Positions 1 to 64,000 of a DNA stretch of 64,000 nucleotides are shown here, in pieces; position 1 is the first letter of the stretch, and every line of letters begins with the position of its first letter. Under the pieces are notes generated by a model. That model ran no database searches, was not told where the DNA came from, and was given only the letters and a program-made list of their open reading frames with translations. The stretch lies in the NCBI GenBank assembly GCA_039583875.1, contig CM077149.1:26177194-26241193 (forward strand), written 5' to 3'. The DNA is from Platanthera guangdongensis. Its lineage: Eukaryota > Streptophyta > Magnoliopsida > Asparagales > Orchidaceae. The translations under genes and the position numbers were made by a program.

Positions 1-1010
1 CTATAATGAGATTCTTTAGGGCAGGCTCGATACCTAGTACAGACATATGTAACATACATGATGTCTGATCTACTAGCAGTTAAGTATAGAAGGGAGCCAA
101 TTATCCCTCTATGCAAAGACTCATCTACAGGTTATCCTGCATCATCTTTGCCTATAGGAATACTTGACCCCATTGGAGTTCTCATGGTGGAGGATGACTT
201 CATGCCATATGTCTTAATGGAGTTCTCATGGTGGAGGATGACTTCATGCCATATGTCTTAATTAACTCCTTGGTGAACTTAGACTGTGATATGGACAAGT
301 CATCATCAGTCTGTCTAACTTGGAGTCCTAAGAAGAATTTCAGGTCACCCATTCTGCTCATCTCAAACTTCCCTTGCATAAGTTTAGCAAACTTTCTACA
401 AAGGTTTTTTTCAGTTGATCCAAAGATATTGTCATCAACATATATCTAGACTAGGATAATCTTGCCTTTTGATTCGCTTAGGAATAGAGTTTTGTATATT
501 TTCCACCTTGAGAATTTGTTCTCAATGAGGAATGTAGACAGTGCTTCATACCAAGCCCTAAGGGCTTGTTTCAAACCATATAGAGCTTTCTTAAGCCTAT
601 ACACATAATTAGGATAGAGAGGATCTACAAAACCTGGGTTATTCAACATAAACTTCCTCTTTTAAGTCACCATTGAAAAATGCTGACTTTACATCCATCT
701 GAAATACCTTGAACCCCTGATAAGCTGTATAGGCAAGGAATAGCCTTATTCCTTCCAACCTTGCCAATGGAGCAAATGTCTGTTCAAAATCTATTCCTTC
801 TTCCTGTCTGTAGACTTTGTCCACAAGTCTTGCTTTGTTCTTGACTATAATGTCATTTTTATCTAACTTATTCCTATAAATTCACTTAGTCCCTATAACA
901 TTATGATTCTTTAGTTTAGGAACCAACTTCCAGACTTTACATCTTCTGAATTGATTCAATTCTTCCTGCATGACATCAATCTAGTTTGAGTCTTGTATGG
1001 ACTCTTCAAA
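1..1010 (-). pseudogene. pol: E1 reverse transcriptase (broken)
   Basis: Ty1/copia RT copies element RNA into cDNA. Minus-strand translation gives, in order, [40 protein letters not shown] and [19 protein letters not shown], the standard copia RT blocks (RVT_2 family). A stop between 446 and 440 interrupts the frame right before the catalytic IYVDD segment, which reads on in another piece toward base 400. The lowest coordinates reach the segment that precedes RNase H (CTRYRACPKESHY). At least two further frame breaks lie between 824 and 1010. No function is expected. Confidence 0.85.
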
Positions 1011-1178
1011 TTTCTTCGGCTCCATCTGGGACAGGAAACTTGAGCAAAGAACTGTGTTCAAGTTCTTGCTCCTTGTCTTAACACCATGACTTGGATCACT
1101 AATAATTTGGTGTGCTGGATGATCCCTTATGTGTCTAATAACTGGTGCCAGTCTATCCATAACTTTATTTCCTCCAAT

Positions 1179-2305
1179 CTACCCACCATGTTGTGCTTCA
1201 ATGTCTTCATCATCATCAGATTGTGAGTCTTGTACTCCCCCTGGACAGCATCCATCATTTTCCTCATCCTGTCTTGAAGGTTGGTTTTCACTTATGGTTA
1301 GCTTGTCCATCTTTTCCTTCAAACCTGTAGAGTTACAAGGAGTGCTAGACAGCTCACAGTTGATTAGCTTAGATTCATCAAAGACTACATGGATAGATTC
1401 TTCTACAGCTTGAGTAGTCAAGTTGTAGACCCTATATGTCTTACTGTTGTTGCTGTACCCAACAAATATTGCATCTTGGGATTTGGCAGCAAACTTTATT
1501 AAATGAGACTTGTCATTGTTAAGTACATAACACTTGCTACCAAAGATCCTAAAATAGGATATATTGGGTTTTCTGCCTTTCATAATCTCATAGGGTGTCT
1601 TCTTATGGCTTTTGGTGATGGAGGCTCTGTTGAGAACATGACATGTAGTGTTTTCTGCCTCAACCCAAAAATATTCTAGGAGAGAAGTGTCACTTAGTAG
1701 TGTTCTACTAGCCTCAATAAGAGTCCTATTCTTTATTTTAGCAATACCATTTTGCTGGGGAGTTCTAGGTGAGGAGAACTCTTGATGAATCCATAGTTCT
1801 TCACAAAATATTATCATGCATTCAGGCTGAAATTCAGTCTCATGGTCACTTCTGATTTTGACCACTGAATTGTTAAGTTCATTCTGAATTTGCCTAACAA
1901 AATTGTGGAAGATAGTAGAAGGAGGTCTTGGTCCATGAAGAAAACCCATCAAAATATAGAATAGTCATCCACAACCACAAATGTGTAGACTTTTCTACCT
2001 AGACTACGAACTGGCATATGACCAAATAGATCCATATGCAGGAGGTACAAACACCTGACTGAGTCTTTGGTATCAAGACTGTGGAAGGAGTTCTTGGTCT
2101 GTTTACCTTTTTGACAAGCTGAATATATACCCTCCTTGCTGCACTTGATTTGGGGACTATTTCTCACTAACTCTTTACTAAAGAGTTGGGCTATAGTCTT
2201 GTATTTAAGGTGAGCAAGGCACTTGTGCCATTTGACACAATGAGAAACTTTCTCATCTACAACTAGGCAAATAGGAGAATCTTTATTCTCACATACAAAA
2301 TTTAG
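1179..2305 (-). pseudogene. pol: E1 integrase (frameshifted)
   Basis: Integrase joins cDNA ends to host DNA. The upstream block has a GAG-pre-integrase region (CQKGKQTKNS) followed by [12 protein letters not shown] and FVVVDDYS. A frame change near 1949-1952 separates this from the rest, which carries IRSDHETEFQ, RTPQQNGIAKIKNRTLIEA and the C-terminal FVGYSNNSKTYRVYNL. In the core motif the family's usual AERKN reads AKIKN, so the catalytic glutamate is replaced by lysine, an inactivating change in addition to the frameshift. A stop near 2303 separates it from the protease block. Confidence 0.87.
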
Positions 2306-2662
2306 TCAATACACATTTCCTTTTCTATAGCCAGACAAGATGACCTCTTGGTCACTTGTCCTTCTAATTTGACACCCATTCTTAATGAAAGAAGTGTTAT
2401 AACAAAGATCACTTAGTTGGCTTATGCTTATTAGGTTATGTTTCAGACCTTTTACATAAGCCACTTGGGTGATATTGATAGAGCTATTGGAAATGTTACC
2501 AAACCCTTTGATGAACCCCTTTTCAGATCTACCAAAGATCACTTTGGGTCCATTCTCAATGGGAGTGTAATCCTTCAGCATCCTTCTTGTTCCAGTCATG
2601 TACGTGGAACATCCACTGTCCAAGTACCATATTGGGGTATGGCCACTTGAACTCACCTGCAT
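2306..2662 (-). pseudogene. pol: E1 protease and start of pol
   Basis: Retroviral-type aspartic protease region of copia pol, which cleaves Gag-Pol. The motif [14 protein letters not shown] holds the catalytic DSG, followed by [33 protein letters not shown], typical of the copia protease/pre-integrase join. The block is in the same reading frame as the upstream gag and separated from it only by a TAA at about 2669-2671, the arrangement described for SIRE-type elements that rely on stop read-through. A CAG|GTGAG sequence preceded by a T-rich stretch sits exactly at the junction (2656/2657). Confidence 0.85.
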
Positions 2663-2671
2663 GAAATAAAA

Positions 2672-4952
2672 TTACTTAACCTTGGAACCCCAATAATTAT
2701 TGGGTTCTAGGTTCAGGTTAGACTGAAACTTGGCATGCCTACCTACAGCCTTTCTGACAGGAAAGATAGCATCTTTCCTGACTGTAGTGTTGTGCCAACA
2801 ATCAATGGCATAATGACCCACTTTTCCACAACACCAGCACTCATATCTATTGTATCTTCTTTTAAGTACAGTCTTAACAGTATTGCTGTCAGCAGTTCTT
2901 AAAAATATAGGTATAGGTACAGTGGTCCTTTTTTTGAGTGTTGGGGCTGGTCCATCAAACATTGATGATTCATAAAAAACATGGTGTGTTTGTTCATGGT
3001 CTGCCCTATTGGTATTTGCACCCTTGTCATTCTGATCACCAAGCTTATTGTGACCATATGTGATGTCATGATCATATCTGTTAGTAGGCTGCATCACTTT
3101 CCTGAAAGAAATAGGGGTTTTGGAGGCTAGTGGCTGAACTAGGGCTTGCCTTTTCTTTTGGAATTAGCTGCCCTAGTTCTTCCCTTGAAGCCTAATCATG
3201 TCTTACCCTTTTGGAGGATGAAGTCATCAATTAAGGATAAAACTGACTTTGGCATTGAGAATTTAGCCACAAGATCCTTCTCTCTTTGAAGTCTGACTTC
3301 CAGACTCTTGATTTCATCATTTTTGAATGTAATTGTACCCATCTGAATAAAAGTTATGTTTTTTAGTTTGGCAACTTCATTCAACTTCAAATCCAACAAT
3401 TTTGCTGAATCTGATGCAGCCAATTTAAGAGATGTAATTTCCTTAGCCTGTTCATTGTTAAGGATTCTGCTTCTCTTAAGGGCTTGCAACAAGTCACCAT
3501 ACTAATCAACTATTTGATGAACATCCCCTTCAGATTCAGAACCATACTCATCTATTGATGCAGATGCTTCTGATTCTGATTCAGTGTAATAATCAAAAAC
3601 TGAAGATAGGTTATTTACCTTACTGGGACCAGACTGATCCTGACACTGATCTTCCTCAGACATAGCCATCAGCCCTTTGCAGTGAAGATCTTCAATCCCA
3701 TTGATAGAGTCCAGCAATTGCAAGAATTCTATCTCTTCTGAATCCTCTTCAGTTGTGAACAGTCCAATATATGCTTCAGCTTGAGCTTTAGCTTCAGAAT
3801 ATGATGATGAGGAATCAGTCCAGCTTTTCTGCTTCTTTGCAATAAAGGATCTCCCCTTCTTGTCCTTATTTTGATGTTTCTTCTTGTCATTAGATTCCTT
3901 TCTTTTATCAGGGAAGTCAGCAACAACATGTCCAGTCCTGTTGCAACAATAACAAACAATATTAGAAGAACTTAATTTGCTAGGTTTAGTGCCATACCTT
4001 TCTTTTTTAGAGGATTTATTTTTCTGGTAATAGTCATCCTTGTACTGTGAGGAGGATGGCTTGGTTCTCCCCTATTTTTTCTTCAAGAATCTTTGGAATT
4101 GCCTTGTGAAGGCAGCAAAGTCTTCATCAGAATTAGGGTTGTCTGATGTGTTGTTGTCAGAATTATCTGAGTTAACTTCAGCAGCTTTCCTAGGAGGAGA
4201 TGGAGATATCCTCTTGTCCTTCTTTGGGGCTTCAACCTTAAAGGCCACATATTTCTCTTTGTACTTAGACCTATTGTTTTTTCCTCCTCGTTTCTGGCCA
4301 TAAGCTGCATCTCATATGATAACAGTTTTCCAAATAGAGTTATAGGAGAGGTGTCTATAAGTTAGGCCACTTCCCTGATGGCATATATTTTGGTATCCCA
4401 GTACTTGGTTAGTGACCTGAGAAACTTATCATTGAGCTCATATGTGCTAAAGACTCTTCCATATGACATTAGCTCATTCACTATTCTGAAGAACTTCTTG
4501 TAGCACTCAGTTATGTTATCAGTCTTGGTTTGTCTAAAACTTTCATATTATTAATTTAGCATAGACTTTCTGTTCACTCTTACTTCTTCTGATCCCTCCA
4601 TGTAGACAACCAAAGTGTCCCACATCTCCTTGGAGGTTTTGTAGTGAACCAAATTTTGGAAGGTTGAGTCATCTATAACACTAACTATTATGTTCTATGC
4701 TCTCTTATACATAGTGTCTAAGATGATCTCATTCTTTGTCATTTCAGAGTAGCTTTTTGGAGTCCTGAGATTGACATCAAGAACTGAGATGTTCATAGGA
4801 TTGAATGACCCTTCTTTGACTGTGATGTAAATTCTTGGGTCAGAACCTTCCATGAACAATTTAACTCTCTCTTTCTAAATGCCAAAAATTTCTTTTCTAC
4901 AGATAGGTAGTTTCATGGATCCAAGTTCCTTGTGACTTTCACCTGAACCCAT
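2672..4952 (-). pseudogene. gag: E1 gag (broken), two CCHC knuckles
   Basis: Structural capsid/nucleocapsid protein of the element. The probable start is the ATG at 4952, reading MGSGESHKELGSMKLPI, with a stop soon after (FGI*). The fragments continue through the copia gag core (SKEMWDTLVVYMEGSEE), a CYCCNRTGHVVADF knuckle near 3925-3970 whose last cysteine is phenylalanine, an acidic/serine stretch (3502-3723), a coiled-coil-like segment (3196-3492) and a second intact knuckle CWCCGKVGHYAIDC near 2820-2865. Multiple stops and frame changes show decay. The two knuckles contrast with the single one in E2. Confidence 0.8.
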
Positions 4953-5015
4953 TTTTATTATAACTGTTAACTGCCTTATAGATCAACTCAGACTGTTATG
5001 TCTGATCTTGAGCAA

Positions 5016-5031
5016 CCTGGCTTTGATACCA
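5016..5031 (-). other. E1 primer binding site (initiator-Met type)
   Basis: On the minus strand the sequence TGGTATCAAAGCCAGG starts two bases after the LTR end (CA at 5034-5035). It matches the 3' end of plant initiator methionine tRNA apart from one base, the standard primer site of copia elements, and fixes the orientation of E1 and the inner border of its 5' LTR. Confidence 0.88.
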
Positions 5032-5919
5032 CTTGAAAGAATTGGTTTCAAGATATCCTAAACACCTAGAGGGGGGTGAATAGTTTCAATTCTTTTTTAT
5101 TAAGGCAGATAGTATATTTTACTAGTAATTAATCTATGCAACAACTATCACAGCATAGATTAAAAGAAAACACAACCAACACAGATTGCACAGAGATTTA
5201 TAGTGGTTCTCCAAGAGATGGATACATCCACTTTCCCCCTTCGCCTATCTAGCAGTATACTAGATTCGGCCTAAATCCCTTCTTTATTCTCAGATCCTCA
5301 AATCATATAACTCAGAATTCTGAAAGGTTCCTACAGCTCAGACTTCAGCAAGTCCTACAACTCAGATTCTTCCAGAGAATCCTACCTCAGAGTGAGTCCA
5401 CACTCCTACAACTCAGGCAATCCAGCCCTACCTCAGCCTCTTTCACCAGGCCTACAGCTCAGGGGAATTAATCCCCTACCTCAGGCACTCAGCCCTACCT
5501 CAGTCTTTATAAACTTAGGCTTACAACTCAGAGAGATAACTCTCCTACACTCAGATCTATAAAAAATCCTATAGAGAAAATTGATTATAAAAATAATAAA
5601 TCCTTCACCTAGGTAGAGAGAGAAAAGGGGGTAAAGGCTTCTTGATCAATTCTTGATAGATATGATAGCTTAAGATTCAACTTGTCTTAGCTTCTTCAAA
5701 GCTCTTGAATCTGAACAAAGTAATATTGATCTTCTTGTGAAGTTGGAGATGATCCTCAATCCAGCTTTCTCTTCTCTCAGATGTAGATCTGAATTCTTCT
5801 TGCAGACTTGTTTAAAATCTACGTTCTCTTGATGACTCGACAATGACAAGTCCTTTCTACTTAGATCTCTCTCCTCTATCTTCTCTTGTTATTTTATCTA
5901 TATTGATGAAAGAACATGT

Positions 5920-5927
5920 TTTATATA
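5920..5927 (-). promoter_or_regulatory. Possible E1 LTR TATA box
   Basis: Minus-strand TATATAAA lies downstream of the U3 palindrome cluster, at a plausible place for the U3/R border. Assigned from sequence and position only. Confidence 0.5.
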
Positions 5928-6089
5928 GATCATTATGGGGTTACCGGCTGATCCGGTTCATAACGTCCTTCTGACAGCTCTGACAGATGCAACAGCTTTG
6001 TTAGTTATGATAGCTGTCAAGTCTTTAGTCTTGACACCTGATGCCTCAATGTACTCTATCTTAGTAGAACAATATTAAGATAATACTCC

Positions 6090-6465
6090 AAAAGTGTCAA
6101 CACAAATAGACCATTTGTCGACAAAATTCTTGATGATGTCGACACAACTCTCATAGTATCGATATAGGCCTTCTTTATCAACTCGACACAGCTTCTGTGG
6201 AATGTGTCGACACAAGTTTTGTGTGTTAACACAACAGCTTCTAGTTTCGACAAAGTTGGTTTTGACAGAATTCTGGTGTGTGTCGATATAAGTCCTGTGT
6301 GTCGAGACAATTGTTGTCGATAGAATTCTGGAATGTGTCAACACAAGTCCTATGTGTTGACACAGTTGTTGTTGATAGATTTTGTGTGTCGATACAAGTC
6401 CTTTATGTCCACACAATCTGGCTCCTGGTTTCGACACAACTTTTCTCAAGTGTCGACACTTATAC
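6090..6465 (-). repeat. E1 U3 palindrome cluster, core GTGTCGACAC
   Basis: More than a dozen degenerate copies of TGTGTCGACACA and of its half sites (GTGTCGATA, GTGTCAACAC, TTGTCGACA) fill this stretch, usually spaced by AAGTCCT or TTGTTG. The core is self-complementary around GTCGAC. The cluster lies about 50 to 420 bases from the 5' end of the LTR and upstream of the TATA-like box, so in U3. Spurious small reading frames here are translations of the repeat. Confidence 0.85.
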
Positions 6466-6551
6466 TTAGAAAATTTTCCTGCATTTTCTTAACCTGCACA
6501 TTTAAACTCAACATCCCATCAAATACACATTAATGAATATCATTGAGTTAG

Positions 6552-7831
6552 GTGAGGCTTCTCCAAATCAGGTACACATTTTCCAATGTACCCAACAAAA
6601 TATTTATTGGATATTCTCAAGTTAGCAAGACTTATAGAATTTTTAATAAATCTACCCTTAAGAAAGAACAGTCTGTACATGTCTCTTTTGATGAAACTAA
6701 TATGTTTTATAGGGAGAAGAACACTTCTACCATAGATTCTTTTCAGGTACCGAATCTGTGTGAGAAACTGGATGAATTAATCCTAACACAAAAGGATACA
6801 TTACATCCTTCTCAACAGATTGCTGATGATGTCATTGATGAAGAAGATTCAGAAATCTATGCTGAAAATATTGTGGCTAATGAAATTCCAGCAGAGGAAT
6901 TAACACCATAAATAGTTGAAGAACCAACTCCACCTTTTGACTTTGTCACACTTAGAGATGAGCCTAGTTCTCAAGTGATTGGAGACATATCAGCTGATGT
7001 TCAAACAAGGCATCAATTGAATCAAGATTAGATGCATGCTTGTTTTATTTCTCATAATTAACCTCAATACATCAAAGATGTAGAACAGATCCCCACTGTA
7101 TCATTTCTATGCAAGTGAAACTCAATCAGTTTTAGAGATGTAGATTTTGGGACTTAGTTGCAAGACCCAAAGGCTATCTAATCATTGGAACCAAATTGGT
7201 CTTCAGAAATAAGTTGGATACTCAAGGAGTTATTGTATGAAATAAAGCTAAATTGGTAGCTCAAGGATACTCACAGGAGGAAGTCATAGATTATGATCAG
7301 ACTTTTGCTCCTGTTGCAAGATTAGAGGCTATCAGAATATTTCTTCCAATTGTAGCACTCAAGAAGTTCAAATTATATCAGATGGATGTGAAGAGTGCTT
7401 TTCGAAATGGAGAGCTCAAAGATAAAGTTTATGTAGAACAACCACCAAATTTTATCTCTCCAACTCACTCTTCTTATATTTTTAAACTTAATAAAGCACT
7501 TTATGTTCTTAAACAAGCTCCAAGTGCTTGGTATGAGACCCTTGCTAGTTTTTTTTAGAAAATAAATTTAGTAAAGACATGATTAAAACTTTATTTTTCA
7601 GAAATAATAAATCCAAAATTTTACTAGTACAAATATATATTGACAATATAATTTTTTGTTCTACTATTTCTAAACTATGCAAAAGTTTCTCTGATCTAAT
7701 GCATTCAAAGTTTGAAATGAGCAGCATAGGTGAACTATCCTACTTTCTTGGTTTACAAGTGAAGCAAACTACTGATGGCATTTTCATATCCCAATCTAAA
7801 TATGCTAAAGAGTTGTTTAACAGATTTGGGA
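6552..7831 (+). pseudogene. pol: E5: SIRE-like copia pol remnant (integrase end and RT)
   Basis: Plus-strand fragment closest in this window to E2 pol. It begins in the integrase C-terminus (KIFIGYSQVSKTYRIFNKS), passes an acidic linker and enters [62 protein letters not shown]. Stops fall in the linker, in the RT N-terminus and after 7556. The catalytic box reads IYIDNIIF instead of YVDDIIF, so the second aspartate is lost. The frame ends abruptly after NRFGM, where G1 begins at 7832. The 5' half probably lies left of E1 and the 3' half beyond the right edge. Confidence 0.82.
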
Positions 7832-7933
7832 TGTTAGGCAATCCTTTTCGCTTGAGCAAATATTGGCAGATAGCACTTATTTAATATCTAGAGGATTGGC
7901 AATCCTTCATGTTAGCGTGCAATTGAAAACAAC
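7832..7933 (+). repeat. G1 5' LTR, left part
   Basis: Starts TGTTAGG exactly where E5 RT homology stops and runs to the ACAAC (7929-7933) that C1 duplicated. Joined to 25296-25388 it would give an LTR of about 195 bp ending GCATCA. The left boundary is inferred; no target duplication is visible. Confidence 0.5.
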
Positions 7934-7944
7934 TGTTGAAGTAT

Positions 7945-8130
7945 TAGACCGCGCGGCCTTGCGGTCTGATACAGCGGTTTGTTGACCGAGCGGTCTGGCG
8001 GTCTCTCTCTGAAGCCTGGAGACCGGGCGGTCTATCGGTCTCCCTTTGCGGCCCGTTCTATCCTGCTGGAGTTGCCGAGCGGTTAACCCATCTGTCTAAC
8101 CGCGCGGCCTGTGCGGTCTCCTTTATTTCT
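7945..8130 (+). repeat. C1 U3 palindrome cluster, arms GACCG/CGGTC
   Basis: Five to six units of about 22 nt. Each has a left arm such as AGACCGC or GACCGAG and a right arm such as GCGGTCT, around 8 to 10 nt that also contain GCGGYCT. Some units (GACCGAGCGGTC) are near-perfect short palindromes. The same cluster is at 24930-25115 in the 3' LTR, where several arms carry substitutions (GGCGGTC to GGTAGTC, ACCGGGCGG to ACCAGGCGG). Confidence 0.88.
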
Positions 8131-8198
8131 AGCCGCTCAGTAATATAAATGTTTAGTCCCACATTGTTTGTATACTCTCTCTCATATCTCCTCCATTC

Positions 8199-8206
8199 TA
8201 TATAAG
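8199..8206 (+). promoter_or_regulatory. C1 LTR TATA box
   Basis: TATATAAG preceded by CTCC-rich sequence, about 70 bases downstream of the palindrome cluster; repeated at 25184-25191 in the 3' LTR. Position fits an LTR core promoter. Confidence 0.7.
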
Positions 8207-8305
8207 GGTGGTCATACCTTTGTAAATGATATCTTTTTTGGATAATAAAATTTCAATTATTCAAAAGTCTATCCGTTTGTTCTTTCTTATTCGCTACTTT
8301 CTACA

Positions 8306-8321
8306 TGGTATCAGAGCACAC
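8306..8321 (+). other. C1 primer binding site
   Basis: TGGTATCAGAGCACAC starts right after the LTR with no spacer; the first 12 bases match the 3' end of initiator-Met tRNA. Confidence 0.9.
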
Positions 8322-8758
8322 GGTCGTTTCCTCCTGATTATGTGCGCTCTCTGATTCTCGCGGCTTGTTTTCTGCTTTTCGCGACCTGTCTCGTGGCGTG
8401 CCTTCTCTTCTGTCCGCTGCCATGTTCACGCGGCTTGTTTCTGTCTGCTGCCCTGTTCGCCCTGTTCATGCGGCTTGTTTCTGTCCGCTGCCCTATTCGT
8501 CGCCGCGACCTGTTTCGTTGTCGCCGCGCTCCTGGTTCTTTCTTGCCTCTCCAACTTCCTAGTCGTTGCGGCCTGTTTCTGTTCGCCCGGCCTGCGACTT
8601 GTTGTGGTCGCTGCTTTTTGCCTCCTCTTCTCTTCTGTTCGCTCGGCCTTTTTCAGTCCGCGCGACCTCTTCCCCGCTGTGCCTTTGACTGCTTTCTAGC
8701 CGCTTGTGTTCGCGCGGCTTCTTCCTTTTCTATCCGCTGCGGTTTCTTGCTGGGTTCT
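8322..8758 (+). repeat. C1 untranslated leader with degenerate pyrimidine-rich repeats
   Basis: No plausible gene. The leader contains imperfect repeats built on GCGGCTTGTTTCTGTC and GCTGCCCTGTTC (clearest between about 8427 and 8510) and CGCGACCTGTTTCG. Long open frames here reflect low stop-codon density in GC-rich repeats. Gag most likely starts at the ATG at 8759. Confidence 0.6.
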
Positions 8759-9600
8759 ATGACTACTTCCGGTCTCACCACTACTCCTGCAGCTCCTTCT
8801 CCACCTCCTCCTTCGGGCAACCTTGGCACCCTTTCTAAGCTTGTTGGCTCCAACTATCCCGATTGGAGCGTTTCTTTCACATTTCTCCTTCGCTCTCAAC
8901 GCAAGCATCATCACCTCACCGATGACCCTCCTCCTCGTACCTCTCCTGAGTTTGATGACTGGGATGCGAGTGATGCTCTTGTCCGCACCTGGCTGGCCAA
9001 CAGCCTTTCTGATGAGTGCCTTCGCGTCATTCGCCATGATGAGATGGTCAAGGCCGCCTAGATTCACCTCGCTGCTCTCTATTCGAAGGGGGGCCAGACG
9101 TCCCACATTTATACTCTCTATGCGGACCTCTTTGCCCGCCCTTCCATGTCTCCTGCTGCGGCTTATCAGCAGGTTCAGGCTCTTGGTGCTGAAATCCTCC
9201 AGAATCGCCCCTTCTCCGCGGACTTGGCCGACCAGCACAAACACTTCCAGGAACTCCTGGTTGTTTGTTATCTTCTTCGTCTTCCCGATTCTTATGATAT
9301 GATCTGCCAGCAGATCTTGGGTGAGGCAGAATCTCCTACTTTGGATGCCACTGCGGCTCGCATTGCCGCTGTTACTTCGCTGCTCCAGCGGCCTCTGTTG
9401 GCCTCCCCCCTTCCCAGGACTCCTTTGCTCACCAAGCTCAGAGGGGGGCACCTAGTAGCCGCGGCCACTCCGGCGGACGAGGTTCATCCCGGTTCCTCTG
9501 CTCTCACTGTGGTTGTACCGGCCATTCTGTTGACCGCTGCTGGCAGAAACATCCTCATCTTCGCCCTTTCGGTGATGCTCCTTCTTCGGCCTCCGCCTCT
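8759..9600 (+). pseudogene. gag: C1 gag (one stop, one frameshift)
   Basis: Structural protein of a copia element. Starts MTTSGLTTTPAAPSPPPPSG and enters the gag core with KLVGSNYPDWSVSFTFLLRS and LVRTWLANSLSDECLRVI. A TAG at 9059-9061, probably a former TGG, interrupts the frame, which continues as IHLAALYSKGG to about residue 230. A frameshift in or near the G-run around 9440 moves the reading into the frame carrying a CCHC knuckle CSHCGCTGHSVDRC at about 9499-9540. The knuckle then runs on into protease, so gag and pol were probably one frame. Confidence 0.82.
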
Positions 9601-10287
9601 TCTCGGTCGTCTGCCTCTGTGGCCACGACGTCAGGTAGTGCCCACGTCATTACCCAAGGTAAATGGCTGATTGACTCCGGTTCTACAAATCATATGACGG
9701 GCAACCCTCATTGCTTCTCCCGTCTTGAGACACATGACCGCTTAACCCCGGTTCGTGTGGCGGATGGTTCACCGTCCCCGGTTCATGGGACGGGCATGGT
9801 TCAACTCACCCCATCGCATTGCTTGGAGGACACCCTCTATGTCCCGAAGTTCCCGTGCAATTTGTTATCAGTTACTACTTTATGGCGGCAACTTCAGTGC
9901 TCCGTATTATTCACTTCCACTACTTGTTCTTTTCAGGACCCGATGACCCAGTGGACGATTGCTACTGGGACTGAGAGCGGCGGCCTCTACTTCCTCGACG
10001 ATGTTTCCGCTCTGTCCGCCTACTCCTCCACAGATCTCCTTCAATGGCATCTTCGCCTTGGACATCCTCCTCCTCGGATTCTTCGCCAGCTTCTGCCCCA
10101 CTTACCTCCTACCAGTTCTCCGCTCAACTATGATGCATGTCAGCTTGGCAAACATCATCGCTCCTCCTTCCCACCGAAGCAAGGCCGTGGCTCCTCTCGC
10201 CCGTTTGATCTTATTCATTCTGATGTATGGGGTCCTGCTCCTACACTCACTGTTGGTGGGGCAGTTCCTATTTTGTCACTTTTATAG
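9601..10287 (+). pseudogene. pol: C1 protease and GAG-pre-integrase
   Basis: Aspartic protease motif KWLIDSGSTNHMTGN near 9660-9700, then LSVTTLW and the pre-integrase zinc segment WHLRLGHPP...NYDACQLGKHHR. In this family the last part normally has two cysteines three apart; here the first is tyrosine, which should weaken the HHCC zinc finger. It leads to FDLIHSDVWGPAPT, the first integrase aspartate. The frame is lost after 10260, where the correct continuation (FIDDFSRCTWVYLL) lies in another frame. Confidence 0.85.
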
Positions 10288-12188
10288 ATGATTTTTCCCG
10301 CTGTACCTGGGTGTATCTGTTAAAAGATCGCTCTGAACTTTTTCTGTTTGGCAATCATTTTATTTTATGATTCAGACTCAATTTGATATTTCTATTAAAG
10401 TTTTACGTTCTGATAATGCCAAGGAATATCTGAATCATGAGTTCTCCTCTTTCTTTCACCAACATGGCCTGCTTCATCAAACGACTTGTGTTTACACCTC
10501 CCAGCAGAATGGGGTGGTGGAGCGTAAAAACCGTCACCTGCTTGATGTTGCTCGTACTCTCATGACGCAGATGCACGTCCCTCGCTCCTATTGGGGCTAC
10601 GCTGTGCTCCTCGCCTGCTATCTCATCAATCGTCTTCCCTCCACAGTTCTCCACGGCCAGACTCCCTTCTCCATTCTCTACCCCCACAAGGAACCTTTTC
10701 CACTCCCTCTCCGTGTCTTTGGCTGTACGGCCTTTGTTCACGCTCCATCCGCTACCCGCGACAAGCTTTCCCCCCGTTCCACCAAGTGTATCTTTTTGGG
10801 GTACTCCACTACTCAAAAAGGCTATTGCTGCTTTGACCCCCTTCTCCGCAAGCAGTATTTCTCCGCGGATGTGACCTTTTTCGAGAATGCTTCCTATTTC
10901 TCTCCTACATCTTCTCTTCCTTCTCATCTCTCTGTTCCTTCCACGCCTCTCGACGTTTTCCCACCTCCGTCTCCTCCTCCACCGACTCCTTCCCAGTCCG
11001 TCTCCCCGCCCACCCCTCCACCCTCCTCTCCGCCGTCATCTCTCTCTAGTCCCGGGCCAGCCTTCTCCGCCACGGACGCTCCGGTCGCTGACGCTCCCGT
11101 CGCTGACGCTCCCGTCGACCTTGATCTTCCCATTGCTCTTCGCAAAGGGGTGCGGGCGTGTACTCAACACCCACTTGCGGCAGTTGTTTCATATGATCGG
11201 CTTTCTCCTTCTCGCAGGTGTTTTTCCTTGGCTATCTCTGCTACTTCTACTCCTCGCACCTACCAGGAGGCTCTTGCTCTCCCTCATTGGAAGTCTGCCA
11301 TGGATGAGGAGATGGCTACTCTTACTGATCGGGGTACCTGGACCCTGGTTCCTCCTCCCGTGGGCACTGATGTGGTAGGCTGTCGCTGGGTCTTCGTTGT
11401 GAAGTTTCGCCCCGACGGCACTGTGGATCGCTACAAAGCCTGGCTGGTGGCCAAGGGCTTCACTCAGACTTATGGCATTGATTACTTTGATACCTTTTCT
11501 CCGGTTGCTCGCCTCAGCACCATCCGGGTTCTCCTTTCTGTGGCTGTTAACTGGGATTGGGCTATTTCCCAGCTTGATGTGAAGAATTCCTTTCTCTATG
11601 GCGATCTTCAGGAGGACGTCTATGTGGAGCAACCTCCTGGGTATGTTGCTCAGGGGGAGACACGTGTATGTCATTTGAAGAAGGCCATTTATGGCCTAAA
11701 GCAGAGCCCTTGGGCATGATTCGACAAATTCAGTGGTATTGTGGCTACCATCGGCTTTCGAAGGAGTTCGGCCGATCACTCCTTATTCATTCGCAAATCG
11801 GCCTCGGGACTGGTGGTTTTGGCCGTATATGTGGATGATATTCTTCTTACTGGCGATGACCGAGATGGGGTGGACTTGACGAAGAAGCACCTCCGTCAGC
11901 ACTTGGTCACGAAGGATATGGGCTCCCCGAAATACTTTTTGGGGATAGAAATCTCTCGGAAACTTGACTCGTTGGTTCTCTCCCAACGGAAGTATGCCCT
12001 TGATCTTCTACAAGAAGCTGGATTGACAGGTGCCAAACCGGCTTGGTTTCCCATGGCTATTGGAGAAGACAAAACGTGGACGGATGACTCGCCTCTTCTA
12101 TCTGATGTCACAAGGTACAGACGTTTGGTAGGCAAACTCATCTATCTCACGGTGACTAGACCCGACATCGCCTATGCTGTAGGCAAGG
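10288..12188 (+). pseudogene. pol: C1 integrase and reverse transcriptase up to E2 insertion
   Basis: Integrase core with [17 protein letters not shown] and [15 protein letters not shown], a Pro/Ser-rich linker (about 10960-11130, including three repeats of VADAP), then [63 protein letters not shown] and the intact catalytic box AVYVDDILLTGDD. A TGA at 11717-11719 replaces the usual Trp codon after SPWA; the frame continues unchanged to RPDIAYAVGK, where E2 interrupts it at 12188/12189. Confidence 0.88.
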
Positions 12189-13717
12189 TGTTGGAACACC
12201 CTATTACTAATTTGGGTCAGGATCACTATGTCTCTAGGAATTTATGTTTTGACCTTCTGTATAGATTATAGGTCAATTAGAATTAAGTCTAAGGGATCAG
12301 GAGTCTAGGTTTGGAAGCTGCCCTGAAGACCCAAGTTTTTCTGGAAACCAAGTCCAAATCGTCGAGCTCAGCACGACGCTTCGTCGAACTCCGGTCGACG
12401 ATCGTCTAGCTCAACTATTGACAGATCGTCGAGCTCCATTCGACGATCGCTGAGCTCAACCCTCATAATATCGTCGAGCTCTGGTCGACGATCGCTGAGC
12501 TCAGGTCGACGATTTTGACTCTGTACTGGATCCTTATCTCTGAGCTCAGTTCGACGATCTTTGAGCTCAGATCGACGACTTCTTTGCTGCTTGCATTTTC
12601 CAGTTCGCTGAGCCCAGCTCGACGATAGCAGAGCTCAGTTCGATGATTTCAATTATCTTTCAGAATTCAAATTCAAATCAGATAGAAGTTATTCTGCATT
12701 TAATTCAGAAGATCTGCCAGCCATTTTCATTTACTTCTGGAGCAAGTTTCAAGGAATTTTTCAAGGAATAATTCAGTGGACTTTCCTTCAGAACATTTTA
12801 TGCAATTAAGGCTGTAATTAATTCAGACCAACGGCTATCTTTGACAGAGCAATTTTCTATTCAGACTCAGAGAATAAAAGAGAATGTTTTTGAATCAGAC
12901 AAGGACAAGAGAATAGAGATTGACAAGAATAGGACACAACTCAATACACAGAGACTCTCTCAATCTTCTGTCAACAAGAATTCAGAAGAACACTCATCAA
13001 AAAGAGATCAAGTTTTTCAGATCTCTTCAGCTCTCAAGTGTTCAAGGCCAACATCATCTCAGACTTCAGACACTCAACATTTCAGCTTGCTGAAATCATC
13101 TTTTGCTGGAGATCTATCTTTGAAGGCCTATCACCCTCAGCAAAGCTCATCTTCCTGAAGATTTCAAGGACTCAGGGGGAGCTTTGACAATATCACTAAA
13201 TCCACATAGTCTTCTCAGTTGCTTGAGAAAGAGAAGACTGCCATCACTCTCTCAACCCCATTCTGTAAAGGGTTTTTCAAACTCCCTTCAAAAGTTTGAA
13301 TCTGGTTTTTGAGCACCTTGTCAAAAGCTCATTGGTGGCAAGACACCTGATCAAAAAATCTGATTTGGTTTTTGAGCACCTTATCAAAAGCTCATTGGTG
13401 CCCCGGACACCTGATCAACTCATCCTGCAGTGGATTCCTACCTAGGGTGGTAGAAGAGTGGATGTACCCAAGTTGGGGAACCACTATATTTCCTTGTGTC
13501 ATCTGGTTCTGCATGTTTTCTTTTTGTTTCTGGCCTAGATTTTCTTGTGCTTAGTTTCTGCATAGCTTAGTTTTATCTCTGCTTCCCTGCTTACACTCAT
13601 TACAACAATTGTTGTAAAGCTTTGCAAAAAGTTTTCTTTGTGTTTTTAAAAAAAGCACCATATACTCTATTCACCCCCCCCCCCTTTAGAGTATATCAGA
13701 TCTAGTTTCCCCTTTCA
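12189..13717 (+). repeat. E2 5' LTR (1529 bp)
   Basis: TGTTGGAACACC...CCCCTTTCA. Hairpin cluster 12357-12650 lies in its first third. Further on are a TCAAAAGCTCATTGGTG direct repeat (two copies, about 13320 and 13387), an A-run and a C-run (about 13674-13685) and a terminal AGAGTATAT inverted pair around it. Short open frames inside it also occur in the 3' LTR and have no family resemblance. Confidence 0.95.
12357..12650 (+). repeat. E2 U3 hairpin cluster, arms TCGTCGA/TCGACGA
   Basis: About ten units. Complete ones pair TCGTCGA with TCGACGA or close variants around a 7-nt centre such as GCTCCAT or GCTCTGG; others keep a GCTGAGCTCAG left part and TCGACGA right part. It begins about 170 bases into the LTR and repeats at 22950-23243 in the 3' LTR, where three single-base differences (for example GACGAC to GACAAC) fall inside units. 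Confidence 0.9.
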
Positions 13718-13719
13718 AT

Positions 13720-13736
13720 TGGTATCAGAGCCAGGT
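13720..13736 (+). other. E2 primer binding site
   Basis: TGGTATCAGAGCCAGG starts two bases after the LTR end; full match in the first 12 bases to the initiator-Met tRNA 3' end. Confidence 0.93.
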
Positions 13737-13847
13737 TGGTTAAACATACCATATCTGTTTGGTTGTACAGGCTAACACCTGAACCCCAAAGATCCCAAAC
13801 TAGACCCTTCGTTTGTTTTCTACTATTAGATTTAGCTTGCACAAATC

Positions 13848-15923
13848 ATGGCCCAGAACAAAGATTATGCTAGCACCAGACCTCCAGTGTGCAATCTGTC
13901 AAAGTTTGCACATTGGAAAGCAAGGATTAGATTATACATGAACTCTATTGACGAAGATATTTTTAATTCTGTCTTAATAGTGTGTCCAAGACCTCCAGAG
14001 AGCACAAGCACTAATGCTGTTCCACCCCCATCAGGAACAGATGCTGACATCAAAAAGTGGAAAGTGGCTGATGCCAAGGCAACGAACATTCTAGCTCAGA
14101 CAATGTCAGATGACATTTTTCAGAAGGTAGCTGAATGTAATTCAGCCAAGGAAATCTGGGACAAGCTTTCAGAAATTGTCTCTGGCTCAGCTGATGAGAG
14201 AAAGGACAGAAGATCTCATCTCATCTCCCAATATGAGAACTTCAAGAAGGGAGAAACTGAGTCAGTGGGAGACATGTACAATAGATTAAGTCTAATTGTC
14301 AGTGAACTGAGGACATTAGACAAAGAAATCTCACTGACAGAACTCAATGACAAGATCCTAATGTGCTTCCCCAGCACTTGGGATTCAAGAATCTGGCCAA
14401 TTAAAGATGCCAGAAGCCTAAATGAGATTACCACTGAAGCCTTGTTGGGTAAGCTCAAATCTTATGAGCTACTCATCAAGAACAGAGAAGAAGAACAAAA
14501 GGCTGCTTCTCCAGCCACAAGAAAGGAGAAGACTATTGCATTCAAGGCAGCTGAGGATCTGCCTGAAGAAAAGGCCACAAGCAATGATGAACTTCTCAGC
14601 CTGTTGGCCAAAAGATTCTATAAGATGGCCAGGAAGGACTTCAGAAGAAGATCATACAAGGAGCAAGACAAGCCAAGGTATGACAAGTCCATTGGCAATA
14701 ACAAAGATATCATTTGCTTTGGTTGCAGGAAACCAGGGCACATAGTTCCTGACTGTCCAGAGAATAAGAACAAGGACAGAAGGGAAAGAAAAGAAAGAAG
14801 AAAGGAGAAGGACTCCAATAGGCATGGAAATAACAAACCTTCTTCCAGCAAAAATAAGCACACAAGGAAAGGATTTGTTGCTGAATCCTGGAGTGAGACT
14901 GAAGAGGAGTCAGAAGCCTCTTCCAGCTCAAGTGATGATGAGGATGATGCAGAGGAAAAAGAATTCTGCATGATGGCAATCAATGCCTCACAACACAACT
15001 CAGAGGAAGAGGAGTCAGAGTCAGACTCAGAGACTCAGCCTGAGGAAGATCAGGTAATCAGCTCTTTTGATTTCACTTCAGAAGATTTTAAACTTGAATT
15101 TAAAGCACTATGTTTAGACCTGCTAAAGTCTGAGAAAGAGATCATCTCTCTCAGAAATCAATTATCTGAACAAAGTGGTTTAAAATCAGAAAACCTCAAA
15201 CTCTCTCAGGAGTTGGAGAACTATAGGGAACAGATAGCTTCACTGAAGAGTGAGCTCTCTGAGGCCAAGAAGCTTGAAGAATCTCTCAATGGGAGAAGCA
15301 TCAAGCTGATGGACATCACAAGCACAGTGAACTCCAGATTCAACAGTACACTGGGCTTGGGTGCCTCATCTAGCCAACCTATTGTTCTAACAACCCCTAT
15401 CAAGTTCATTTCTGACAAAGGAAAGGGAGTTGTAGAGGTTGCTAGGAGAAATTCTGATCTGCCTCAGAAAACCAAGTCCCAGCAGAAATCGTCGAACGGA
15501 GATCGACGATCGCCGAATGAAGATCGACGATCGCCGAACGCAGCTCGACGATCTCAGGGAATATCGTCGAACGCAGATCGACGATCTCAATAGAGATCGT
15601 CGAACGCTGCTCGACGATCCCATATACCTGACCTCAGCCATAGTCGACCGTCGAACGGAGCTCGACGATCGGACCCACGATCATCGAACGCAGCTCCACG
15701 ATCGTCGAACAGAGGTCAAAGCTTTGGAAATTTTTCCAAAGGCAAGTCAAAATTGAATCCTAAGGGTTCTTCATCCCAAACCTTTAACCCTTATACTGAA
15801 TGGATTATACCTCCAAGGAGATATCATCCTGAAGGATATAAGAGTCAGCCAGGGAGATCTTTCATTTCTGAATTTAAAGGTTATCAACCTAGGCCCAAGG
15901 TAAACTGGGTCAAAAACAAGTGA
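13848..15923 (+). CDS. gag: E2 Gag polyprotein (one internal TAG)
   Basis: Capsid/nucleocapsid of a SIRE-like element. From the ATG at 13848 ([14 protein letters not shown]) the copia gag core spans about residues 10-230 ([46 protein letters not shown]). A CCHC knuckle has Cys290, Cys293, His298 and Cys303, followed by a very basic stretch, an acidic Ser/Glu region (345-400) and a coiled coil (about 415-475). The C-terminus translates the hairpin repeat as [16 protein letters not shown] text. A TAG at 15591-15593 interrupts the frame, which otherwise runs on to TGA at 15921-15923 (KVNWVKNK). The TAG fits a C-to-T change in a CAG codon. Confidence 0.88.
15488..15712 (+). repeat. Hairpin repeats inside the 3' end of E2 gag
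   Basis: Eight to nine units whose arms ATCGTCGA and TCGACGAT flank a 7-nt centre, mostly ACGGAGA, ACGCAGC or ACGCAGA. Many units are 24 nt apart, keeping the gag frame open and encoding Arg/Ser-rich repeats. The array ends about 210 bases before the gag stop and the CAG|GTG site. Confidence 0.9.
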
Positions 15924-15924
15924 A

Positions 15925-18900
15925 TTGCTTTATGTGCAGGTGAAGACCTATCCAACATCTAACCAGCAATGGTATTTGGATAGTGGGTGCTCCAAGCACA
16001 TGACAGGGAACAAGGAGAACCTCAATTCCTTTAGAGCCAAGCTTGGACCCAAAGTTATCTTTGGTGATTCCAACTTTGGACAAACTAAAGGATATGGAGC
16101 AGTCCAGATTGGTTCTGTAACCTTCAAGAAGGTAGCATATGTGGAAGGACTGAAGCACAACCTAATCAGCATCAGTCAGCTATGTGATGAAGGCTACCAG
16201 GTGAACTTTAGCAAAACTTCATGCAAAATCAAGTCAGAGGACAACACAACTGTGTTGACAGGTAAAAGGAAAGGTAACATCTACCTAGTAGACTTTCTTT
16301 CAACTACTATAGATATCTGTTTATTCAACTCAGTTTGTATACCAAATGTTTTATGGCATAAGAGATTAGGACACCTAAACCTTAGAACCAATGCTAGGCT
16401 CTCCAAGGACAATCTTGTTAGAGGATTACCTTCTGGCCCCTACAAGAAGGAAGGACTCTGCAAGGCTTGTCAATTAGGCAAGCAAACTAAAAACAGTTTT
16501 AAGACACTTAATAAGAGTGATTCACCTAGGATATTGTATCTGTTACACATGGATCTATTTGGACCCATTACAGTACAAAGCCTAGGAGGGAAATCCTACA
16601 CTTTGGTGATTGTAGATGACTTCTCTAGATTCACTTGGGTGTTCTTTCTAAGGAAGAAGTCTGATAACTTTAAGTGTCTGACAGAGTTTCTCAAATGTGT
16701 AAAGATTGAGTTCAATACTCACATTGCCCTGATCAGAAGTGATCATGGGACAGAGTTTGATTCTCTTCTTATGCAAGAGTTCTGTCAGAGTGAAGGGATC
16801 AGGCATACTTTCTCAGCTCCTAGAACTCCTCAACAAAATGGGGTAGCTGAAAGGAAAAATAGAACCCTTATTGAATCTGCCACTACATTGTTGTCAGATG
16901 CTCATCTACCTCTATCCTTTTGGGCAGAGGCAGTGAACACCTCCAACTATGTGCTGAACAGGAGTCTGATACATAAACTGGAGGGAAAGACTCCCTATGA
17001 ATTACTCAAAGGGAAGAAACCTAAAGTTGACTATTTCAAAATTTTTGGTTGCATTTGTTATATTCACAATAATGATAAGAAACACCTAGCAAAATTTCAA
17101 GCCAAAGCTGATGAAGGAGTGTTTCTGGGATACTCCATGATTAGCAAGGCCTATAGGGTATATAATAAATCATCACTGAAAATTGAGGAATCTGTTCATG
17201 TTTCCTTTGATGAAACTAACATGTCTTTCAAGGAGAAGATTTCTTCTACCATAGAACCTTTGCAGGAACACTCTCTAGTTGAAGATATGAACAAGCTACA
17301 GGTTGCTCAAGAGGATGAAAGCAGTGAAGATGAAAGCAATGCTCAACATATTGAAGCACAACCTGAAGAGCCAGTTGTTGTACCACAAGAGGAAACAACA
17401 ACACAGGTTGGTGAACAATCAACACCCCCTGTTGATTTAGTAACATCAAGAGACCATCCAATTACCCAAATAATCGGAGACATCTCAGCTGGTGTGCAAA
17501 CCAGAAATCAGGTCAACCAAAACCTGTTGCACACCTGCTTCCTTTCTCAAATTGAACCTCAGTCCATTCAAGATGCAGAGCAAGATCCACACTGGATCAT
17601 TGCCATGCAAGAGGAGTTGCATCAATTTGAGAGGAACAAAGTATGGGAACTAGTGCCCAAGCCTAAGGATCATTCCATTGTTGGAACAAAATGGGTATTC
17701 AGAAACAAACTGGATGATCAAGGAGTAATAATAAGGAACAAGGCAAGGCTAGTTGCCCAAGGATATTCTCAAGAAGAAGGAATTGACTACGACCAGACCT
17801 TTGCACCTGTTGCAAGATTAGAAGCCATCAGGATATTCTTAGCTTATGCAGCTCACAAAGGCTTCAAAGTTTATCAAATGGATGTCAAGAGTGCCTTCTT
17901 AAATGGAGACATCAAAGAGGAAGTCTATGTCAGACAACCTCCAGGTTTTATCTCTCCAACTCATCCTGATTTTGTTTTTAGATTAAATAAAGCATTATAT
18001 GGTCTCAAGCAAGCTCCTAGAGCATGGTATGAGACCCTAGCATGCTTTCTTTTGGAAAATGGTTTTATAAGGGGTAGAGTAGACCAAACTCTTTTCATTA
18101 GAACCCATAAGTCCCATACCCTACTAGTACAAATCTATGTAGACGATATCATTTTTGGTTCTACTGACTCAAAATTGTGCAGAAGATTTTCTAACCTAAT
18201 GCATTCTAAATTTGAGATGAGTAGCATGGGTGAGCTATCCTTCTTCCTAGGATTGCAAGTCAAACAACATGCTGAAGGCATCTTTATTTCTCAAACCAAA
18301 TATGCTAATGAGCTGGTTAAGAAATTTGGCATGTCTGAGGCATCTTGCATGAAAACACCCATGCCTACCAATGCTGTATTGGATGCTGATGAACATGGGA
18401 AACCTGTTGATCAGACAACATATAGAGCAATGATTGGCTCTTTACTGTACCTTACAGCTAGTAGACCAGATATAATGTTTGCTACATGTATATGTGCTAG
18501 ATTCCAAGTTAGCCCTAGAGATTCACACCTCACATTAGTAAAGAGGATTCTTAGGTATGTTAAAAGTTGTCCAAATCTAGGTCTCTGGTATCCAAAAGAT
18601 TCAGCATTTGAGTTAACTGGATTCTCTGATGCTGATTATGCTGGATGCAGAATTGACAGGAAAAGCACCAGTGGAACTTGTCAGTTCCTTGGTGATAGAC
18701 TTGTCTCTTGGTTTTGCAAGAAACAAACATCTGTGTCAACTTCAACTGCTGAAGCTGAATATATGGCTGCAGGCAGTTGTTGTTCACAAATACTGTGGAT
18801 TCAAAATCAACTCCTAGACTATGGTTACAACTTAGAGAAGTCAAAAATCTTTTGTGACAATACTAGTGCTATCTCCATAGCTCAAAATCCAGTCCTCCAT

Positions 18901-19089
18901 AGTAGGACAAAACATATAGAGATTAGGCATCACTTCTTAAGGGACAATGTTGAGAAGAATAAAATTGAATTGCAGTATATCCCAACTGATTTACAAAGGG
19001 GAGATATTTTCACCAAGCCCTTGGATGAAAAGAAACATACCTTCTTCCTAAATCAGTTAGGAATGTTAGATGGAGGAAGTCTTAATTAA
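15925..19089 (+). CDS. pol: E2 Pol polyprotein (PR-IN-RT-RH)
   Basis: Uninterrupted 1054-residue frame, complete for copia pol. Protease DSG at residues 19-21 ([13 protein letters not shown]). Pre-integrase [13 protein letters not shown]. Integrase triad D210 (HMDLFGP), D273 (IRSDHGTEF) and E309 (NGVAERKN), 35 residues between the last two. Integrase tail [18 protein letters not shown] from about 580 with [19 protein letters not shown] and catalytic YVDD at 738-741. RNase H from about 895 ([45 protein letters not shown]). The frame is offset by +1 from gag. No ATG lies near the start; the first sense codon after the gag stop region is TTG, so it is made by frameshifting or from a spliced RNA. 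Confidence 0.93.
15938..15939 (+). promoter_or_regulatory. Splice-acceptor-like CAG|GTG at E2 gag/pol border
   Basis: TTGCTTTATGTGCAG|GTGAAG lies 15 bases after the gag stop. E4 has TTGTTTTGTACAG|GTAC and E1 has TTTTATTTCATGCAG|GTGAG at the same place. Pyrimidine content is modest in E2, good in E1 and E4. Use as an acceptor is inferred from conservation of the site. Confidence 0.4.
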
Positions 19090-19581
19090 TACTCAAGATT
19101 TTGAAAGCTAAAAATTGACCAAGACTAGGCAAAATTTCTGATTTTCCTTAGTACCTAAAATTTCTCTGATCTCTGAACTGCGCTCGACGATTTTCCCAAA
19201 GATCGTCGAACGGAGTTCGACGATTTCCAGAATCGTCGAACTGAGTTCAGCGCCCCTCAAACAGCATGAACTGTCTCCTTCGGTCAACGATCGTCGAACG
19301 ACGCTCGACGATTTTGTTCACTGAACGATCGTCGAACGGAGCTCGACGCCTTTCCAGATCGTCGAACGGAGATCGACGATTTTGGAGTCTCTTCAGATTC
19401 CTTTAGAAGCCTCGATCGTCGAACTGAGTTCAACGATCTTTCCTTTTCTGCGTCGAACCCTAATATAAAACTCTTTTTTCGTCGTCGTTCTCTCTTGCGC
19501 TTTCAATTTCTCTGCAAACTTTTCTTCCCTCCAAACAGTTCTACACTTGGTCGTTTTGTCTGTTGATTTTTTGCAGGTACC
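19090..19581 (+). repeat. E2 pol-ORF2 spacer with hairpin cluster and acceptor
   Basis: No gene. Between 19177 and 19455 are nine or so copies of the unit with arms TCGTCGA and TCGACGA around ACGGAGT, ACTGAGT, ACGACGC and similar centres. After this the sequence becomes T-rich and ends GATTTTTTGCAG|GTACC before the ORF2 ATG at 19582. A CGATCGTCGAACTGAG string near 19412-19428 is also found in the CHR1 LTR. Confidence 0.88.
19575..19576 (+). promoter_or_regulatory. Probable 3' splice site five bases before ORF2 ATG
   Basis: TTGATTTTTTGCAG|GTACC then ATGG. Strong pyrimidine tract and CAG|G; E4 has GTTTTTACAG|GC directly before its ORF2 ATG although surrounding sequence has diverged. Suggests ORF2 is translated from a spliced subgenomic RNA. 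Confidence 0.6.
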
Positions 19582-22500
19582 ATGGCCGTTTCTGTTGCTG
19601 TGCTCGCCGCCATGAAATTTGATGCCGGCTTTGACATCGATTTCGATTCCTTCAACACAACCGAACAAATCTTCCAAGACATTCTCAGCTTATTCAAAGA
19701 ACAGCATCTATCTGCCTTTATGACAACAAGAATCAAATTGGCCTCAGATGAAATTAAAGAATGGGTTTATACTGCCCACAACCTTGACACAAATACCATA
19801 GTTGGTTCCATTGGTGGCACCCAGGTACCTATGACTCCAGCAGTATTGACAGAGGTCTTTGGTTTAAGGAATGGTGAAGATTCTGCTGACCTTTCTGGAG
19901 AAGAGTTTGCTGATGTACTTGCCAGGATGGGTCATCCTGAGGGGAACCCTAGCAAGCTGTTTAAAAGGAACCTGTCTGTGGAATACAGGTTTCTGGCTGA
20001 TGTAGTAGGCAAGGTTCTCTTGGCCAAGCATTCTGCTCATGACACAATCTCCAGATATCAGCTCTGCCTTATGGGAGCTCTGGTAGATAGAAAAAGCTTG
20101 AACTGGGGAGAAGTATTCTTTGATTTGTTGAAGAAAAAGATAAACAAGACTTTTGTGAATTATGGAAGAATACTGGGAATCTTCCTCCAGGCTAAGTGTC
20201 CTACACTGCTAGTCTCCTCTGGAGTGCACATCAATGCCTCCAAGAGACTCACCTGTGCCCTTTTTCGGAAATGGGACAGGCAAATCTCCAAGCCCAGCAG
20301 GCCCTCTTCTTCTGGCCCTTCAGGCACCAGGACTCTAAGAGTCACTCCACCACAGGTCTCTGCCCCTGCAGAAGACCTGCCTGCTGCTAGTGCTGCTGCT
20401 TCCCCTCCTCCAAGTTCAACCTTACCCATTCCATCCACTACTACAGCTTCCTCTCCTATTACCATTTCCAGCCCATCTCCAACATCTACTCCATCTCCAG
20501 CAACAATCTCATCTCCACCAGCAGACCTCTTCCACCCCCTATTCTCCTATCCACCTCCAGATGTCACCCCCTCTCCATCAATTCCCTCCTTCACACTTCT
20601 GGATGAATCCTATATGGATGATTCCCCCTCCTCTCCTCCAGAATTACCATCCTCCTCCACCACTTTCCAAGACCTCCTCCACCAAATTTTTGATCAACCC
20701 ACCTTCACTCCCTCCATCTCCATCCCATTATCCTCCATCTCTACCATCCCCTCTCCTGAACCTTTCCTTCCACCCTTCAGCTCTCCTCCTCCAGCTCCAT
20801 CAGCCATTCCTGTACCCTCTACCTCTGCTCCCCTTGAGCATGTAGATCTCCCAGCCCTTGCTGATCAGTTGTATGAGCTCCTTGCACCTAGGCTCTCCCT
20901 TCTCATGGAGGCCTCTTTAGCTTCTCTACAACAATCAGTGGCAGCTCTCTCTGCCAGGCTGTCCTCTTTCCTTACTCCTATAGCAGCACCCCCAGCAGTG
21001 TGCCTTGATGCACAGGTCTCTGCATCCAGGCAGGGGGAGATGCCCTATGAAGCCAGCTTCCATGCTGCTGTTGCTGCTGCTGCTCCTCCTGCTGTTGTCT
21101 CTCATGCTACTACTACTGCTGTTGCTTCTGCTTCTGCTACTACTGCTATTCCAGTCATAGCAATAGACCTAAGGTCTCTGCTATCTACTTTTGATACTGC
21201 TTACTACTGCTGCCTCCCAGAGCCCATGGCTGTCCAGCCCTCAGAAGATCTGTCTAAGGCTCTAATGCCCTTCTCTTGCTGTGACCCCAAAATCATCTCT
21301 GATTTTCTTCTGTCAGTGACTGCTGCTTCTGATGTTACTGCTGCTGCTGCTACTGTAGACAATGCTGTGTCTACCTCTGAAGTTATATCTGCTGCTGAAG
21401 AAATTGTTTCTGATGAGCCCTTATCCCAGGATGTTTTGATGACAGAGGCTGTTGATTTTGAGCCTGCTGTAGAAGTTGTTGTCTCTAAAGCTGCTGCTGT
21501 CTCTCCTGAAGTTGCTAGTGCTGTTTCTGAAGCTGTTTCTGTTATAACTACTGCTGCTCCTGTATTTGTTGTAACATCTGCTGCTTCTGTATCTGTTACA
21601 TCTGCTGTTTCTGTTGCCCCATCAGCTGCTGTTCAGTTAAAAGAAAATTTGATGAAGAAGATTGATGCTTTGTATGATGAACAAAGTTCTGAATCTGAGG
21701 ATTATGCTACTGCTTCTGATGACTCATCTGCCACAATTGCTAAGAAAAGGAAAGCAAGAAGTAAGGCTTTGAAAAGGGTCCCTCCTGCCAAGATTAGAGA
21801 TGATAATGACATTCCATACTACATTCTGCATAATTGCCCAATCACTGAGCATTGGATGCAATTCTCTAAGAACCAGTTGAAGGCTATGAAGAAGAAGAGG
21901 AAATATGAGAAAGGTTCCTCTCAGTCCAAGCACCCTCATCCTCCTCCACCACCTCCAACTGATGCAGGTGCAGGTGGCAGCTCTGCCAGCTCAGGCCCTG
22001 CTAGAAGCCAGGCTCCCTACCAGCCTCATGCAAGAACATACCAAAGGGAAAGCCAGTCTAGGGGGTCTTACTCTAGAAGGGGATGATATAGGGGAAACCA
22101 AAGAGAAACTCAGGTTTACTCCAAAGGACACTCCAGGCAGCACCCTTACTCTAGGGGAGGACATGTTCCATCTGACACAACTTCTGGTCCTTTTCCCTAC
22201 AAGCTCAAAGATAATGTGACTGTCAGGACTCCTCACGAAACTACTTCCAACAGGTATGAGCCACCTGTTCCATTTGAGGATCCTGAGAAAAATCCTATGG
22301 CTTGGACTGCAAGAATGAAAGAGCTGGCTGCCTTGGATCAGATAAAGAAAGCAAAAGAACAAGGGCTAGACACTTCCAATATCTCTACAATGTCAGAACA
22401 AAGGCAAAAAGAATTAGAAAGGTATGCCTCCAGCAAATTTTTTTGATGCAGACAGATACATGGAGTTGCATCCAGCTGCAGTGGTTCCCAGGGCTTCAAA

Positions 22501-22600
22501 GCAAATTTATTTGGGTGCAGCTGATGATACCAGATCCAAACAACAAGCTTTAGATCCCAACAGAGAAATCAAGATGGTAAAAGGCAAAGAAAAGGAGTAA
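19582..22600 (+). CDS. E2 ORF2: extra protein after pol (stop at 22084, T-run frameshift)
   Basis: Sense ORF between RNase H and the 3' LTR, where SIRE relatives may carry an env-like gene, but no signal peptide or membrane segment is visible. Residues about 1-230 form a folded region (MKFDAGFDIDFDSF, EWVYTAHNLDTNTIVG, VEYRFLADVVGKVLLAKHSAH, NYGRILGIFLQAKCP) resembling the putative plant transposon protein domain found in plant retroelements. Next come a Pro/Ser-rich segment (230-415), an Ala/Val/Ser-rich segment (450-690) and a basic tail with RG-like text. A TGA at 22084-22086, likely a deaminated CGA, precedes more homologous sequence. A 7-T run at 22438-22444 shifts frame, after which RYMELHPAAVVPRA to the TAA at 22600 matches the E4 copy. 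Function unknown. Confidence 0.8.
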
Positions 22601-22781
22601 CTCTGTAAGGTGACAACTTTTGGTTTTTCTGACTGCCTTCTGGATAACATACATATATATATCTCTGTGATGGTTCTGCTCTGTGTCTTGTTATTGTTGT
22701 TTTTATGTTTTTCTGACTGTATGATGTTGTTTGCTTTTTCAAAGTCTGTAAATAGTTTTCCTAACCCAAATAGGGGGAGAT
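22601..22781 (+). other. E2 3' untranslated region and polypurine tract
   Basis: T-rich spacer with TTGTTTTTATG-type sequence, ending in the polypurine tract TAGGGGGAGAT (22771-22781) immediately before the 3' LTR. Confidence 0.85.
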
Positions 22782-24310
22782 TGTTGGAACACCCTATTAC
22801 TAATTTGGGTCAGGATCACTATGTCTCTAGGAATTTATGTTTTGACCTTCTGTATAGATTATAGGTCAATTAGAATTAAGTCTAAGGGATCAGGAGTCTA
22901 GGTTTGGAAGCTGCCCTGAAGACCCAAGTTTTTCTGGAAACCAAGTCCAAATCGTCGAGCTCAGCACGACGCTTCGTCGAACTCCGGTCGACGATCGTCT
23001 AGCTCAACTATTGACAGATCGTCGAGCTCCATTCGACGATCGCTGAGCTCAACCCTCATAATATCGTCGAGCTCTGGTCGACGATCGCTGAGCTCAGGTC
23101 GACGATTTTGACTCTGTACTGGATCCTTATCTCTGAGCTCAGTTCGACGATCTTTGAGCTCAGATCGACAACTTCTTTGCTGCTTGCATTTTCCAGTTCG
23201 CTGAGCTCAGCTCGACGATAGCAGAGCTCAGTTCGACGATTTCAGTTATCTTTCAGAATTCAAATTCAAATCAGATAGAAGTTATTCTGCATTTAATTCA
23301 GAAGATCTGCCAGCCATTTTCATTTACTTCTGGAGCAAGTTTCAAGGAATTTTTCAAGGAATAATTCAGTGGACTTTCCTTCAGAACATTTTATGCAATT
23401 AAGGCTGTAATTAATTCAGACCAACGGCTATCTTTGACAGAGCAATTTTCTATTCAGACTCAGAGAATAAAAGAGAATGTTTTTGAATCAGACAAGGACA
23501 AGAGAATAGAGATTGACAAGAATAGGACACAACTCAATACACAGAGACTCTCTCAATCTTCTGTCAACAAGAATTCAGAAGAACACTCATCAAAAAGAGA
23601 TCAAGTTTTTCAGATCTCTTCAGCTCTCAAGTGTTCAAGGCCAACATCATCTCAGACTCCAGACACTCAACATTTCAGCTTGCTGAAATCATCTTTTGCT
23701 GGAGATCTATCTTTGAAGGCCTATCACCCTCAGCAAAGCTCATCTTCCTGAAGATTTCAAGGACTCAGGGGGAGCTTTGACAACATCACTGAATCCACAT
23801 AGTCTTCTCAGTTGCTTGAGAAAGAGAAGACTGCCATCACTCTCTCAACCCCATTCTGTAAAGGGTTTTTCAAACTCCCTTCAAAAGTTTGAATCTAGTT
23901 TTTGAGCACCTTGTCAAAAGCTCATTGGTGGCAAGACACCTGATCAAAAAATCTGATTTGGTTTTTGAGCACCTTATCAAAAGCTCATTGGTGCCCAGGA
24001 CACCTGATCAACTCATCCTGCAGTGGATTCCTACCTAGGGTGGTAGAAGAGTGGATGTACCCAAGTTGGGGAACCACTATATTTCCTTGTGTCATCTGGT
24101 TCTGCATGTTTTCTTTTTGTTTCTGGCCTAGATTTTCTTGTGCTTAGTTTCTGCATAGCTTAGTTTTATCTCTGCTTCCCTGCTTACACTCATTACAACA
24201 ATTGTTGTAAAGCTTTGCAAAAAGTTTTCTTTGTGTTTTTAAAAAAAGCACCATATACTCTATTCACCCCCCCCCCCTTTAGAGTATATCAGATCTAGTT
24301 TCCCCTTTCA
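22782..24310 (+). repeat. E2 3' LTR (1529 bp)
   Basis: Same length and ends as the 5' copy, about nine substitutions by eye. It is followed by ATTGGT before C1 sequence resumes; ATTGGT is also what follows the 5' LTR (two bases plus the first PBS bases). Confidence 0.95.
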
Positions 24311-24315
24311 ATTGG

Positions 24316-24911
24316 TCAGTCAGTTTATGCAAGCTCCCAGGGATTGCCATCTTCAGTCCGCCCTGAAGATTTTAGAGTATATAAAAGCAACACCAGGTAA
24401 AGGGTTACTCTTTCAAAAGAATGGTCATCTGAGGGTTGAGGCCTACTCAGATTCAAGTTACGCGGATGACAAAGGCGATCGTAAATCCACATCAGGTTTT
24501 TGTACCTTTGTTGGAGGTAATCTCGTGAGTTGGAAGAGCAAGAAACAGTCTGTTGTCTCCAGATCCAGTGCAGAAGCCGAATACCGGAGTATGGCGTCAA
24601 CCACGTGTGAGTGAAAGTGGTTGCAGGCTCTCATGCTTGACCTGGGCGAGGTATATGACTGTCCTCTCCCTATGTTCTGTGACAACAAGGCCGCTATATA
24701 CATATCCAGAAATCCGGTCTTCCATGAGAGAACAAAGCATATAGAGGTTGACTGTCACTTCATTCGGGAAGTGATTTTGAAGAAACAGATTTGTACTCCA
24801 TTTGTCACCTCTGACAAGGAATTGGCAGATATCTTCACCAAGCCGGTTTCTACTTCCTTCTTCCACATTTGTGACAAGCTGGGCATGATTGATATCTATG
24901 CTCCAACTTGA
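24316..24911 (+). pseudogene. pol: C1 RNase H (3' part of pol after E2)
   Basis: Resumes the C1 frame after E2 with VSQFMQAPRDCHL, a direct continuation of AVGK at 12188. RNase H motifs follow: VEAYSDSSYADDKGDRKSTSG, SRSSAEAEYRSMA, MFCDNKAAIYISRNPVFHERTKHIEVDCHFIRE and LADIFTKPV. A TGA at 24612-24614 splits it (CE*KWLQAL). The stop at 24909-24911 is followed at once by the PPT and 3' LTR. Catalytic acidic residues otherwise look present. Confidence 0.88.
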
Positions 24912-24918
24912 GGGGAAG
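24907..24918 (+). other. C1 polypurine tract
   Basis: TTGAGGGGAAG directly before the TGTTGAAG start of the 3' LTR; primer site for plus-strand DNA synthesis. Confidence 0.85.
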
Positions 24919-25290
24919 TGTTGAAGTATTAGACCGCGCGGCCTTGCGGTCTGATCCAGCGGTTTGTTGACCGAGCGGTCTGGTAGTCTCTCTCTGAAGC
25001 CTGGAGACCAGGCGGTCTATCGGTCTCCCTTTGCGGCCTGTTCTATCCTGCTGGAGTTGTCGAGCGGTTAACCCATCTGTCTAACCGCGCGGCCTGTGCG
25101 GTCTCCTTTATTTCTAGCCGCTCAGTACTGTAAATGTTTAGTCCCACATTGTTTGTATACTCTCTCTCATATCTCCTCCATTCTATATAAGGGAGGTCAT
25201 ACCTTTGTAAATGATATCTTTTTTGGATAATAAAATTTCAATTATTCAAAAGTCTATCCGTTTGTTCTTTCTTATTCGCTACTTTCTACA
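24919..25290 (+). repeat. C1 3' LTR
   Basis: 372 bp, same ends as the 5' copy, 9 substitutions by eye, mostly G/C to A/T in the palindrome cluster and near the TATA. It is followed by the ACAAC target duplication at 25291-25295. Confidence 0.95.
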
Positions 25291-25295
25291 ACAAC

Positions 25296-25407
25296 ACAGT
25301 TAAGTGTGGTTACATCTTAGTTACGTGAGAGAGCTAGTTGTGAGTTTTCTTATCACCTTAGTCGTGTCGGTGGGACAAGCCTGCATCAATTTGGTATCAG
25401 AGACAGG
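25296..25407 (+). repeat. G1 5' LTR, right part, and primer site
   Basis: Continues G1 after C1. The LTR end is probably GCATCA at 25383-25388; TGGTATCAGAGACAGG at 25392-25407 is an initiator-Met type PBS with a mismatch or two. This primer site, 3 bases after the end, is the evidence for an LTR here. Confidence 0.6.
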
Positions 25408-25865
25408 TTGGCCAATTTCTTAACTTGGCCCCAGTCAGCATAATTTCTTGCTACGTCTCACTTGTGCACCAAAACATTTATTTTCCTACAAAAAAAGTAT
25501 TTTCTCACCCATCGTAAGCCCACTAAATCCGATCACGAGTATGACACCAACTCCGGTCACGCGTATCACACATCCTCGTCGAGTATGGCCGAGGATCGAT
25601 ACCCAAATCAAAAGCCCACTCCAGTTGATTAAATTCGCTTTGAGATGAAACAACAACTGGGGGGAACTCCGGGGATTGATTGCCCAACTTTTGTCCAACT
25701 GAGCCCCAACACCCCTAGAGTTCATAGGCAACCCAGCCGGCACCACCACCATGAGGTCGATGACCAAAATGATTTGTCTCCATGAGCTAGACCACAACCT
25801 CGTCGCACTGAACGAGACGTCGACCTTACCCGCTCCATTAAAAATAATGCCCCCACCTACGAAGG

Positions 25866-26578
25866 TGTTGGAACCAGCTTTCTGATACCACCTAGAGTTC
25901 GGACCGAGGCTGCAGCCCACACCTACTCTTCTTGAACCACCCACCTGACGAGAGTCGCAGGCCTAGAAACAGACCGAGGAGTCTCAGCTCGGAGATCCCA
26001 CCTCTTACCCGGAAGAAACTGAAGTCCTTCCCCTCCCTAGCCAATTTCTGAGCTAGGTGTCTGTGAGGAAGTATATGGAAGGGTTCAACAACCTGTTCCA
26101 GGAACCTTGTCAGTCTATTTATTGGTCTCTGAGTCTGATCTGCAAATATCCATACTGAACCGACCAAAGATTACCAAAATACCCTGGATCGTGTTTGCAA
26201 ACATCCAAACTCCGCTGTCCTGAAGATCTATATGCACACCACCATGGGTAGAAGTGTAAAATTACCTGGGACAGAAGAGTAAAATCCCCCTTGGGGGTAA
26301 ATAGATAAAAACATCTTTCCTCCTACACGACGAGTGGGGAAAGTGACTGGCGGGCGAGACTATTCCACCTCTTCGTCTCATCGGCCTCTCTCCCTACTGG
26401 CCATCTCGCCTTATAAGGCCAGCTCGCGCTCACAAAGGATGTCTCGCCTATAGCAAAGAACCCCACGTCTCGCTACCTGCGAGTGGACCACCCGGTTCCA
26501 CTCGCCAACCTAGTTCCTCTTGCCATCTTCTCTGGTCACCACTGGTGGAAAGACCTCCCGCGAGCCCTAGGTTGTACA
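25866..26578 (+). mobile_element. 713-bp solo-LTR-like insertion with GAAGG duplication
   Basis: Sequence starting TGTTGGAACC and ending TTGTACA is flanked by GAAGG at 25861-25865 and 26579-26583, and removing it rejoins G1 gag (APTYEG to the FLNWV core). TG...CA ends and 5-bp duplication fit a solo LTR. Inside are partial TCTCGCC/GGCGAGA repeats (26345-26495). An odd feature is CTTTCTGATACCA near its left end, the complement of an initiator-Met primer site. No coding capacity. Strand is arbitrary. Confidence 0.75.
26345..26495 (+). repeat. Weak inverted-repeat cluster, TCTCGCC/GGCGAGA
   Basis: Within the solo-LTR-like insertion: GGCGGGCGAGAC, CATCTCGCC, AGCTCGCG, TGTCTCGCC, CGTCTCGCTACCTGCGAG. 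Fewer and less regular than in the other LTRs, so only moderately supported. Confidence 0.5.
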
Positions 26579-27796
26579 GAAGGTTTAGGAGAACCACAAT
26601 TTTTTCTAAATTGGGTTATGGATATGGAGTGTTATTTTGAATGGCATCTCCTAGTAGACACACAGAAAGTTCAAGTGTCTAGGATGAAGTTAACCTGACG
26701 AGCCAAAGTATTTTGGTTAAAGAGTAGCGATGTTTCGGAGGTGAGAATGTTGTTCCTCCAGTCAGTTGGCATGTTATAAAAAATCTCCGCAAGGATCAAT
26801 ATGTTCCTGCCTATCATTGTACCCAAATGTTTGAAGAGTTAGCCAGTCTTTGGCAAGGCAATAGGTCCGAAGACAACTATATGTGAGATATTAAGGATAA
26901 GATGGTCCGATGTGAGGTACAAGAGATGTCGGAAGTTAAACTATCTACGTTTCGTATGGGCCTTATCTTCAACATCCAAAAGAAGCTTTTGTGCTACGGT
27001 CATATCGATTTGAGCACAACCTTCAAAGCCTCCCAGATATTGAAAGCACTTAGCCGCAAAGTCCAAACCTAAACACAACTCCTATAAAGATAAAAATACA
27101 TTTAACTATTCCGCCTCTACAACCAAGGACAAGGGAAAATTTAAACCTAAGGATTCCTCTAACATCGTTATTACGGCTGAGGAGGCTGAAAATGGCCTAG
27201 GGGAACGCATTCCCGTAGGAAAGATTAGTATGACTAATGCCACTTGTTATGCTTGCGGTGTAACTGGCCACTATGTCGTCGAACCTACTAGTGAAACACC
27301 AGAATTTATCTATGAGGCTACGGATGAGTCGGAACCCGATGGATTCCCAAGTGACATGGAAGAGGACAATACCCTGATGGTGATGTGTTGTATCTTGTCA
27401 ACCCCATGTGTTACGGATGATTGGCAGCGCACCAACAACTTCTCATTAGTTTTTAAGAGCAGTGAAAAGTTGTGCAAGTTGATTGTAAACAACGATAGTT
27501 GTATGAATGAAATTTCGGAGAAGACAGTTACACGTATGTCCTTATCCACCGACCGGCACTCGCATCCCTATCACGTCACGTGGGTTAACAAAACCTCCCT
27601 TCCGATCAGTAAGCGTTGCCTAGTTCTTCTTACCATTAAAGCTTAATCAGAACAAGTTTGGTGTGACGATATCCCAATGGATGCTTGCCTCATATTATTC
27701 GGTCACCAATGGTTTTTTTACCAGGATGTTACGCATTTTGGACATGCCAACATCAATGAATTTAAATTTAATGGGAAAAAGATCACTATTAAGTCC

Positions 27797-30433
27797 CGAA
27801 AGTCTTTAATTTCAAGTTAGCAAATAACCTAGAGGGGGGTGAATAGTATTTCTGGTTTATTATTATACTCTTTGACTTAATATGTTCTGAGTTAGTGGTT
27901 TTTCAGCTTTTAAGACAAAACACAAAAGCACACACAGAGTTTATAGTGGTTCCCTAGATTATGGGTACATCTACTCTCCTCCCACCTATATAACTTCCAG
28001 TTAGATAAGGCACTTCTCCAAAAACCCAGCTCCAAAAAGCTTACACCTCTGATCCCGTAGGATCTCTCAGTCTCCTCCAAGACTTACAACTCAGGAACAA
28101 ATCTCTACCTCAAAGCAAACTGCTCCTACATCTCAGTGATCAAACTGATCACCTATCTCAGACTTGAACTCATGTTTTACAACTCAGGCTATGGAGGATA
28201 GCCCAACCTCAGAGAGAATGACTCTCCTATGGCTCAGGCATAAGACCCTACCTCAGATCCAAATCTATATCCTACACTCAGACCCAAAGTTCCAACACTC
28301 AGAGAGTATTACTCTCCTACAGCTTAGACAATACTACCCTACCTCATGTTCAAAGCCCTAAAACTCAGATCCACAAAGGATCCTACCTTAGACCCAAAGG
28401 TCATACACTCAGATCCAAGACTGGATCCTACACTTAAGCAAAACTTCCCTACCTCTAGTACAAAGGCCTTACAACTCAGATTCAAAAGTATCCTAAAGAA
28501 ATGAAATAGTTTGAGTTAATTTGACACAAAGAAATTTCTATGTGTCTGCTACTAGAGCTGAGTTATCTCAGCTTTAACTATCTTCACAGCAGCAAGAATA
28601 AGGTCTTATGTGAATAACTGCCTCAGCTCGAAGTAACTCAGAAATAATTTTCTGAACTTGTTGAAGGAGACTAAAGTCTTGAAAGATCTTGAGCTCTTTA
28701 AACAGCTAACCTGAACATGCAATAAACTGAAGGCTCTGCTTCTTCTCTTTATCAAAAACAAGTCTAAACTTGTTGTAGCAGAAGAAAATGCTACAGCTAT
28801 CTGGAAATAACTTTTGGTTCAGCTGGAATGACTTCAAGCTTTTGGTTCGGCAGCAATGGCGAGGAAGATGAAGTCCAGCCGCAAAAAGTGAATCCATAAA
28901 ATTTAAATTCTTCCTTGAGAAGCTGTCCCTTTTATCTTCTGTCGATTAATGGCTCCAAGAAGCTGTGGGGACCACCTGTTGATGATAGTTGCTATTTGCA
29001 TTAACAAAAGAAGACTTATAGTAGCCCTCTAGCGCTATTTGGCGTGTTCTGTAGCTTTACCGCAACTTATTTTTACTCTATTGACTTTTGTTGACTTTGG
29101 TTGACATCATCAGTTATGGACTAAGAAAATTTCTCAAATTCGCTCAAGGTGTTGAGTGTGTTAAATGAACAAGCTTCACTCAATGCCAAGAACCCTTAGT
29201 CAACTTTCTAAACCATTCTGCATCATAGCCATTGAGAGCGTTGAGTGATCCTTCCTCACTCAGTGCCTCTAGCCTTAGCTATTTCTTCACTAGTCTGGAG
29301 GCGTTGAGTGAGCTAACCTCACTCGATGCTTTCTGCCTTTGACTTTCTTCTTTATTAGGCGTTGAGTGAACATGCTTCACTCAATGCTTCTGGACTTTGT
29401 CGATTTATGTATTCTTCTTAAGCTTTTACTACTGCAGCAACACTCAATGCTTTTACTTTCTGTCGTTGATAATGTTGAGTGATCTTTCCTCACTTAGCGC
29501 CTTTGAACCTAGACATCTTCTATCATATTGGGATTTATCATAACACGACACCTTTGGCTTTGTCGTCGAGTGAGCTATGTTCACTCAAAACTTCTGGACT
29601 TTGTCGATTATTCATCCTGCCAATTCTTAGGCATTGACAGATTCAGCGATACTCGACGATGGCAATGATTAAACTGTCATCACACAATGCATGTAGACTT
29701 GGTCGCAGAATTGATTTGCAGACTGCATGGATTTGAGTGTATACAACTAACTTAACACTTTATGGCTCAACGCTTCTGCACCTAGCCGATTTTCTTTCTC
29801 TTTTTTCTTTGGCTTTTAATGAAACAACATGATGTTGAGTGAACAGTCTTCACTCAATGATTCTGGACTTAACTAATTTTCTATCCCTTTCTCCTAGAGC
29901 TTTGACAGAAATAACACGACTCAATGCTTATGGCTATATGGCACTGAGTGAGTTGACTTCACTCAATGCATGCGGACTTAGCCACTTTTCCACCTTGCCA
30001 AAACTTAAGGCTTTGACTTCCTGCACTTTCTCAGGGATGTTAGCTGTATGGCGTTGAGTGAACTGACTTAACTCAATGCCTGTGAACTTAGTCATTTTTC
30101 TCCATTATCACTGGCTTTTGGTTCATCTGGTGTTGAATGTGCTTCCTTCACTCAACGCCTTTGACTTATTGACTTTCTTCACCAACTGCCTTGATATTTT
30201 GCGTTGAATCGGCTTGATTCACTCAACGCCTATGGACTTAGGCAATTTCCTGCCTTTCCTGTCAGCTTCTTTGAGTCCACCGGTCAATGTCACTTGAACC
30301 ACCTATCCAATCAATATGACATAGACTTACCTGCAAGCATGAACTGATACATACATAAAAGACAACTATGTGTATACCATTGACTTGTTTGACTTCTTAC
30401 AAATCTGTGATATTGGGATCAATGGACCCAACA
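27797..30433 (-). repeat. E3 3' LTR (about 2.6 kb)
   Basis: Inner border is clear: the PPT complement ATCTCCCC follows CCAACA. Outer border is inferred by alignment with the E1 LTR end (CGAAAG for TGAAAG). It is longer than the E1 LTR because the U3 hairpin zone is expanded to about 1.1 kb. On the minus strand a GATAAAAGG near 28929-28937 could be the TATA element, followed by a transcribed part rich in ACTCAG/CCTAC repeats as in E1. Confidence 0.75.
29140..30235 (-). repeat. E3 U3 hairpin cluster, arms GCGTTGAGTGA/TCACTCAACGC
   Basis: Twelve or more units of about 29 nt: 11-nt arms GCGTTGAGTGA and TCACTCAACGC (often ..AATGC) around a 7-nt centre such as GCTAACC, ACATGCT, ACAGTCT or GTTGACT. 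Units are separated by 50-90 bp of unlike sequence beginning TGGACTTAG or TTTGACTT. It is the longest cluster in the window and lies on the U3 side of the LTR. Confidence 0.9.
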
Positions 30434-30920
30434 ATCTCCCCATATTTGAAGAAGTCAAAACACCACTTGAAAATTTTTTGTCAATTATATACACTGACAT
30501 ATACAACACCAACAATATACACCAATATATTAACACAAGAGAGTTAAGGGTTACCACATTTCCCATTTTTCTGCTAGTATGGTGATCATCACCTACTCCA
30601 AAGATTTTACATTTTCATCTTATAGGAGAAAACCACCTGCTCCCCAAGTGTTGCTGCATTGACAACTAGTGACCTTTGTCACCTTCTCCTCCTTTTTGAC
30701 TTCTTCAAACAGAGGGAGAAGATGTCAAACTGTGATTATCTTCTCCCTTTTCTGAAGACAGATAATCAACTTATGTTGAAATTGCTCCCCCTCAACAAGA
30801 GCATCTACTACCAAGACTGTGGACATTCCAGCCTTGATACCATTTTCTGGTCTTCAAACCTTACAACATAATGTAGTTCCTGCAACAAAATAACATGAAG
30901 AGCAACTGAAACTACCCCAA
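30434..30920 (-). other. E3 polypurine tract and 3' untranslated region
   Basis: PPT complement ATCTCCCCATA at 30434. The rest, up to the pol stop near 30921, has no open frame with family resemblance and no ORF2 trace; it contains GAGGAG/CTTCTCC-rich text. Confidence 0.75.
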
Positions 30921-31643
30921 GTTCAACATACCCAACTCAAACTTGAAGGTGTTGAACTTTGCTTCAACTAGTGGCTTGGTGAAAATATCAGCCACTTGCT
31001 TGTCTGTTGGGACAAACTCAAGACTAATATCCTCACATTCCACATGTTTTCTTATAAAATGATATCTGATCTCTATGTGCTTAGTCCTGCTATGTTAGAT
31101 ATGATTCCTAGATATAGAGATTACACTAGTAGAGTCACATAATAAAGAGCTTTTACTTGGTTGAATGTTATAATCCTGAAGTTGATGTTGAATCCATAGC
31201 AATTGTGCACAGCAGCTCCCTACAGCTATGTATTCTAACTCTACAGTAGAAATAGAAACACTTGTTTGCTTCTGGCTGCTCCATGACACTAGCCTTTTTC
31301 CCAGAAACTGATAAGAGCCTGATGTGCTTTTCCTATCTTCTCTACATCCTGCAAAGTCTGCTTTTGAAAAGCCTATTAGTTCAAAATCACTATTTTTAGG
31401 GTACCAAAGACATAGATCTGGTGTGCTCTTCAGATATCTCAAAATCCTCTTAGCAGCACAGTAATGAGATTCTTTAGGGGAAGCCTGATATCTAGCACAG
31501 ACGCATGTAGCATACATAATGTATGGTCTACTAGTAGTTAGGTATAAAAGGGAGACAATTATCTCTCTATTTAAATTTTGATCAACAGGTTTCCCTACCT
31601 CATCTTTGTTTAAAGACATAGTTGACCCCATGGTAGTTTTCAT
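30921..31643 (-). pseudogene. pol: E3 RNase H
   Basis: Copia RNase H, which degrades RNA in the cDNA hybrid. Minus strand reads YATCVCARYQASPKESHYCAAKRILRYLKSTPDLCLWYP, then GFSKADFAGCREDRKSTSGSYQFLGKRLVSW, SISTVELEYIAVGSC, SLLCDSTSVISISRNHI and, after a stop near 31095, HIEIRYHFIRKHVE and DIFTKPLVEAKFN to the pol end near 30921. Catalytic GFSDAD is GFSKAD and AEAEY is VELEY, so two acidic residues are gone. Confidence 0.87.
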
Positions 31644-32480
31644 GGTGGAGTCATTCTACATCCCAAATTTTTTAATCAACTCCTTGGTAAACTTAGACAG
31701 AGATATGGATAATCCATTTTCAGTTTGTTTTACTTAGAGACCCAAGAAAAACTTAAGTTCACCCATACTGTTCATCTCAAATTTCTCTTGTATAAGTTTA
31801 GCAAACTTTCGACAAAAGTTGTCATCAGTATATCGCAAGATTATGTCATCAATATATTTCTGGACTAGGATGATCTTTCCCTTGGATTCCCTTAGAAATA
31901 TGGTGTTGTCAATCTTCCCCCCTTGATAATTTATTCTAAATGAGGAAGGTAGACAAGGTTTCATACCATGCCCTAGGAGCTTATTTCAACCCATATAAAC
32001 TTTCCTAAGTCTATAAACAAAATTAGAATTGTTAGGAACAACAAAATCTAGAGGTTTTTCAACATAGACTTATTCCTTCAAGTCTCCATTAAGGAAGGCT
32101 GATTTCACATCCATCTGATAGACTCTGAATCCTTGGTATGCAGCTTATGCATGGAATAATCTAATGGCTTCTAATCTTGCAATAGGGGCAAAGGTTTGAT
32201 CAAAGTTAATACCTTCTTCCTATATATACTCCTGAGCTACCAATCTAGATTTGTTCTTGGTTATAATTCCATTTTCATCAATTTTATTTCTATAGATCCC
32301 CTTGGTTCCAATGACATTATGTCCTTGTGGTCTGGGAACAAGCTTCCAGACCTTACACCTCTTAAACTAGTTCAGTTCTTCTTGTATTGCTACAATCCAA
32401 AGCCGATCCATGTTTGCCTCTTCAAACTTTTTGGGCTCTACATGTGACAAGAAACTAGAGTACATTTTTGTGTTGAGACA
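31644..32480 (-). pseudogene. pol: E3 reverse transcriptase
   Basis: Fragments of copia [37 protein letters not shown] with a stop, FVYRLRK, and KYIDDIILRYTDDNFCRKFAKLIQEKFEMNSMGELKFFLGL, with YIDD in the catalytic box. Several stops and at least three frame changes. Upstream text to 32480 aligns with the RT N-terminus (RNKIDENGIITKNKSRLV). Confidence 0.82.
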
Positions 32481-33700
32481 TCTGCTCCTTGTCACTACAA
32501 CTTGACTTGCATAATCAATAATTTTGTGGCTTGGATGATCCTTTAAATGCCTGACTCCTGGAGGCAGTCTTCCTTTAGAATTATGTGCTCCAAAGTTTCC
32601 ATCTTGTTGAACATCATCGACTTCCTTTGAGACTTGTTCTTCCTATGGAATCCACACACTATTATCTTTGTCTTGGACTATAAGTTCGGCTTCCTTAATT
32701 GTCAGCTTCTCCATTATCGCTTTGCTGCCTGCAGGACTAAAAGGGGAGCTTGACCTCTCAGTATTAATCATGTTTGATTCATCAAACCCTAAATTAACTG
32801 ACTCTTCTACAACTTAACTTGTTAAGTTATATATCCTATAGGCCTTACAATTATTGTTGTACCCAACAAAGAACCCTTCATAGGACTTGGCAGCAAACTT
32901 AGATATATAGGATTTCCCAATGTTAACCGCATAGTATTTGCTCCAAAAAATTCTGAGATATGCAAGGTTTGGTTTTTTTCCCTTTAATATCTCATAAGGA
33001 GTCTTTTTATGGCTCTTGGTGATAGAAGCCCTATCGAGGACATGACAAGTAGTGTTTACTGCCTTAGGGCATAAATATTCTTGGAGAGATATGTCATTCA
33101 GTAAAGTACTTCCAGCTTTTATGAGAGTCATATTCTTCCTCTCAGCAATCCCATTTTACTGGGGTGTTCTTGAAGAGGAAAACTCTTGTTGAATCCCAAG
33201 TTTTTCACAAAACTTTGTCATGCATTTAGATTGAAACTCAGTTCCATGATCACTTCAAATTATGACCACAGAACTGTTCAATTCATTCTATATTTGTTTA
33301 ACAAATATCTTGAAGACATCAGGAGTTTCAGACTTTTCCTTAAAAAGAAAACCCAAGTAAATTTGGAATAGTCATCAACAACTACAAAGGTGTAGACTTT
33401 CCGACCTCGACTATGAACTGGCATAGGACCATTCGAGTACATATGCTGGAGGTATAAACACCTCACAGAGTCTCTGGTTTTAATGTTTTTGAAAGAAGCT
33501 TTGGTCTCTTGCCTTTTTGGCATGTAGAACAAATGCTCTCCTTAGTGCATTTTATGTTAGGACCATTTCGAACAAGCTCTTTACTGAAGGGCTTGCTTAT
33601 AGTCTTATAGTTCAAATTAGCTAATCTCTTGTGCCATTTAACATAGTATGAAGCTTTCTCATTTGCAACTAGGCATACGAGAGAGTCATAATTTTTACAA
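32481..33700 (-). pseudogene. pol: E3 integrase
   Basis: Pieces of copia integrase: CQKGKRPK and LYLQHMYSNGPMPVHSRGRKVYTFVVVDDYSKFTWVFFL (33278-33540), the second-aspartate region near 33240, then MTLIKAGSTLLND and PYEILKGKKPNLAYLRIFWSK with FVGYNNNCKAYRIYNLTS (32814-33131). The first aspartate motif HMDLFGP reads HMYSNGP, so a catalytic residue is lost. Below 32814 is the acidic linker before RT with stops. Confidence 0.83.
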
Positions 33701-34075
33701 AGATAATTTAAATAGTATACATTCCCACTCCTAGTGTTTGTCAAGATGATCTCTTGGTCACTTGACTTCTTTATGCAGTACTGATCCTTGTGGAATGAAA
33801 TGTCATAACCAAGATCACAAAGTTGGCTTATGCTTATAAGGTTGTGTTGCAACCCTTTCACATAGGCTACTTTTGTGAAAGTGACGAAGACATTTGAGAT
33901 CTTACCATAACCTCTGGTAATCCCTTTATCTGCTCCATAAAAGATCTCCTTTGGTCCATCCTTCACTAGAATGAACTCACACAAATTGCTCTTTGTTCCA
34001 GTCATGTTCCTGGAATAACAACTATCCAACTACCATATAGGGGTTTGGAAACTTGGACTAACTTGAAAAACATAT
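33701..34075 (-). pseudogene. pol: E3 protease
   Basis: Protease/pre-integrase block: the active-site loop LDSCYSRNMTGTKS has DSC for DSG, followed by [36 protein letters not shown] and YYVKWHKRLANLNYKTISKPFSKELVR. The gag-protease border keeps GPKVK then a stop, as in E1. Confidence 0.83.
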
Positions 34076-35068
34076 TTATTTTACCTTAGGACCACAATAT
34101 TTATTGAGTCCTAGGTGCATGTTAGTCTCAAAATGAACATGTCTACCAACCGTTTTTCTGACTGGAAGACTGACTTTAGCTCTAGACACACAACGATTAT
34201 TCCAGCAGTCAATGGCATAATGGACTATCTTGCCATAACACCAACATTCATGAAGGTTATACCTTCTTTTCTGAGCTGTCTTAATGACTGTGTTAACAAC
34301 AACAACCTTTCCTGAAGGAATAGAAATAGTCTTCTTCAGAATTCTTTGAGCAATTATCTGGCTGAAAGAAAGTCTTTTAGCAGCTTTATTTAGCTTTTTC
34401 TGATTACCATTAGCAGCAGTTTTCTTTATAGAAATCATGCTCTTGGTAGCATCAAAAACATCCAAATCAGGCTTGCTATAAGACTGACCTTTAGTCTAAG
34501 TCTTTGCTGATTGAGTCTGATGTTTAGCCACTGCCCCATTGTTAAGAGTTAGAGCTGGAACACAAAAGACAAATGGTCTAGGATTGGTCATTTGTATTTC
34601 TTCTTGAGCAGCCTAGAAGCAACTCTTCCCCATTCCTCTTCTCCTTACATTGGATGATACATTAGTACCCTTCCACGAAGAATTCCCATTCTTCTAGTGA
34701 CTATATATAGAGTCCTGATCATACCTGTTAGTAGGGAGTATTACCCTTTTAAAAGCAATGGATGGCTGAGCTGGAGCTTTTTCCTTTCCTTTGAAAGGGT
34801 CATCTCTATTGCTTCCCTTGAATCTTACTCCTTTCTGGTTTTTTTGATAGGAGAAGGAATCAATAATAGAAAACACAGAATTGGACTTAGAAAAAATAGC
34901 CCCAATCCCGTTCTCTTTTGGAGTTTTTCTTCTAGATCCCTTATAAGGGCATTCTTGTATTTTATGGTGTCTATATATATAAAAGTAATATCCTTCAACT
35001 GATTGAATTCCCTAATTTTTAGTACCAGCATGATAGCTTGAAAGTGATGCCTCAAATACTAATCGAAG
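34076..35068 (-). pseudogene. gag: E3 gag C-terminal half
   Basis: Contains a CCHC knuckle with one change (CWCYGKIVHYAIDC, near 34190-34240), the motif MHLGLNKYCGPKVK before the stop, and a coiled-coil-like segment (34825-35055: LKIREFNQLKDITFIYIDTI). Frame breaks lie between 34465 and 34694. It ends at 35068 because E4 begins there. Confidence 0.75.
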
Positions 35069-36669
35069 TGAGGGATTGATCTAACTAGCTCTAGAGGGGG
35101 GGGGGGGTAAATAGATTATTTTAAAAAATAGTGGTTTTTACAACATATTAAAATAGGTGATATATATATAAAATAAAATATGACAGCACAACAAATAAAA
35201 AGTAGAGCACAACTAGATGACATAAGGATATTTATAGTGGTTCCCCAATAAACTTGGGTACATCCACTCTTCTTCCACCCTGGTAGGAATCATTACAGGT
35301 TTTTGATCAGGTGCCCTGACAACACAAGTTTTTGTTCAGGTGCCCTGTCACCATAGGTTTTTAATCAGGTGCCCTGTCACCACAAGATCTATTTTCTAAG
35401 AGAGATCTAACAATCCTTTGAGCTATTGATTAGGTGCACAAAAACCAAACCAAGATTTTTGATCAGGAGACTTGACAACTAAAAGGTTTAACTTTTGAAG
35501 GGAGTTATAAGCCTGTACACAGTGAGAGAAAATAAAATGTGTGGTCTTCTCTGTCTCAATATTCTAAGAAGACTAGTGGATTAGTTGATGTTGTCAAAGC
35601 TCCCCCTAAGTTATAGAAATCTGATCAGGAGGGGAGACTTTGATTCAGGGTGTAGGCCTTCAAAGATCAACACTTCTTCTTCCAGTAAATTACTCTGAGA
35701 GATTGAGCTTTTGGTCTCAGATTGAATATTGTGTTGCTGGAAGAAAACTTGAAGAAGAAGAATGAAGATGAACAAGATGTTCTTTGTTTCTATCTCTTGT
35801 TCTCTGTTTGCAGATGTTCTCTTTCTTGTTCTCCTGACTAAGTGTTATTCTTATTCTGGATTATCAGACTTGGCAATCTTCTGAAAATTTCTTTTATATG
35901 TTGATTGCTGATTTGAAATTCGAATTCCTTGAAGTCCTCTGCATATTTTCTGGGAATTGGAATGACTATTTTTGTTTACAATGCATTTCCCTAATTGTCC
36001 CAGTAAATATGGTAGAGTAATAACTATGTGAAATCCCTAATTAATGCTGCCAGGAACGGCTATATTCTTAAAAATATTGAGCATTAATTATCAGAGTATT
36101 ACTATCTTAATATCTGAAATTAAACTGCTTTAGTCAGTTTGAGAAACTGCAGAGATGTTTAGTCGAACAGAACCTGGATGGAGTTAGTCGAACTCAGTAA
36201 ATTTTTCATTGACCTGAGCTCCAAGTTCCTCGAGTTGATAATTATCCTTCGTTGAGCTGAGCTCCAAGATCATCGAATACAAAATTTACTTACCAATCTT
36301 ACCTCCAAGTTCTTTGAGCTGAGAAGGCACTTTGTCGAGCTAAGATTCTGATATAAACTCACAGTACGTCGAGCTCAGCTAGACTTTCGTCGATCTCAAC
36401 TCAGAGAAGGAACTCTGAGTTCGTGGATCTGTGGTCGACGATCGTCAAGCTGAGTTCAGCTATCGTCAAATGACTTTATCTGCAATCTTCAAAACTACCT
36501 TATCTCTTAAGACTTGTGTTCTCTGAACTCTTCTGAAGGTAGGTCCCAGTGATCTAATCATTAAGTGATTTACCTTAACCCTGGAACTAACATATGACCA
36601 TAGACTACACATGGTGGGTCATCAATCCTAATATTGAACCTGACCCAAATCACAAGTAGTTTTCCAACA
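35069..36669 (-). repeat. E4 3' LTR (about 1600 bp)
   Basis: Starts TGAGGGATTG on the plus strand next to the E3 gag break and ends CCAACA before the PPT complement ATCTCCCC. It shares with E2, in inverse order, the GATCAGGTGCCCTGTCACC direct repeats, the GGTCTTCTCT segment and AGCTCCCCCT, and a G-run at 35095-35107. TATA-like ATATAAAAG (minus; plus 35891-35899). Confidence 0.82.
36150..36475 (-). repeat. E4 U3 hairpin cluster, CGTCGAGCTCAG type
   Basis: Degraded units of the E2 LTR type: TCGAGTTG, TCGTTGAGCTGAGCTCCAAGATCATCGA, GTCGAGCTCAGCTAG, GGTCGACGATCGTCAAGCTGAG. Lies about 195-520 bases from the LTR 5' end and upstream of the TATA-like element, as in E2. Confidence 0.78.
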
Positions 36670-36677
36670 ATCTCCCC

Positions 36678-36839
36678 ATATTTGGGTGAGGTCACAATAC
36701 AAAATAAAATAAACAAAATCACGAAGCAATAAAAATATCTGACAGAATTATAAAACATTCAACAGATTTGAACAATTGTGTGTTGTGTGTTTACATATAG
36801 CAAAAATAAAAATCAAAATGCATAATCAGAAAATTAAGA
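36678..36839 (-). other. E4 3' untranslated spacer
   Basis: AT-rich, between the ORF2 end and the PPT; no coding signal. Confidence 0.6.
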
Positions 36840-39682
36840 CTATTTCTTGGAAGCATCTAAAGAAGGAGCAGATTTTGTGAAAATCATCTTTCTTTTTGGA
36901 TGAGAAGCTTGTTGTTGAGTCATCTTCGTATCTTGAGCACCAAGAATCTTCACAGTTGTAGCTCTGGGCACTACAACTTCTGGATGCAAATTCATGTAAG
37001 TATCAACATTAAAGAGATTTTTTACCTGATACTTGTCTAATTCCTTCTTCCTGTATGATGATATGGTAGAAAATTGAGATGAATCTTGTCCTTCCTCCTT
37101 GCCCTTCCTTATCAGAGCAATCATCTCATTAAACCTGGTCATTCTAAAATTGGGATCCAACTCTGGATAATATGTCGGAGAGGGAGGTATCTTTGGACTT
37201 GATACTTCTTTCTGTTTTTCTTCAGATGTCTGTTGTTGACTGTTTTGCTTCTTATATTGTTGTTTATTGCCCTGAGAGCTGTGCTGCTATTTGTTGCTGC
37301 TGTAAGATGGTCTGGTATGATGAGAAGATGTAGACCTTTGTACTTGAGAAATGTTTCCTGTTGATCCAGCTGCATGATGAGGAGGAGGAGAACCTCTCCT
37401 AAATTGTGGAGGTGGATATTATCTCCTACTCGACTTCCTTACTTTCATGTCATTCTTTCAATATCTCATCTAATGAGGAGTATCTGGAGTGAGAGTAATG
37501 TTGTGCAGAATTTAATAGGGTGTGTCAACAGTAGTGCAGGGTTTAGTAGCAGCCTTGGGTGGAACCTTCTTTTTGAGTTTCCTCTTTTTAGAACTGGAAT
37601 CTTCTGAGTCATCTGACTCTTCATCATCATCATCATCAGATTCATCTGCAGGATTATCATAAATAACATTAATCTGTTTAAGCATTGCCTCAGAAAGTTC
37701 TGGATAAGCCAGTGGCTTTATACTTGTATATATTATCTCAGAGTGCAGCTATTCAGCTACATTTTCTTCCTCAACCAAGGCTGTACTTGAACTTTTGGCT
37801 CTATAAGTTCTTGTATTTATGTCCTCAAACATGAATTCATCATGATTTGGCATGGAGGATTCTGCCCAGCCAAATGTTGGAGGAGAGAAAGTCTTTGGCT
37901 CTGGAGTAGTTATTTGCCCTATAATATTTTCTTTAACTGTAAAACTAGTCCTTAGTTATTCCAATACTAGAGGAGTTATTGGTGGTGTATAACAAACTAT
38001 AACTTTAGAATAAGTGTCAAAAACTGAAAGACTGCTGCTGGAAGGTGTATCAAAGGAATAAATTAATAAGGGAAGATCAACTGTGGGATTAAGAATAAAG
38101 TCACCAACAGTGATTATTTTTGGAATGGAAAAATCTGGTGCTTCATCTTCTGTACACACTGGAATCATTTTTATATTTGTTTCTGTAACTGCATCTGCTG
38201 CTGGACTTGCTATTACTGGAGTTGCTGCTGGATTTTCTTCATGAGTGACTAGAGCTTCTTCATTGAACATCTCCCCCTGCCTGGATTCAGAGAGTCCTGA
38301 ACCCAAGCCCCCAGAAGAAGGTTCAGTGGAGAAAGAAGCTAACTTTGAAGAGAGTGTAGTAATGGAAGCAACAAGTGGAGCAATGACCTCATCTATGAGT
38401 TTATTGAGTGTAGGGGTTATTAGTTCAAGGATTGTGGCTGATATAGAAGAGGATGTCATGGAGCAGTTTGGATAGATGGTGAATGCTTGTGGAATGGATG
38501 GTGTTGGAATGTTTGTTAGAATGTTGGATGGAATGTTGTATGTTGAGATATTAGGGAGGATAGTATCTTCCTGAATAAGGGAATGTTGTGGAGATGGTTA
38601 TGGAGATAGAGATGATAGTAGATCAAGATTGAGAGATGATAATAGTGGATCCATATAGGGTGTGTCATCAATTTGTGATGGTTGATGTGATGGTAGAGGA
38701 GATTGAGGAGGTAGAGATGGTGATTCCTCAGGAATGTGGATTGGTGAGACAGAAGGGATGGATGTAGATGGTGTATCTATATGAATGATGGATGGTTGTT
38801 GAAGTGTAGTAACATCAACAAGGGGAGTTTATGAAGGAAATATTGAATGATGTGGAGATTGAGGAGGAGGAGAGGGAATATTAGGAGCAGGAGCTTCTTC
38901 AGGGGTTGGTGAAGTGGCTACTGCAGGCCTGGTGTCCTTTGAAGCTTTCCTAGAAGAGGAAGCCCTGGAGGGCTTTGGGATAAACCTATCCCATCTGCCA
39001 AAGAGGGCAAAGGTAAGCCTCTGAGAGGCATTTATGAAAATGGTCTGGGAGACATGTAATTCTGGAACTTTTGCATGTAAGAAGATTCCCAGAATTCTAC
39101 CAAAACTAACATCTTTCTTACTAATTTTCTTATTAATAAAATCAAAAACAATTTCTCCCCCGTTCACTGATTTTTGATTAACTAGGGCACACATCGAAAG
39201 GAATTGGTGCCTGGTAATGTATCCATAGGCTGAGTGTTTGCCCAAGAGTACCTTCCCAACTACATCTGCTAGGAACTTATATTCAGCAGATGAGGTTTTC
39301 TTCAGCAATTTGTTAGGGTTTCCTGGGAGTGACCCATTATAACTAGCATATCATCAAACTCAATGCTAGATAGTTCAAAATCATCTTCCCTGTTGATAAA
39401 CCCAAAAATTTCAGTCAGAATAATAAGGGAAAGAGAAACTTGTTGTCTGAAAATAGATCCAGTAATGGAGGTTTAATCTGGAAAGGTTGCTTTGAATACC
39501 CATTCTTTGATTTCTTACACTGCAAGTTTGATCCTTAATGTCATGAACTGTCTCAACTATGATGCTTCAAACAACTAAAATATGTTCCTGAATACTTGAT
39601 CTGAATAGCTAAAGGAATTGATGTCAATGTCAAATCTTGCATCAAATTTCATGCCAGAAAGGGTCGGTGCCAAAATTGCCAT
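36840..39682 (-). pseudogene. E4 ORF2 (decayed homologue of E2 ORF2)
   Basis: Starts at the ATG at 39682: MAILAPTLSGMKFDARFDIDINSF, with two stops soon after, then RQFMTLRIKLA and, after breaks, SAEYKFLADVVGKVLLGKHSAYGYITRHQFLSMCALVNQKSVNGG and FGRILGIFLHAKVPELHVSQ (39308-38829), matching the E2 N-terminal domain. The middle is a Pro/Ser-rich and acidic region without close alignment. The C-terminal block ALIRKGKEEGQDSSQFSTIS...NVDTYMNLHPEVVVPRA (37160-36840) aligns with the E2 C-terminus beyond its frameshift. The two conserved ends with a variable middle suggest past protein-level selection. Confidence 0.8.
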
Positions 39683-40080
39683 GCCTGTAAAAACAAAAGA
39701 TCAAGTACATGAGAATCGGAGAGAGCGGGATGGCGTTCGATGAAAACCCTATTATAAGTTTTTAGAAGATGAAAAGATGAACTCCGTCCAATGAAAAATA
39801 ACAACTTCGAACTCAGTTCGACGAAAATCTCATAAAGAAATAAAAGCGTGGATCTAAGTTTGAAGAGGGGGAAAACAATTTGTCATTCTCTGTTCGACGA
39901 AAAGATTTTCTAAAATAAGATTCATCGATCTCCATTCGGCGAAAAATCATCTGAAAAAAATTCGTCGATCTCCGTTCGACGAACAAGTTTCGTAAAGGAA
40001 AGTTCATCGATCTTCGTTCGACGAACAATCCATGAAGAGTTCATAGTTCGTCGATCTCCGTTCGACAAAACATGAATAGA
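39683..40080 (-). repeat. E4 hairpin cluster and acceptor before ORF2
   Basis: Between 39725 and 40075 are about eight units with arms TTCGTCGA and TCGACGAA around a 7-nt centre; in sense orientation the centre reads ACGGAGA or ACGAAGA, as in E2. The minus strand then has GTTTTTACAG|GC before the ATG at 39682. Same position and order as in E2 19177-19581. Confidence 0.87.
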
Positions 40081-41300
40081 TTGTCAACCACATAATGAAA
40101 TTAAATTACAGCATCTCCATTGATCATACCTAACTGATTTAGAAAGAATAGATATTTCTTGTTATTGTTATGAATGTAACATTTACAGCCAAGAACTTTA
40201 AAGTAATCTACTTTAGGTTGCGTCCCTTTAAATAATTCTTAGGGAGTCTTACCCTTTAGTTTATGAATTAAACTTCTGTTAAGAACATAATTTGTTGTTC
40301 TTATAGCTTCTGCCCAAAAGGATATGGGCAAATAAGAATCTGCAAGAAATGTCCCAGCAGATTCAATAAGAGTTCTATTTTTCCTTTCTGATACCCCATT
40401 TTGTTGACGAGTTCTAGAGGCAGAAAAATAATGACTGATACCTTTCTTATCACAGAATTCTTGCATGAGAAGAGATTTAAACTCGGTGTCATGATCACTT
40501 CTGATCAATGCAACCTGAGTAGAGTACCCAATCTGTATGCACTTAAGAAACTCTGTAAGAACTTAAAAGTTATCTAACTTGTTTCTCATAAAAAAAACAC
40601 CCAACTGAATCTATATAAGTCATCAACAATAATTAAAGTGAATGACTTTCCTCCCAAACATTGTACATCAATAGGGCCAAAGAGGTCCATATGTAGTAAG
40701 TGCAAAATTATGGGTGAATTACTTTTATTAATAGATTTGAAAATAGTTTTGGTTTGTTTGCTTAATTGACAAGCCCTGCAGAGTCCTTCCTTTATGTAAG
40801 AACCAAAAGGAAGTCCTCTAACAAGATCGTCCCTAGATAGTTTAGCAATATTCATAACGTTTACATGGCCTAGTCTCTTATACCATAAATCATTAATAGA
40901 GCTAATTTGATTAAATAAGCAAATTTCTGAATTAGATGATTTTAAATTTACTACATACATATTTCCTTGTCGAATTCCTATTAAAACAATTTTATTTTTA
41001 TCTGAAGTAATGAAGCAAGATGATTGATTAAATGATACCTAATAACCTTCATCACATAACTAGCTTATGAATATTAGGTTATGCATGAGACCACAAACAT
41101 ATGCTACCTTCCTGAAGGTAATAGCTCCAACTTTGACATTTCCATATCCTTTTGTCTTTCCACAGTTGGAGTCTCCAAAAATAATCTTTGGTCCAAACTT
41201 TTCTTTAAAATCAGTCAGGTTGTCTTTACTTCCTGTCATGTGTTTTGAACAACCACTATCCAGATACCACTATTGCTCTGTGATAGGATAGTTCTTGTAC
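40081..41300 (-). pseudogene. pol: E4 pol remnant: protease and integrase fused to RNase H end
   Basis: Protease [17 protein letters not shown] with catalytic DSG intact, VGAITFRKVAYVCGLMHNLI, pre-integrase LWYKRLGHVNVMNIAKLSRDDLVRGLP and CRACQLSKQTK, integrase [27 protein letters not shown] and [14 protein letters not shown], all three acidic residues kept. After DYFKVLGCKCYIHNNNKK the sequence jumps to [10 protein letters not shown], the last residues of copia RNase H. E2 has AAGAAACA at both corresponding points, so the deletion probably arose through this short homology. Stops near 40240, 40570 and 41060. Confidence 0.87.
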
Positions 41301-41572
41301 CTGTACAAAACAAGATTAGTTGTTCTTGACCTAGGTGACCTTAGGTCCTTGATTTCTTTCAAATTTATAACTAGATATGTAAGAGAATTCAGGTTGATCC
41401 TTGTAACCAAGTGGATGATATCTCCTATGAGTAATTATCCATTGGGTAAAAGGATTATTAAAGATTTTAGTTTTATTCAAGTTTTGAAAATAATTCAAGT
41501 TTCCGTTTTGAGAAACTGGGTTCGACTAATTATAATAAGTTCTTCGATCTGCGTCCAATGAATGGGGATGAG
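41301..41572 (-). pseudogene. gag: E4 gag C-terminus
   Basis: Minus strand reads NNPFTQWIITHRRYHPLGYKDQP and ends QGPKVT then VKNN and stop, matching the end of E2 gag ([21 protein letters not shown]...VKNK). The pol frame that follows is offset by +1 from gag, the same offset as in E2. A hairpin half unit (GACGCAGATCGAAGAAC, plus positions about 41541-41557) survives at the right end before G3. Confidence 0.78.
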
Positions 41573-41814
41573 TGATGAGTCCACATTTTACACTAATTTT
41601 TGGACTCATCTGGGCTAGTTTTATCGTCTTAGCACCACACTTGAGAGCCTTTATTGCTTATTTATGCTTATGTACCTATTTCATGATTAAGTGCACTGTA
41701 GGCCCGCTTCTGTGTGCTTTCTGTGTTTCTATTTTGTTGTTATTCTTTAGCCCTATCTCGGGGATGTGGTGTGCACGTTCTGGTGGCTTATCTGCCCCTT
41801 CTGCTAGTACAGTG

Positions 41815-42130
41815 GTCGTGTGCGTGCTCCGGAACTGCTCGGGAGACTCCGACGATGCAGGAATACTGCGCACGACCACTGGACTTACTGCGCACGACCA
41901 CTGGTCGTGCACCACTGTTCGTGCGCATTACACCTCCTTTTTCATAACCCTGTCTCGGTAATCGTACGAGCACTGGCCGTAGTGCGCACGACCACTAGTC
42001 GTGCGCCACTGCTCGTGCGCATATATGCTGATGCTTCTTGTCTAGGTTGTAGGTTTATTTGGAAAAGCCGCACGATCATCGACCTACAGTGCGCACGACC
42101 ACTGGTCGTGCGCCACTGATCGTGCGCACT
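41815..42130 (+). repeat. G3 U3 palindrome cluster, GCGCACGACCA/TGGTCGTGCGC
   Basis: Five or six copies of a palindrome with 11-nt arms GCGCACGACCA and TGGTCGTGCGC around one base, plus half sites (CTGTTCGTGCGC, CTGATCGTGCGC). It ends about 17 bp before the TATA box, which makes the U3 position especially clear. Confidence 0.9.
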
Positions 42131-42146
42131 GCTTCTGCTGCCTCCG

Positions 42147-42154
42147 TATATAAG
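42147..42154 (+). promoter_or_regulatory. G3 LTR TATA box
   Basis: TATATAAG after CCTCCG, directly downstream of the palindrome cluster. Confidence 0.7.
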
Positions 42155-43014
42155 GCCCTGCTCCGCATTTTAGGTCAACGCCTGTCATTTGCTGCGATCG
42201 GCGAGTGCGCGGGAATCGCCATTTCACTTCTCCAGCTGCTCCATCACTTCCACCTTCGTCGGGATGTCATTTCCAACTACTCCGAAGCTTTTCAACACTC
42301 TGGCGAAGCACTCGACCATTGATGACTTCAAATCCAAGCTTTCCTGCAGAGTTGGTGAAGTAGATAACCTAGAGAACGGACTTAAAGGCCTTCGAGGTGA
42401 CAGATTGTTTGTACCAGAAGCCTCCTTGGACTGAGCCCGGAAGCGGATTGACAACTCGCTACTCCGGCCACAACCCGCGGTGGATCTTCATTCTCTTTTG
42501 GTTTACTCCTCTTCCCCTTCCTCCGTGTTATGAATGTTTTGAGCAGTGTAATGAACACTTCCATCCCTGAACATCAAGTTTATTTTATAGTTAATGGAAT
42601 GTTAGTATCTTCTTATGGTTGTGAGTTTTGTCTGTGAATGTGCCTCGCTCACCCCACATCCACTTCATTCCCGTGTCTTGTCTGATTGCACTCCACACAA
42701 GAACACTGCAATCCATTAGTTTCCCTTCCACTCGCCCAACTGAAGTTCGGCATCGCGGTCGACAAACCCACTTCACCTTGCGAAGCGGTGCCTTCGACCC
42801 GCATAGCTTTTACTAGTTCAGTAGATCAAACATCCACAATCTCCCTAGTCCGCTATTTCCTTTTTGTTGTATTTATAACTCTCATAACGATATTCTCGGT
42901 ACTGTTGTCATTCTACGCTAATTGCATTCCTGAAGAGACCGACACTCGGGGATTTATTCCCAAAACTTTATTACTTGTGCGATCGGTGCGCTTGCTGATT
43001 TACACGCATCAAGT

Positions 43015-43036
43015 TTTTGGCGCCGTTGCCAGGGAA
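43015..43036 (+). other. G3 primer binding site (tRNA-Asp-like)
   Basis: TTTTTGGCGCCGTTGCCAGG lies three bases after the LTR end; the same core TGGCGCC appears, inverted, at the G2 primer site. Confidence 0.8.
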
Positions 43037-43202
43037 TGCAACGATAGAGCGACTCCGGATGACTGAGAATTTCGTTATACGAGTTGTTTTGTTGTTTTTG
43101 ATCCCTTTTCTCTTGTGTTGTTATTCCTTCAGATGGAATTGTTAGTTTTATTCGCAGAATCTATGCCAAGTAGTTGTATCACTGATATTTGAAATCGCTG
43201 CA

Positions 43203-43852
43203 ATGTGGGCCAATTTCAATATCAATTGCCGTCATTGTGGAGACATCTCTCATGCTAGCGACAGATGCCCTCAGAAGTATAGTAGCCAGGAAATTCATGA
43301 ATCGACATATCATCGACATAAGCCGGTTAGCTACCGACCTGCGGAGCCATTGTCGCACTACTTTTATTCAGCTTCAGCACCAGTTGCACCGCTGAAGCCG
43401 GCTAAGCAGTGCCTTTTTTGTCGAAGCTGGGATCATGCATTGAAGGATTGCGTCGCGTACCTAGCTGAGCTAGCGGTGGATGATGAGCCGGATTTTCGGA
43501 TTGTCTCCACTTCAACCTTAGGCAGCATCCCTCATGTATCGGGGTATGTGCCATTGCCATCTCTATGTTATGGAGAAGACATCCCAGGTATGTGCACCGA
43601 TACATGTGCTTATCCCCATTCCGACACTGCTATTTATACTCCTGAAGTGCATACTTCACCTAGCATAGAATCTTTTAGTTGTGAAGAGCCAGCGCTCAAT
43701 GTCCTACAAAGCTTCGTGCCTTCACCTTCTACTTTGCATAGCATTCTTTCTTCTTCTGACAGTGCTGTTGAGATTGAATCGCAGGTGGAAATTAGCATTT
43801 CCCGCATTCTGTTAGATCCAGTCGAGGAGGATGACTTCGTGGCAGAGGTTGT
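43203..43852 (+). CDS. G3 Gag-like protein with two CCHC knuckles (3' end lost)
   Basis: Open frame from MWANFNINCRHCGDISHASDRCP. Two clean CX2CX4HX4C knuckles are seen, CRHCGDISHASDRC (residues about 9-22) and CLFCRSWDHALKDC (about 74-87), then an acidic/Ser-rich tail. The knuckles imply nucleic-acid binding. No capsid core lies before them; the leader between PBS and ATG is only about 170 bp, so the N-terminal gag may be deleted or the product may be a nucleocapsid-only protein. The last codons up to 43952 are T1 LTR sequence. Confidence 0.6.
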
Positions 43853-44367
43853 TGTTGGGTTTTTCTATGGATGGCACAACGCTTGTGCACACAGCGGAAA
43901 AGAAAAACATCAAGAAAACCCAAAGAGATGTGGATCGGGCCATGAACGTTGAATCAAGAAGTTAGCGAAAACTAGGCAAAAATTACCTCGGTGGCGTTGA
44001 GTCACAACTCAACGGTGATGCTCCAAATTTCTTCTGCGTGCTAGTGGCGAGTTCTACGTAGAATAATGTCCACGCTTCTACAGAAGTCCACACGAGCGGG
44101 AGAACGCCGATCTATCCGTCGCACGGATTATCGGGAAGGAGAAGACCGCACCTCTGTTAATCCACGGACTGCTAGGTTCGCGCCAGGAAGAGCAGCACCA
44201 GCGACAGTCGCCGGAGAAGAGAAGGTCGACGGAGCGAACACGGCGGCGGCGGAACCCTTCCGTCGGCAGCGTGATTCGGGATCGGCGGAACGATCGCGGA
44301 ACTGTTTCCGTCGGGTTCGATTCGCACAGTAGCCAAAAGCTTAAGTCCCGATAAAACCCTAAGTATC

Positions 44368-44378
44368 CCTTTTATACC
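44368..44378 (-). promoter_or_regulatory. Possible T1 LTR TATA box
   Basis: Minus-strand GGTATAAAAGG, about 60 bp downstream of the hairpin cluster. Confidence 0.6.
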
Positions 44379-44439
44379 AAAAGCAAAAAAGACTTAGAAA
44401 CTTCGCTATCCGCAGACCACCCAAGAATAAGGGTTCCAG

Positions 44440-44775
44440 AATCGGCGAGAATGACCAGCCGATCGGTGAGAATCGATCGTCGAGAATCACTAAGGATCGG
44501 CGAGTATCGGCTAGAATCGGCGAGAACCAGTCAGCGAGAATCGGTCGGCGAGAATCACCAAGCAGATTCGGCGAGTATCAATCAGCGAGAATGCCCGATG
44601 ATTCACGTTGAATCGCAGATTGACGATTCTCGTCGATCGTCGAGAATCACTGACGATACACGTCGAACAGGGTCGACGATACACGCCGATCGGCGAGAAT
44701 CAGAGAACTATTCTCGATGATTCTTGTTGATCGGCGAGAATCAGAGACTTATTCTCGACGATTCTCGTCGACCCT
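44440..44775 (-). repeat. T1 U3 hairpin cluster, GATTCTCG/CGAGAATC
   Basis: About a dozen units with arms GATTCTCG and CGAGAATC around TCGATCGT or TTGATCGG centres; includes CGTCGA/TCGACG pairs like those of E2. Located about 230-565 bases from the LTR 5' end, upstream of the TATA-like element. Confidence 0.87.
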
Positions 44776-45005
44776 CGGCCGACTATACTTACCAATCCTT
44801 CGAGGCAACATTTGCCCAACCCGATGATTCTTTAAGGCAACACTTTGCCCATAACCCCATTCAGGACGGTGATTGGCAACCTTTACCAACACAGTCAATT
44901 ATCCAACTTCTCCACATCTCTTATGTACGACCCTGCAGGCTCATATCGCGTTGGCAGTGAGATTACATGTTTGATCACTTCCAGATCACAATGGTAACTC
45001 CAACA

Positions 45006-45974
45006 GACTCCCACTTGATCTCGAAAGTATCAAACCAAAAACCTCACAAACAATGAGCGGCATCTAGCAATGCATCATTGCTCCCCAAGCAATAAGAGTT
45101 TATGACTCATAAGCCTTTATGACCAATGTATCAGCGTTGTCTTTGTCCCTTTGTCCCTTACATCCGGAAAGAACTAGAGGCATGGACCGTGTCACCCTTG
45201 TAATAGCTCAATCCAAGTTTCTTGATCCAGGACGGACTTCCAGAGAATGGTGAGTCCAATATCACATATTGACTCAACCAAGCATGGCCAGGCATTTCTC
45301 AGTCCAGTTCCATCAAGGGGCCCATGGATGCAACTCCTGTCATACAGGAGGACAAATCCCATATCTGCTCACACACAAACACCCAAATGATTCGTAACAT
45401 GCCCAACAACCACCCTTATCATCAACCTTTCTCAATTAAGACTTTAGATGGCATCAAAGCACGCTCTTCCTCACTTGATGAATGCTGTGACTTCAGGTCA
45501 AAGGATCACAACACCATTGTCAATTGAGACCTACTCGTGACACGATTGGATGACAATCCACAGAGTAGTCTCAGGTTGGGTCTGTCCAGTACAACTTGTT
45601 CACTAACAAGTACCCACGTGATGACTTGATATCACAATATCATGACCTGTGAGAACCGGTCATCAGTCAACGCACGTGCTAGCCTTCATGTACCATCATC
45701 ACCCTTAGCTTCTATGATGATACTCGACCAGGGACCTTTTAAGAATGAAGCATCAAATAAATCATATGCTCTCACATTCAAGTCACGTACTTGATGTCCC
45801 ATGGAAGCGAACATTCTAAGGGTATCTATTATGTTAACATTTAACTATCATAAAGAAAAAACTCATAATAAAAGAACTTGTCATTAATTGTAAGAGAAAA
45901 ACTAGGTACATTGTTCATCATATGAACAAATGGCCAACAAAAAACATGTTTACATGCAATCCACAAGATTCTCA
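45006..45974 (-). other. T1 3' untranslated region, copy A
   Basis: PPT complement GACTCCCACTTG at 45006, then about 960 bp without a convincing gene, ending at the pol stop. Repeated nearly identically at 47087-48054; the short open frame inside (about 45324-45527) is not family-like. Confidence 0.7.
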
Positions 45975-47035
45975 CTAGAGTTGATCATTGAGGTATCGTA
46001 TACCCATCGATCTAGTATGACCATCATGTTTTCTCTGCGCGAGAGGCTTTGTTAGTGGATCCGCAATATTCTCCTCAGTCGACACTCTGCAAATGTTCAC
46101 ATCTCCTCGTTCGACAATCTCACGAATAAGATGAAACCGCCGAAGTATGTGCTTGGAGCGCTGATGGGATCTAGGTTCCTTAGATTGTGCAATTGCACCA
46201 TTATTATCACAGTAGAGAACTACGGGACCAACAATGCTAGGAACTACATCAAGCTCGCCGATGAATTTCCTAATCCATACAGCCTCCTTCGCCGCATTAG
46301 CTGCGGCGATATACTCGGCCTCTGTTGTAGAATCAGCAACTGTCTCTTGCTTGGAACTCTTCCAGCTCACAGCTCCTCCATTCAGGCAAAACACAAAACC
46401 TGACTGAGACTTGGAGTCGTCTCTATCAGTTTGGAAGCTAGCATCTGTGTAACCACTTACAACGAGCTCTTCCTCTCCACCATACACCAAAAACACATCC
46501 TTAGTCCTTCTTAAGTACTTCAGGATATTCTTGACTGCAATCCAGTGACACTCACCGGGGTCTGACTGATACCTGCTAGTCATGCTCAAAGTAAAGGAGA
46601 CATCGGGTCGAGTACATAACATCGCGTACATGATTGATCCAATTGCCGAAGCATATGGAATCAACTTCATGCGGTCCTTATCTTCACAAGACTTTGGACA
46701 CTTGTCCTTAGAGAGATTCACACCATGAGACATGGGAAAAAATCCTTTCTTGGACTCAAGCATGTTGAACCTCTTCAACACCTTTTCGATGTACGTACTA
46801 TGGGTCAAACCCAGCAACTTCTTCGATCTATCTCTATAGATCTTAATACCGAGTATATAAGTCGCTTCACCCAAATTCTTCATTGAAAAGCAGTTCCCTA
46901 GGTTGTTCTTAACAACTTTCAGGATAGGAATGTCATTCCCAATCAATAGTATGTCATCTACATACAATATCAGGTAGACAACAATGCTCTCGCTGATTCG
47001 CTTGTAATCTTCATTCTTGATGAAACCAAACTCTT
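45975..47035 (-). pseudogene. pol: T1 RT end and RNase H, duplicated copy A
   Basis: Frame reads YVDDILLIGNDIPILKVV, then RNase H motifs SGYTDASFQTDRDDSKSQSG, DSTTEAEYIAAANA, LYCDNNGAIAQSKEPRSHQRSKHI and ADPLTKPLAQRKHDGHTRSMGIRYLNDQL. It begins in the middle of RT, at the duplication joint (47035), so it has no RT N-terminus and no start of its own. It differs from copy B at only a few positions (for example IAVKN versus ITVKN), and has not accumulated stops, so the duplication is recent. Confidence 0.9.
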
Positions 47036-47043
47036 ATGTCCAG

Positions 47044-48054
47044 TTACATGTTTGATCACTTCCAGATCACAATGGTAACTCCAACAGACTCCCACTTGAT
47101 CTCGAAAGTATCAAACCAAAAACCTCACAAACAATGAGCGGCATCTAGCAATGCATCATTGCTCCCCAAGCAATAAGAGTTTATGACTCATAAGCCTTTA
47201 TGACCAATGTATCAGCGTTGTCTTTGTCCCTTTGTCCCTTACATCCGGAAAGAACTAGAGGCATGGACCGTGTCACCCTTGTAATAGCTCAATCCAAGTT
47301 TCTTGATCCAGGACGGACTTCCAGAGAATGGTGAGTCCAATATCACATATTGACTCAACCAAGCATGGCCAGGCATTTCTCAGTCCAGTTCCATCAAGGG
47401 GCCCATGGATGCAACTCCTGTCATACAGGAGGACAAATCCCATATCTGCTCACACACAAACACCCAAATGATTCGTAACATGCCCAACAACCACCCTTAT
47501 CATCAACCTTTCTCAATTAAGACTTTAGATGGCATCAAAGCACGCTCTTCCTCACTTGATGAATGCTGTGACTTCAGGTCAAAGGATCACAACACCATTG
47601 TCAATTGAGACCTACTCGTGACACGATTGGATGACAATCCACAGAGTAGTCTCAGGTTGGGTCTGTCCAGTACAACTTGTTCACTAACAAGTACCCACGT
47701 GATGACTTGATATCACAATATCATGACCTGTGAGAACCGGTCATCAGTCAACACACGTGCTAGTCTTCATGTACCATCATCACCCTTAGCTTCTATGATG
47801 ATACTCGACCAGGGACCTTTAAGAATGAAGCTTCAAATAAATCATAGGCTCTCACATTCAAGTCACGTACTTGATGTCCCATGGAAGCGAACATTCTAAG
47901 GGTATCTATTATGTTAACATTTAACTATCTTATAGAAAAAGACATAATAAAAGAACTTGACATTAATTATAAGAGAAAAATTAGGTACACAGTTCATCAT
48001 ATGAACGAACAGCCAACAAAATACAAGATATACATGCAATCCACAAGATTCTCG
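47044..48054 (-). repeat. T1 copy B: 43-bp LTR start, PPT and 3' UTR
   Basis: Bases 47044-47086 repeat the first 43 bases of the T1 LTR (minus sense), followed by the PPT and UTR as in 45006-45974. It marks one end of the duplicated unit, which lies inside U3. Confidence 0.88.
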
Positions 48055-49665
48055 CTAGAGTTCATCATTTAGGTATCGTATACCCATCGATCTAGTATGA
48101 CCATCATGCTTTCTCTGCGCGAGAGGCTTTGTCAGCGGATCCGCAATGTTCTCCTCAGTCGGCACTCTGCAGATGTCCACATCTCCTCGTTCGACAATCT
48201 CACGAATAAGATGAAACCGCCGAAGTATGTGCTTGGAGCGCTGATGAGATCTAGGTTCCTTAGATTGTGCAATTGCACCATTGTTATCACAGTAGAGAAC
48301 TACGGGACCAACAATGCTAGGAACTACATCAAGCTCGCCGATGAATTTCTTAATCCATACAGCCTCCTTCACCGCATTAGCTGCTACGATATACTCGGCC
48401 TCAGTTGTAGAATCAGCAACTGTCTCTTGCTTGGAACTCTTCCAGCTCACAGCTCCTCCATTCAGGCAAAACACAAAACCTGACTGAGACTTGGAGTCGT
48501 CTCTATCAGTTTGGAAGCTAGCATCTGTGTAACCACTTACAACGAGCTCTTCCTCTCCACCATACACCAAAAACACATCCTTAGTCCTTCTTAAGTACTT
48601 CAGGATATTCTTGACTGTAATCCAGTGACACTCACCGGGGTCTGACTGATACCTGCTAGTCATGCTCAAAGTAAAGGAGACATCGGGTCGAGTACATAAC
48701 ATCGCGTACATGATTGATCCAATTGCCGAAGCATATGGAATCAACTTCATGCGGTCCTTATCTTCACAAGACTTTGGACACTTGTCCTTAGAGAGATTCA
48801 CACCATGAGACATGGGAAAAAATCCTTTCTTGGACTCAAGCGTGTTGAACCGCTTCAACACCTTTTTGATGTACGTACTATGGGTCAAACCCAGCAACTT
48901 CTTCGATCTATCTCTATAGATCTTAATACCGAGTATATAAGTCGCTTCACCCAAATCCTTCATTGAAAAGCAGTTCCCTAGGTTGTTCTTAACAACTTTC
49001 AGGGTAGGAATGTCATTCCCAATCAACAGTATGTCATCTACATACAATATCAGGTAGACAACAATGCTCTCGCTGATTCGCTTGTAATCTTCATTCTTGA
49101 TGAAACCAAACTCTTTGAATTTCTCATCAAAATGAAGATTCCAACTTCGAGAGGCCTGTTTCAGTCCATAAATGGACTTATTCAGCTTGCATATTTTAGT
49201 GGCTTCATCTGGGGATACAAAACCCTCGGGTTGTGTCATATACACTTCCTCAAGGAGGTTTCCATTAAGGAAAGCCGTTTTGACATCCATCTGCCAGATC
49301 TCGTAGTCATAATACGCAGCAATAGCAAGCAATATCCTAATGGACTTTACCATAGCAACAGGGGAAAAGGTCTCATCATAGTCAATACCATGAATTTGCT
49401 TGAAACCCTTAGCCACCAGTCGCCCTTTGAATGTCTGTACATTCCCATCCATGTCGGTCTTCTTCTTGAAGACCCACTTGCACCCTATGGGTCGTACCCC
49501 TTCAGGTGGTTCCACCAAGTTCCAAACTTGGTTTGCATACATGGAGTCCATTTCGGATTTCATAGCCTCAAGCCATTTGTCGGAGTCCGGTCCATTCATA
49601 GCCTCTTGGTAGGTTGCTGGTTCATCATCATGATCCATAAGCAACACATTACCTATTTGAGACAC
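48055..49665 (-). CDS. pol: T1 reverse transcriptase and RNase H, copy B
   Basis: 536-residue open frame: EEPATYQEAMNGPDSDKWLEAM-type start of RT, CKWVFKKKTDMDGNVQTFKGRLVAKGF, QMDVKTAFLNGNLLEEVYMTQPEGF, KSIYGLKQASRSWN, catalytic YVDDILLIGND, RNase H motifs as in copy A and the lineage-typical end KHDGHTRSMGIRYLND. The stretch GFIKNEDYKRISES before YVDD looks about four residues shorter than the family's usual text. The frame has no upstream integrase because G2 starts 16 bases beyond it; alone it is a polyprotein fragment. Confidence 0.9.
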   Translation of the reverse strand: MSQIGNVLLMDHDDEPATYQEAMNGPDSDKWLEAMKSEMDSMYANQVWNLVEPPEGVRPIGCKWVFKKKTDMDGNVQTFKGRLVAKGFKQIHGIDYDETFSPVAMVKSIRILLAIAAYYDYEIWQMDVKTAFLNGNLLEEVYMTQPEGFVSPDEATKICKLNKSIYGLKQASRSWNLHFDEKFKEFGFIKNEDYKRISESIVVYLILYVDDILLIGNDIPTLKVVKNNLGNCFSMKDLGEATYILGIKIYRDRSKKLLGLTHSTYIKKVLKRFNTLESKKGFFPMSHGVNLSKDKCPKSCEDKDRMKLIPYASAIGSIMYAMLCTRPDVSFTLSMTSRYQSDPGECHWITVKNILKYLRRTKDVFLVYGGEEELVVSGYTDASFQTDRDDSKSQSGFVFCLNGGAVSWKSSKQETVADSTTEAEYIVAANAVKEAVWIKKFIGELDVVPSIVGPVVLYCDNNGAIAQSKEPRSHQRSKHILRRFHLIREIVERGDVDICRVPTEENIADPLTKPLAQRKHDGHTRSMGIRYLNDEL

Positions 49666-50690
49666 GAGAAATCCTTATCTCTGATGATTTTTCTTGCTAA
49701 CAAGTAATAATTCAATGTGATTTCATTCTACATTCTAATACAATTATGTAGATGGACTTAACTAGATTGAATTAGCATTCAGGCAAGCGCACCTATCAAT
49801 CGTAATATATGAGAAATCTACATCTCGTGTCGTATTCCACAGGGTCGTTTCAACTATTCATACTCACCCTCCCTTTATTTTCATACCTCTAAACAAAAGT
49901 GATATTTAAACTACATTAACCTAACTATGACCAATTGGATGATTCAGTATTGGAGAAATAAAAATGATAACAACATGAAGCTTTTAAATAATTACATGAA
50001 CAAATCCATTTATCAATTCAATTCTAAGCGATCATGACATGAAAAGAGTGTTACATTTGTGCAATGTAAAGGTTAATTTTTCATCAAAATTCTCTCTCGA
50101 GCAATTCCAAATCTAAACCTAAGATAGTAAATTTTCTCTCGAACAATTCACAACACTCAAGTTCGCATTAAACAAAATACCTTTATTATTACATAAATTC
50201 ATGGATTTTATTTCTAAATTAACATGAATCCTTTTATCCGTGTTCTAATTTTCCAAACAGAATATCTCTCGATCATAGAGTTTGAAATACAAAGGGAATT
50301 ATCATCACAATATGAACATACCAAAAGCATTGCAAATAACCAATTTCTCAATCTAGCCAATTGCAAATTTTGTAAAATAAATAAGTAATTCAAAGGGATG
50401 ATTAAACTCTTTGTTTGATTACATAAACACAAATAAAATACTACAAATATAACATAAACAAGGTGATACATGATTACTAGAATGTTCAAAGCAAAATTCA
50501 TGCAAATTAAAACATAAATTGAAGATGGATCATCAAGAGGAAGGAAGGATTCAAAGGGTTAATGATTAAATAAAAATTACATAAGAAATACCCTTCAATC
50601 CTCCTTGTCTTGGATGCTCCTCTTCGGCCTCCAGCAGTTCTCCAATGCAGAAATGATCCAGAAGTTCTAAACAATTTTTTCTACAGGAAA

Positions 50691-50696
50691 TTTATA
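50691..50696 (-). promoter_or_regulatory. Possible G2 LTR TATA box
   Basis: Minus-strand ACTATAAATTT directly downstream of the palindrome cluster; also in the 5' LTR near 63694-63699. Confidence 0.6.
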
Positions 50697-50714
50697 GTTC
50701 CCTTGCAAACAGGT

Positions 50715-51025
50715 CGGACACGGGGTCGCACACGGCCGTGTGCCAGGCCGTGTGGACGGTTCCTAGGCGGTTCCTGGACGGTTCCTCACGAAAAGGCGTG
50801 TCTGGTAGTGGGCCGTGTCAGATGACACGGGTATAGACACGGCCGTGTGTGCGGCCGTGTTCCCCAGACACGGGTTGGTCGGTAGCCGTGTGCAAAGATG
50901 ACACGGGTATGCACACGGGCGTGTGCCATACCGTGTGAGGCTCCATTGTCTGCGCCCAAATTCTTCAGCTCCAGGTGCATAGGACACGGGTGGACACACG
51001 GCCGTGTGTCTGGCCGTGTGCACCA
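50715..51025 (-). repeat. G2 U3 palindrome cluster, ACACGGCCGTGT
   Basis: About a dozen copies of CACACGGCCGTGTG, GACACGGGT, ACGGGCGTGTGCC and half sites. Repeated at 63718-64000 in the 5' LTR, where a 12-bp stretch (TGTGCCAGGCCG) is missing, showing turnover within the array. Ends about 20 bp before the TATA-like box. Confidence 0.9.
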
Positions 51026-51302
51026 AATTTTTGTCCTGTCATCAGCCATGTAGACTCCGTGAACTCCTCTGTTTGCTCCGAAACTTTTAGGTCCATTGGT
51101 TGGCATTACCTGCAATAGAAAAATGATAGACTCAGTAAATGGTTTATTATAAGAACTGCCGAAGATTTCTAAATACGCTCTTCTATCTATGATACGATAG
51201 TTTCTTTGCTATTATCATGAAATCAACACCAAAAGGGGCAGGAAATGGTAGACATGATTATAATTATGATAGTAAAAAGGCCTATCATAATCATACTCAT
51301 CA

Positions 51303-52796
51303 AATACCCCCAGACTTAGATGTTTGCTTGTCCCTAAGCAAACTAATTCGAACACCTGGGTTACCATTAAATAATTTTTCCTTCGCACACTGGTTGCTAT
51401 GAATTTAATAGAACTTTGATGATGTAATTGCATAGGAAATAATTTAGCAGACTTTTCTAAATATAGATTTATCTTAACATTCCTCTAATATATCATTTTA
51501 ACTATCTCTCACTCGCTTTTAGAAATAAAAGTATAGTCATCTTTAACAAATATGAGGAGAAAATAACAATCTCTATAAAATACGTATTAGTGTTTCAAAG
51601 CTTATAAGTACTCGTACTGATATTCATGAACTTACCATTTTTACACCCTCATCACAGCATAATTTAGAATTAGTAAGGTTGGATCCTTAGGACTTGAATT
51701 TTGGTGTAGCCTTTTTGGCTTAGGATAGAAGATTAAAGGTGAGGTAATCAATGATAATTTTGATGAATTTTTCACACCTAAATCTTGATTGAGCCTTATG
51801 TTGGAAAATACCTTAACATATTTCAATTTTATGTAAACACCCCCAGACTTTGCAATTTGTATATTTCCCACATTTTGAAGGGCACTCTATTTTTTATATA
51901 CATTTTTTTTAACCAAGGGACCATAGTAGGGATCATTCCAAGTGGGTGCAAGTATACACGCACTCAGGCCACATATCACTATGTCTTTTTTTTTTTGGGT
52001 TCAAAGTAGGGATCATTCCAAGTGGGTGCAAGGATACACGCACTCAGGCCACATATCACAATGAACAAATCATTCCCAGCAGGCATCAATGATAGGTGTG
52101 CTAATAGGTAGGGATTTGGCCTTGGTGAATTTAAATAGTAAAGCATCAAAAGGATGGGAATTAGGTTCAAATTGGGTGTGCAAGGGTATCATGTTAAAGG
52201 TGTTGGGATAACAAGGCTCAAGCTATCCAATAGGAGGCCTAAGTCATTTCCGCCCTTACTAATTAACTTATGTAATGTTTTGAGGAATGCTAGAGGGTGA
52301 GTCCTAGACATCAATAGGGAGTAATTTTTAATTTTAAAACCCTAATACCAAATTATAAAAATGTTACACTTATCGACTCACTTTATTATAGATAAATATA
52401 TTTTCTAAAATAGAGTGTTGGATAGTTACTAATATAGAGGAGTAATCTTAAAATTAAATTATATAGAGAAAATTAAGCTAAACAAAATTTCTATGCTTAA
52501 TTATGAAATCAACAAAGTTAAATACTCTATGAGTCTACATCAATTCATTTTAATCAGTGTGCGAAGGTAAATTAAATGTTTATAATCCCAAATAAAGGAA
52601 AAATGAGAGCTTAAAAAGGTCAAACAAAAATTTGTAAAGGGTGGTATAATAACTTGAGTATTATGATAAGCAGATTAGAATTAATTGTAACCACATGAAT
52701 AACCATTCTACCCCCAGACTTAAGATTTGCAATGTCCTCAGTGCAATGTAAAAAGCGGACATAGAGTGATTTCATGATGATATATAAAAAAAACTG
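51303..52796 (-). other. G2 long 3' region with repeated PPT-like motifs
   Basis: No gene. Plus-strand CCCCCAGACTT occurs three times (51306-51316, 51840-51850, 52711-52721), each followed by similar GATTTGC/TTTGCAAT text; the first is the PPT at the LTR border. A 59-bp direct repeat (51925-51983 and 52005-52063, GTAGGGATCATTCCAAGTGG...) is separated by T-runs. The rest is AT-rich. Confidence 0.75.
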
Positions 52797-53364
52797 CTAG
52801 TATAATAAGTAGGAGAGCACAGTAAAAAAACAGGAGTTGTAATAGAATGCACTGATATATAAGAGCTGCCAGAACTGAATACACTGATAAAAAAAATACA
52901 AGATACGATGCATGAATATAAAACTACATCGATACATATCAGAAGTACGCCTGGTGGTCTGTCGAATCATCCGGGTAGGAAGGCGGTGCTGGAGCTGGCG
53001 GCTGGCGAGGGGCGATCCCAAGGTGGTCTCTAATTTGTACGAGGAGATCCTAATTTCCTGATGTTCCTCCTTAATTTCCTGAAAGCGTGGCGAGAGCTCG
53101 GTGTCGAAATACTGACGGAACTCGCGCGAGTATCGTGACTGAGGTGGAGGAGGTGCAGTAGACGACTCGCCATGAGCATAGGTGGAACGGGGTGGAGGCA
53201 CCAACGGCTCGTCGAGGTCAGGGTCTATCTCATCATCACTGTCGGCTTGTACATGCGGTCCACGTCGAGCAATAGAATATATAACCCCTCCCCGGCCCTG
53301 ACGGGCGGTGACGAGGCAGAGGGCGCGAAGACTAGCCATCGTGATAGGCACGGTCTTTGCGACC
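52797..53364 (-). pseudogene. G2 ORF1, C-terminal part
   Basis: Continuation of the Athila-like ORF1 after CHR1: removing CHR1 and one ACTGT copy joins the frame exactly (PQMTV to VAKTVPITMASLRALC). It contains an acidic region (DSDDEIDPDLDEP), a Pro-rich stretch and a short helix (PRFQEIKEEHQEIRIS). The hydrophobic tail after residue 140 may be 3' untranslated sequence read in an altered frame. Confidence 0.65.
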
Positions 53365-53369
53365 ACTGT

Positions 53370-55341
53370 TGTAACACCCCCATCCGTCGCATGGCATATA
53401 ACAGAAGGTCCAGCTGGAACCCGACGCCATATACCACAGACAGTCGGAAGGGTTACTAAATGAATAAATCAAACCAACCAATTAATACTACACGTCCTAA
53501 ACACAGAGCATTCTAGCGGAAGATTTTAAAGTTGAAGAACCCAAACTTAAATCCATCAAATATGAATGTCCACATTTACAACTACAAGAACGAACCCCAA
53601 ATACACTGAAACAGGTACATGGCCTTATGGCCTTACAAATGTTCATAAATATAACATGTCTTACATACATCGGCTCGCAGGCCGGCCACACATGAGAAAT
53701 GTAAAAACAACTATTCTACGGCCTTCTAGGGCCAGCACAGCAACATGGGCTCCAGCCCGCTATTTGGCGCTCGGCTCCGCAGCACCTGCAAGCACATACC
53801 ACCGCACGGTGGCAAATAAAGTAACGGTCAGCTAAAAGCCGACCAAATTATAACGACCCCGCCCCTTACTCGGGACGGCGGTGCTCTTTCCCTGCAAAAC
53901 ATTAGCCCAACAATATATATATATCGCAATAATAATTCGCCACAGGTGTAGGCTCGCACGGCCAAACACCTCGTGCACTCAGGGCACATTCATGGTGAAC
54001 CCTGACAAATCAGTGCATTCACCACCATCCCTAGGATGGCAACAACATGTGAGCATTTAGCCTTTCTGACCACCGTCTAAGGCTCCGACTATGCCAACGG
54101 CCAGTCCCCGTCTTCGGGTCTCTCGCACCGAACCACATAGCCTAGGTCCAATTCCACTTGCCCGTTGCTCACGCCGCATGTCCAATTTAAGGAACTTTGC
54201 GCGGGCCAAGCTTCTCTCGGATCCCAAATTTCCCAAAACAATCTCATAACCCAGTTATGATCAAGGCCGGTTCCCAGACCGCCAAGTTAGCAGAACACGT
54301 TTCCGCTCAGTTTTCCGGGTGCGCCTTGAAGCTAACCTTCAAGGATCCCTGCTGCAATCTACCGCGTAGAAACCCGAAAAATCCAAAGCACGGAGTCTTC
54401 TCCGGCAAAACCATATCAAATGCAACATCACCGATCCAGACAAAACACGTCCGGGTAGGCTTCACACACAATGCCTATGCCCGTACTTACGATTCCGGGC
54501 TCTACATGCAACACAAGGGGGACTATTCCCGTCAACCCCAAGGAACACCACGCACTCACCGCATACTCGCGGGAGCGGGATTCCCTATGCAGAAAGAAAG
54601 AGATTCAAGCGCTCGAGTTGAGAATCGTTACCCTTGTAGTCCGTTTTGGCGCCATGGAAAAACTACGCGGTTAGAACTCTTCGCAATGACCTTCCCTCCA
54701 CGGATCCGCTCTCCGATTTCGAAACAGTGCTCCGATGCTCCGCCGGCGGCCGGAAACCTCCTTCTTCTTCCTCTCCTCTCTCACTTTGGAAGGGGAGAAC
54801 TTTGGAGAGAAAATGAGGGAATAACTCCCTATTCCCGGCCTTAACAGAGCAGGATCTCATCTGGGCCATTGGATCCTAATTAAAGAAAATGAACGGCTCG
54901 GATCTGCACAAAATTCCCCAGACCTGGGCCGCACACGGCTTGGCACACGGCCGTGTCCAAGGCCGTGTGCCTCGATCCAGGCACGATCGTCGAACTGAGA
55001 AATGCACACGGGCCAAGACACGCCCGTGTCTGACCTGACACGCCCGTGTCGGGTTCCTCAACACGCCCGTGTTCGAGGGCGTGTCACGCATAACCGCACG
55101 GCAACGGACACGACCCCTCAGGACACGGGTCTGGACACGGGTTGGCACACGCCCGTGTCGGATGACACGCCCGTGTCATCCGGCCGTGTTTTCTGACCGT
55201 GTCCTTCTCGGGTTGGAAACGGCCAAAAATCACCAGCCAGACACGGCCTTGGACACGCCCGTGTCCTAGGCCGTGTACCCCTACAGGCACCAAAAACTCT
55301 TTTTCCGCGACCGACTCGCACACGAAATTCGGGGCGTTACA
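53370..55341 (-). repeat. CHR1 3' LTR (1972 bp)
   Basis: TGTAACACCCCC...GGGGCGTTACA. GC-rich with a palindrome cluster at 54925-55290, close to the LTR 5' end in minus sense. Long opposite-strand open frames (54197-54844) recur in the other LTR but resemble no family. Confidence 0.95.
54925..55290 (-). repeat. CHR1 U3 palindrome cluster, ACACGCCCGTGT
   Basis: About 15 units: GACACGCCCGTGTC, CACACGGCCGTGTCC, ACACGGGT and half sites, repeated at 61572-61937. The motif family is the same as in G2 although the elements belong to different gypsy lineages. Embedded near 54984 is CGATCGTCGAACTGAG, identical to a piece of the E2 hairpin array. No clear TATA element was found downstream. Confidence 0.9.
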
Positions 55342-55352
55342 AATCTCCCTCA
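55342..55352 (-). other. CHR1 polypurine tract
   Basis: Plus AATCTCCCTCAC directly after the LTR; minus strand GTGAGGGAGATT before TGTAACGCC. Confidence 0.85.
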
Positions 55353-55395
55353 CTTAAGGAATTTCGTCCCGAAATTAAGCAAAGGTACACGAAAG

Positions 55396-58317
55396 CTAAA
55401 TGATACCTGAGTGGAATAACTCGGGGTATTCCTCCAACATAGCTTGCTCTCGCTCCCAAGAAAGCTCCTCACGTCCGCAATTATCCCAACGGACTTTAAC
55501 CATTCTGACCTCCTTGTTGCGGGGTCGTTTGACCGCAACGTCTTCAATTCGTACTGGTCTGACCCTTGTTGTTAACTCATAATCAACCGGTACCTGATTG
55601 TCTGCAACGATCTGTGAAGGCTCTTGCACTGCCTTACGCAACACCGATACGTGGACTACGTCATGCAGCCCACTCAACTCCGTCGACAGCTTCAACCTAT
55701 ACGCCGCCTCGCCAACACGCTCCAGGATTTCAAATGGTCCAAGGTATCTCGGACTCAGCTTCTTCAAGCGTCGAACCCGTGATACACCCTTGAACGGCTT
55801 GATTTTTAAATATACCATGTCGCCAACGTTGAACTCCACATTTCTATGTTTGGCATTGTAGTACTTTGACTGTCTATCCTGAGCTATCTTTAGCCTTTCC
55901 TGGATTGTCCGTATCATTGAAGTGGCATCTTCCACCGCTTGACGTTTATACAACTTTGATTCGCCTGCCTCCAACCAAGACAACGACGTACGACACTTCC
56001 TCCCGTACAAAGCTTCGAAAGGCGCCATTCCAATGCTTGCCTGAAAGCTATTGTTGTACGCAAACTCCACCATGTACAGGTGATCCTCCCAATGCTTCCC
56101 GAAATCTAGGACGCACATGCGAAGCATGTCCTCCATAGTTCTGTTGACTCTCTCGGTTTGGCCACCTGTCTGTGGGTGAAAGGCTGTGCTGAACTTTAGC
56201 TTAGTACCCAACAGACCATGCACCAACCTCCAGTCATTTGATGTGGAGCGTCCATCACGATCACTAACAATACTGCGAGGCACACCATGCAGTCGTACAA
56301 TATTATCCACGTAGAGTTTGGCTAACCTTTCTACTGGATCTTCCTTTCTCATTGGGATAAAGTGCGACACCTTTGTCAATCTATCTACAACCACCCAAAT
56401 GGCATCATTTCCTTTCTGCGACTTCGGCAAACCGTGCACAAAATCCATAGATATATCATCAAACTTCCATTCTGGGATAGGAAGTGATTTCAAGAAACCT
56501 CCGGGCTTCTGACATTCCGCCTTCACCAATGCACAAGTACGACACTTGGCCACATAAAGCGCCACATCCTTCTTCAAACCCGGCCACCAGAATAATTTCT
56601 TCATGTCTCTATACATCTTCGTGCTTTCCGGGTGGATTGAGTATTTGGTATGATGAGCCTCATACATCAACTCCTCCCGACTATTATCCGCACTAGGAAC
56701 GCATAGACGACCGTCCTTCCTTAGTAACCCATCTTCAACCACAAACTGGGAATTTGACCCATCCAAAGATCCATCTAGGATTTGCTTCATGCTGCTATCC
56801 TGAACCAAAGCCCGCCGAACTCTATCCGCTAGGTCACACTGCACCTCTGTCCAAAACAGTTTCGCCTCGGCACTAGATTGCTTGTCAACACAAGATATCT
56901 CCAATGCCTCCAACTCTTGGACCAATCTCTCATCATGCACTGATAACCAGTTGGCTCGTGCGGGAATCTTACGACTCAACGCATCCGCCACTACATTTCC
57001 CTTCCCAGGCACATAGTGTATCTTGAAGGTGTAGTCCCCTAAGAACTCCATCCACCTCCTCTGCCTCATGTTCAGATCCTTTTGATCCAATAGGTACTTC
57101 AAACTCTTATGATCGGTGTAAATATCTACCTTCACACCGTACAGATAGTGCCTCCAAAGCTTTAGAGCAAAAATCACGGCCGCTAACTCTAAGTCGTGGA
57201 CCGGATAATTCCTCTCGTGAACCTTCAATTGTCGTGAACCATAAGCTATCACTCTCCCATGCTGTAGCAGAACACAGCCCAAACCACTGCCTGAAGCATC
57301 ACTATAAATCTCGAACCCTTCGGTACCACTTGGCGAACATAAAATAGGCGCCGTGGTTAACCGCCTCTTCAACTCTACAAAAGCCTGTTCGCACTCCGAA
57401 GACCACACAAACTTCTGATCCTTCCTTGTCAACGTCGTGAGTGGTAGTGCTATCCGCGAGAAGTTCTCTGCGAAGCGCCTGTGGTAGCCAGCAAGCCCCA
57501 AAAAACTCCGGACCTCTGCCACTGTAGTCAAAGTAGGCCACTCCCGTATCGCCACTATCTTCGCCGGATCCACAGCTATTCCTTCTCCACTGACAACATG
57601 ACCAAGGAACGCTATCGAGGATAACCAGAACTCACACTTGGAGAACTTTGCATACAATTGACTTTTCCTCAATGTCTCCAACACCATGTGTAAATGCTTG
57701 TAATGATCCTCCTCGCACCGCGAATACACCAGGATATCATCGATGAATACTATCACAAACTGATCCAAGTATTCTCTGAACGTCCTATTCATCAGATCCA
57801 TAAACGCGGATGGAGCATTCGTCAACCCAAACGGCATAACCGTGAACTCGTAATGCCCAAACCGCGTACTGAATGCTGTCTTTGGAATGTCGCTCTCCCT
57901 TATCCTCAACTGATAGTAACCAGACTTCAAATCTAACTTCGAATATACAGTTGACCCAACCAACTGATCAAATAGATCGTCAATCCTCGGGATTGGATAT
58001 TTGTTCTTCTCCGTAAGTTTGTTCAATTCCCGATAATCGATACAAAGCCGCAAGCTCCCATCTTTCTTCTTAACAAAGAGAACTGGTGCGCTCCAAGGCG
58101 ACAAACTTGGACGCACATAACCTTGCTCTAGCAACTCCTGCGGTTGCACCTTCAACTCTGCCATTTCTCTTGGGGCTATCCGATAGGGGGAGCATGACAC
58201 CGATTTGGCACCCGGTACCAGCTCTATAGTAAAGTCTATCTCCCACTGAGGAGGTGCTCCTGGGAGATCATCTGGAAACACATCAGGATATTCGGACACA
58301 ACTGGGATGTTGCCCAA
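55396..58317 (-). CDS. pol: CHR1 Pol: RT, RNase H, integrase, chromodomain
   Basis: 973-residue uninterrupted frame. [45 protein letters not shown], catalytic FIDD at residues 191-194. RNase [14 protein letters not shown] with D340, [20 protein letters not shown]. Integrase: zinc finger His556, His562, Cys592 and Cys595, core D625 (SMDFVHGL), D686/D688 region (SDRDGR) and E722 (GQTERVN). GPF-type module (RYLGPFEIL, about 855-865). C-terminal chromodomain-like segment (about 905-970: [21 protein letters not shown]), which in chromoviruses directs integration into heterochromatin. The DNA text around [12 protein letters not shown] is shorter or altered versus the usual SDRDPRFTSRFW. No N-terminal protease. 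Confidence 0.93.
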
Positions 58318-58841
58318 ACTAGGTTTAGGCGTCGAAGTCTACACTAGAGTGACATACAGTTCTGCCCCAGACCAAACTGCCGGGAACACCTGAAGGGCTG
58401 ACATCAAAATCTTACCCGACCCCTTCATGCCCGCGAAAGTCACCTTATGACTAGCTCTCAACTGACCCACTAGCAACTTCGATCAACGTATGTCTGCTGC
58501 TCTGAGAGCCTGACCATGCTAAAGATCACGTTGAACTCTCCTAGCGGTAGAAACAACGCCTGCAAATCAAACTTTTGACTCACAATTCATACCTAAACGC
58601 AACAGATTCTATCTGCGCGCATCGAGCACTACTAGTCAACAACACATCCATTAAGACTTTTGCCATCGGAAGATATATTCCGACACGTAATACAGTTCCT
58701 TTGGGCAAACGGAGACACAAAGCCCCCTTTAACGAACGGTGCTCGCGCCGGATAAACGAAATTCAGAACAACGCTTAGCACAAGCGGTTCTAGGTTAACA
58801 TGCACAAAGACTACAAGTGTCTAAAGCTAAATGCTAGAATT
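58318..58841 (-). pseudogene. CHR1 protease region, degraded
   Basis: The interval between gag and RT should hold an aspartic protease. Only scattered text such as VSQKFDLQALFLPLGEFNVIFSM (family: protease C-terminal half) and VVD in place of the DSGA motif is seen, with stops in all frames. So processing of Gag-Pol would need to be supplied in trans. Confidence 0.65.
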
Positions 58842-59792
58842 TTAAACCTTACCTGTCACCACGTCTGCTTGCTTTCTGTCCTCTTGCTGACCAAGCTTGT
58901 ACTCTTCAGACTTCCTTTCGGACTTTGCACGTCCACTCCAACACTCACGTGCAAAATGTCCCACTTTTTCGCAGATATAGCAAGCTCTTGGGACTCGACT
59001 TGTAGTTGCTCCCGACGCACCAGAAGAAGGGGCTGAGTTCGAAGTCTTCAGCTTCTTATTCCAACTGCGGACATCGAACTTTGAACTTGGCCCTTTGAAC
59101 TGTGGTTTCTTAGTACCAGAGTCCTCACCTGCTCCTGACATAGCTTCCTTAATCTTCTGAGCACCATCCCAACATTCTCGGGCAAAGTGTCCTTTCTTTC
59201 CACAAGTATGACAGTTGTAAGCAACCTTGCTAGTCGATGATCTAACCTTCTTCTTCAGCATTTTGCAAGATGCACCCCTCATAGGAATTGCAGAGTTCGA
59301 TACCCTACTCACTGGTATCTGGCGAATTTTTCCCATTTCCACTTCCAAAGATCTGGCCGACTCTACCAAGGCTCGGAATCCCATTAGTTTTGGTCCTAGA
59401 AGTGGAATTCGTAGTTCGTCACGTAGACCACTATAGAATCTATCGACTATAGACCTCTCGTTCTCCAACTCAAAGCATGGGTAGCGGCTTATCAAAAGGA
59501 ATGCCTGCAAATACTCATCAACTGAGTGCGTACCCTGCACCAAGCACATATTCAACGGCTGACCTGATGGCCTCCTAAATGTCATTTGATTCAACACACC
59601 ACCCGACATTGAAGTCATCTCGGGGACAAGAGGTTGCACATTGCTTCCTTGCTGTGCTCTAGTCACAGCGAGCACCACTTCAACGATCCTTCTTATGGTT
59701 TCTAACGAAAGAGGGGTATCAAGCGCGCCACTGGGTGCAATATAATCCTCAGAAACCAGATGTTCTGTCGGCTCTACGCCACTCCCGGTCAC
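58842..59792 (-). CDS. gag: CHR1 Gag with two CCHC knuckles
   Basis: 316-residue frame from MTGSGVEPTEHLVSED. The first half has a partial Retrotrans_gag domain (GTHSVDEYLQAFLLISRYPCFELENERSIVDRFYSGLRDELR) whose central Trp-rich block is missing; family gags are usually 400 residues or more, so an internal deletion is likely near NQMTFRRPSGQPLNM. Two knuckles, CHTCGKKGHFAREC and CYICEKVGHFAREC, are separated by about 60 basic residues and look like a duplication. It ends TGKV with a stop at 58842. Confidence 0.85.
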   Translation of the reverse strand: MTGSGVEPTEHLVSEDYIAPSGALDTPLSLETIRRIVEVVLAVTRAQQGSNVQPLVPEMTSMSGGVLNQMTFRRPSGQPLNMCLVQGTHSVDEYLQAFLLISRYPCFELENERSIVDRFYSGLRDELRIPLLGPKLMGFRALVESARSLEVEMGKIRQIPVSRVSNSAIPMRGASCKMLKKKVRSSTSKVAYNCHTCGKKGHFARECWDGAQKIKEAMSGAGEDSGTKKPQFKGPSSKFDVRSWNKKLKTSNSAPSSGASGATTSRVPRACYICEKVGHFARECWSGRAKSERKSEEYKLGQQEDRKQADVVTGKV

Positions 59793-60016
59793 CTATAGTC
59801 ATACAAAACACCAATAAGTGACCAAACAAAATTGCAAAAAGCAATTATAGGAATGCGTAGGTTCCTCAACCACGAGTATTTTTCATTCCTAAGTGGACAT
59901 TCATGGGTTCTTTTTAATGTTATAACGATGACGCACACATGTGCTCACCACCCCTTAAAAGAATTCGCCCACGAATTCATTTAAGCTTGACCGTAACCAG
60001 AAGTCTGATACCAAAT
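59793..60016 (-). other. CHR1 leader and primer binding site
   Basis: Minus strand TTTGGTATCAGACTTCTGG starts a few bases inside the 5' LTR border (initiator-Met type start TGGTATCAGA). The remaining 200 bases up to gag hold no other signal. Confidence 0.75.
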
Positions 60017-61987
60017 TGTAACACCCCCATCCGTCGCATGGCATATAACAGAAGGTCCAGCTGGAACCCGACGCCATATACCACAGACAGTCGGAAGGGT
60101 TACTAAATGAATAAATCAAACCAACCAATTAATACTACACGTCCTAAACACAGAGCATTCTAGCGGAAGATTTTAAAGTTGAAGAACCCAAACTTAAATC
60201 CATCAAATATGAATGTCCACATTTACAACTACAAGAACGAACCCCAAATACACTGAAACAGGTACATGGCCTTATGGCCTTACAAATGTTCATAAATATA
60301 ACATGTCTTACATACATCGGCTCGCAGGCCGGCCACACATGAGAAATGTAAAAACAACTATTCTACGGCCTTCTAGGGCCAGCACAGCAACATGGGCTCC
60401 AGCCCGCTATTTGGCGCTCGGCTCCGCAGCACCTGCAAGCACATACCACCGCACGGTGGCAAATAAAGTAACGGTCAGCTAAAAGCCGACCAAATTATAA
60501 CGACCCCGCCCCTTACTCGGGACGGCGGTGCTCTTTCCCTGCAAAACATTAGCCCAACAATATATATATATCGCAATAATAATTCGCCACAGGTGTAGGC
60601 TCGCACGGCCAAACACCTCGTGCACTCAGGGCACATACATGGTGAACCCTGACAAATCAGTGCATTCACCACCATCCCTAGGATGGCAACAACATGTGAG
60701 CATTTAGCCTTTCTGACCACCGTCTAAGGCTCCGACTATGCCAACGGCCAGTCCCCGTCTTCGGGTCTCTCGCACCGAACCACATAGCCTAGGTCCAATT
60801 CCACTTGCCCGTTGCTCACGCCGCATGTCCAATTTAAGGAACTTTGCGCGGGCCAAGCTTCTCTCGGATCCCAAATTTCCCAAAACAATCTCATAACCCA
60901 GTTATGATCAAGGCCGGTTCCCAGACCGCCAAGTTAGCAGAACACGTTTCCGCTCAGTTTTCCGGGTGCGCCTTGAAGCTAACCTTCAAGGATCCCTGCT
61001 GCAATCTACCGCGTAGAAACCCGAAAAATCCAAAGCACGGAGTCTTCTCCGGCAAAACCATATCAAATGCAACATCACCGATCCAGACAAAACACGTCCG
61101 GGTAGGCTTCACACACAATGCCTATGCCCGTACTTACGATTCCGGGCTCTACATGCAACACAAGGGGGACTATTCCCGTCAACCCCAAGGAACACCACGC
61201 ACTCACCGCATACTCGCGGGAGCGGGATTCCCTATGCAGAAAGAAAGAGATTCAAGCGCTCGAGTTGAGAATCGTTACCCTTGTAGTCCGTTTTGGCGCC
61301 ATGGAAAAACTACGCGGTTAGAACTCTTCGCAATGACCTTCCCTCCACGGATCCGCTCTCCGATTTCGAAACAGTGCTCCGATGCTCCGCCGGCGGCCGG
61401 AAACCTCCTTCTTCTTCCTCTCCTCTCTCACTTTGGAAGGGGAGAACTTTGGAGAGAAAATGAGGGAATAACTCCCTATTCCCGGCCTTAACAGAGCAGG
61501 ATCTCATCTGGGCCATTGGATCCTAATTAAAGAAAATGAACGGCTCGGATCTGCACAAAATTCCCCAGACCTGGGCCGCACACGGCTTGGCACACGGCCG
61601 TGTCCAAGGCCGTGTGCCTCGATCCAGGCACGATCGTCGAACTGAGAAATGCACACGGGCCAAGACACGCCCGTGTCTGACCTGACACGCCCGTGTCGGG
61701 TTCCTCAACACGCCCGTATTCGAGGGCGTGTCACGCATAACCGCACGGCAATGGACACGACCCCTCAGGACACGGGTCTGGACACGGGTTGGCACACGCC
61801 CGTGTCGGATGACACGCCCGTGTCATCCGGCCGTGTTTCTGACCGTGTCCTTCTCGGGTTGGAAACGGCCAAAAATCACCACCCAGACACGGCCTTGGAC
61901 ACGCCCGTGTCCTAGGCCGTGTACCCCTACAGGCACCAAAAACTCTTTTTCCGCGACCGACTCGCACACGAAATTCGGGGCGTTACA
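60017..61987 (-). repeat. CHR1 5' LTR (1971 bp)
   Basis: Near-identical to 53370-55341; differences include GCACATTCATGG to GCACATACATGG, CCGTGTTCG to CCGTATTCG, GCAACGG to GCAATGG and one T fewer near 61847. Confidence 0.95.
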
Positions 61988-61992
61988 ACTGT

Positions 61993-62640
61993 CATCTGGG
62001 GGAGGGCTAAAAAGATGCCCATATTCTTCACGAGGCGAGTAATATAGGGTGCTACGCAAATAGACCCTATACGAGGGGTGTCAGCCTGATGAAGAATAAA
62101 CTGGGCTAGAAGATAACCGAGATGTAGAGGATATCGTGATGTCATGCTGTAGAGGTATAACAGATCCTGCCTACTAACAACTCCGGAGCTTTCGCCCCGA
62201 CCGCTCAACGTGTGGCTGAGTAGATGGTGGATGTAATGGAGGGCGGGGGAAATCAATTTGGATGCCTTAGATCTCTTGGCCTCGCAGGCGCCAGTGTCAA
62301 AAGAAATTTGGCGCCATATACCACCGGCCATATCACGGTTGGGGAGTTCAAAGTGGAGTTCGGGGTAGGCAGCACTGAAAAGGAACGACTCCTCATACAC
62401 CCCTAAGTATTGGGTGAATTGGAGCATAGTGAGTGTATAAAATGTGCCACCCACTCGAAATGAAACAATCCCCTCGGGCGCGTGCGGTGCGTCGATGAAA
62501 TTAGGCCTAAAGCTGGAATAAAATGACGATAGGAACTCTAAGGTGAGTTCCCTAAAGCCTAATTCCTCTATGGCAAAAAATTGATTCCACCCTGTTACAG
62601 AAATCAAGAACCTTTTTAGCGGAGCGATTCCCGCCTGTCA
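61993..62640 (-). pseudogene. G2 ORF1 (Athila ORF-1-like), N-terminal part
   Basis: Minus strand reads ISVTGWNQFFAIEELGFRELTLEFLSSF, EGIVSFRVGGTFYTLTMLQFTQYLGVYEES, ALHYIHHLLSHTLSGRGESSGVVSRQDLLYLYSM and APYITRLVKNMGIF, the pattern of the plant Athila ORF-1/gag-like family. No ATG precedes the conserved part, and the primer site is only about 40-75 bases upstream, so the N-terminus and leader have been lost. CHR1 interrupts the frame after ACAGT. Role in the element presumed structural. Confidence 0.7.
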
Positions 62641-62670
62641 CGCGGGTGACCCGGGTTTGTTCCCCGGCAA

Positions 62671-62684
62671 TGGCGCCAAAAACT
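62671..62684 (-). other. G2 primer binding site (tRNA-Asp-like)
   Basis: Minus strand AGTTTTTGGCGCCATTGCCGG begins at the LTR end (TCA at 62685-62687); same type as G3, diagnostic for Athila/Tat-like gypsy elements. Confidence 0.85.
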
Positions 62685-64000
62685 TGATGATTTTTTTTGC
62701 TAACAAGTAATAATTCAATGTGATTTCATTCTACATTCTAATACAATTATGTAGATGGACTTAACTAGATTGAATTAGCATTCAGGCAAGCGCAACTATC
62801 AATCGTAATATATGAGAAATCTACATCTCGTGTCGTATTCCACAGGGTCGTTTCAACTATTCATACTCACCCTCCCTTTATTTTAATATCTCTAAATAAA
62901 AGTGATATTTAAACTACATTAACCTAACTATGACCAATTGGATGATTCAGTATTGGAGAAATAAAAATGATAACAACATGAAGCTTTTAAATAATTACAT
63001 GAACAAATCCATTTATCAATTCAATTCTAAGCGATCATGACATGAAAAGAGTGTTACATTTGTGCAATGTAAAGATTAATTTTTCATCAAAATTCTCTCT
63101 CGAGCAATTCCAAATCTAAACCTAAGATAGTAAATTTTCTCTCGAACAATTCACAACACTCAAGTTCGCATTAAACAAAATACCTTTATTATTACATAAA
63201 TTCATGGATTTTATTTCTAAATTAACATGAATCCTTTTATCCGTGTTCTAATTTTCCAAACAGAATATCTATCGATCATAGAGTTTGAAATACAAAGGGA
63301 ATTATCATCACAATATGAACATACCAAAAGCATTGCAAATAACCAATTTCTCAATCTAGCCAATTGCAAATTTTGTAGAATAAATAAGTAATTCAAAGGG
63401 ATGATTAAACTCTTTGTTTGATTACATAAACACAAATAAAATACTACAAATATAACATAAACAAGGTGATACATGATTACTAGAATGTTCAAAGCAAAAT
63501 TCATGCAAATTAAAACATAAATTGAAGATGGATCATCAAGAGGAAGGAAGGATTCAAAGGGTTAATGATTAAATAAAAATTACATAAGAAATACCCTTCA
63601 ATCCTCCTTGTCTTGGATGCTCCTCTTCGGCCTCCAGCAGTTCTCCAATGCAGAAATGATCCAGAAGTTCTAAACAATTTTTTCTACAGGAAATTTATAG
63701 TTCCCTTGCAAACAGGTCGGACACGGGGTCGCACACGGCCGTATGGACGGTTCCTAGGCGGTTCCTGGGCGGTTCCCCACGAAAAGGCGTGTCTGGTAGT
63801 GGGCCGTGTCAGATGACACGGGTATAGACACGGCCGTGTGTGCGGCCGTGTTCCCCAGACACGGGTTGGTCGGCAGCCGTGTGCAAAGATGACACGGGTA
63901 TGCACACGGGCGTGTGCCATACCGTGTGAGGCTCCATTATCTGCGCCCAAATTCTTCAGCTCCAGGTGCATAGGACACGGGTGGACACACGGCCGTGTGT
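62685..64000 (-). repeat. G2 5' LTR, cut by window edge
   Basis: Near-identical to 49682-51010. Differences include CTTGC to TTTGC, CACCTATC to CAACTATC, CTCTCG to CTATCG and a 12-bp deletion in the palindrome cluster (63718-64000). Confidence 0.93.

Follow-up and report, generated by a model that had tools for sequence, protein, structure and literature searches.

Arrays of short inverted repeats in the LTRs of copia and Ty3 retrotransposons of Platanthera guangdongensis

Sirevirus LTRs carry repeated motif (RM) boxes, which are described as palindromic, high-copy and CpG-rich and as lying in the upper half of the LTR, upstream of the TATA box (PMC2829016). The RM motif recurs upstream of the ENV-like ORF, Tnd-1 lacks the CGG-CCG core, and the motif is presented as Sirevirus-specific (Bousios et al., 2010; PMC2829016). 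Palindrome clusters in maize Sirevirus LTRs are small-RNA hotspots (Bousios et al., 2016, as reported in PMC10760457 and PMC5311732). The commonest motif in maize Helitrons is a Copia palindrome, a precedent for sharing between element classes, and maize Ty3 elements are described in the same account as generally lacking such a palindrome peak (PMC10760457). The LTR of the tobacco copia element Tnt1 contains repeated U3 cis-elements with a role in transcription (PMC3601003, PMC2829016).

Abundance of the arrays

The window (the whole 64,000-nucleotide stretch analysed) had been read from its sequence as holding inverted-repeat clusters in nine element families. Dense clusters were confirmed at C1, E2, E3, G3, T1 and E1 and in an Athila-like and a chromovirus-like element, with 357 short inverted repeats in the window and 109–163 in ten shuffles. 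When the sample was extended to 264 kb (the window and two arbitrarily placed 100-kb blocks), a two-strand 6-mer array was detected in 167 of 2625 scan windows, against 0 of 1050 shuffled ones, which rules out a chance origin. The arrays (Table 1) are real and dense, and they occur in most of the sampled LTR retrotransposons of this large plant genome.

LTR pairs were compared with shuffled LTRs, as the sequence-only reading had proposed, by an array statistic and a hairpin count. Thirteen of 16 pairs exceeded their shuffles by at least one test and 10 by both, several of the 16 being mutually related and so not independent cases. The C1 pair passed by hairpin count only; b1_2 and b2_10 passed by the array statistic only, the latter by one (7 versus 6). 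The claim that every LTR family has an array thus stood for most pairs and failed for b1_1, b2_11 and b2_13, in which neither measure rose above shuffles. Before counting, b1_4 and b1_7 were merged as one LTR interrupted by the b1_5 insertion, as were the parts of b2_9 split by b2_10 (b2_9 is represented by its first 1497 nt only), and b1_3 was re-bounded. LTR bounds are approximate for ATH (51300), b1_3 (68050), E1, E3, G3 and T1. An AT-microsatellite artefact proved real for the internal repeat b1_6, which was therefore dropped from the LTR counts.

The label Sirevirus-like rests on reverse transcriptase (RT) grouping, a third ORF (ORF3) and a polyC run. One RT group, whose members are 47–75% identical, contains E2, E3, b1_1, b2_14 and others; C1, T1 and b1_2 fall outside it (23–42% identical to the group). 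Ty3 RTs were found in CHR, b1_3, b2_8, b2_12 and L035. The chromovirus-like class is defined by Ty3 Pol domains, a Chromo match of 14.7 bits, below the cut-off of 25.1, and LTR ends that we take to be of chromovirus type, and the Athila-like label by PF03078 together with what is presumably an Athila-type PBS.

Table 1. Arrays and associated features in the window
Feature	Position	Strand	Description
E1 LTR array	6116..6461	-	GTGTCGACAC-type palindromes, partly decayed
C1 LTR	7931..8305	+	375 nt; partner 24916-25290, 97.3%
C1 array	7946-8119	+	AGACCG/CGGTCT sites
E2 5' LTR array	12358..12626	+	TCGTCGA-N7-TCGACGA dyads
E2 second array, 3' end of gag	15488..15708	+	TCGTCGA-N7-TCGACGA dyads
E2 third array, upstream of ORF3	19184..19440	+	TCGTCGA-N7-TCGACGA dyads
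E2 TATA-like box TATAAAA	19464..19470	+	28 nt past ORF3 array, 118 nt ahead of ORF3 ATG (19582)
E2 ORF3	19582..22086	+	env-like position; PF20167 match below cut-off
E2 3' LTR array copy	22951..23231	+	repeat of 5' LTR array
E3 LTR array	29152..30225	-	TTGAGTGA/TCACTCAA dyads
Second ORF3-upstream array	39804..40068	-	TCGTCGA-N7-TCGACGA dyads; second ORF3 copy 38970-39691, minus
G3 LTR array	41870..42131	+	GCGCACGACCA-N-TGGTCGTGCGC; TATA-like box at 42147
T1 3' LTR array	44447..44771	-	GATTCTCG/CGAGAATC and TCGTCGA half-sites
Athila-like outer element, LTR array	50718..51020	-	ACACGGCCGTGT; TATA-like box near 50696
Chromovirus-like element (CHR), 3' LTR array	54933..55277	-	ACACGGGCGTGT units
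Chromovirus-like element (CHR), 5' LTR array	61578..61922	-	66-410 nt from LTR start
Athila-like outer element, second LTR array copy	63715..64000	-	runs into window end

Position within the elements

Arrays were found in 103 of 235 scan windows in 5' LTR halves, 10 of 229 in 3' halves and 41 of 1496 in internal regions; for these counts the shuffled sequences were read in larger steps than the real ones, and for the 16 pairs in equal steps. The clusters had been placed near the LTR 5' end, and this holds for the LTR arrays; the E2 gag and ORF3 arrays and the array at 39804-40068 lie outside LTRs. The last of these, a minus-strand TCGTCGA cluster upstream of ORF3, is perhaps what had been called E4. 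The E1 array lies about 140–480 bp inside a minus-strand Sirevirus-like LTR that begins near 6598, as its homology to such an LTR on another chromosome indicates; the same homology rules out its being an internal part of the adjoining copia pol. T1 does not form an LTR pair; what is repeated there, in tandem, is the RT region.

A TATA-like box lies within 200 bp downstream of 11 of 19 arrays (1.1 expected), a count that leaves out b1_2, b2_10, any array whose orientation is unknown, the second copy of each LTR, the E2 gag array and the regions ahead of ORF3 in b1_1 and in the second copy in the window. None was found within that distance for the E2 LTR, E3, CHR, b1_3, b1_96, b2_9, b2_12 and the ORF3 array of b2_14. 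The earlier observation that such a box follows the cluster was borne out for G3, C1 (CTATATAAGG near 8199, then a PBS-like TGGTATCAGAGC), T1 (TATAAAAGG near 44376) and E1 (near 5927), and not for E3. In b1_2, TATAAATA stands downstream of the array, and in L001/L002 the array lies about 570 bp past a TATA-like stretch.

Four ORF3 copies were found, each with an array upstream. E2 and b2_14 each repeat ahead of ORF3 the motif of their own LTR (27 and 13 dyads in b2_14, allowing ≤2 mismatches); in b1_1 a TCGTCGA array precedes ORF3, and its own LTR has none. The LTR belonging to the second ORF3 copy in the window was not located. E2, which has a polyC run and, less clearly, multiple PPTs (two copies), carries eight dyads (≤3 mismatches) in the LTR, eight in gag and seven upstream of ORF3. 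Positions 15488-15593 of its gag array fall within the gag ORF, and the remainder lies past an in-frame UAG in a frame open to about 15922. Of 2552 candidate copies of this family, 40 were scored, and every one of these is at least 97% identical, which is too similar to inform on constraint.

VANC proteins, which are element-encoded, counter the silencing of VANDAL DNA transposons and read element-specific non-coding motif repeats. By analogy, the ORF3 product might bind the arrays and counter silencing, with ORF3-less elements as parasites. An array precedes every ORF3 copy found, each of two ORF3 types is paired with a motif of its own (TCGTCGA in the E2-like type, CTACTCGAGTAG in the weakly similar ORF3 of b2_14), and TCGTCGA dyads occur in the chromovirus-like b2_12. 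However, only two motif types were seen in this pairing; the motifs of C1, T1 and b1_2, which are not in the Sirevirus-like RT group, are different ones (in T1 only in part); and ORF3 has no Pfam match at E 1e-4 apart from the sub-threshold PF20167. We consider this reading most improbable. A broader version is very improbable: unrelated copia and gypsy families would share one regulatory code, carrying the same long dyads because one protein set reads them all. At least one member of the set would be a Sirevirus ORF3 product that activates by anti-silencing, and chromovirus-like elements without ORF3 would profit from it through acquired arrays.

Dyad geometry, folding and motif sharing

The dyad ATCGTCGA-N7-TCGACGAT occurs at 120,524 places, and its backward-read control at none. 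With any gap of 1–25 nt there are 133,279 dyads (control 12), 90% of which have exactly N7, with spacers of diverse sequence. Locally a single gap predominates in TCGTCGA (19 of 30) and CACGACC (7 of 10) dyads, and E3 TTGAGTG is followed by CACTCAA at gap 9 in eight of nine cases. Gaps in ACACG..CGTGT (n = 279) peak at 14 (99), 2 (71) and 26 (41). The gap spectrum of C1 GACCG..CGGTC has no clear preferred spacing, and b1_2 sites mostly point in the same direction. GTGTCGACAC and CTACTCGAGTAG are palindromes without a loop. Expressed as observed/expected ratios, CpG is 0.84–1.96 in 15 of 16 arrays (E3, 0.54; array G+C 0.39–0.63), against 0.57 in the window and 0.76 in both blocks.

Arrays (trimmed to 360 nt where longer) were all predicted to fold better than shuffles (19 of 19; z −1.9 to −10.8), and five control stretches gave −1.4 to +0.8. 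This would be expected if the arrays act as hairpins, in RNA or as cruciforms, with U3 folding in the 3' end of genomic RNA and either acting in the element cycle or being diced into silencing small RNAs, as the hotspots at maize Sirevirus palindromes might suggest (PMC5311732, PMC10760457). Yet such folding is expected wherever a motif and its reverse complement are arrayed together. Compensatory change between arms, the check proposed for this idea, was observed for ACACGNNCGTGT: within-unit pairing was 4.80 of 8 positions, against 3.68 between units (49 units; 0 of 500 permutations), and the second flank position is paired in 97 of the 100 genomic sites listed (G:C 46, C:G 39, T:A 11, A:T 1). 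In the other seven of eight motif sets, C1 and T1 motifs being left out, arm covariation was not significant (47 to 500 of 500 permutations reached the observed value); TCGTCGA came closest (47), and the flanks of GTGTCGACAC and CTACTCGAGTAG showed none. The suggestion of hairpin RNA thus survives for the ACACGNNCGTGT class only. The loop-less palindromes and a fixed 7-nt gap with diverse spacers, which a hairpin does not need, also speak against it, and as a general explanation we regard it as unlikely, if conceivable.

Each family had been thought to have its own, unrelated motif. This does not always hold, and some motifs cross between copia and gypsy: ATCGTCGA-N7-TCGACGAT is found in Sirevirus-like and chromovirus-like elements, TCGTCGA dyads in Sirevirus-like elements, chromovirus-like b2_12 and, at two sites, b2_10, and GTGTCGACAC in Sirevirus-like E1 and b1_60 and the chromovirus-like family L001/L002/L035. 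ACACGNNCGTGT is present in chromovirus-like and Athila-like LTRs. For the string ACACGGCCGTGT, a literature search returned unrelated papers only. The CHR and b2_12 LTRs are 74–75% identical downstream of the array and align within it only as 40–55-nt patches, which indicates that the arrangement turns over and the motif stays. Recombination could have carried motifs from one family to another: the E2 and b2_10 arrays have a 60-nt stretch in common (82%). Their reuse by unrelated families suggests common control proteins rather than chance.

The arrays might instead be a mutational by-product that arose without selection by RT template switching with arm-to-arm correction, tandem duplication and family amplification. 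Higher-order tandem repeats of about 102 bp and 36 bp in b2_12 and L001/L002 fit such an origin; arm-to-arm correction would yield the ACACGNNCGTGT covariation, and amplification accounts for the huge copy numbers. It is nevertheless doubtful, as the arrays concentrate in the 5' half of the LTR and not throughout the element, are coupled to TATA-like boxes, share a long dyad among unrelated elements and, in E2 and b2_14, repeat the LTR motif upstream of ORF3.

With moderate confidence, we favor the reading that the arrays serve as cis-regulatory platforms close to the promoter, at which dimeric DNA-binding proteins would occupy dyad sites. Each platform has many dyad-symmetric sites, most of them with a CpG, whose half-sites tend to keep a preferred distance. 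The sites lie toward the 5' end of the LTR (U3), often with a TATA-like box downstream, and Sirevirus-like elements have them again before ORF3. Dimeric proteins would bind the dyads cooperatively and activate the LTR and ORF3 promoters or hold them open; we infer the binding, the probable host origin of the proteins and the effect on transcription. Use of the same proteins may be why unrelated copia and gypsy elements have some sites in common, whether by convergence or by exchange. The dimeric sites that had been suggested are favored by the exact N7 spacing and by loop-less palindromes without arm covariation. The ACACGNNCGTGT covariation is not predicted by plain dimer binding, and in chromovirus-like elements a folded strand of these units (RNA or cruciform) may contribute. 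Counting against platforms are the non-rigid spacing in ACACG/CGTGT and C1, the same-direction sites of b1_2, the eight of 19 arrays lacking a TATA-like box, the L001/L002 layout, the b1_1 LTR, the three of 16 LTR pairs without arrays by both tests and the chance that recombination spread the shared motifs. The argument of the sequence-only reading, that like architecture in a like place points to a recurrent function, is supported by the 5' position, TATA enrichment, dyad spacing and ORF3-upstream arrays.

Comparison with known systems

Were the arrays shared regulatory sites, a large part of the retrotransposons of a 4.2-Gb genome could be under the control of a few proteins, for which the dyads would be exact baits. 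A feature called Sirevirus-specific would become a wider plant LTR design, and promoter need could be tested against small-RNA targeting across many families in one host.

The architecture is already published for Sireviruses and here extends to other copia and to Ty3 lineages. As in Sirevirus RM boxes, there are at least eight palindromic copies per element in LTR 5' positions (E2, b2_14), and ORF3 is preceded by an array in all four copies found, its motif shared with the LTR in E2 and b2_14 and absent from the LTR of b1_1. Unlike RM boxes, the TCGTCGA/TCGACGA sites of E2, GTGTCGACAC of E1, CTACTCGAGTAG of b2_14 and TTGAGTGA/TCACTCAA of E3 lack the CGG-CCG core; CGG/CCG is found in C1 and b1_2, both outside the Sirevirus-like RT group. 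Arrays here also occur in three non-Sirevirus-like copia lineages and in chromovirus-like and Athila-like elements, the same dyad serves copia and gypsy, an extra array lies at the gag end, and one class has compensatory arms. The clusters resemble maize Sirevirus palindromes in their LTR cis-region location and strong predicted folding, whereas some of the strongest lie in Ty3 LTRs, unlike the situation in maize. They differ from the Tnt1 U3 repeats, as these are described, in being long dyad arrays common to superfamilies. With VANC and VANDAL they share element-specific repeated motifs in non-coding regions, although VANDALs are DNA transposons and ORF3 is here a candidate reader only.

Abundance and position of the arrays

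The assembly examined comprises 4.25 Gb, with the window at positions 26177194-26241193 of contig C3. Two 100-kb blocks, B1 and B2, at round coordinates on contigs C1 and C2, were fixed before inspection and brought the sequence scanned to 264 kb; three stretches (L001, L002, L035) of a family bearing GTGTCGACAC were also examined. The arrays are real and widespread. The sequence-only reading had assigned every readable LTR family an array near the LTR 5′ end, with a core motif that differs in most, and inverted-repeat clusters were found in the window at those positions. Perfect inverted repeats (arms of at least 7, loops of up to 30) numbered 357 in the window, compared with 109-163 in ten local dinucleotide shuffles. 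The array statistic (the top count of a single 6-mer plus its reverse complement per 500 bp, both strands represented) met its threshold (at least 9) in 167 of the 2625 overlapping scan windows from the 264 kb, as against 0 of 1050 shuffled ones. After merging, the positives formed 36 stretches, among them several weak or simple ones (e.g., CTTCAA and TGAAAA repeats in B1).

Sixteen LTR pairs, not all independent (CHR is related to b1_3 and b2_12, and b1_4 to b1_5), were compared with 60 shuffles scanned at the same step as the data; 10 of them surpassed the shuffles in array statistic as well as in hairpin count. In the copia element C1 only the hairpin count exceeded the shuffles (4 versus 1), in b1_2 and b2_10 only the array statistic did (10 versus 3 and 7 versus 6), and in b1_1, b2_11 and b2_13 neither did. 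With the threshold lowered to 8 and position judged by window centre, arrays occupied 103/235 windows in LTR 5′ halves, 10/229 in 3′ halves and 41/1496 in internal regions; the last include sequence upstream of ORF3 in E2 and b2_14 and an AT-rich repeat in b1_5.

Dyad geometry and arm pairing

The favoured gap in TCGTCGA dyads is 7 nt. Across the genome, ATCGTCGA-N7-TCGACGAT occurs at 120,524 places (backward-read control, 0) and the same half-sites with any gap from 1 to 25 at 133,279 (control, 12), so that about nine in ten have a gap of exactly 7; many different spacers appear among the matches listed. Within the 264 kb, a single gap accounts for 19/30 TCGTCGA, 7/10 CACGACC and 8/9 TTGAGTG dyads. 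ACACG..CGTGT has three favoured gaps, 14 (99), 2 (71) and 26 (41) of 279, and GACCG..CGGTC no clear one. GTGTCGACAC and CTACTCGAGTAG are gapless palindromes; GTGTCGACAC-N4-GTGTCGACAC was counted 9,722 times genome-wide, versus 6 for its control. On the two strands, ACACGGCC-N4-ACACGGGCGTGT-N4-GG gave 87,966 and 87,805 matches (control, 0) and C-N5-ACACGGGCGTGT-N5-G gave 140,951 and 140,898 (controls, 31 and 46).

If pairing itself were important, the bases flanking the core should covary within a unit. Right flanks were therefore permuted among units of the same array and paired flank positions (of 8) counted. The 49 ACACGNNCGTGT units paired at 4.80 positions versus 3.68 ± 0.16, a value reached in 0/500 permutations; for seven other motif sets the observed pairing was reached in 47, 101, 142, 336, 437, 497 and 500 of 500. 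By element, ACACGNNCGTGT pairing was reached in at most 36/2000 permutations in five of six, and in 313/2000 for the Athila-like element, which has only 4 units. Among the first 100 genomic ACACGNNCGTGT sites listed, all on contig C1, the second flank position is paired in 97, with all four Watson-Crick types, and the third in 65; these are same-family copies with 24 distinct flank pairs and few independent events. One class, ACACGNNCGTGT, thus retains paired arms, through selection or arm-to-arm correction, and the remaining classes behave like fixed double-stranded sites. Predicted folding beats shuffles in 19/19 arrays folded (z −1.9 to −10.8; five controls, −1.4 to +0.8), as is expected of any array of this kind.

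Motifs common to different lineages

TCGTCGA-N7-TCGACGA is present in the LTR, gag and ORF3 upstream region of Sirevirus-like E2 and upstream of two further ORF3 copies. Chromovirus-like b2_12 has one perfect site and four with a single mismatch, and b2_10 has two sites. Matches in T1, b1_96 and b2_8 are less secure, mostly 2-3 mismatches away. GTGTCGACAC arrays occur in the Sirevirus-like LTRs E1 and b1_60 and in a chromovirus-like family whose internal region is 54% identical to CHR Pol over residues 6-975. ACACGNNCGTGT is common to chromovirus-like LTRs and the window's Athila-like element.

Among ten copia RTs, the Sirevirus-like group has an internal identity of 47-75%, and C1, T1 and b1_2 stand apart at 23-42% identity to it; Ty3 RTs were compared only among themselves. 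Arrays are present in all three outside lineages, as judged by a single test each for C1 and b1_2 and by the 264-kb scan for T1. The RTs of CHR and b2_12 are 92% identical and their LTRs 74-75% downstream of the array; within it they align only in 40-55 nt patches: the arrangement turns over, the motif stays.

Coordinates of individual features
Feature	Location	Strand	Remarks
LTR dyads at E2 gag 3′ end	window 15488-15708	+	encode RS-like peptide repeats; in-frame UAG at 15591, mid-array, frame open beyond it
Second copy of E2 ORF3 N-terminal part	window 38970-39691	-	49-62% identical; preceded by splice-acceptor-like site and dyad array
Tandem duplication, 2.07 kb (97.8%)	window 44963-49115	-	copia RT region; rejected as an LTR pair
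Open frame, 217 aa	window 54191-54844, 60838-61491	+	antisense in both LTRs of the chromovirus-like element CHR, identical in both; probably mechanical
TCGTCGA-N7-TCGACGA between ACACGGGCGTGT units	contig C1, about 2.53, 2.54, 3.16, 3.17, 3.61, 3.62 Mb		
Tandem family, ~34 bp	contig C1, about 2604124-2604403, 4374318-4374415		same ATCGTCGA/TCGACGAT half-sites, 13-14 nt gap
GTGTCGACAC array, ~36-bp tandem	L001/L002, about 930 and 1490-1950		chromovirus-like; ~570 bp downstream of TATA-like stretch, an exception to array-before-TATA order

ORF3 arrays and published systems

In E2, a TATAAAA box lies 28 nt downstream of the array, and the ORF3 ATG comes 118 nt after that box, directly beyond the splice-acceptor-like site TTTTTTGCAG. 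Homologous regions upstream of ORF3 in b1_1 and of the second window ORF3 retain dyads and an acceptor-like site; the b1_1 LTR, unlike its ORF3 upstream region, has no array in the motif-by-element table. Nine homologues of E2 ORF3 pass E 0.001, all from Platanthera orchids. Upstream of its ORF3, b2_14 has 13 sites of the CTACTCGAGTAG type, the motif of its LTR, with no TATA-like box within 300 bp. Of the arrays examined for such a box, 10/17 in LTRs and 1/2 upstream of ORF3 have one at most 200 bp downstream, versus 1.1 expected overall.

In 13 Sireviruses, Bousios et al. 2010 (PMC2829016) documented this architecture, together with additional copies in front of ENV, CpG islands and a TATA box after the array; they term it Sirevirus-specific and report a CGG-CCG core for all except one. 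For maize, PMC10760457 reports no obvious structural peak in Ty3 elements and one palindrome that Copia elements have in common with Helitrons, which sets a precedent for motif sharing. Literature searches, covering result listings and selected passages, turned up neither chromovirus or Athila LTRs with such arrays, nor array motifs shared by copia with gypsy, nor arms that covary.
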